Shown here: positions 1 through 32,066 of the stretch, piece after piece
How positions within the stretch are numbered: the first letter of the stretch is position 1
Layout: each line of letters opens with the position of its first letter
NCBI GenBank assembly: GCA_002393895.1
Contig: DGUE01000093.1
Location: 13,282-45,347, forward strand
Direction of reading: 5' to 3'
From: Bacteroidales bacterium UBA4318
GTDB lineage: Bacteria; Bacteroidota; Bacteroidia; Bacteroidales; UBA932
DNA length: 32,066 nucleotides
Position numbers and translations under genes: made by a program
The notes under the pieces: model-generated
The model's input: the letters and a program-made list of their open reading frames with translations, nothing else
Told to the model about the DNA's origin: nothing
Databases searched by the model: none

Positions 1-152
1 AGGAACACAGCATCGTGCTGGTCCGCGGCGGTCGTGTGAAGGACCTCCCTGGTGTACGTTATCACATCCTTCGCGGCGCTTTGGACACGGCAGGCGTGGA
101 AGGCAGGACCCAGTCCCGCTCCCTCTACGGTGCCAAGAGGCCGAAGAAGTAG
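1..152 (+). CDS. rpsL: 30S ribosomal protein S12, C-terminal part
   Basis: This is the last 49 codons of S12, read from base 3 to the TAG at 150-152; the 5' part lies outside the window. S12 sits at the decoding centre of the small subunit. The conserved [11 protein letters not shown] segment and the basic end [12 protein letters not shown] are visible and diagnostic. It is followed after 34 bases by rpsG, the usual str operon order rpsL-rpsG-fusA. Identity is secure; only the missing N-terminus limits the description. Confidence 0.97.
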
Positions 153-186
153 CCGTCGGATGGTTTAATTATTAATTTTTTCAGTT

Positions 187-663
187 ATGAGAAAAGCAAA
201 GCCTAAGAAGAGGATTCTACTTCCTGATCCCAAGTTCCACGACATCGAGGTAACCCGTTTCGTGAACAATCTTATGCTGCAGGGAAAGAAGAGTATCGCG
301 TATTCTATTTTTTACGATGCCATTGACATGGTAGGCGAGAAGATGAAGGATTCTGACAAGGCTCCTCTCGATATTTGGAGGCAGGCTCTCGAGAACGTGA
401 CCCCTCAGATTGAGGTTAAGAGTCGTCGTATCGGTGGTGCCAACTTCCAGGTGCCGACCGAGTTGCGTCCTGAGCGTAAAGTCTCTCTCGCGATGAAGAA
501 TATGATACAGTTCTCCCGCAAGCGCTCCGGCCACTCGATGGCAGAAAAGCTCGCCGCAGAAATTGTGGCAGCATTCAACAATGAAGGTGGTGCATTCAAA
601 CGCAAAGAAGACATGCACCGTATGGCAGAAGCCAACAAGGCATTCGCACACTTCCGCTTCTAA
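187..663 (+). CDS. rpsG: 30S ribosomal protein S7
   Basis: S7 nucleates assembly of the 30S head by binding the 3' domain of 16S rRNA. The 158-residue product has the full family length. It shows the N-terminal [16 protein letters not shown], the central [16 protein letters not shown] and the C-terminal region with [21 protein letters not shown]. It is the second gene of the str operon. The TAA stop is only 3 bases before the fusA ATG, so the two are almost certainly cotranscribed and perhaps translationally linked. No good Shine-Dalgarno sequence precedes the ATG, as is usual in Bacteroidetes. Confidence 0.98.
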
Positions 664-666
664 TCG

Positions 667-2784
667 ATGGCACGTAGGGATCTAAACTTCACACGTAATA
701 TCGGTATCATGGCGCACATCGATGCCGGAAAGACCACCACGTCTGAGCGCATCCTGTTCTACACAGGGAAGACGCACAAGATCGGGGAGGTCCATGACGG
801 CGCCGCCACGATGGACTGGATGGTGCAGGAGCAGGAGAGGGGAATTACCATCACCTCTGCTGCTACAACTGCATTCTGGCACTATGCAGGCCAGGTCTTT
901 CAGATCAACCTGATCGATACTCCCGGTCACGTGGACTTCACCGTAGAGGTGGAGCGCTCGCTGCGCGTGCTGGACGGCACCATCGCGACATTCGATGCGG
1001 TGGGCAAGGTTCAGCCCCAGAGCGAGACGGTATGGCGTCAGGCCGATAAATACGGAGTGCCGAAGATCGCCTACGTGAATAAGATGGACCGTGTGGGCGC
1101 GGACTTCCTCGGATGCATCGACGACATAAAAGCCAAGCTGGGGGCTACGGCCGTGCCGCTTGTCTTGCCGATCGGCGCAGAAGAAACGTTCGCCGGTATT
1201 GTTGACCTCATATCCCGCAAAGCGTACATCTACAATACCGGCGAGGAACTGGTAAACTACGATGTGCGCGAAGTGCCTGCAGAAATGCAGGAAGAGGTCG
1301 AGACCTGGAGAGACCGTCTTGTGGAGGCCGCCGTGGATTGCGACGACTCCCTGATGGAGAAGTATTTCGAGGATCCTGCATCCCTTAGCGAGGAAGAGAT
1401 CATTGCCGCACTGCGCAAGGGCACGATCGAAATGAAGATCGTCCCTGCAACCTGCGGATCTTCCTACAAGAACAAGGGAATACAGTTCCTCCTCGACGCG
1501 GTTGTCCGCTATCTTCCTTCTCCCATGGATATCGGCACCACACCCGCCACCAACACGCACACCGGGGCAGCCATCGAGCTCAACCCCGATCCGGCAGGCC
1601 CGTTCTGCGCGCTCGTGTTCAAGATTGCGACCGATCCTTTCGTGGGTCGCCTCGCATATCTGAGGGTTTACTCCGGTCATCTGGACGCAGGTTCCTACGT
1701 GCTGAATTCCCGCACGGGGAAGAAAGACCGCGTGTCCAGGCTGTTCCAGATGCACTCCAACCACCAGAATCCTATCGAATTCGTGGAGGCGGGAGACATC
1801 TGCGCAGCAGTCGGATTCAAGGATCTCCGCACGGGGGACACCGTTTGTGACGAAAGCCACAAACTGGCCCTCGAGAGCATGGAGTTCCCCGAACCCGTGA
1901 TCAGCATCGCAATCGAGCCCAAGACTCAGCAGGACCTCGACAAACTCGGGGTCGCCCTCGGAAAGCTTTCGGAGGAGGATCCTACCTTCACCGTGCATTC
2001 CGACACTGAGACTGCCCAGACAATCATCAGCGGCATGGGAGAGCTTCACCTCGACATCATCGTGGACCGTTTGCGCCGCGAGTTCGGGGTGGATATCAAC
2101 CAGGGTGCCCCCATGGTCAACTACAAAGAAGCAATCACACGTTCCATCCAGGTCCGCGAAGTTTTCAAGAAGCAGACGGGTGGACGTGGAAAGTATGCAG
2201 ATATTTTTGTCGAGGTCGGGCCTGCCGACGAGGGCGTTGTCGGACTCCAGTTCGAGAGCGTCGTCAAGGGCGGGAACGTGCCGAAGGAGTTCATCCCTTC
2301 GGTGCAGAAGGGCTTCGAGGCAGCTATGGCGAACGGCGTTCTTGCCGGAAACCAGGTGCAGAGCCTCAAGGTTACCCTTCTCGACGGTTCCTTCCATCCG
2401 GTGGACTCCGACCAGCTTTCATTTGAACTTGCAGCGCGCGAGGCGTTCCGCAATGCCTGCCGCAAGTGCGGTCCTGTTCTCCTCGAACCCATCATGAGCC
2501 TCGAAGTCGTTACTCCTGAGGAATATATGGGCGAGATAACCGGAGACCTGAACCGCCGCCGTGGGCAGATTGTGAGCATGGACAGCACAAGCTACGGTGC
2601 AAGGATCATCAAGGCGTTCGTGCCGCTCGCGGAGCAGTTCGGATATGTGACGGTGCTGCGCACCCTCTCTTCCGGACGTGCTTCCAGCACGATGTCTTTC
2701 GACCATTACGAGCAGGTTCCTGCCCAGATGGCAAAGGATATTGTGGAAAAAAGTGGATACAAGATGCCTTCGTTTGACGAATAA
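667..2784 (+). CDS. fusA: elongation factor G
   Basis: EF-G is the GTPase that drives ribosomal translocation and, with RRF, ribosome recycling. The 705-residue length is normal. G-domain motifs are visible: AHIDAGKTT (P-loop, about residues 17-25), the switch I motif RGITI, DTPGH and NKMD. Domain II follows from about residue 300, and domains III-V include the [12 protein letters not shown] and [14 protein letters not shown] segments. It lies 3 bases after rpsG and 17 bases before rps[11 protein letters not shown] and the operon position point to the main translocating EF-G rather than a paralogue. Confidence 0.98.
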
Positions 2785-2789
2785 TTATT

Positions 2790-2797
2790 TAAATTTG
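2790..2797 (+). promoter_or_regulatory. candidate -7 box before rpsJ
   Basis: TAAATTTG matches the Bacteroidetes -7 consensus TAnnTTTG and ends 4 bases before the rpsJ ATG. If active, it would give rpsJ a nearly leaderless transcript separate from the str operon message. No well spaced -33 TTTG is seen, so this rests on the -7 match alone. Confidence 0.35.
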
Positions 2798-2801
2798 CAA
2801 T

Positions 2802-3107
2802 ATGAGCCAAAAAATCAGAATTAAACTCAAGTCTTTCGATCATATGCTCGTGGACAAGTCCGCGTCCAAGATCGTTGAGACCGTGAAGGCTACTGGTGCA
2901 AGGGTTATCGGTCCTATTCCGCTCCCTACCAACAAGAAGATCTTCACAGTGAACCGCTCGACCTTCGTCAACAAGAAGAGCCGCGAGCAGTTCGAGCTCG
3001 ATTCATACCGCAGGCTGCTCGACATCGAGGACAGCAATGGCAAGACCGTTGACGCTCTCATGAAGCTCGAGCTTCCTTCCGGTGTTGAGGTTGAGATCAA
3101 GGTCTGA
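2802..3107 (+). CDS. rpsJ: 30S ribosomal protein S10
   Basis: S10 is a head protein of the small subunit. In E. coli its NusE role also ties it to transcription antitermination. The 101-residue length is standard, with [29 protein letters not shown] at the N-terminus (split here as [14 protein letters not shown] and [15 protein letters not shown]), then GPIPLPT and the [12 protein letters not shown] region. In most Bacteroidetes rpsJ continues into rplC-rplD-rplW. Here it is followed by a tRNA and a terminator, so the S10 operon has been broken after its first gene. Confidence 0.97.
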
Positions 3108-3127
3108 CGTCGCCCCAAGACGTCTAA

Positions 3128-3201
3128 GGTCCCTTAGCTCAGTTGGTTAGAGCATCTGACTCATAATCAGGGGGTCGCAGGATCATGCCCTGCAGGGACC
3201 A
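3128..3201 (+). tRNA. tRNA with CAT anticodon, probably tRNA-Ile2 (lysidine type), else elongator tRNA-Met
   Basis: A complete 74-base cloverleaf can be folded. The acceptor GGTCCCT pairs with AGGGACC, with A as discriminator; the D arm is GCTC/GAGC; the anticodon stem is TCTGA/TCAGG around loop CTCATAA; the T stem is GCAGG/CCTGC. CCA is not encoded. The C4:G69 and C5:G68 pairs and the overall likeness to E. coli ileX favour Ile2 modified by TilS over elongator Met, but this is not decisive. The T loop reads ATCATGC, so positions 54 and 58 are A and T rather than the usual T and A. Confidence 0.93.
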
Positions 3202-3202
3202 C

Positions 3203-3230
3203 AAAAAGGTCGGCAAGTGCCGGCCTTTTT
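3203..3230 (+). terminator. rho-independent terminator after rpsJ-tRNA
   Basis: AAAAAGGTCGGC, loop AAGT, then GCCGGCCTTTTT form a 12-bp stem (one G-T pair) ending in a run of T. It starts two bases after the tRNA and would close the str-rpsJ-tRNA unit. The A-rich left arm lets it work for the opposite strand too. Confidence 0.85.
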
Positions 3231-3240
3231 GCGTCCCCTG

Positions 3241-3277
3241 CAGGGCTCTGTTAGGGGCTCTGCCCCTAAAGTACCCT
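3241..3277. repeat. nested intergenic hairpin
   Basis: TTAGGGGC and GCCCCTAA (3251-3269) are perfect 8-base arms around TCT. An outer pair CAGGG/CCCTG spans 3241-3277. There is no T-run, so it does not look like a simple terminator. It lies in the 230-base gap between the tRNA and the barrel gene, together with repeat unit A. No coding sequence is seen here. Confidence 0.5.
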
Positions 3278-3354
3278 GCGGCTCCCGAGCTACCGACATC
3301 GCCCTTCGGGCTCCGTCCCGCTCTCCGCCGGGCGCGTTGAGACGCGCCTTCGCT

Positions 3355-3389
3355 ACCCGTCGAGGTTTTCCGGCGAAACCTCTACAGGT
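3355..3389 (+). repeat. REP-like 35-bp unit A (single copy)
   Basis: This unit runs from ACCCGTCGAGGTTTT to AAACCTCTACAGGT, an imperfect palindrome with mismatches at stem positions 4 and 9 from the outer CTA. It belongs to the same family as arrays B, C and D and has the same orientation as B. It is the only solitary unit in the window. An extra CT/AG pair flanks it on both sides. Confidence 0.8.
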
Positions 3390-3433
3390 AGCCTTAAGTC
3401 TCAAGCCGCCCTCCTAAAACCCAAAGAAGAAAC

Positions 3434-4291
3434 CTAGAACCGGACGCCGGCGCTGAGTGAGAAGCTGCCGCCGAGCACATCGGAGGCGAATAGGTAGGCG
3501 GCATCCAGGGTGAAGTCCCCGAGATGGGCGCCGAGGCCTACGGACGCGAAGGAAGGAATGATGCTGTCGCCACCGTAATGATATCCCGCACGCGCGAAGA
3601 CCATGCCGTCGTAGCCGTATTCAACACCCAGGCCGGCGGCAAGAGGGCCGGAAAAATACCTGTCCGCCTTAACCCTCGCAGTCAGGCCGTGCACATCGGC
3701 CAGAACTGTAGAATATCCGGCACCCAGGCTGATGGCAGAAGGCAGGGAGTACTCTCCTGAAGACTTGGACTTTACCTTCTTTCCCAAGGCGGAAACCCCC
3801 GCCGCGAACTCGAAACCGGACAATTTGCCCGCCGCAAACACGTCGAATGCGACAGAACTGTTGGAATATGAGGCCAGAATCTGCTCCTTTCCGTATTTAA
3901 CATTGGCTCCGAGCGCCAGAAAATCGGTAAGCGCAACCCCTATGCCCGCATTGACCATTATCTCCGAAGGCACGAACTTCTCTCCGCTTATCGCCTCTCC
4001 CGTGCCCCTTGTGAAAGCTATGCTCGCGCTGAAGCTGTCGAAGGTGCCGGCAGCACCGCCGCTGATGTATTTCGTGGAGCTAAGCTTCGGCATATAACTC
4101 TCGTAAGCTACCCCTCCGGCGAGCCTGATGCCGCTCAGGGGCAGCACGGCCGCGCTGGGAATCTTGCTGCTACCCATAGCGATAGACGCCGGATTGAAGT
4201 CCATCTGGATGAAGGGAAGAGCCTCGGAAGTCTGGGCCCCGGCCGAAAGCGAAAGAAGGCCGGCCGCCAGGATGATGAATATCTTTCTCAT
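3434..4291 (-). CDS. PorV/PorQ-like outer membrane beta-barrel protein
   Basis: The 285-residue protein has a cleavable signal peptide (MRKIFIILAAGLLSLSAGAQ) and a barrel-like pattern of alternating hydrophobic and Gly-rich strands ending in a terminal Phe (GVRF), typical of BAM-inserted barrels. The early FIQMDFNPASIAMGSS resembles the start of the mature PorV/PorQ family, known from type IX secretion and shuttling of cargo to the sortase. Its ATG overlaps the stop of the preceding subtilisin-like gene by 4 bases (ATGA). That gene encodes a C-terminal domain resembling a type IX sorting signal, so a dedicated handling or anchoring role is plausible but inferred. It is shorter than canonical PorV. 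Confidence 0.8.
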   Translation of the reverse strand: MRKIFIILAAGLLSLSAGAQTSEALPFIQMDFNPASIAMGSSKIPSAAVLPLSGIRLAGGVAYESYMPKLSSTKYISGGAAGTFDSFSASIAFTRGTGEAISGEKFVPSEIMVNAGIGVALTDFLALGANVKYGKEQILASYSNSSVAFDVFAAGKLSGFEFAAGVSALGKKVKSKSSGEYSLPSAISLGAGYSTVLADVHGLTARVKADRYFSGPLAAGLGVEYGYDGMVFARAGYHYGGDSIIPSFASVGLGAHLGDFTLDAAYLFASDVLGGSFSLSAGVRF

Positions 4292-6801
4292 ACTTTCACG
4301 ATATTATTGTGGAAGGTTTTGCCACTGTAGCTGATGGTAATGGAATAGCGCCCCGGCGCGAGCCCCGAGAAATCAACCACCAGCGGGTCGAATCCGCTGA
4401 AGACCTGGGTCTGCTCATACACCACCTTCCCGCTGGAGCTGACAATCCTCACGTATGTCTCGGCCGGCTCTTCGGTGCGTATGGTGAGGTCTGTCGTGAC
4501 CGGCATGGGCATCAGCTCGGCGGGATTGTTGGGATCCGGCTTCACCAGCACGCGGACCACGCAGATTGAGGATTTGTCCCCGTCGGATGCGGTGATGATG
4601 ATTTGCGCGTTTCCGCCCGCGATGGCCTTGATCCTGAGGGTTGAGGCATCGTACGAAATGTTGATGATCTTGCCGTTGTTGTTCCTGCAGACAAAGGTTA
4701 GAGGGTCGCCATCCGGGTCCTTGAACAGGGCACTCAGGGAGATGTTTTTACCGCTCCCGGAGCCGTAGAGCAGCACTCCGTCGACGGGAGAGACAAGCAC
4801 CGGCGCATTGTTGTCCGGGGTGGTGATGCTCTTCACCTCGGATGCCTCGGAGAAGTTCTTGTAAAGGTCGCTCGCGTAGAGCTTTACATAATATGTAGTG
4901 GAGTAGCTGTGCTCCCCGAGGGTGCCTCTGAGAGTGGCTCCCGCCTCAAGGTCGCCTACCGGGAAGAACTCGAACGAGACCTTGTCGGAGATGGAAGCGG
5001 GGGCGCTGGATTGCACTGCGGACTTGTCGGTGCCGTAGATGCAGAGAATCCTGGCCGGCTTGCCATCATCCTGGTCTGCAGGCACCTTGATGCTGATATT
5101 GATGGTCTTGCGGACGGCCTCCAGGCTGAACTCGCCAACCTTGTCCGGAGCGATGTTGGACGTAGGGATTCCCATCTGGAAAGACGCATCCAGGTCCACC
5201 CAGGGGCCTATGTACTTGCTGTTGTCGATATGGCTTTTGTCTGCCCCGTCCATCAGCAGGGCCTTGCAATCGTCGTTGGTAAAGCCGGCCCCTCCGAAAT
5301 AAGAAACCAGGAGCGCCAGGGCGCCGCTCACGTGCGGGCACGCCATCGACGTGCCGGACATGTAGCCGTAGGATGTATAGTCGTAGTTCTGCTTGTCGTA
5401 CTCGGTGACTAACTGGGTGGCGTAGAGATTGAACAACTGCCCCCGGCTGTATCTGTAGGCACCCAGGTCGTCGTAGAATGTCTGGGAATCGCAATCAGTC
5501 ACATAGCCATCGTAGAGACTGTCCCCGCCAGGGGCGCAGATATCGACCCAGGATCCGTAGTTCGAGTAACTGGCCTTGGTATATCCGGCCGTGCCTGCTC
5601 CCACGGCAATCACCTCGTCGTAGTCGCAGATAGGATCGTAGTCTATCCCTTCATTCCCGGCAGCAAACACCACCAGGCCACCCTTCATCGGGGAATCGGA
5701 CCTCTGGTTGTAGGGTGGCTGGCTTTCGCATCCCGCCATGAGGATGAAGTAGTCGATAGCTGCTTTTATGTAGCTCGGAATGCTTGTTTTCTTGTATGCG
5801 GCAAGTTCTTTGGCGCTTACCATCCCGTTTTGATCTGTGTCTGCGGAGAATCCCCAGCTGTTCTGGCTGATGACGGCGCCGTGGTCCGCGCCCCATTTGA
5901 TGGCGCTCGCGGTGGCATCGTCCGAGGATCCGTCCTCCCCATCGAAGATCTGGCTGCTGAGTATGCGTACGCCGGTAATGCCCTTGGCATAATCTCCCCC
6001 TGCTATGCCGGCCACGCCTATCCCGTTGTTCCGGATGGCGGCAATCGTGCCGGCAACATGCGTTCCGTGTGAATCGGGAGTGATGACGAAACTCCCTTTC
6101 GCGAAGTTCCTGCTTCCGTCCGCGCCTCCGGGGATGACTATTCCGGCAAGGTCCGGATGGTTGAGGTCAACGCCGCCGTCCACTACGTTCACGATAACCT
6201 TGCTGCTGCCGGTGCTGAAATTCTCCCACACTCCCATCAGGTTCATGTCCGCCCCCTCGTTGTTGTACTTTTCTATACCGTACATGGCGTTGCTCTTGAT
6301 GCATCCGATATTCAGGGAAAGGTCGTTGTAGAGGTCCCACTGCCACTTGAAATAGGGGTCATCCGGAATCGCGCTCCTGCGGTTTACCTTGTGCGGCATC
6401 TCCACTTTGCCCACACCGTCTATCGCGCCCAGCACCTCTCCTGCCTTGGTGGGGGAGATGCTTTCGTCGTATTCAATGCGGTAGAACCTGTGCAGTCCGG
6501 CATCCCGGGTGCGCTGCTCGTATTCGCCCGCATAGGGAAACACGCGGGAGAAGGATTTTATCCCGATGGCCCGCAGGGCCTCGTTTACATCTTCCGATTT
6601 GGTCTTGACGCTCCCGTCCCCGGCCCCCTCCAGCAGCTCGAGCAGGGAATCATCCACCTGCACGACCGCAACCCCGGCCACCGCAGTTGAGGGGTTCTCG
6701 GCCGGCACTTCAGATGAGTTTTTCACAGTCAGCCGCGACTCATCCCGCGTGCAGCCGATGGCCGCCGCGGCAAAAAGCACGGCAATCAACAATCTTTTCA
6801 T
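4288..6801 (-). CDS. subtilisin-like (S8) lipoprotein protease with type IX-like sorting domain
   Basis: The start is set at 6801 because MKRLLIAVLFAAAAIGC is a lipoprotein signal (Cys17) and because this ATG overlaps the upstream stop as ATGA. The protein has 837 residues. An inhibitor-like prodomain (about 40-140) precedes the S8 domain, whose triad is Asp208 (VVDGG), His245 (DSHGTHVAG) and Ser485 (SGTSMACPH), with oxyanion Asn383 (AAGNEG). Residues 321-332 (DTDQNGMVSAKE) match an EF-hand calcium loop inside the protease domain. Then come a fibronectin-like part and a cadherin-like part (DPDGDPLTF, ASDGD). The last about 75 residues (NPVTTDLTIR to GRYSITISYSGK) look like a type A sorting domain. 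A lipobox together with a sorting domain is unusual. Confidence 0.93.
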   Translation of the reverse strand: MKRLLIAVLFAAAAIGCTRDESRLTVKNSSEVPAENPSTAVAGVAVVQVDDSLLELLEGAGDGSVKTKSEDVNEALRAIGIKSFSRVFPYAGEYEQRTRDAGLHRFYRIEYDESISPTKAGEVLGAIDGVGKVEMPHKVNRRSAIPDDPYFKWQWDLYNDLSLNIGCIKSNAMYGIEKYNNEGADMNLMGVWENFSTGSSKVIVNVVDGGVDLNHPDLAGIVIPGGADGSRNFAKGSFVITPDSHGTHVAGTIAAIRNNGIGVAGIAGGDYAKGITGVRILSSQIFDGEDGSSDDATASAIKWGADHGAVISQNSWGFSADTDQNGMVSAKELAAYKKTSIPSYIKAAIDYFILMAGCESQPPYNQRSDSPMKGGLVVFAAGNEGIDYDPICDYDEVIAVGAGTAGYTKASYSNYGSWVDICAPGGDSLYDGYVTDCDSQTFYDDLGAYRYSRGQLFNLYATQLVTEYDKQNYDYTSYGYMSGTSMACPHVSGALALLVSYFGGAGFTNDDCKALLMDGADKSHIDNSKYIGPWVDLDASFQMGIPTSNIAPDKVGEFSLEAVRKTINISIKVPADQDDGKPARILCIYGTDKSAVQSSAPASISDKVSFEFFPVGDLEAGATLRGTLGEHSYSTTYYVKLYASDLYKNFSEASEVKSITTPDNNAPVLVSPVDGVLLYGSGSGKNISLSALFKDPDGDPLTFVCRNNNGKIINISYDASTLRIKAIAGGNAQIIITASDGDKSSICVVRVLVKPDPNNPAELMPMPVTTDLTIRTEEPAETYVRIVSSSGKVVYEQTQVFSGFDPLVVDFSGLAPGRYSITISYSGKTFHNNIVKV

Positions 6802-7490
6802 ATCACGCGTTTTACTTCCCAATGCCCGCCTTTGTCGGGCCCCACGCGCAGAAGCCTGCCGGTCTTCTTCAGGTTGGCAAGATGCTTTTCTACTCCCTTG
6901 TCGGAGATATGGAGGATGCCGGCCAGGTCGGCAGTTGTGTATCGGGGATGCTTTGAGAGTATGTCCAGGATGCGTTCGGCGTTGTTCTGGGTGCCCCTCG
7001 CGGGCCTGGACCCGCTCGGCTCCAGACCGAATTCAAACTCCAGCATATTACCAAGCAGACGCCCCATTACTATGTTCCCTTCCGGCCAGAGGGCTGCGCC
7101 GGAAACCTTGCTCCTGATGCTCTCCGCTGCCTTCCGCAAACCATCTGCTCCCAAGGATCTGGCGTGCATGCGGGCCTCGTTCGCCTCGTGGCAGATGGCC
7201 TGCAGCGTTGCCTCGTCGGAAACCTTGTTGCAGTCGAAACCCCTGCATTTCAAAGCCCTGGCAGCGAGCGACTTAAGCCTGTATCCGCTCCAAACCTGGT
7301 GCCCCTCGGCATCTTTGATAGCCATCTGGTATGCCTTGAACAGGTCGATGTTCTTAAGCTGTTCGAGGATGGTTTTGCCTTCGCTGCTGATGCCGTCTTC
7401 CAGCAGCCGGATGTTCTGCGAGAGATTGAGGGTTGAGCCTTCCAGGATGGTGGAATTGGTCACCAGAATATATAGAGTCTGCTTGTCCAT
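6798..7490 (-). CDS. degenerate Fic-like protein with C-terminal winged helix
   Basis: The N-terminus (MDKQTLYILVTNSTILEGS, ending LLEDGI) resembles Bacteroides Fic proteins. It contains the Fic inhibitory motif SxxxEG at Ser13-Glu17-Gly18. Where active Fic enzymes have HPFxDGNGRxxR, this one has ALWPEGNIVMGRLL (133-146): the catalytic His is Ala and GNGR is GNIV, while WPEGN and the later Arg-Leu-Leu survive. The part between is shortened. Residues about 168-230 form a winged helix (TTADLAGILHISDKGVEKHL, then RVGPDKGGHWEV), as in many Fic proteins. AMP transfer is therefore unlikely; a DNA-binding regulator is more likely. It leads an operon with the protease and barrel genes through an ATGA overlap. 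Confidence 0.8.
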   Translation of the reverse strand: MDKQTLYILVTNSTILEGSTLNLSQNIRLLEDGISSEGKTILEQLKNIDLFKAYQMAIKDAEGHQVWSGYRLKSLAARALKCRGFDCNKVSDEATLQAICHEANEARMHARSLGADGLRKAAESIRSKVSGAALWPEGNIVMGRLLGNMLEFEFGLEPSGSRPARGTQNNAERILDILSKHPRYTTADLAGILHISDKGVEKHLANLKKTGRLLRVGPDKGGHWEVKRVI

Positions 7491-7497
7491 AGGATTA

Positions 7498-7518
7498 CAA
7501 ATATAATGATTATCTTTG
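7498..7518. promoter_or_regulatory. 21-bp back-to-back promoter module
   Basis: CAAATATA (minus-strand box TATATTTG) and TATCTTTG (plus-strand box) are separated by ATGAT. The left box ends 7 bases before the Fic-like ATG at 7490. The right box faces pepP. The whole 21 bases are the exact reverse complement of 16127-16147. Each -33 region would fall in the other gene's start. Confidence 0.6.
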
Positions 7519-7572
7519 TTTTTGTGAATAAGGATAGGGAAGGACTGGTGCTTACCGTCAAGATTTAATTAT

Positions 7573-7580
7573 TATCTTTG
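7573..7580 (+). promoter_or_regulatory. -7 box directly before the aminopeptidase P gene
   Basis: TATCTTTG fits TAnnTTTG and ends 4 bases before the ATG at 7585, so the transcript would be nearly leaderless. It is the second such box in front of this gene; the first is at 7511-7518. Confidence 0.5.
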
Positions 7581-7584
7581 TGGT

Positions 7585-8967
7585 ATGTTTAGCAAAGAAA
7601 CCTATACCGCACGAAGGGCCACCCTCAAGGCCCTCCTCAAAGGCGAAACGGGCCTGGCCGTATTCATCGGCAACGTAGAGGCCCCTGCCCAATACAAAGA
7701 CAACTGCTACAAGTTCCGCCAGGACAGCACCTGGCTCTACTATTTCGGGATCGACGAGCCCCGCTTCGCGGCCGTGCTGGATCTCGAAAGCGGAGAGGAA
7801 ACCATCTACGCCGATGACTTCAGCATCGACGATATCATCTGGACCGGGCCTCAGCCCACCGTGGCCGAGCAGGCCGCGCGCGTGGGCATCTCCCGCACCG
7901 AGCCCTATGCCAAGCTGGACTGGGCGGTAAGCCAGGCCATAGTGCAGGGCAGGAAGATCCACTCTATCCCGCCGTCCAGGTACTACAATACCATGAAACT
8001 CCAGAGCCTGGGGGTCGACAAGCCCTCCGAGGCGCTCATCCGCGCAATCATCAGCATGCGCCTCGTGAAGACTCCGGAAGAGATTGCGGAGATAGATGCG
8101 GCCTGCGTGCTAGGCCAGAAGATGCACACCGTCGCCCGCAAGGGCATACGCCTCGGTAGGGTGGAACAGGAGATTGTGGGGGAGATGGAGGGAGTTACGC
8201 TTGCCGAAGGGTGGGGAGTAAGCTTTGCGACCATCCTTACCCAGCACGGCGAGGTCTTCCACAACCACGGACACGCCTTCCCCATCGAACCGGGCAAGTT
8301 GATGGTGATAGATGCCGGTGCGGAGAGCAACTCCCACTACGCATCCGACTTCACACGCACCTATCCTACCGGCGGAAAGTACACCCCCAGGCAGAGGGAT
8401 ATCTACAGCATAGTATACGACTGCCACGAACTGGCGTTCTCGCTGACGGGGCCCGGCACTGCCTACCGCGACGTGCATCTGGCTGTGGCCCGCCTGATGC
8501 TGGACCGCCTCAGCCAGCTGGGCCTGGTGAAAGGCGACCTGGACGAGATGGTGGCCGAGGGAGTCGCCGGTCTCTTCATGCCTCACGGCCTCGGCCACAA
8601 CATGGGCCTGGACGTGCATGATATGGAGGATCTCGGCGAGGATCTGGTGGGATACGATCCCGACCAGAAGCGCTCCTCGCAGCTGGGGTTGAGGTCTTTG
8701 AGGATGGCGCGCCGCCTGGTCCCCGGCAACGTAGTTACCGACGAGCCCGGCATCTACTTCATCCCGGATTTGATAAGACTCTGGAAGAAGGAAGGCCGCC
8801 CGTTCGTTAACTACGCCGCCCTGGAAGAGGGGTACTTCGACTTCGGAGGTATCCGCATAGAAGATGACGTGCTGGTGACTCCCGACGGTGCCCGCCGCCT
8901 CGGCGGAACCCGCCTCCCCGCCTCGCCGGACGATGTTGAAGCTACAATGGCCAATGACCGTGCTTAA
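7585..8967 (+). CDS. pepP: Xaa-Pro aminopeptidase (aminopeptidase P family, M24B)
   Basis: This is a dimetal enzyme that removes an N-terminal residue preceding proline. The 460-residue protein has the creatinase-like N-terminal domain (about 1-170) and a pita-bread C-terminal domain. Metal ligands are visible: the Asp residues in VIDAGAESNSHYASDFTRTYP (two short segments VIDAGAES and ASDFTRTYP), His in PHGLGHNMGLDVHD, Glu in DEPGIYF and Glu in GGIRIEDDVLV. No signal peptide is seen, so it should be cytoplasmic. It is followed after 48 bases by fabG, with a dispersed-repeat fragment in between. Confidence 0.95.
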   Translation: MFSKETYTARRATLKALLKGETGLAVFIGNVEAPAQYKDNCYKFRQDSTWLYYFGIDEPRFAAVLDLESGEETIYADDFSIDDIIWTGPQPTVAEQAARVGISRTEPYAKLDWAVSQAIVQGRKIHSIPPSRYYNTMKLQSLGVDKPSEALIRAIISMRLVKTPEEIAEIDAACVLGQKMHTVARKGIRLGRVEQEIVGEMEGVTLAEGWGVSFATILTQHGEVFHNHGHAFPIEPGKLMVIDAGAESNSHYASDFTRTYPTGGKYTPRQRDIYSIVYDCHELAFSLTGPGTAYRDVHLAVARLMLDRLSQLGLVKGDLDEMVAEGVAGLFMPHGLGHNMGLDVHDMEDLGEDLVGYDPDQKRSSQLGLRSLRMARRLVPGNVVTDEPGIYFIPDLIRLWKKEGRPFVNYAALEEGYFDFGGIRIEDDVLVTPDGARRLGGTRLPASPDDVEATMANDRA

Positions 8968-8970
8968 CAT

Positions 8971-8997
8971 GTCATTCCGAACAAAGTGAAGGAATCT
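8971..8997 (-). repeat. fragment of a common dispersed intergenic repeat
   Basis: GTCATTCCGAACAAAG followed by TGAAGGAATCT. Read on the minus strand in one frame it gives RFLHFVRND, a spurious peptide well known from dispersed repeats in many bacterial genomes. The arms ATTCC/GGAAT make it a weak hairpin. It is unrelated to the 35-bp family. Confidence 0.55.
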
Positions 8998-9015
8998 AAA
9001 ATACAATAAATAACT

Positions 9016-9753
9016 ATGGGACTTTTAGAAGGTAAAGTCGCCCTCATTACGGGCGCATCCAGGGGAATCGGCAAAGCGATTGCCCTCAAATATGCGGCAG
9101 AAGGTGCCGACATAGCATTCACCGATCTGGTTGTAAATCAGGATACTGTGGCAGAAATCGCCGCTCTCGGGCACAAGGTCAAGGCCTACGAAAGCAACGC
9201 GGCCGATTTCGAGCAGACCCAGCAGATAGTGGAGCAGATCCTCGCCGACTTCGGCAAGATCGATATCCTCGTAAACAACGCCGGCATCACCAAGGACGGC
9301 CTCGTCATGCGCATGACCGAGCAGCAGTGGGATGCGGTGATAGCCGTGAACATGAAATCCGCATTCAACTTCATGCACGCCGTGGTGCCTGCAATGGCAC
9401 GCGCCAAGAGCGGCAGCATCATCAACATGGCATCCATCGCCGGCCAGATGGGCAACCCCGGCCAGGTGAACTACGCAGCCACCAAAGCAGGCCTCATTGC
9501 AATGGCCAAGTCCGTGGCTAAAGAGATGGGCTCCCGCGGCATCCGCGCCAACGCCATCGCCCCCGGATTCATAGTTTCCGACATGACCAACGCCCTGCCC
9601 GAAGCAGTGCGCGAAGAATACATCAAGCAGATTCCCCTCAAGCGCGGCGGCACCCCCGAGGACATAGCCAATGCGGCCCTCTTCCTCGCCAGCGACCTCT
9701 CCTCCTACATCACCGGACAGGTCATCCCCGTCAACGGCGGACTCTACTGCTAG
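9016..9753 (+). CDS. fabG: 3-oxoacyl-[acyl-carrier-protein] reductase
   Basis: This is a short-chain dehydrogenase that reduces 3-oxoacyl-ACP with NADPH in fatty acid synthesis. The 245-residue length is standard. The Rossmann motif TGASRGIG is at 12-19 and NNAG at 87-90. The catalytic residues are Ser140 (NMAS), Tyr153 and Lys157 (YAATK). The C-terminal INGQ-type end is VIPVNGGLYC. It is not next to other fab genes, so a different SDR substrate cannot be excluded, but the whole chain reads as FabG. It is closed by a hairpin before the kinase gene. Confidence 0.92.
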   Translation: MGLLEGKVALITGASRGIGKAIALKYAAEGADIAFTDLVVNQDTVAEIAALGHKVKAYESNAADFEQTQQIVEQILADFGKIDILVNNAGITKDGLVMRMTEQQWDAVIAVNMKSAFNFMHAVVPAMARAKSGSIINMASIAGQMGNPGQVNYAATKAGLIAMAKSVAKEMGSRGIRANAIAPGFIVSDMTNALPEAVREEYIKQIPLKRGGTPEDIANAALFLASDLSSYITGQVIPVNGGLYC

Positions 9754-9760
9754 TTTTTTT

Positions 9761-9799
9761 GCCCCCTCCTGCCGTGCGCATCAGGGGGCTTATTGTTTT
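9761..9799 (+). terminator. terminator after fabG
   Basis: GCCCCCT (9761-9767) pairs with AGGGGGC (9783-9789) across a 15-base loop, followed by TTATTGTTTT. A run of seven T precedes it. It sits just 5 bases before the kinase ATG at 9804, so it may attenuate rather than fully separate that gene. Confidence 0.6.
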
Positions 9800-9803
9800 G
9801 ATT

Positions 9804-10643
9804 ATGAAGATAATAGTCGAGAGCGGCGCTACCAAGAGCGACTGGCGGGTCCTGGGCCCGGACGGCCGCGAGTTGAAGCGTTTCCTGAGTGCGGGCATCA
9901 ACGTGTCGAGCATGAAGATGGAAGATATCAAGGCAACGCTGGCGGAGGCCATCTCCTCAGAGGGCCTTGCCGGTGCGTCCGGCCTGTATCTCTATACCGC
10001 CGGGGTGGTTACGCCTGAGATTGCTGCCGAGCTTACCGGGTTTTTGCGCGGGGTTTCCGCCATTGGGGAGATCGATATCCAGGACGACCTGATGGGTGCT
10101 GCCAGGGGGGTGTGCGGGCATGAGCCCGGAATCGTTGCCATCCTTGGAACAGGCTCCAACACGTGCTTTTACGACGGGGCGACCGTTGAGCGAAAGGTGT
10201 ACTCGGGGGGATATGTGATTGGCGACGAGGGTAGCGGTTCGGCTCTTGGGAAGCTTTTCTTGTCGGACTTTATCAAGGGCCTGGTTCCGGAGGATCTGGC
10301 TGCAGATTTTTCCAGAGAGTTCGATTCTTCGTATGCGGGTATTGTAGAAGGCGTTTACCGCAGCGCTTCGCCTTCGTGCTACCTTGGTAGTATTGCCCCG
10401 TTCGTGGTCGGGCACTATTCGCATCCATATGCCAAGGAGTTGATAGAGAGGAATTTCCAGGCTTTTATCGAGCGCTCACTATTGCGTTACGACGTGGCGG
10501 CCTACCCTGTTGGCATCGTTGGCGGTTTCGCCTTTGCCTGCCGGTATATCCTGACGCCCCTTTTCGCCGCCGCCGGCATCCGCGCCTCCCGCTTTATCAA
10601 AGCCCCGATCGACGGCCTCTGCGAATACCACTCCGCCCGCTAG
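9804..10643 (+). CDS. BadF/BadG-type ATPase, N-acetylglucosamine kinase-like
   Basis: This is an ASKHA-fold sugar kinase. The start at 9804 (MKIIVESGATKSDW) gives the usual phosphate-1 motif at the N-terminus; an upstream in-frame ATG would cross the terminator hairpin. The protein is 279 residues. The second phosphate motif ILGTGSNTCFYDG, the ATP-binding GDEGSGSALG and the C-terminal VGIVGGFAF are visible. Bacteroidetes members of this type are annotated as GlcNAc kinases that feed amino sugars into metabolism or cell-wall recycling; the exact substrate is inferred. Followed by a repeat-rich gap. Confidence 0.85.
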   Translation: MKIIVESGATKSDWRVLGPDGRELKRFLSAGINVSSMKMEDIKATLAEAISSEGLAGASGLYLYTAGVVTPEIAAELTGFLRGVSAIGEIDIQDDLMGAARGVCGHEPGIVAILGTGSNTCFYDGATVERKVYSGGYVIGDEGSGSALGKLFLSDFIKGLVPEDLAADFSREFDSSYAGIVEGVYRSASPSCYLGSIAPFVVGHYSHPYAKELIERNFQAFIERSLLRYDVAAYPVGIVGGFAFACRYILTPLFAAAGIRASRFIKAPIDGLCEYHSAR

Positions 10644-10667
10644 CCCCTGCCAGGCGGCCTCTGCCCT

Positions 10668-10706
10668 GTGGTTTTGCTGGGTGGTTTTGCTGGGCGGTTT
10701 TGCCCT
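10668..10706 (+). repeat. 13-bp tandem repeat, then GCCCTG-rich tract
   Basis: Two exact copies of GTGGTTTTGCTGG (10668-10693) and a third degenerate copy (10694-10706) lie between the kinase stop and array B. Over 10661-10766 the word GCCCTG also recurs about six times in variable spacing. No gene is supported in this tract, though an open frame runs through it. Confidence 0.6.
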
Positions 10707-10793
10707 GTTCGCTGGCCCTGACGGGTGCCTTCTAGCCCTGTTCGATAGCCCTGCTGGACGCCCTGTCCCAGCCTGGCACCCTCTTTTCGCCCC

Positions 10794-10932
10794 ACCCGTC
10801 GAGCTTTTCCCGCAAAACCTCTACAGGTCGTCCGTTTTTTGCCCTACCTGTCGAGAAAAACCTACAAAACCTCTACTGGTCGGCCTTTTTTTGCCCTACC
10901 CGTCGAGAAAAACTTGCAAAACCTCTACGGGT
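10794..10932 (+). repeat. REP-like array B: three 35-bp palindromic units, 52-bp period
   Basis: Units at 10794-10828, 10846-10880 and 10898-10932 each run from ACCYGTCGAG to CTCTACNGGT. The two 17-bp spacers are alike and both end in TTTTTTGCCCT. The starts are exactly 52 bases apart. The third unit has fully paired outer arms ACCCGT/ACGGGT. The array ends 159 bases before the transposase ATG, and no -7 consensus is evident between them. Confidence 0.85.
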
Positions 10933-11091
10933 CAGCGGGTTACATATAAAAATTTAAGTTTAGGCAAATCAAAAAATAAATCTTATACCCATTTAAAAAC
11001 ACGCAATCGTCAGCAGAAACATATAATAAAGCAATTGTTTGCCGCAATAATTTGGAAGCCTCCGAAAACCCCGCCAACTTGCAAACAAAAA

Positions 11092-11964
11092 ATGCGAATC
11101 TATTTAAACTGCTGTAGTAAAGGTCTTGAAACGGACATCCTGTTCAAATCTCCTATTGAATTCATTGCCGGAATCAACCGGATTGCGGTCTGTATTCTAT
11201 TATGTCTGGCAAAAGGCATGACAGTCAGCGTAATCTCCTTCTGCCTGATGGACAATCATTTCCACCTTTTGCTGTATGGTGAGGAGGAGCACTGCATACA
11301 GTTCCTCAATCTCTATAAAAAGCTGACCCTGATGTGGATAGCCACCCATCGCGGAGCTCCTCTGAATGGCGAAATTGTTTTGGGCCATTGGCCCGTCGCC
11401 CGGGATAAAGTCCATGAAAAGGTGGTATATTATCACCGAAACCCGTACGTGGCCGGACTTAAAACCCTGCCGTATTACTACAAGTGGTCATCGGCCGGGC
11501 TGCTCTTCGCCGACAGGAAAGAACAGATGAAGGGCCTGACCAAAGCCTCGGACTTATCCGCCGAATGCAAAAGAAGATATATGTACAGCCGCGTTGAAGT
11601 ACCTGATAATTGGTATTTTACAGAGGATGGCATGGTCTGGCCGGGCAGCTTTATCGACATCGATTTCCTGGAGAGGCTGTTTCAAGGTCCGGGTTCCTAT
11701 ATGTTCGAAATGAACAACAGCAATATCGACAAGGAATGCGAAAGGGAGATGCTGATGGACAGTATGATGCTGCCTGACGGGGATGTTCTGGATGCGGCAG
11801 CGAAATATGCCAAACAGATGTTCGACAAAGGCGGAATCGAGAGTTGCAGCAAGGGAGAAAGAATCAGCATAGGAATGCTTTTACGCAAAGATCTGGGATG
11901 CAATCATAAGCAGTTGGCTCGAGTGTTGAAACTGTCGCCTTCGGACCTGAAGTTGATGGTATGA
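11092..11964 (+). CDS. REP-associated tyrosine transposase (RAYT, Y1/IS200-like family)
   Basis: Y1 transposases are HUH endonucleases that nick single-stranded hairpins; RAYTs are single-copy relatives linked to REP repeats. The start is placed at 11092 because the open frame upstream runs through the repeats; this gives 290 residues. HUH is His56-Phe-His58 in FCLMDNHFHLLLYG. The catalytic Tyr is likely Tyr113 in VVYYHRNPYVAGL, followed by the family's KWSS. A C-terminal region (about 250-290, RKDLGCNHKQLARVLKLSPSD) looks like a helix-turn-helix. No terminal inverted repeats of its own are seen. The stop overlaps comF by 4 bases (ATGA), an odd coupling for a transposase. Confidence 0.88.
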   Translation: MRIYLNCCSKGLETDILFKSPIEFIAGINRIAVCILLCLAKGMTVSVISFCLMDNHFHLLLYGEEEHCIQFLNLYKKLTLMWIATHRGAPLNGEIVLGHWPVARDKVHEKVVYYHRNPYVAGLKTLPYYYKWSSAGLLFADRKEQMKGLTKASDLSAECKRRYMYSRVEVPDNWYFTEDGMVWPGSFIDIDFLERLFQGPGSYMFEMNNSNIDKECEREMLMDSMMLPDGDVLDAAAKYAKQMFDKGGIESCSKGERISIGMLLRKDLGCNHKQLARVLKLSPSDLKLMV

Positions 11965-12773
11965 TCTGGAAGGTGATAGCCGACCTGCTGATGCCGAGGA
12001 CGTGCCTGGCGTGCGGGGCGGAACTGGGCCCGGAGGAGGAACATCTCTGCGAAGCCTGCCTGAAGGACCTGCCGCAGACGCGCTACTGGAAGTTGAGGGA
12101 GAACCCTATGGCCGAGAGTTTCAACGCGCTGATACAGAGGAATATGGGTGATGATGTGCAGTACCAGCCCTACAGCTACGCGGCGGCCCTTTATTTCTAC
12201 AAGGGAGGATACCGGGAGATCAGCAAGGCCCTGAAATATCGGCGGAATTTTGCAGCTGGCAGGTGTTTCGGGCGGCTGTTGGGGAAGACGTTGGCAGAGA
12301 CGGAATTTTTCCGGGATGTAGATCTGGTGGTGCCCATCCCCCTTCATTGGACCCGGCGCTGGCAGCGCGGATACAACCAGGCGGCAGTCATCGCCCGGGA
12401 GGTGGCGGCCTGTCTGGGATGCCCCTGCGACACGAGGCTGCTGAAGCGCACCCGGCATACCCGGACCCAGACCCATCTGAATGCAGAAGGCCGCGCCGCA
12501 AATGTGGCCGGCGCGTTCCGGGTGAACGCACGTAACTGGCGCAGGCTCGTCACGCGGGAACCACCATCTCTGCACCGCCAGCCCTCTTCGTGCCAGCCGA
12601 CCTCTCCCCACCATTATTTATTAATAGACGACGTTTTCACTACCGGCGCGACCGCTTCCGCCTGCGAACGGGCAATCAGGGAGGCCCTGCGGACTGCAAC
12701 CCCCGGCCGGAATTCCAATAATGCCCGCCAAATCAGGATTTCGATCGCCACATTGGCGTGCGTGGAGCGCTGA
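11961..12773 (+). CDS. comF: ComF family phosphoribosyltransferase-like protein
   Basis: ComF proteins act in natural transformation, probably at ssDNA import, in competent bacteria. The 270-residue product has the N-terminal zinc ribbon (Cys15, Cys18, Cys30, Cys33), the central VVPIPLHWTRRWQRGYNQA segment, the RTQTHLNAEGRAANVAGAF motif and the PRPP loop LLIDDVFTTGATA. About 25 residues rich in Ser, Pro, Arg and His (RREP-like, near 195-215) are inserted just before the PRPP strand, longer than usual. It overlaps the RAYT stop and is likely translated by coupling. It converges on the barrel gene, leaving an 8-base gap. Confidence 0.9.
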   Translation: MIWKVIADLLMPRTCLACGAELGPEEEHLCEACLKDLPQTRYWKLRENPMAESFNALIQRNMGDDVQYQPYSYAAALYFYKGGYREISKALKYRRNFAAGRCFGRLLGKTLAETEFFRDVDLVVPIPLHWTRRWQRGYNQAAVIAREVAACLGCPCDTRLLKRTRHTRTQTHLNAEGRAANVAGAFRVNARNWRRLVTREPPSLHRQPSSCQPTSPHHYLLIDDVFTTGATASACERAIREALRTATPGRNSNNARQIRISIATLACVER

Positions 12774-12781
12774 CGTTTGCC

Positions 12782-13285
12782 TTAGAATGATTTTCCGAAA
12801 GAGAATCCTATCTGATGGCCTTTGTAGGGAACTGTCACTCCTCCATCCAGGTTGCCGGCGCCACCAAGGAACCAGTAATTGACCTTGAAGAAGAATTTGT
12901 GGATGTTGACACCTACTGACGGATTAATGAAATAGCAAATGTCATTATGTTCTGAAATGGTAAGCTCCAAGCCGGTGCGCGCAGAGACAAACGGGCTGAG
13001 ATCACTCTTGAAGAAAACATATTTTGCTTCGAGGAAAAGAGGGAAGGATACACCTTCGCTATGAAGTAACTTCTCAAGGCCGGTACCGATTCCGATAAAT
13101 GATCCATCTCCGTAAGAAATACCGTGTACCGTCAGAATATCAAACTCTCCACCACCGGCACTTTGCTTTCCAATATTGGCACGCCCTCCTACCTCGAGCC
13201 CACCTGAATATCCTTGTTTAAAACCCGACTGTGCTGAAGCCAAAACTGAAAACAGAAAAAATACAATAGTCAGAAACTTTTTCAT
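12782..13285 (-). CDS. small outer membrane beta-barrel-like protein, function unknown
   Basis: The protein is 167 residues with a clear signal peptide (MKKFLTIVFFLFSVLASAQ). The mature part alternates Gly-rich and aromatic strands and ends SFGKSF with a terminal Phe, consistent with an eight-stranded barrel. No enzymatic motif is seen. It is transcribed away from the DUF456 gene. The product is recognised only by type, not by family. Confidence 0.75.
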   Translation of the reverse strand: MKKFLTIVFFLFSVLASAQSGFKQGYSGGLEVGGRANIGKQSAGGGEFDILTVHGISYGDGSFIGIGTGLEKLLHSEGVSFPLFLEAKYVFFKSDLSPFVSARTGLELTISEHNDICYFINPSVGVNIHKFFFKVNYWFLGGAGNLDGGVTVPYKGHQIGFSFGKSF

Positions 13286-13312
13286 AGTTTAACCGTTATT
13301 TGAAATGGGCGG

Positions 13313-13320
13313 CAAAAGTA
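13313..13320 (-). promoter_or_regulatory. promoter of the small barrel gene
   Basis: On the minus strand TTTTTG, 20 bases, then TACTTTTG fits the -33/-7 pair of Bacteroidetes. The leader is about 25 bases. This is the best two-part match in the window. Confidence 0.6.
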
Positions 13321-13349
13321 CTCAATTTTCAAAACAAAAGCAAAAACCT

Positions 13350-13357
13350 TATATTTG
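13350..13357 (+). promoter_or_regulatory. -7 box of the DUF456 gene
   Basis: TATATTTG ends 7 bases before the ATG at 13365, so the leader would be a few bases at most. It overlaps the -33 area of the divergent barrel promoter. Confidence 0.55.
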
Positions 13358-13364
13358 CAGAACT

Positions 13365-13850
13365 ATGACATCACTCGAGATTTTTGCAATCATCTGCGGG
13401 GTGCTGGGCATCATCGGCAGTATAGTTCCCGGGCTTCCCGGGCCGCCACTCAGTTGGGTGGGGCTTATGCTTGTATTCTTTGCCGGGAACCGCGGCGAAT
13501 GTGAACCTATTTCTACCACGTTCCTGCTGGTCTGGCTCGGCATCACTACCGTGGTAACCATACTCGATTACGTGATTCCAGGGTGGTTTGCAAAGAGCAC
13601 AGGAGGCCACAAAGAAGCCTCCTGGGGTGCTATAATCGGGCTATTCGCCGGAATGTTCCTTACGCCGATCGGCATGCTGGCGGGTGCACTGCTGGGTGCC
13701 TTTATCGGGGAATTCTATTTCGCGCAGCAGGATGCCATGCATTCTGTCAAGGCGTCGCTCGGCGCCTTCCTCGGTTTTATCTTCAGCACCGGAATGAAGC
13801 TGATTGCCGCCGGCATAATGGCATTCTACATTTTCAAGGCGATAATCTAG
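13365..13850 (+). CDS. DUF456 family membrane protein
   Basis: The start at 13365 follows a -7 box; the longer frame from 13305 would cover the promoter. The 161-residue protein is almost entirely hydrophobic. It opens with a first helix FAIICGVLGIIGSIVPGLPG, followed by PPLSWVG, typical of DUF456. Later Gly-rich helices (AIIGLFAGMFLTPIGMLAGALLGA in two parts, then ASLGAFLGFIFSTGMKLI) give about four to five membrane segments. It is an inner membrane protein of unknown role. Array C follows 14 bases after its stop. Confidence 0.85.
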   Translation: MTSLEIFAIICGVLGIIGSIVPGLPGPPLSWVGLMLVFFAGNRGECEPISTTFLLVWLGITTVVTILDYVIPGWFAKSTGGHKEASWGAIIGLFAGMFLTPIGMLAGALLGAFIGEFYFAQQDAMHSVKASLGAFLGFIFSTGMKLIAAGIMAFYIFKAII

Positions 13851-13864
13851 CCTTTTCTTCTCAG

Positions 13865-14003
13865 ACCCGTAGAGCTTTTCGGCCTAATTCTTTACAAGTA
13901 GGCCGAAAAATGGGCGACCTGTAGAGGTTTTACCGGGTTTCCTTGACGAGTAGAGCAAAAAACGGCTGACCTGTAGAGGTTTTGCGGGAAAAGCTCGACG
14001 GGA
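13865..14003 (-). repeat. REP-like array C: three units, 52-bp period, inverted relative to B
   Basis: Units at 13865-13899, 13917-13951 and 13969-14003 start exactly 52 bases apart. The reverse complement of the second spacer, CAGCCGTTTTTTGCTCT, closely matches the array B spacers. The array therefore has the same design in the opposite direction. The right arms of these units are the most degenerate of the family. With B it frames a 3.2-kb segment that holds the RAYT gene. The rest of the gap (14004-14061) shows nothing clear. Confidence 0.8.
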
Positions 14004-14061
14004 GGGACGGAATGCAAGTGGAGAGCTGCGGATAGAGCGGCCAGGCTGGGTGGTGGGGGGA

Positions 14062-14823
14062 TTACGCCGAGGTGAGGTAGCAGCGGACGGCGGACCAGCG
14101 GCGGGCGGCGAGGTCGGCGGGGGCAATCAAGAAGTTGAGCATGCCGCAGTCGAAGAAACGGAGGCCCCAGTCGTCGTTTTCGTCAATCTGCAGGAGGTTG
14201 ATCATGCCGGGCATCTCCTGAGCCACCTCGTCGTAAAATGGCCGGCCCAGCAGCTGGAACCCGTCACCGGTCGTCTCGCAAGAAGCACCGGTCGTCTCGC
14301 AAGAATCACCGGCCGCCCCGCAGGAATCAACCGCCTCGTCCGAACCACAATCCGCCCCGCTACCAAAGGCCATCGGAACCGCCGGCAGGCAGGCCTCGGT
14401 GCCATCTTCATATAATATGCTGTGCGTATGCAGATTCTCGCAGGAGGGGGCCCACAGCACTTTAAAACATGGAGCTTCCCACTCGCCGAGCCCGGGCGAA
14501 ACCACCGCATCCAGATTCCCCAGGAAATAATCCAGCGCAGCAAAGAAGTACAGCATCCCCTCGTGAGGCAGCAGGCCCTCCGGGTCAACCGCCGCAAGGT
14601 CCGAACACCGTATCTGGCAGATAAAGGTCAGCGGGTCGTCGTATTCGTCCACGGCATCCCGGCCGTCATCATCCACATATTCCTCCCGGACCGGCACCTC
14701 CGGATATTCAAGCTCTTCCGGCATATCCGGGAAACCCCACCACTTGCTCTGCCCGAACAACGCCCCTCCGGCAGCACCCGCCGAAGCCCCCGAGGCCTTC
14801 CCAAACTTGATCTGAATCGCCAT
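14062..14823 (-). CDS. DUF1963 (YwqG-like) protein
   Basis: The 253-residue protein shows DUF1963 hallmarks: KWWGFPDMPE near the start, DPLTFICQIRCSDLA, LLPHEGMLYFFAALDY, and near the end INLLQIDENDDW followed by DCGMLNFLIAPADLA. The family's biochemical role is not established. Residues about 166-189 are three to four copies of a 7-residue repeat (SCETTGD/A) coded by a 21-bp tandem repeat, an insertion into the conserved fold. It is the last of three minus-strand genes and starts 3 bases after the previous stop. The product is probably cytoplasmic, as no signal is seen. Confidence 0.8.
   Translation of the reverse strand: MAIQIKFGKASGASAGAAGGALFGQSKWWGFPDMPEELEYPEVPVREEYVDDDGRDAVDEYDDPLTFICQIRCSDLAAVDPEGLLPHEGMLYFFAALDYFLGNLDAVVSPGLGEWEAPCFKVLWAPSCENLHTHSILYEDGTEACLPAVPMAFGSGADCGSDEAVDSCGAAGDSCETTGASCETTGDGFQLLGRPFYDEVAQEMPGMINLLQIDENDDWGLRFFDCGMLNFLIAPADLAARRWSAVRCYLTSA
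14265..14327 (-). repeat. 21-bp in-frame tandem repeat (three units)
   Basis: Units at 14265-14285, 14286-14306 and 14307-14327; the first two differ in one base, the third in several. On the coding strand each encodes a 7-residue Ser-Cys-Glu-Thr-Thr-Gly-Asp/Ala type unit inside the DUF1963 protein. Confidence 0.85.
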
Positions 14824-14826
14824 AAG

Positions 14827-15414
14827 CTAATCGAATAAAACCCTGGGATTCAACTCAGTAGGACTCTTCCACGGAATCCCGCGCCTGGCCAGCACCCGCT
14901 TCAGGGCAGGCCAGTGGGCATGGCAGAATCCCATCCCGCGAGGCACATCCTTCAGCATCTTGTCCACCTCCAGCTCCGCCTTGTAGATGTTGTCTTCCCA
15001 CAGCGAAGTACGCTCGATCGGGTCGAACTTCAGCATCCGCCCGTACTTCTTGGAAAACTCCTCGTTGGAGATATTGTCCGGGTCGGTATAGGCCTCAAGC
15101 TTCTCGATCTCCGCCAGGATATCCTCCTCTTTCAGCCAGTCCGACACCTCGTCCGAGGCGCGCAGATAATCCAGTTCCATGCGCAGGATCAGCAGACACA
15201 GCCGGGGCACATCGTATTCCGAAAGCTGCTCCAGCACGGCATTGCAGGCATAGACCTTCCCAAGAGGGGTTTCCTCCTCCTCGTCGGGAATCGTTTTTAT
15301 CAGCGAAAGCGCTTCCAAAGCCAGGGGGATATTTGCCCAGATGCGCATATCCTCCGAATTCTTCTTCATTTCGTCGACCAGAGCCACGATCCGGTCCGCA
15401 TAACTATTTGCCAT
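14827..15414 (-). CDS. hypothetical protein, middle gene of three
   Basis: The ATG at 15414 (MANSYADRIVALVDEMKK) is preferred over an upstream TTG. The protein is 195 residues, acidic, predicted largely helical, without signal peptide or membrane segment. Motifs such as MELDYLRASDEVSDWL and the C-terminal GMGFCHAHWPALKRVLARRGI are distinctive but I do not recognise the family. The last part, with a His/Trp-rich patch and GIPWKSPTELNPRVLFD, looks the most conserved-like. A TATCTTGC box ends 8 bases before the ATG, so an internal promoter is possible. It lies between the AlkZ-related and DUF1963 genes. Confidence 0.8.
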   Translation of the reverse strand: MANSYADRIVALVDEMKKNSEDMRIWANIPLALEALSLIKTIPDEEEETPLGKVYACNAVLEQLSEYDVPRLCLLILRMELDYLRASDEVSDWLKEEDILAEIEKLEAYTDPDNISNEEFSKKYGRMLKFDPIERTSLWEDNIYKAELEVDKMLKDVPRGMGFCHAHWPALKRVLARRGIPWKSPTELNPRVLFD

Positions 15415-15435
15415 AATTGCCTGCAAGATAATAAT

Positions 15436-16122
15436 TTATTCCAGAATTTTGCAGATATCCTTTTCGCTGGCCTCAGGGAGCAGCTCCCGCAGATGATCCA
15501 GCAGCGCGGCGTACGATTCTTCCGGCGTACAGCCGACTTCCAGCGGATTCTCCGCGCTGAACGGGCTGAACCCTCCGAACACCGGGCCGGAATCCTCCGC
15601 CCCGAACAGGGCCTCCGGTGTGCAGAAACTGCATGTCTGCCAGCCGCTGTACTTCAGGGTAGGCCCGCGGTATACCCTCTGGATGTCCCCTATCAGCAGC
15701 CGCGTGCAATGCGAAAGGCGAGTCACCACCCCGTCCGCCGCGGCCTTCTTAACCCCCAGCAGGGTGCGGATCTCCTTGCTCCCCACGGACCCATTCTCTT
15801 CGAGCAGCGCCAGCACCTTCCTTCCCGCCTCGTCCGGCTGATATCTGGCCTGGGAGAGCCTCCAGTTATGCAGATGCGCATACCATTCCACCGTCGCGAA
15901 CGCGGCTTTGCCCCCGCAGAGGAACTTGCCATAGGCGATCTCCCCGCTCTGCACCACATCCACCTTCCAGTCCCACGGCCCGAGCTCGTCCGACGAGTCG
16001 AACCAGTGCTCCGGCGGGGTCATTTCCTCCACCGAAAACCCCGGCACCGGCCCCCTGAAGAAGGGAACCAGCCCAAATTCGCGTATAGCCGCCAGCATCG
16101 ATTCGGGAGAAACAATCTTCAT
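15436..16122 (-). CDS. AlkZ-related winged-helix protein (YcaQ-like), tentative
   Basis: The 228-residue protein begins MKIVSPESMLAAIREFGLVPFF and continues with PGFSVEEMTPPEHWFDSSDE, GPWDWKVDVVQSGEIAYGKF and a helix-turn-helix-like stretch EENGSVGSKEIRTLLGVKKAA. This arrangement resembles the short AlkZ/YcaQ-related proteins of Bacteroidetes; true AlkZ enzymes unhook DNA interstrand crosslinks. Whether this protein has glycosylase activity cannot be told, since the catalytic QxQ motif of AlkZ is not evident. It is the first gene of a three-gene minus-strand set and shares a divergent promoter module with the SGNH hydrolase gene. Confidence 0.6.
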   Translation of the reverse strand: MKIVSPESMLAAIREFGLVPFFRGPVPGFSVEEMTPPEHWFDSSDELGPWDWKVDVVQSGEIAYGKFLCGGKAAFATVEWYAHLHNWRLSQARYQPDEAGRKVLALLEENGSVGSKEIRTLLGVKKAAADGVVTRLSHCTRLLIGDIQRVYRGPTLKYSGWQTCSFCTPEALFGAEDSGPVFGGFSPFSAENPLEVGCTPEESYAALLDHLRELLPEASEKDICKILE

Positions 16123-16126
16123 AGCT

Positions 16127-16147
16127 CAAAGATAATCATTATATTTG
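16127..16147. promoter_or_regulatory. 21-bp back-to-back promoter module (second copy)
   Basis: CAAAGATA, ATCAT, TATATTTG. Boxes on opposite strands end 4 bases before the ATG at 16122 (minus) and 5 bases before the ATG at 16153 (plus). It is identical, reversed, to 7498-7518. Confidence 0.65.
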
Positions 16148-16152
16148 TACAT

Positions 16153-17223
16153 ATGAAACGCTTCACTCTCATCCTGATTCTTTTTGCAGCGGTCTCCGCC
16201 AGGGCGCAGGTCTGGCATGATGCTGCGCAGATGCACATTTTCGGCAAGGCGGTGGAGGATACCTACGCCCCCTTCGTACGCTTCCCGGAAGATATCAACC
16301 AGAAGGCCCGGAAGGACCTCAAGTACCTGGGAGGGGATGCTGCGGGCCTCTACGTGCAGTTCCGCACGGATTCCCCGGCGGTGCATGTGCGCTGGAGTTC
16401 GGTCAAGAAACTGACCATGTCGCACATGGCCTCGGTGGGTTCCCGCGGGGTGGACCTCTATGCGAAGACGGATGCCGGATGGCGTTTCGTGGGGAGTGCC
16501 CGGCCGGCGCTGGACTACAACGAAACCACGCGCTGCATAGTCAAGAAGATGGATGCGGGCTACAAGGAGTTCCGCATGTACCTGTCGCTCTACGATGGCA
16601 TCAGCAAGCTGGAGATAGGCACCGAGCCCGGCAGCGAATTCATCCCGGTTTCGGTAGATAAGCGCAAGGCCCCTGTGGTGATGTACGGCACATCCATCCT
16701 TCAAGGTGGATGCGTCTCGCGCCCCGGCATGGCCTTCACCAACATACTCGGCAGGATGCTGGACCGCGAGGTGGTGAACCTGGGTTTCAGCGGCAACGCC
16801 AGGCTCGACCCGGAAATCGCCGAGCTGATGGCCCGCGTGGAGAACCCGGCGGTCTTCGTGCTGGATAATGTACCCAACGACAGCCCGGAACTTATTCTCG
16901 AAAGGGGCGAGGCTTTCGTGAAGATTCTGCGCGATGCCCACCCGGACGTTCCCATCGTGTTCGTGGAGATGGCCCATTATTCCCACGATTTCGTGAGCTC
17001 GGAGTCATATGCCGATGTGGAAGCCCGCAATGCTGCCCAACATACTATCTATGAGCGTGTTAAGGCTGCGGGAGACAAGAATCTGTACTACGTTTCCGGC
17101 ACCGGCCTGAACGGTTCCGATGGCGAGGCTACGGTGGATTACGTCCATACTACCGACCTTGGCCAGAGTCGCTATGCTGAGCGGCTCTATCCTATTCTAA
17201 AGGCTATCCTCGCGGGAAAATAG
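16153..17223 (+). CDS. secreted SGNH/GDSL hydrolase (esterase)
   Basis: The start at 16153 gives a signal peptide (MKRFTLILILFAAVSARAQ) and follows a promoter box. The 356-residue protein has an N-terminal beta-rich domain (about 25-170), as in two-domain SGNH esterases of Bacteroidetes. The hydrolase domain carries Ser181 in YGTSILQGG, the Gly/Asn block NLGFSGNARLDPE, LDNVPND as block III and Asp329/His332 in VDYVHTTDLG. It likely removes acetyl or other acyl groups from glycans in the periplasm. Its 3' end overlaps the convergent fucosidase gene by 27 bases. The neighbours are glycosidases and another esterase. Confidence 0.9.
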   Translation: MKRFTLILILFAAVSARAQVWHDAAQMHIFGKAVEDTYAPFVRFPEDINQKARKDLKYLGGDAAGLYVQFRTDSPAVHVRWSSVKKLTMSHMASVGSRGVDLYAKTDAGWRFVGSARPALDYNETTRCIVKKMDAGYKEFRMYLSLYDGISKLEIGTEPGSEFIPVSVDKRKAPVVMYGTSILQGGCVSRPGMAFTNILGRMLDREVVNLGFSGNARLDPEIAELMARVENPAVFVLDNVPNDSPELILERGEAFVKILRDAHPDVPIVFVEMAHYSHDFVSSESYADVEARNAAQHTIYERVKAAGDKNLYYVSGTGLNGSDGEATVDYVHTTDLGQSRYAERLYPILKAILAGK

Positions 17224-18546
17224 GCTGAACCCGCTGAGCGCCGGCCGGCCCTGGGATCCGGTAACCACCACGCGAAGCTTCCTGGCCTTTCGGGGCTCGA
17301 TGGGGATGATGCGCTTGTATCCGATAGTAGTTCCTTCCGCGATGGTCCACCAGCCGCCGGTAGCCAGAGCCACATCAAAATTCTGAATCTGCACTTCGAA
17401 ACTGCTCACCCTCTGCCCGAGGGAGATATCTTCCTGGAGCTGGATAAGGTCGAAACTGCGGTACTCCGGCAGCTCTATTTCCAGCACACGGCCTCCCGAA
17501 CGGCGGCGCACGCGAGCCCCGGAAGCCAGGTCGGTGCCGAACACCTTCTCGCGCCAGTCCCTGAATTCCATCAGCCGCAGTGAATCTATTTCATGGATGC
17601 GCCCGCGCGTGTCCGGCGGCACGTTCAGAAGAAGCAGGGAATTCCGCCCCACGCTCGTGAGCCAGATGTCCGCCAGCTGCTCAACGGTCTTCACCTGCGG
17701 GTTTTCGGACTCTCTCCAGAACCATCCCGGGCGTATCGATACATCCGTCTCGGCAGGGATCCAGGCCGAACCATGCACATTCCCCTGCTGGAGGGTGTCG
17801 CGTGGAGGAGCGCCCGCGCCGGGGGTGAAGCCCTCTACATCGAGCTTGCTCCAGTTGGTTTCGCAGGCTATTCCGCGCTCGTTCCCCATCCAGCGGCAGC
17901 CGGGACCTACATCGCTGAATATCACGGCAGCCGGGCTCAGCGACAGCACGGTCTGATTGAAAGCGGGCCAGTCGTATACCTGCTTTTTGCCGGTAGGACC
18001 CTCGCCGCAGGCACCATCGAACCATTGTTCGAAAATCTGCCCGTAGCGCCCCCCGTGCACGTCCTGCAGGGTGCGGATGAACTTTTCGTTATACTCCGGC
18101 GTGCCGTAGGCGGGGTCGTTGCGGTCCCAAGGGGAGATGTATACCCCGAACTTCAGCCCGTATTCCCGGCAGGCGGCGGAAAGCTCCGCGAGCACGTCCC
18201 CTTGCCCGTCCCGCCAGCTGCTCTGGGCCACGGTGTGGGTGCTCTCCGGATTCGGCCAGAGGCAGAAGCCGTCGTGATGCTTGGCGGTGATGATTATGCC
18301 CTTCATGCCGGCGGCCTTGGCGGTCGCGGCCCACTGGCGGCAGTCCAGGGCAGTAGGATTGAAGAGGTCTTCAGCCTCCGTGCCCTTGCCCCACTCCAGC
18401 CCGCTGAAGGTGTTCGGGCCGAAGTGAATGAACATGTTATACTCCATCCGCTGCCATTCCAGCTGCGCCGCAGAAGGCACAGGGCCTTCAAACTGCGGCG
18501 TGCAGGCGGCAAGCAGAATCAGCAGGTATGCGCACCGTAGTTTCAT
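17197..18546 (-). CDS. alpha-L-fucosidase, GH29, lipoprotein
   Basis: This is a retaining glycosidase that releases alpha-linked fucose. The 449-residue protein has a lipobox (LLAAC, Cys15), so it should be anchored in the periplasm or on the surface. GH29 motifs: MFIHFGPNTF near residue 38, AKHHDGFCLWP (89-99) and the nucleophile Asp177 in FEQWFDGACG. A C-terminal beta domain of about 120 residues follows the barrel. The shape fits the narrower-specificity GH29-B group, but that is inferred. Its ATG overlaps the esterase stop by one base (TGATGA), so the two are cotranscribed after the cyuA-like gene. Confidence 0.93.
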   Translation of the reverse strand: MKLRCAYLLILLAACTPQFEGPVPSAAQLEWQRMEYNMFIHFGPNTFSGLEWGKGTEAEDLFNPTALDCRQWAATAKAAGMKGIIITAKHHDGFCLWPNPESTHTVAQSSWRDGQGDVLAELSAACREYGLKFGVYISPWDRNDPAYGTPEYNEKFIRTLQDVHGGRYGQIFEQWFDGACGEGPTGKKQVYDWPAFNQTVLSLSPAAVIFSDVGPGCRWMGNERGIACETNWSKLDVEGFTPGAGAPPRDTLQQGNVHGSAWIPAETDVSIRPGWFWRESENPQVKTVEQLADIWLTSVGRNSLLLLNVPPDTRGRIHEIDSLRLMEFRDWREKVFGTDLASGARVRRRSGGRVLEIELPEYRSFDLIQLQEDISLGQRVSSFEVQIQNFDVALATGGWWTIAEGTTIGYKRIIPIEPRKARKLRVVVTGSQGRPALSGFSLFSREDSL

Positions 18547-19397
18547 CAGTTGAAATTCCTTGAGGCAAACGGCAGCGACAGACGCAGGGCCAGATGCCAG
18601 TATTCCCAGTTATGCACGCCGTTGCGCACGCGGAGTTCGCTGTGCACTCCGGCCTTCTTCATCTTCATGTGCAGACCGTAATTCAGGTGCAGCAGGAAGT
18701 CGTCGTCGCCGCAGTCGATGAACCAGGCGACCGTGCGGAGCTTCTCCAGGGTGGCCTTGTCTGCGTTATCCACGAAATCGAGGGCTGAATACTGCTTGAC
18801 CGCCTCGCGCACATAATAGAGTTTATCGATGGTATCCACGCTGCGCTTCAGCTCATCCTCTTTGTTATCCAGCCAGGCGCTCATCGCGTAGCAGCTGGAG
18901 AACATGTCGGGATGCCTCTGGGAATAGACCACGCTGCCACCTCCTCCCATCGAGAGGCCCATCACGGCGCGCTGCTCCTTGCTGCCGCCGCAGGAGTACT
19001 TCTTCTCGAGCGTGGGCACCAACTCCTGAAAGAAGAAATCCTCGTAGTTCCATCCCGGCATGTTGAAGTAGCCGTTCCAGGTGTTGTGCACATCCGGGCC
19101 GCCGGCGTTGGGCATGATGATGACCATGGGAACGATCTCGCCGGAGCGGGTCAGTTCGTCGACAACCGTCTGCATGTTGCCCCTCTTCACCCATGCGGTG
19201 TAGTTGTCGCTGAGGCCATGCAGGAGGTACACCACGGGGTAGTGGCGTTCCGCCTTGCCGTAGCCATCCGGCAGATAGACGTTATACTTCACGTTGACTC
19301 CCAGCACGCGGCTGGAGAGACTGTCGGTTACCACCTTTCCCGCGCGAAGGGGCAGGAAGGCGAGCGCCAGCAGGATGATTAAGGCTAACTTTTTCAT
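18546..19397 (-). CDS. secreted alpha/beta-hydrolase esterase (esterase D/CE1-like)
   Basis: The 283-residue protein has a signal peptide (MKKLALIILLALAFLPLRAG) and the esterase D fold. HGLSDNYTAW is the oxyanion region (60-69). Ser149 in GLSMGGGG is the nucleophile, Asp231/232 in DCGDDDF the acid and His262 in GVHNWEYW the base. Relatives deacylate sugars or act on feruloyl or S-formylglutathione-type esters. The secreted form and a downstream fucosidase suggest glycan O-deacylation. Its ATG overlaps the stop of the upstream desulfidase-like gene (ATGA). Confidence 0.9.
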   Translation of the reverse strand: MKKLALIILLALAFLPLRAGKVVTDSLSSRVLGVNVKYNVYLPDGYGKAERHYPVVYLLHGLSDNYTAWVKRGNMQTVVDELTRSGEIVPMVIIMPNAGGPDVHNTWNGYFNMPGWNYEDFFFQELVPTLEKKYSCGGSKEQRAVMGLSMGGGGSVVYSQRHPDMFSSCYAMSAWLDNKEDELKRSVDTIDKLYYVREAVKQYSALDFVDNADKATLEKLRTVAWFIDCGDDDFLLHLNYGLHMKMKKAGVHSELRVRNGVHNWEYWHLALRLSLPFASRNFN

Positions 19398-20734
19398 TTG
19401 CAGAGCATTATGTCCAGGATCATGTGGTCCGCGGCCTTCATGCCGGCGGATCCTATGGCCCCGAGGTTACGTATTGTTTTTTCTATATCGTCGTCGATGA
19501 TGCCGTCGGTGGAGGGGATGCAGGTGCCGCGCATGGCTAGCACTGCCGACTGCACGGCGCAGGACACTCCGGAGGCCACTTTCATGGCGCAGCCCACCTT
19601 GGCCCCGTCGCACACCATGCCGGTGATGTTGCCTGTCATGTTCTTGATGGCCGCGCAGACCTGCTCGTATCCGCCTCCCTGCATCCAGACTATGCCGCAG
19701 GCAGACCCGGTGGAAGCTACCACGCAGCCGCAGAGGGCCGAAAGCTTGCCGAGGTAGCTCTTGATGTGGATGGCCACCAGATTGCTCAGGATCAGCGCTC
19801 GCGCAAGGCGTTCGTCATCCACCTTGTAGCGCATGGCATAGGCGATTACGGGCATGCTGACCGTGATTCCCTGGTTGCCGCTGCCGCTGTTGCTCATTGC
19901 GGGGAGGGTGGATCCTGCCATGCGGGCGTCCGACGCGGCTGCGGTCATGCCCATGGCATACGACATGAAATCGTCCCCGAACACCTCCGCCTGGTTCTCG
20001 CGTATGGCCTTGCCCACCTTGAGGCCGTAATCCCCCCTGAGGCCCTCCTGGGCCAGGGCGAGGTTGAGGCGGCGGTCGTCCAGGATGAAGGCAATCTTCT
20101 CGTAGGGCACGCTCTGTGCGAATTCCAGGATCTCGCGTATGGTGAGGCCGTCGTCATCTGCGGCGCGCTCCACGGCGGCCGCTCCGGATTCGGAACTCAT
20201 GAGGATGCGGTCCGCGAAGCTGGTTTCCACTATGCGGTCGTGGTCATCTTCGATTACCGCGTAGGCATGAGGATCCACCTCAGCGCTGGCCTCGGCCCTG
20301 CCGTCCACCGATACCGTGGCCTTTACGTAGAGGAGTCGCTCGGTAGGCGCTACGCTGATGTGTACCCGCCCGCCGGCTACGAGCTCCTTGGCGCGGGCCA
20401 CGGCCGCTTTGTCCAGACTTGCAAGGACCTCGAGCCCGCGGGCAGAATCTCCGCAGACGGCCCCCAGGGCCGCCGCCACGGGCAATCCCACCATCCCGGT
20501 GCCGGGAATGCCTACTCCCATCCCGTTCTTGAGTATGTTTCCGCTGACGGCAACGTCGATGCTGAAAGCAGCGCCAAGCCTCCACCCTTCGGGGCAGATG
20601 CATGGGCAGTTGTCGGTGATTATTTCCACTGCCTTGGCAACGGCAAGAGCCACTGCAATGGGCTCAGTGCAGCCCAGGGCGGGCTTCACCTCGCGGTGGA
20701 TTATATCAATGATTTCGTCCTGACGGTCTTTCAT
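19394..20734 (-). CDS. L-cysteine desulfidase family protein (CyuA/UPF0597)
   Basis: Family members break cysteine down to pyruvate, ammonia and sulfide with an iron-sulfur cluster. Reading from MKDRQDEIID at 20734 gives 446 residues; a longer frame would start inside the promoter. Candidate cluster Cys residues include Cys22 (PALGCTEP) and those of LSALCGCVVASTGSACGI. The central MSNSGSGNQGI motif is also typical. E. coli relatives are cyuA (yhaM). It is cytoplasmic, yet it leads an operon of secreted esterase and fucosidase; the link is unclear, perhaps use of cysteine from host mucin. The activity is inferred from family. Confidence 0.88.
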   Translation of the reverse strand: MKDRQDEIIDIIHREVKPALGCTEPIAVALAVAKAVEIITDNCPCICPEGWRLGAAFSIDVAVSGNILKNGMGVGIPGTGMVGLPVAAALGAVCGDSARGLEVLASLDKAAVARAKELVAGGRVHISVAPTERLLYVKATVSVDGRAEASAEVDPHAYAVIEDDHDRIVETSFADRILMSSESGAAAVERAADDDGLTIREILEFAQSVPYEKIAFILDDRRLNLALAQEGLRGDYGLKVGKAIRENQAEVFGDDFMSYAMGMTAAASDARMAGSTLPAMSNSGSGNQGITVSMPVIAYAMRYKVDDERLARALILSNLVAIHIKSYLGKLSALCGCVVASTGSACGIVWMQGGGYEQVCAAIKNMTGNITGMVCDGAKVGCAMKVASGVSCAVQSAVLAMRGTCIPSTDGIIDDDIEKTIRNLGAIGSAGMKAADHMILDIMLCK

Positions 20735-20739
20735 ATTAA

Positions 20740-20759
20740 CAAAGATAATCATAACTTTG
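20740..20759. promoter_or_regulatory. 20-bp back-to-back promoter module (third copy)
   Basis: CAAAGATA, ATCA, TAACTTTG. The left box ends 5 bases before the ATG at 20734. The right box gives the GH125 gene a leader of about 30 bases. It is one base shorter in the middle than the other two modules. Confidence 0.6.
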
Positions 20760-20792
20760 TAGAAACGAAGTTTTTATACTAAAGATTCTGCG

Positions 20793-22178
20793 ATGAAAAG
20801 AATCCTGACCACCCTGGCTCTGTGCCTGTTTCTCTGCCAGTGCGGAAGGGCGCAGGAGTTTGTATCCTGCCGGCCCGCGCCCGAGGACCGCTGCTTCCGC
20901 TCGGAGGCAGTGGAACGCACTATCGATGAAGTCTGCGCAAAACTTGGCCCCGGAAAGCTTGCCTGGATGTTCGCCAACTGCTTCCCCAACACCCTCGACA
21001 CTACAGTGGAATACGACGAGGCCGCGGGCGACACCTTCGTAATCACCGGCGACATACATGCCATGTGGCTCCGGGATTCGGGTGCACAGGTCTGGCCCTA
21101 TCTACGCCTGGCCGGCGGGGATGAGCATCTGCGAAAGATGATTGCGGGCGTGCTGATGCGCCAGCTCCGCTGCCTTGCGCTGGACCCGTATGCGAACGCG
21201 TTCAACAAGGGCCCGACCGGCAGCGAGTGGGAAAGCGACCATACAGAGATGACCCCCTGGCTGCACGAACGCAAGTGGGAGCTGGATTCCCCCTGCTACG
21301 TGCTGCGCCTGGCCTACGGCTATTGGAAGGCCACCGGAGACACATCCGTCTTCGGAAAAGAGTGGATGGAGGCGGTGAAGGCTGTGCTGCGGACTTTCCG
21401 CGAGCAGCAGCGCTACGACGGCCACGGCCCCTACCGTTTCGCGCGACGTACCGAGAGGGCATTCGACACCAAAGGATGGGACGGCCGCGGTGCCCCAGTG
21501 AAGCCCTGCGGGCTGATAGCATCCTCCTTCCGCCCCTCGGACGATGCCACGGTGCTGGAGTTTCTGGTGCCATCCAACTTCTTCGCTGTCAGCGCATTGC
21601 GTTGGGCGGCGGAGATCCTTTCAAAGGTGGATTGCGGTTCGAAGCGCGAGTGCCGGAAAATGGCTGAGGAGTGCCTGTCGCTGGCTTCGCAGGTGTCCGC
21701 TGCGCTTGAGCAGTATGCCGTGGTGGAGCATCCCAAGTACGGCCGCATCTACGCCTACGAGGTGGACGCCTTCGGAGGGCATATGCTGATGGACGATGCC
21801 AACGTGCCCAATCTGCTGTCGCTGCCCTATCTGGGCTGTGTGCCGGCAGATGACCCGGTGTGGCAGAATACCCGCCGCTTCGTGCTGAGCGCAGATAACC
21901 CCTGCTTCTTCAAAGGTTCCGCCGGTGCCGGAGTGGGCGGTCCCCATGTCGGCCTCGGCTGGATCTGGCCCATGAGCATCATCATGCAGGCCCTGACCTC
22001 TTCTGACGAGGCCGAAATCGCCTCCTGCCTCCAGACTTTGATGGCCACCGACGCCGGCACAGGCTTCATGCACGAAGCCTTCTGGAAGGATGACGCATCC
22101 CGCTACACCCGCAGTTGGTTCGCCTGGGCCAATACCCTCTTCGGCGAACTCGTGCTGGAGATATATTTAAGAGGCTGA
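20793..22178 (+). CDS. GH125 exo-alpha-1,6-mannosidase
   Basis: GH125 enzymes are metal-independent inverting mannosidases acting on alpha-1,6-mannose of host or fungal glycans. The 461-residue protein starts with a signal peptide (MKRILTTLALCLFLCQCGRAQ; Cys residues within it also make a lipobox possible). Family segments are visible: ITGDIHAMWLRDSGAQVWPY, DGRGAPVKPCGLIASSFRPSDD, HMLMDDANVPNLLSLPYLG and the end MHEAFWKDDASRYTRSWFAW. It is divergent from the desulfidase-esterase-fucosidase operon and has its own terminator. Confidence 0.93.
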   Translation: MKRILTTLALCLFLCQCGRAQEFVSCRPAPEDRCFRSEAVERTIDEVCAKLGPGKLAWMFANCFPNTLDTTVEYDEAAGDTFVITGDIHAMWLRDSGAQVWPYLRLAGGDEHLRKMIAGVLMRQLRCLALDPYANAFNKGPTGSEWESDHTEMTPWLHERKWELDSPCYVLRLAYGYWKATGDTSVFGKEWMEAVKAVLRTFREQQRYDGHGPYRFARRTERAFDTKGWDGRGAPVKPCGLIASSFRPSDDATVLEFLVPSNFFAVSALRWAAEILSKVDCGSKRECRKMAEECLSLASQVSAALEQYAVVEHPKYGRIYAYEVDAFGGHMLMDDANVPNLLSLPYLGCVPADDPVWQNTRRFVLSADNPCFFKGSAGAGVGGPHVGLGWIWPMSIIMQALTSSDEAEIASCLQTLMATDAGTGFMHEAFWKDDASRYTRSWFAWANTLFGELVLEIYLRG

Positions 22179-22213
22179 CAAGGATTTGCTCCAGATGGAC
22201 ACTTAATATATAG

Positions 22214-22241
22214 CACAAGCCCTCTGGCTAGGGGGCTTGTG
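22214..22241 (+). terminator. terminator after GH125 gene
   Basis: CACAAGCCCTCT, loop GGCT, AGGGGGCTTGTG: a 12-bp stem with one G-T pair followed by TATTTATT. It is placed 35 bases after the GH125 stop and can also close the convergent ATPase gene. Confidence 0.8.
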
Positions 22242-22268
22242 TATTTATTACAGGGAGGTAGAACTATT

Positions 22269-23861
22269 CTAGAAGCAAAGCGACTTACTTACTTCGCTGG
22301 ACTGGAAGGCATTGAAACTGTCAATTATATTCTGCACTTCTTCCGCTCCGTAGTAATTCACATTCTGCTTGGCGATCTCTTCACATGAGATTATTTGAGC
22401 CATGGTGAACTTGAGGTCGTTATCAAGTCTGCAGTAAAACTTTTGGAAAAAGGGATGATCGGTATTGATAACAATAATTCTTTTCCCGTTGGTCCTTTCC
22501 ATTCCGTACATTTCAGCCGTTCTTCCTAAAGGCCTTTCCTCAAATCCGTCGAGCCACTTATTGGTGCGCGTTTTTACTGGGTTAGGATTCTGTTGAGGTC
22601 CACGTTTTTTATGCTCCTTATCATCTTCCTCCGGTTTCGGTTTATTGATACCCTTACGGTTGGCTTTCAGCATCATATTTTTATTTTGCTTCTCAGTCAC
22701 TCTACGATAAAACTCCTCTGTAGCCTTCTTTTCGGCGGGGTCATTTTCTTTCCTAGACTGCAAATCCTTTTTGTCTCTCTTGTTGGCCTCGGTTGCATAC
22801 GGGCCAATGTTTGCGGCTAATTTATCCCACAGGGATTGAGACATTGTGTCCTGAGCCTTTTCTCCAATCATTTTTGTGAAAGTGGAGCCGAAAAGATAAT
22901 CACAGGTGCCGTCAATAAAGATTTCGCATCTAAAACCGTTCTTCCAGTTGTCCTTTGACCACAGGCCAAGAACCAACCCCTTACCTACCAGACGGTTCTG
23001 TCTATAGATATAAAGGCCCTGATTGTTAAGGGTCCTGGCGGTATATTCGGTTCCATCTTTAGCGGTAAGGTGCTCGTTATTCTCCATATTGCTATCCATT
23101 CCGCCAATCTTTGGCATATACCAAGCCTTGTAGGAAATGGTATGGCCTTCAACATCAAAGCTACCTTCACCCATGAGATCATTTTCAATACTATTTCCCA
23201 TGAGGTCGGTATAGGGGACATCGTCTTTGCGGACGTAAAATTTCACCACATCAGCATATATGAACTTGTTGAAGTACTCGCCGATTTTGTTTTTAAGGGT
23301 GCCTCTGAAGTTCTGGTAATTTTTGTTAGATAATCTGTCTAATACGGAAATCTTGACGATTGTACCATGGTCTTTACCTACGATGCTCTTAAACCATTTG
23401 CATTCGTTAGAATTGTCAGGATAGGATGCACTGCTAACAAAAATCGACCCATGTTCTTGTATAGCGGATTCAAGAGAGATGATGGCATAGTTCAGAGAAT
23501 CATCCGCAGATTTCGTGAATACCTCCATCTTTTGTCCGATGGAGAAGGATGCGGTTTTCATACCGGCACCGTACATTCCAAGGTTGCTAGTGCCATTTTT
23601 TCCTGTTTCGGAACCGAGACTCATGGCCTCGTCAAGTACATCGGCAGTCATTCCATTACCGTCATCGATAATGAGAATGCTCTTAATAATTGTGTTTGCT
23701 GCTCCCGTCCCTTCCGTCTCAAAATCGACTTTTACATAAGAACTTCCCACTTCAGGTTCAAGGGAATTGTCGATGATGTCAGCGAGCGCTGAATAATTGT
23801 TGTAGCCACAATTACGAAGGGCGTTAACGATAAAAGAATCTTTTACCTTTAAATTAGTCAT
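22269..23861 (-). CDS. GHKL (HATPase_c_3/MORC-like) ATPase, orphan
   Basis: The ATG at 23861 (MTNLKVKDSF) is preferred: GGTGG lies 4-8 bases upstream, whereas the longer frame needs a TTG. In 530 residues the Bergerat fold shows the N box SALADIIDNSLE (24-35), G1 IIDDGNGM (64-71) and G2 NLGMYGAGMKTASFSIG (93-109), followed by an S5-like middle domain. A charged linker (KKDLQSRKENDPAEKK and on) precedes a C-terminal helical part. MutL, MORC, Hsp90 and topoisomerase VI share this ATPase; some relatives sit in defence islands. No partner gene is seen. The sequence is plainly more AT-rich than its neighbours, suggesting transfer. Confidence 0.85.
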   Translation of the reverse strand: MTNLKVKDSFIVNALRNCGYNNYSALADIIDNSLEPEVGSSYVKVDFETEGTGAANTIIKSILIIDDGNGMTADVLDEAMSLGSETGKNGTSNLGMYGAGMKTASFSIGQKMEVFTKSADDSLNYAIISLESAIQEHGSIFVSSASYPDNSNECKWFKSIVGKDHGTIVKISVLDRLSNKNYQNFRGTLKNKIGEYFNKFIYADVVKFYVRKDDVPYTDLMGNSIENDLMGEGSFDVEGHTISYKAWYMPKIGGMDSNMENNEHLTAKDGTEYTARTLNNQGLYIYRQNRLVGKGLVLGLWSKDNWKNGFRCEIFIDGTCDYLFGSTFTKMIGEKAQDTMSQSLWDKLAANIGPYATEANKRDKKDLQSRKENDPAEKKATEEFYRRVTEKQNKNMMLKANRKGINKPKPEEDDKEHKKRGPQQNPNPVKTRTNKWLDGFEERPLGRTAEMYGMERTNGKRIIVINTDHPFFQKFYCRLDNDLKFTMAQIISCEEIAKQNVNYYGAEEVQNIIDSFNAFQSSEVSKSLCF

Positions 23862-23965
23862 ATGTCCACCTTCGCTACTTTGATAAAGGGCTTTCAAAAT
23901 GGCATTGCGAAGGATTTCAGTTTATCCATTCCAAAAGCACAAATTAATGTTGCATCGCAACGGTG

Positions 23966-23973
23966 CAAATATA
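23966..23973 (-). promoter_or_regulatory. -7 box of the GHKL ATPase gene
   Basis: Minus-strand TATATTTG gives a leader of about 100 bases. TTGCA and TGCAA arms (23952-23970) frame the likely start of transcription and could be an operator, but the arms are only 5 bases. Confidence 0.4.
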
Positions 23974-24003
23974 TGATTGTTTTTTGAAATAAAGAATAAA
24001 AAG

Positions 24004-24061
24004 TGGAGGCTTTCCCCTGTTTCAGTACGGCAGCAGACAATTCTGCTCTTCCGGGCCTCCA
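24004..24061. other. long-loop inverted repeat in the island gap
   Basis: TGGAGGC (24004-24010) and GCCTCCA (24055-24061) are perfect 7-base arms 44 bases apart. The 297-base gap 23862-24158 otherwise holds the ATPase leader and the Rpn terminator; no gene is seen. Confidence 0.35.
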
Positions 24062-24099
24062 TCTATCGGGAAGGACTCATGGAAAAGGAATTAAACTAA

Positions 24100-24123
24100 A
24101 AGGGAGCCGAATTCGGCCCCTTT
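24100..24123 (-). terminator. terminator of the Rpn remnant
   Basis: A hairpin AAGGGAGCCG, loop AATT, CGGCCCCTTT with one A-C mismatch and one G-T pair. On the minus strand it is followed by TTTAGTTTAATT. It lies 35 bases after the remnant's stop. Confidence 0.6.
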
Positions 24124-24158
24124 AAAGAATGTGTTGTATTGAATTGCACGAGTCCTTT

Positions 24159-24452
24159 CTATTGCTTAAGAATCTTCAGATCTTCTTCGCTTAAGCCTGT
24201 GACACGTAGAATTATCTCCATAGCAACGCCTTCGGACAGTAATTTTGCCGCAATTTCTCGGCTGGCTTCTTCCTTGTAGTATTCATAGTTAGCCTCGGCA
24301 ATGTCTGCGAGTTCTTCGTAGATACTGGACTTGAAATAAGCTTGTTTTTGCTCTTCAGTCATATTATTTAAACGCAAGGCATCCATGAGCTTGTGGAATC
24401 TAGGGTTGATATCTTCTGGCATACCGACAAATTTAGGAAAATTCCTGAACAT
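24159..24452 (-). pseudogene. C-terminal remnant of Rpn-family (PD-(D/E)XK) recombination-promoting nuclease
   Basis: Only 97 codons from the first ATG: MFRNFPKFVGMPEDINPRF through EEQKQAYFKSS to a tail EGVAMEIILRVTGLSEEDLKIL, which is the usual end of Rpn/transposase-like nucleases in Bacteroidetes. The catalytic N-terminal domain is absent. The frame stays open upstream into repeat array D, whose first unit begins 14 bases beyond the ATG, so the nuclease part was probably lost at the array. Whether the remnant is still translated is unknown; it retains a terminator. Confidence 0.7.
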
Positions 24453-24465
24453 AATACCACGGCAG

Positions 24466-24604
24466 ACCTGTAGAGCTTTTTGGCCTTTTTCTCTACAGGT
24501 AGGGCAAAAAATGGCTGACCCGTAGAGGTTTGGCCGGAAATCCTCGACGGGTAGGGGGTAAAAAGGGGGTACCTGTAGAGTTTTTGGCCAAATTCTCTAC
24601 AGGT
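24466..24604 (-). repeat. REP-like array D: three units, 52/53-bp period
   Basis: Units at 24466-24500, 24518-24552 and 24571-24604, in the same orientation as array C. The first and third have perfect outer arms ACCTGTAGAG/CTCTACAGGT; the second has ACCCGT/ACGGGT. The first spacer AGGGCAAAAAATGGCTG matches the others when reversed. It fills the gap between the Rpn remnant and the symporter and ends 25 bases before that gene's -7 box. Confidence 0.85.
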
Positions 24605-24629
24605 CCTCGCAAAAGCCGCGAAAATAACC

Positions 24630-24637
24630 TATCTTTG
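24630..24637 (+). promoter_or_regulatory. -7 box of the symporter operon
   Basis: TATCTTTG ends 4 bases before the ATG at 24642. The -33 region would fall on the edge of array D, so the repeat may influence this promoter. Confidence 0.5.
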
Positions 24638-24641
24638 AAAT

Positions 24642-25808
24642 ATGAAAATACTCAAACCCGGTCTGTTCGTGAAGGTGCTGGCGGCGATTGCGGCCGGAGC
24701 CCTGCTGGGGCTGATAGCGCCCGATGTGCTGGTGCGCATCTTCAAGACCTTCAATACCCTTTTCGCGCAGCTGCTGAAGTTCATCGTGCCCCTGCTGGTG
24801 CTGGGCCTGGTGACTCCGGCCATAGCCAATGTGGGCAAGGGAGCTGGCAAGATGCTGCTGGTGGTGCTGGCGATTGCCTATCTCTCCACCATCTGCTCGG
24901 GCTTCTTCGCCCATGTGTGCGGGTCGAACCTGATGCCGCATTACCTGCATGCGGGGGAATTGTCGGCCGATGCCATGTCCGCGAAGGAATTCCTGCCGTA
25001 TTTCGACCTAAAGATCCCCCCGCTCTGCGACATCATGACCGCCCTCGTGCTCTCGTTCATGCTGGGCGTGGGCATGATCTTCATAGGCTCGGGCGCCCTC
25101 AAGAAGGGCTTCGATGAGTTCGGGGAAATCATCAAGCTTACCATCGAAAAGGCCATCATCCCCCTGCTGCCCTGGTACATCTTCACCATGATGTGCGAGA
25201 TGAGTGCCAAGGGGGTGATTTCCGTGGTGCTGGGCTCCGGCGCCAAGATTATCCTCACCGGGGTGGTGCTGACGCTGATCTGGCTGGTGATCCAGTACTG
25301 CATCGCCGGCGCGATAGCCGGGAAGAACCCCTTCAAGTGCCTTTGGAACATGATTCCGGCCTACCTGACCGCATTCTCCATCTGCTCCTCCTCCGCCGCC
25401 ATCCCGGTCACCGCCTCGTGCGCGAAGAAGAACGGGCTGGAGGATGATATAGTGGATTTCACCATCCCCCTCTGCTCCACCGTGCACATGTGCGGATCCA
25501 CCATCAAGCTGGCGGTTTCCGCGATAGCGGTGGCCTACATATTCGGGGTGCCGGTGCCCTTTGCGGTGTATGTGAACTTTGTGCTGATGCAGGGGATAGC
25601 TGCGGTCGCGGCCCCGGGCGTGATGGGCGGCGTGCTGATGGCTTCGGTTGGCCTGCTGGAATCCATCATGGGATTCACTCCGGACCAGACGGCCCTCGTT
25701 ATGACCCTTTACCTGGCCCTGGACGGCTATGGCCCCGGCTGCAATGTAACCGGCGACGGCGCCATTGCCATAGTGATAGATAAACTGTTCAAAAAGAAGA
25801 AGTTATGA
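24642..25808 (+). CDS. dicarboxylate/amino acid:cation symporter (DAACS family)
   Basis: This is a sodium- or proton-coupled carrier for acidic amino acids, dicarboxylates or serine/threonine in the inner membrane. The 388-residue protein has about eight membrane helices. The first is FVKVLAAIAAGALLGLIAP; next LLKFIVPLLVLGLVTPAI. The serine-rich reentrant loop SICSSSAAIPVT of the family is visible as FSICSSSAAIPVTASC, and the second loop region has TIKLAVSAIAVAY and GYGPGCNVTGDGA. The substrate cannot be assigned. The stop overlaps the following nitrilase gene by 4 bases (ATGA). Confidence 0.9.
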   Translation: MKILKPGLFVKVLAAIAAGALLGLIAPDVLVRIFKTFNTLFAQLLKFIVPLLVLGLVTPAIANVGKGAGKMLLVVLAIAYLSTICSGFFAHVCGSNLMPHYLHAGELSADAMSAKEFLPYFDLKIPPLCDIMTALVLSFMLGVGMIFIGSGALKKGFDEFGEIIKLTIEKAIIPLLPWYIFTMMCEMSAKGVISVVLGSGAKIILTGVVLTLIWLVIQYCIAGAIAGKNPFKCLWNMIPAYLTAFSICSSSAAIPVTASCAKKNGLEDDIVDFTIPLCSTVHMCGSTIKLAVSAIAVAYIFGVPVPFAVYVNFVLMQGIAAVAAPGVMGGVLMASVGLLESIMGFTPDQTALVMTLYLALDGYGPGCNVTGDGAIAIVIDKLFKKKKL

Positions 25809-26998
25809 GAAGATTTCTGCTGCCGGCCTTGCTGCTGCTGGCCTGCTGCTCGTGCCAGAACAACGGGAAAAGCGAAGGCCAGATGAAGGCCCGTGTGATC
25901 CAGCCCCTTTTTGCCATGGACGAGGCCGGGCTGGATGCTAGCTATGAATGGACCCTGCGCGAGCTGCGCGACTGCGACCCCAGCCTGGATATAGTTGTGC
26001 TGCCGGAGTTCAGCGAGGTGCCCGGAAAGACCAGCGCCCCAGGCTTTCTGGAGACAGTTCACAAGTATGGCCCCCAACTGCTTGAGGCCTGCCAGGAGAC
26101 TGCCCGCCGCTGCAGCACCCTGGTGTTCTGCGGGGCGATAGACACATCCTGGGATGTGCCCCGCAATGCCATCTTCGTATATGGCCGGGACGGCTCCCTT
26201 CTCGGGAAGTATTACAAGGAGCACCTCACCGCCGGCGAGTGGCAGAAGTACGGGCTGGACAAGAGCTATACCGAGCAGTGGAACGAGCCGTACTTGCTTG
26301 ATATAGAGGGTGTTCGCTACATGTTCCTGATCTGCTACGACTTCTATTTCTACGAGAACTACTCCAACATCGCCCGCTGGAAGCCGGATGTGATCATCGG
26401 CGCTTCGCATCAGCGCAGCGATCCCCATCACGTGCTGGACATTATCGACCAGTTCTGTGCCTACAATACAGGTGCGTACCTTGTGCGCGCATCCGTCTCC
26501 ATGGGCAGGAACTCCGATATCGGAGGATGCTCCTGCGTGGTGGGCCCGGACGGAAAGATTATGGGAAACCTCTATTCTAAGGTGGATCATCTGGACGTGT
26601 GCTTCGATCCGCATAAGAAGTTCCTGAAGCCTGCGGGATACGGCAATCCGCCCGCAATGCATTCGGAGTATATAGAGATAGGCCGCAGGCCCTGGAAGTA
26701 TCGCCCGGGCGGCAGCGCCATAGTGCCACCGCTCTCCGAGCAGCCTTCCGAACGCACCAGAGTCTATAGTAACGATCTCGCCACCCTCGGCGCTGCCGTT
26801 GCCACCGGCGTGCAGGAAATCGCCTTCGACCTCGACGCCTCCTCCGATTGGGAGTCTGTGCTGAGGCCCATCATGGCCAAGCTGGCCTGCCACGCCATCA
26901 TGAACATCCGCCTCAAGGGCGACTGGACTCCCGAAGCCCGTTCCCGCCTCGAAGAAATAGTTTTTGCATACGATGCGGTGGAATATGTTTATTATTGA
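25805..26998 (+). CDS. nitrilase-superfamily (carbon-nitrogen hydrolase) lipoprotein
   Basis: Members hydrolyse amides or nitriles through a Glu-Lys-Cys triad. The 397-residue protein shows Glu68 (VVLPEFSE), Lys138 (GKYYKEHL) and Cys177 (FLICYDFYFYE). It begins MRRFLLPALLLLACCSC, with a lipobox at Cys14-17, so the enzyme should be membrane-anchored outside the cytoplasm, which is uncommon for this superfamily. About 95 residues after the catalytic domain (from about residue 300) form an extra module I do not recognise. ATGA coupling to the symporter suggests that the enzyme releases an acidic compound, or ammonia and an acid, taken up by the carrier. This is inference. Confidence 0.85.
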   Translation: MRRFLLPALLLLACCSCQNNGKSEGQMKARVIQPLFAMDEAGLDASYEWTLRELRDCDPSLDIVVLPEFSEVPGKTSAPGFLETVHKYGPQLLEACQETARRCSTLVFCGAIDTSWDVPRNAIFVYGRDGSLLGKYYKEHLTAGEWQKYGLDKSYTEQWNEPYLLDIEGVRYMFLICYDFYFYENYSNIARWKPDVIIGASHQRSDPHHVLDIIDQFCAYNTGAYLVRASVSMGRNSDIGGCSCVVGPDGKIMGNLYSKVDHLDVCFDPHKKFLKPAGYGNPPAMHSEYIEIGRRPWKYRPGGSAIVPPLSEQPSERTRVYSNDLATLGAAVATGVQEIAFDLDASSDWESVLRPIMAKLACHAIMNIRLKGDWTPEARSRLEEIVFAYDAVEYVYY

Positions 26999-27036
26999 TT
27001 ATCTGGAAGTTGACGTAGAATAACTAGCTTGCTGTT

Positions 27037-28298
27037 TCAGCGGATAACAATCTCCGAACGGTCGGGGCCGACGGAGATGATGCGGATGGGGCACCCGGTC
27101 TCTTTCTCAATGAAAGCCACGTAGTTCTTGAACGCTTCGGGGAAGTCCTCGTAGCGGCGGACCTTAGTGATGTCTTCTTTCCAGCCGGGGAACTCGGTGT
27201 AGACGGGAGTGACATCGTTGGGGCATTCGAACGGGAAGTCGGTAACGGTCTGTCCGTCAATCTGATAAGCGGTTGCGACCTTCACCGTGTCGAAGCCGTT
27301 CATCACATCTGCCTTCATCATTATCAGTTCGGTGACCCCGTTCATCATCACGGCATACTTCAGGGCCACGAGGTCCAGCCAGCCGCAGCGGCGGGGACGA
27401 CCGGTGGTGGCGCCGTACTCGCGTCCGATCTGGCGCAGGCGCTCTCCGGTGGCATCGAACAGTTCGGTTGGGAAAGGGCCGCTGCCCACGCGGGTGCAGT
27501 AGGCCTTGAAGATGCCCATCACCTTGCCTACCCGGCTGGGAGCTACTCCCAGTCCTGTGCAGACGCCGGCGCTCATGGTGTTGGACGAGGTCACGAAGGG
27601 ATAGGTGCCGAAGTCGATGTCCAGCATCGAGCCCTGTGCTCCTTCCGCCAGCACGGGGACGTCGTTGTCCAGGTAGCGGTTTACTGTGAACTCGCTGTCG
27701 ATGAAGGTGAACCTCTTCATCTTCTCCACCGCCTGGAACCACTTCACTTCGTAGTCGGTGATGTCGAAGGGGAACTTATACTGGGAGAGAAGGCCGAAGT
27801 GCTTGTATTTCAGCGCCTCATAGCGCTGGATGAACTCGGGTGAGAGGGTGTCTCCAACGCGGAGGCCGTTGCGCCCGGTCTTGTCCATGTAGGTGGGGCC
27901 TATGCCCTTGAGGGTGGAGCCGATCTTCCCCTTGCCCTTGGCCGCCTCGCTGGCGGCATCCAGCATCCTGTGGGTGGGAAGGATGAGGTGGGCCTTCTTG
28001 GAAATGAGAAGCTTGCCGGTGATGTCTATACCCTTGGCCTCGATGGCCTCGATTTCATCCTGCAGGATGACAGGGTCCACCACCACTCCGTTGCCTATGA
28101 TATTCACCGAATCCGGACGGAAGATGCCGGAGGGAACGGTGTGAAGCACGAAGCCGTCTCCGTCGAAAACGAGGGAATGGCCTGCATTCGGGCCGCCCTG
28201 GAAGCGGGCGATAACCTTATAATCCGGGGTCAGCACATCGACCACTTTGCCTTTGCCCTCATCGCCCCATTGGAGGCCGAGGACCACGTCTACCTTCT

Positions 28299-28302
<4 letters not shown>
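27037..28302 (-). CDS. purA: adenylosuccinate synthetase
   Basis: It joins IMP and aspartate with GTP to make adenylosuccinate, the first step from IMP to AMP. The 421-residue length is standard. Motifs: [14 protein letters not shown] near the N-terminus (catalytic Asp and P-loop), [23 protein letters not shown] and [11 protein letters not shown]. It is the last gene of purC-purB-purA; its ATG overlaps the purB stop (ATGA). It converges with the nitrilase gene 38 bases away; no hairpin is clear between them. Confidence 0.97.
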
Positions 28303-29590
<1,288 letters not shown>

Positions 29591-29594
<4 letters not shown>

Positions 29595-30535
29595 AGCTTT
29601 TTCAGGAAAGTGCTGATATTGTTTTCTATGCGTGCTGCGGGATCCGGGTCCTCTGCCTTGGCAAAAGGCACGCCGGTTATATGTTCGTAGAGTTCGATGT
29701 AGCGGTCGGTGATGCCGGACACCACCTCCGGGGTCATATCGGGCACTTTCTGCCCGGCCTGGCCCTGGAATCCGTTTGCCATCAGCCACTCACGCACGAA
29801 TTCCTTGGAGAGCTGTTTCTGGTGCTCGCCCTTTGCGAGGCGCTGCTCGTAGCCTTCTGCGTAGAAGTAGCGGGAGGAGTCGGGGGTGTGGATTTCATCC
29901 ATCAGGATGATGCGGCCGTCGCGCTTGCCGAACTCGTATTTGGTGTCTACCAGTATCAGTCCCTTGCCGGCCGCCATTTCGGTCCCCCTTGCGAAAAGGG
30001 CACGTGTGTAGGCTTCCAACTGCTCGTAGTCCTCTTTCCCCACGATGCCGCGGGCGATGATTTCTTCTTTGGAAATGTCTTCATCGTGGCCCTCGTCGGC
30101 CTTGGTGGTGGGGGTGATGATGGGCTCTGGAAAGCGCTGGTTCTCCACCATTCTGTCCGGCAGCGGCACGCCGCAGATGCTGCGCTTGCCGGCCTTGTAT
30201 TCGCGCCAGGCGTGGCCGGTGAGGTATCCGCGGATGACCATTTCCACCTTGAAGGGCTCGCAGCGCCAGCCTATGGTGGCCATGGGATCCACCTCCGCAA
30301 TCTTCCAGTTGGGGATGATGTCGGCGGTGGCATCGAGGAAACGGGATGCTATCTGGTTGAGTACCTGGCCCTTGAACGGTATGCCTTCCGGCAGCACCAC
30401 ATCGAATGCGGAGATGCGGTCGGTGGCCACCATCACAAGATAATCTTTGCCTATTGAGTAAACGTCGCGGACTTTGCCCGTATACTTGGACACCTGCCCG
30501 GGGAGGAGAAAATCGGTACGGATTAAAGCTTTCAT
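29591..30535 (-). CDS. purC: phosphoribosylaminoimidazole-succinocarboxamide synthase
   Basis: It links aspartate to CAIR with ATP to give SAICAR. The 314-residue length is typical of the longer form. Motifs: [12 protein letters not shown] near the start (ATP), [38 protein letters not shown] (as [10 protein letters not shown] and [12 protein letters not shown]), and [11 protein letters not shown] with [12 protein letters not shown]. It heads the operon; its stop overlaps purB (ATGA). A TATATTCG box at 30559-30566 on the minus strand, about 23 bases upstream of the ATG, is a candidate promoter. Confidence 0.97.
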
Positions 30536-30558
30536 TTTGGTAATACGCTATCCGTGCA

Positions 30559-30566
30559 CGAATATA
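30559..30566 (-). promoter_or_regulatory. candidate -7 box of the pur operon
   Basis: Minus-strand TATATTCG differs from TAnnTTTG in one position. It lies between the tRNA terminator and purC. An A/T-rich stretch TTTTCAAAAATC upstream may serve as the -33 part. Confidence 0.35.
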
Positions 30567-30594
30567 CTCATTATTCTTGATTTTTGAAAATAAA

Positions 30595-30626
30595 AAGGAG
30601 ACATCCTCTTTCGAAGATGTCTCCTT
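30595..30626 (-). terminator. terminator of tRNA-Leu
   Basis: AAGGAGACATC and GATGTCTCCTT form an 11-bp perfect stem with a 10-base loop. On the minus strand it ends in TTTTTATTTTC. It begins one base after the tRNA, so it separates the tRNA from purC. Confidence 0.85.
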
Positions 30627-30627
30627 G

Positions 30628-30710
30628 TGCGGTAGGTGAGAGTCGAACTCACACACCCCAACGGGCACTACCCCCTCAAAGTAGCGTGTCTACCATTTCA
30701 CCACTACCGC
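30628..30710 (-). tRNA. tRNA-Leu (anticodon GAG)
   Basis: An 83-base class II tRNA. The acceptor GCGGTAG pairs with CTACCGC with discriminator A. The anticodon stem CTACT/GGTAG holds loop TTGAGGG. A long variable arm has CCC/GGG. The T arm is GTGAG TTCGACT CTCAC. CCA is not encoded. It reads CTC and CTT codons. Confidence 0.95.
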
Positions 30711-30771
30711 GATTTGGGACTGCAAAAATATAGATAATTCCGGAAAACACAAAATTTTCCGAAAAAATATT

Positions 30772-30779
30772 TAACTTTG
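30772..30779 (+). promoter_or_regulatory. -7 box of rpsP-rimM
   Basis: TAACTTTG fits TAnnTTTG exactly and leaves a leader of about 50 bases before rpsP. It lies between the divergent tRNA-Leu and rpsP. Confidence 0.6.
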
Positions 30780-30833
30780 CAGCCCCTTACGAGTTGAGGG
30801 ATACACATTTATTAACTATTAAACAGAAACACA

Positions 30834-31373
30834 ATGGCTGTTAAAATTCGTCTCCAGCGCCACGGAAAGAAGAATTTCGCATTCTTCGACATTGTTGTGG
30901 CCGACACCCGCGCCCCTCGTGACGGACGCTTCATCGAGCAGATCGGTTCTTACAATCCCAACACCAACCCTGCCACCATCGTTCTCAACGCAGACCGTGC
31001 CCTCGCATGGCTCAATGTAGGTGCAGAACCTACCCTGGTTTGCCGCCGCATCCTCTCCTACGAAGGAGTCCTTCTCCGCAAGCACCTCAACGGTGGCATT
31101 GCAAAGGGCGCCCTCACCCAGGAGCAGGCCGATGCAAAGTGGAACGCCTGGAAGGCAGAGCGTGACGCTAAGATCGCTGCCAAGAAGTCGAACCTCGCCA
31201 ACGCCGCCATCGAAGCAAAGAAGGCTGCCAAGGCAGAGGAGACCAAGGTGAAAGAGGCACGCGCAGAGGCTATCGCAAAGAAGGCCGCCGAACTTGCTGC
31301 AAAGCAGGCAGAGGCTGTTGCCGAAGAGGCTCCCGCCGAGGAGGCCGCCGAAGCACCTGCAGAGGAAGCATAA
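30834..31373 (+). CDS. rpsP: 30S ribosomal protein S16, with extended tail
   Basis: S16 binds the 5' domain of 16S rRNA. The first about 85 residues are a normal S16 ([37 protein letters not shown]). A further 90 or so residues follow, rich in Ala, Glu and Lys, likely helical ([17 protein letters not shown]) and ending in acidic EEAPAEEA repeats. Such tails are usual in Bacteroidetes S16. The stop and the rimM ATG share one base (TAATG), so rpsP and rimM are coupled. Confidence 0.97.
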
Positions 31374-31846
31374 TGCTCCCTGTTGCCAAAGTCGTAAAAT
31401 CTTTCGGCACCGACGGAGGGCTGCTCCTGAGCGGCAACGTCGATCTGGAAACTTTGGACTTCAAGGAACCTGTATTCATCGAATTCGATGGATTGCAGGT
31501 TCCTTTCTTTATTCTCGACTGCCAGCCGAAAGGCGGCAAGGCGGTAGTGCATCTCAATGATGTTGATAATCTGGAAGATGCCGAAGAAATGGTAGGCCGC
31601 ACCATCTATGCCGATGTGGAGATGGAAGATGAGCAGGAGCTCGATTTCACCGGCTGGGCCATCATCGACCATGGCAGGGCGATAGGCACCTGCACCGGGC
31701 TTGAGCCCATCCCCGGCAACCCCTGCCTCTATGTGAAGCTTGCCGACGGCAGCGAACCCCTCATTCCTCTTCACGAAGACTTTATCGCCGGCATCGACGA
31801 GGCCTCCCGCACCCTCTCCCTGAATCTCCCGGAAGGATTATACTAG
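31373..31846 (+). CDS. rimM: ribosome maturation factor RimM
   Basis: RimM helps mature the head of the 30S subunit and binds S19. The 157-residue length is normal. It has an N-terminal RimM domain (VAKVVKSFGTDGGLLLSG) and a C-terminal PRC barrel (LDFTGWAIIDHGRAIGT to LIPLHEDFIAGIDEASRTL). The usual trmD and rplS do not follow; an acyltransferase gene does. It overlaps rpsP by one base. Confidence 0.95.
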   Translation: MLPVAKVVKSFGTDGGLLLSGNVDLETLDFKEPVFIEFDGLQVPFFILDCQPKGGKAVVHLNDVDNLEDAEEMVGRTIYADVEMEDEQELDFTGWAIIDHGRAIGTCTGLEPIPGNPCLYVKLADGSEPLIPLHEDFIAGIDEASRTLSLNLPEGLY

Positions 31847-31873
31847 CTTCTTTGCACTTTGGCAGAATTTTGC

Positions 31874-31881
31874 TATCTTGC
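31874..31881 (+). promoter_or_regulatory. -7 box of the acyltransferase gene
   Basis: TATCTTGC is one base off TAnnTTTG and is followed by a leader of about 20 bases. CTTTGG about 20 bases upstream could be the -33 part. Confidence 0.4.
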
Positions 31882-31908
31882 AGGCTGGCAGTGTAATACC
31901 TGAACCAG

Positions 31909-32066
31909 ATGAAGAAAATATTTCCGCGTTTCGACATGGCGCGCGATCCGATACGCACGCAATGGTACCTGAAACCCATCACCAAACTCCTTAGCTGGCC
32001 GGCCGTAATGGCGCACAGGCCTAAGATTACCAAAATCGGCACCGAAGGCCTCGAGCCTCCGTTCAT
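31909..32066 (+). CDS. glycerolipid acyltransferase-like protein, N-terminal part
   Basis: The window ends after 52 codons. MKKIFPRFDMARDPIR, WYLKPITKLLSWPAVMAHRP and KITKIGTEGLEPPF resemble the start of Bacteroidetes 1-acyl-glycerol-3-phosphate acyltransferase-like proteins, where the HX4D motif would come just after the window's end. Because the catalytic part is absent, the assignment rests on this lead-in sequence alone. Confidence 0.6.
   Translation, partial: MKKIFPRFDMARDPIRTQWYLKPITKLLSWPAVMAHRPKITKIGTEGLEPPF

Follow-up and report, generated by a model that had tools for sequence, protein, structure and literature searches.

Palindromic repeat arrays beside a RAYT transposase gene in a Bacteroidales genome, with arrays at related RAYTs across its genus

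The repeated palindromes of this Bacteroidales DNA (32,066 nucleotides, analysed at full length and called the window below) form a mobile-looking REP family tied to an adjacent transposase gene. Many related transposases in the same genus carry palindrome arrays of their own, spaced at approximately whole helical turns. The units are probably REP-type elements of a RAYT (HUH Y1 transposase) system, in which the window RAYT recognises private arms and spreads mostly 139-bp trimers between genes, under a genus-wide design with whole-turn spacing. The observations on which this explanation builds are the gene, its fold and catalytic residues, its proximity to the arrays, the shared species range, the dispersed trimers, and a mismatch confined to one arm.

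The arrays and the RAYT gene of the window

The ten units that the initial annotation placed at four sites are all present (Table 1). Nine have the 35 bp given there, but the last is 34 bp long. Scored against the proposed arm consensus, ACCYGTMGAG and CTCTACRGGT, the window has ten places at 19–20 of 20 arm positions and two at 16. Several right arms deviate from the consensus (CTCTACTGGT, CTTTACAAGT, CTTGACGAGT, CTCGACGGGA, and CTCGACGGGT). The same arm scan over the window and its sister stretches (221.6 kb) found 84 places at 17–20 and 7 at 16, a density that does not stand for whole genomes, as the sister stretches were selected for holding units. Five shuffles of the 221.6 kb gave 0–3 places at 17, none at 18–20, and 8–11 at 16, and the reversed sequence gave 1 at 17 and 14 at 16. 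The start-to-start step within the window clusters is 52 bp, with one exception at 53. A repeat search presents sites B and C as a 149-nt inverted repeat that is 79% complementary. No further phased arrays were found in the window by an exact 7-mer test, which recovers site D alone.

Table 1. Repeat units, spacers and transposase gene in the window.
Feature	Position	Strand	Remarks
Site A, single 35-bp unit	3355..3389	+	
Site B, trimer array upstream of RAYT	10794..10932 (10794-10828, 10846-10880, 10898-10932)	+	Period 52
Site B inter-unit spacer, 17 bp	10829..10845	+	Belongs to the repeated period; similar in other arrays
RAYT gene, 290 aa	11092..11964	+	HUH motif N55-H56-x-H58; catalytic Y113 by homology
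RAYT C-terminal part, residues 196-290	11677..11961	+	DnaA-DBD-like by weak structural match
Site C, trimer array, inverted relative to site B	13865..14003 (13865-13899, 13917-13951, 13969-14003)	-	Period 52
Site D, 139-bp trimer	24466..24604 (24466-24500, 24518-24552, 24571-24604)	-	Spacers 17 and 18 bp
Site D spacer, 17 bp	24501..24517	+	
Site D spacer, 18 bp	24553..24570	+	Offsets the 34-bp third unit; total still 139

On a reading of the open reading frame (ORF) list, all ten units are intergenic, as had been claimed. The three site B units lie inside a 5′ over-extension of ORF 10681-11964, in which RAYT homology begins at 11092. Rfam recognises two tRNAs only in the window. Shortly before site A, at 3128-3246, a tRNA gene precedes a terminator-like inverted repeat of 29 bp that has a run of T.

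The REP/RAYT reading is borne out, and it is stronger than the initial annotation knew because a likely cognate RAYT gene sits within the window. This gene is flanked by its own repeat family, with array B 160 bp upstream and array C 1.9 kb downstream. Its protein has the RAYT fold and the HUH/Tyr Y1 domain that define RAYT (TnpAREP) proteins, and N55, H56, H58, and Y113 are invariant across 14 paralogues. In the C-terminal part, K273, Q274, and R277 are invariant in 9 aligned rows, and Q274 and R277 in 14. No convincing Pfam match and no sequence match in the PDB names this C-terminal domain, nor does any NCBIfam match to the whole RAYT ORF. The window RAYT is 88–91% identical to RAYTs of three related genomes, G001, G062, and G063. 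Compared with IS200/IS605 TnpA, the protein is longer and has arrays at its flanks, and G001 contains no near-identical second RAYT copy (the next best is 43% identical). A RAYT fragment with stop codons, likely a relic, was noted at G001:C20:54098-54490 (L208, L238).

Copies, dispersal and stem pairing of the window family

Of 61 relatives, one contains the strict unit pattern, as do two of the 6 genomes that were reached by way of named RAYT loci. A fixed-length pattern with up to 3 mismatches, which leaves out the 34-bp units, gave 36, 22, and 51 forward rows in the incomplete genomes G001, G062, and G063, while the reversed pattern gave 0. The counts are thus in the tens for each incomplete genome, where hundreds had been named as support and canonical REPs exceed 100 copies per genome. 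The predicted intergenic bias is seen: 48 of 142 units were covered over more than half of their length by greedily chosen ORFs of at least 300 nt, against 6883 of 8000 random positions (86%). Some of those 48 fall in over-extended ORFs, as at the window RAYT, and a few may lie in real genes.

The inverted doublet, which is the replicating unit of REPINs, does not predominate here. The 51 arrays of four genomes comprise 35 trimers, 7 dimers, 5 single units, 2 four-unit, and 2 five-unit arrays, with orthologous arrays of different genomes entered separately and some possibly cut by contig ends. An earlier count over fewer loci found 27 trimers among 40 arrays and no spacing other than 52 bp (65 cases) and 53 bp (8 cases). 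When the 80-bp flanks of five G063 trimers were compared, those of C19:84055, C19:52363, and C23:40150 were unrelated, while C4:881 and C12:140806 had a similar right flank. BLAST between arrays at different places gave many alignments of 140–142 nt and some longer ones. Because of the unrelated flanks and these alignment lengths, the dispersed unit looks like the 139-bp trimer, with the shared right flank as an exception. The 35-bp palindrome, described initially as the unit of the family, is real as a unit, but what spreads appears to be more like the trimer.

Sites B and C are present in all four genomes compared. Site D is found in G063 and is lacking from a rearranged segment of G001. At the place matching site A, G063 has 3 units and G001 none, with a different right flank there. 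The segment between arrays B and C, including the RAYT (window 10785-14012, compared with L109 in G063:C20), is inverted in G063 relative to the outside genes, and its breakpoints lie at the arrays. No clean empty site appeared in the few locus comparisons made. About 1 kb adjoining array B (window 9759-10783) is absent from that place in G001, G062, and G063; its ORF, 9759-10643, which we take to be kinase-like, has no Pfam match. An ATPase-like ORF on the minus strand (window 22269-23897) has a partial MzaB match of 87.9 bits (cut-off 850), and its segment is missing in G001, where the stretch matching window 19390-22166 is inverted.

The initial annotation described covariation at stem position 4 and suggested that the hairpin itself is selected. 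The covariation is as described in the six units it named, but the other four were omitted and depart from it: T-T (10846), C-A (13865), T-G (13917), and T-G (13969). At pair 4/32 it persists in the multi-genome alignment, with an odds ratio of 5.6 (p 1.2e-4), and no other pair is compensatory; this test used 105 distinct 35-mers, dropped the 34-bp units, and counted related copies as independent. Pair 4/32 is TA in 37, CG in 34, CA in 23, TG in 7, and other combinations in 4, and in G063 alone the odds ratio is 12 (p 7e-4). Pair 7/29 is paired in 38 of 105 and mismatched in 67, with 62 changes on the left, 5 on the right, and 0 on both sides. The left-right split is built in, since arrays were oriented by the side of the degenerate arm; the zero double changes are not. 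As pair 7/29 is mostly mismatched and no unit is changed on both sides, selection for a perfect hairpin is not supported. DNA folding z-scores of the ten window units range from +0.4 to -5.6, and for 4 of 10, with |z| below 1, folding does not exceed that of shuffled sequence. The trimers score -6.2 (D), -0.8 (B), and -3.7 (C), and the site D units -2.6 to -5.6.

Private families and helical spacing across the genus

Of the 61 genomes, 32 contain RAYT homologues, and all 32 belong to the same genus; a genome has up to 9, and the matches total 148. Within 600 bp, 43 of 93 RAYT loci have two or more palindromes with the same arms, against 2 of 48 far stretches, and 30 of 93 have them on both RAYT sides, against none of the far stretches. 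Arms differ at other G001 paralogues: those of one array are ACCTTCCCC/GGGGAAGGT, with a spacing of 52 bp, and those of another GGCAGGA/TCCTGCC, with a spacing of 51 bp. The ACCTTCCCC/GGGGAAGGT family has 11 copies, in G001 only among 61 genomes (control 0). The copies of a second private pattern number 5 in G024 and 4 in G028; three other genomes have single matches, and the control gave single matches in two genomes. A third has 7 copies in G034 and single matches in four others (control 0). With such copy numbers in the patterns searched, most private families are small.

Arms were shared (at least 6 of 7 bases) by 7 of 8 RAYT pairs at 70% identity or more, 6 of these 8 pairs lying within one group of four orthologues, by 0 of 27 pairs at 50–70%, and by 6 of 698 at 20–40%. 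These comparisons suggest that the arm sequence follows the RAYT protein at close range. A candidate case of compensatory arm switching in the RAYT2 family, ACCTTCCCC/GGGGAAGGT in G001 against ACCTTCCTT/AAGGAAGGT at the orthologous site in G063, was set aside as weak because G063 has just two exact copies of the variant, both at that site. At L010 (G001:C4:38454-38716), private repeat families of two different RAYTs are adjacent in one intergenic site.

In the first set of loci (93 from the 148 RAYT matches and 20 from a further search), 42 of 113 had at least two same-arm palindromes 35–130 bp apart, against 2 of 48 far controls. A held-out set of 40 loci with weaker RAYT matches, which brings the matches examined to 133 of 148, was judged by the same criterion, with a downstream far stretch nearer than in the first set. 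It gave 12 of 40 against 0 of 26, with spacings of 51, 51, 51, 52, 64, 71, 72, 72, 72, 73, 73, and 75. The combined 54 of 153 loci fall into classes of 50–54 bp (39), 63–64 (2), 71–75 (12), and 85 (1), four spacings of 100–104 bp having been halved as double units, and the gaps between the classes are empty. The arms of these 54 loci give 51 different 7-mers, although a few of the 7-mers come from one arm read in shifted windows. Palindromes of the main class are 23–47 bp long and their loops 5–33 nt, while the sd of the period is 0.8.

A distance of 1.6 bp or less separates 51 of the 54 spacings from a multiple of 10.5, and the best zero-phase period is 10.3–10.4 bp. Phase tests gave p 3e-5 for the 15 loci outside the main class and p 0.004 for 8 in the held-out set, values that are both too small because the spacing class changes only 6 times on the RAYT tree (a quick tree with long branches), so that the effective n is about six. 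All six changes are within 1.6 bp of whole turns, an outcome with a random probability of about 0.305^6, or 8e-4.

A looser self-offset count that requires no palindrome found 59 of 93 near stretches against 1 of 48 far ones, with 35 of 59 at 50–53 and the others at 20–39, 54, 63, 66, 72–77, 84–86, 102, 105, and 125. Among the held-out loci it found 21 of 40, including the odd values 48 and 119. The RAYT flanks of L028 and L127 have self-offsets of 84 and 86 bp, near eight helical turns, in the looser count only. L035 (G017:C4) has long arrays of 74-bp period on both sides of one RAYT, outside the strict palindrome count.

Among 295 genomes of the order (E up to 1e-8), whole-length RAYT matches occurred only in this genus (G001, G068), and in other genera the match was limited to about the first 170 positions. 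Of 29 loci from this wider set, 22 were analysable and 11 had at least two hairpins, with spacings of 52 (same genus), 47, 60 and 85, 98, 92, and a longer-range 157/158. The outside-genus contrast is small and rests on 47, 60, 92, and 98, since 85 and 157/158 are also near whole turns. A 73-bp self-offset, but no palindromes of this kind, was seen at one locus from another genus of the same family.

Mechanism, alternatives and known systems

In the proposed mechanism, the RAYT at 11092-11964 would recognise its 10-bp arms ACCYGTMGAG/CTCTACRGGT and copy or move arrays, mostly 139-bp trimers, into intergenic sites. That the window RAYT cuts and pastes these units is inferred from the example of E. 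coli TnpAREP. Across the genus the same design would recur with different arms for each RAYT and with a palindrome-to-palindrome distance near a whole number of turns. Such spacing likely lets copies of the RAYT line up along the same face of the DNA duplex by means of the DnaA-like C-terminal domain, a step of which we are less sure. RAYTs so arranged would pair array ends before strand transfer, or would control the RAYT's own promoter. A broader proposition is held only tentatively: in this one Bacteroidales genus, a class of RAYTs would read the repeats through that domain as arrays of half-sites on double-stranded DNA in helical phase, with arms evolving with each RAYT and unit distance locked near 5, 6, 7, or 8 turns. 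If true, it would describe a REP system in which a nucleoprotein array or a synapsis step precedes single-strand transposition. With dozens of RAYTs in one genus, each with visible candidate sites of its own at fixed spacing, binding assays and spacing mutants could directly test both the specificity code and the helical-phase rule.

Another possible reading, plausible but short of probable, is that the RAYT reads each unit as a single-stranded hairpin, as in E. coli, and that the period is inherited from expanding and contracting ancestral arrays with no role for double-stranded DNA. The RAYT fold and the E. coli precedent agree with it, and the one-sided mismatch resembles the bulge required there (PMC8266576). 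The good folding of the site D units and the inheritance of the period class on the RAYT tree point the same way. The constant period of the main class despite variable palindromes and loops argues against it, as do the roughly six class changes, all near whole turns. Moreover, 9 of 12 seven-turn families have 28–42 nt between exact 7-mers and would make poor hairpins, the other three having 13, 18, and 21.

It is unlikely that the arrays serve a host factor (nucleoid protein, gyrase, terminator, mRNA stabiliser) as passive sites, with the RAYT as a past distributor only. The units are intergenic and host roles have been proposed for REPs elsewhere (PMC3733652), but arms differ among the RAYTs of one genome, so a single host factor would not explain the arrays. 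Slippage of simple minisatellites beside a transposase gene, palindromic by chance, is very improbable: array size does vary (1–5 units in the window family, long arrays at L035 and L217), but same-arm palindromes recur at both flanks and at dispersed sites, and the far controls (2/48 and 0/26) disfavour it. By eye, loop-spacer pseudoknot pairing and loop complementarity between trimer units 1 and 3 were inconsistent among several copies, and phased A-tracts, visible in the window family, were not clear in L153 or L125.

The system shares with the REP/RAYT (TnpAREP) REPtrons of Gammaproteobacteria (E. coli REP, Pseudomonas REPINs) a RAYT-fold HUH Y1 transposase, RAYT-private repeat families, and imperfect intergenic palindromes that are both gene-adjacent and dispersed. 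The units are repeated intergenic palindromes within the 20–40 bp of canonical REPs. In contrast, most families lack the GT[AG]G stem foot: in 4 of 42 families half or more of the units have it, where 0.08 per unit is expected by chance, and GTAG falls inside the arm in the window family. Loops are often long, 139-bp trimers take the place of inverted doublets, the arrays are phased, copies number in the tens, and the RAYT has about 290 aa with a C-terminal domain.

DnaA-box or iteron arrays consist of short repeated sites of about 9–10 bp in helical phase. The present arrays have sites of this kind and a DnaA-DBD-like domain (a weak match), but they are palindromic pairs tied to a transposase, and a replication role is not among the features seen.

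Quentin et al. 2018 (PMC6006769) describe Bacteroidetes RAYTs of TnpAREP subclass 2.6 (Bertels group 5), at whose flanks lie atypical secondary structures that lack GT[AG]G and have copies at other places in the genome; the subclass profile includes an insertion between alphaC and beta4 and a serine motif. Flanking structures and dispersed copies of this kind are shared, but those proteins have 179 aa against 290 here, and the survey's passages on them give no spacing rule or trimer (PMC6006769). TIRYTs (TIRtrons, subclass 2.1) share gene-private repeats and have a DnaA-like or HTH C-terminal domain, for which the structural match here is weak (Di Nocera 2013, PMC3733652; Quentin 2018). Their flanks are terminal inverted repeats (PMC3733652), whereas here they are mostly direct palindrome arrays (45 direct and 3 inverted among 113 loci), although the window's B/C pair is inverted. 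In its passages on subclass 2.1, the 2018 survey places no REP-like sequence beside it (PMC6006769).

Already in print are REPs private to one RAYT, atypical structures at Bacteroidetes RAYTs, and RAYTs that have both TIR flanks and HTH domains (PMC6006769, PMC3733652, PMC3116915). The suggestion that the family may be new, such systems being little described in Bacteroidetes, is fair for its sequence, but atypical-flank Bacteroidetes RAYTs were reported in 2018 (PMC6006769). A literature search of titles and abstracts found no paper that states a trimer or a rule of spacing for the RAYT repeats of Bacteroidetes; while RAYT-private REPs are already known, the trimer and the whole-turn spacing are the parts without a match in that search.
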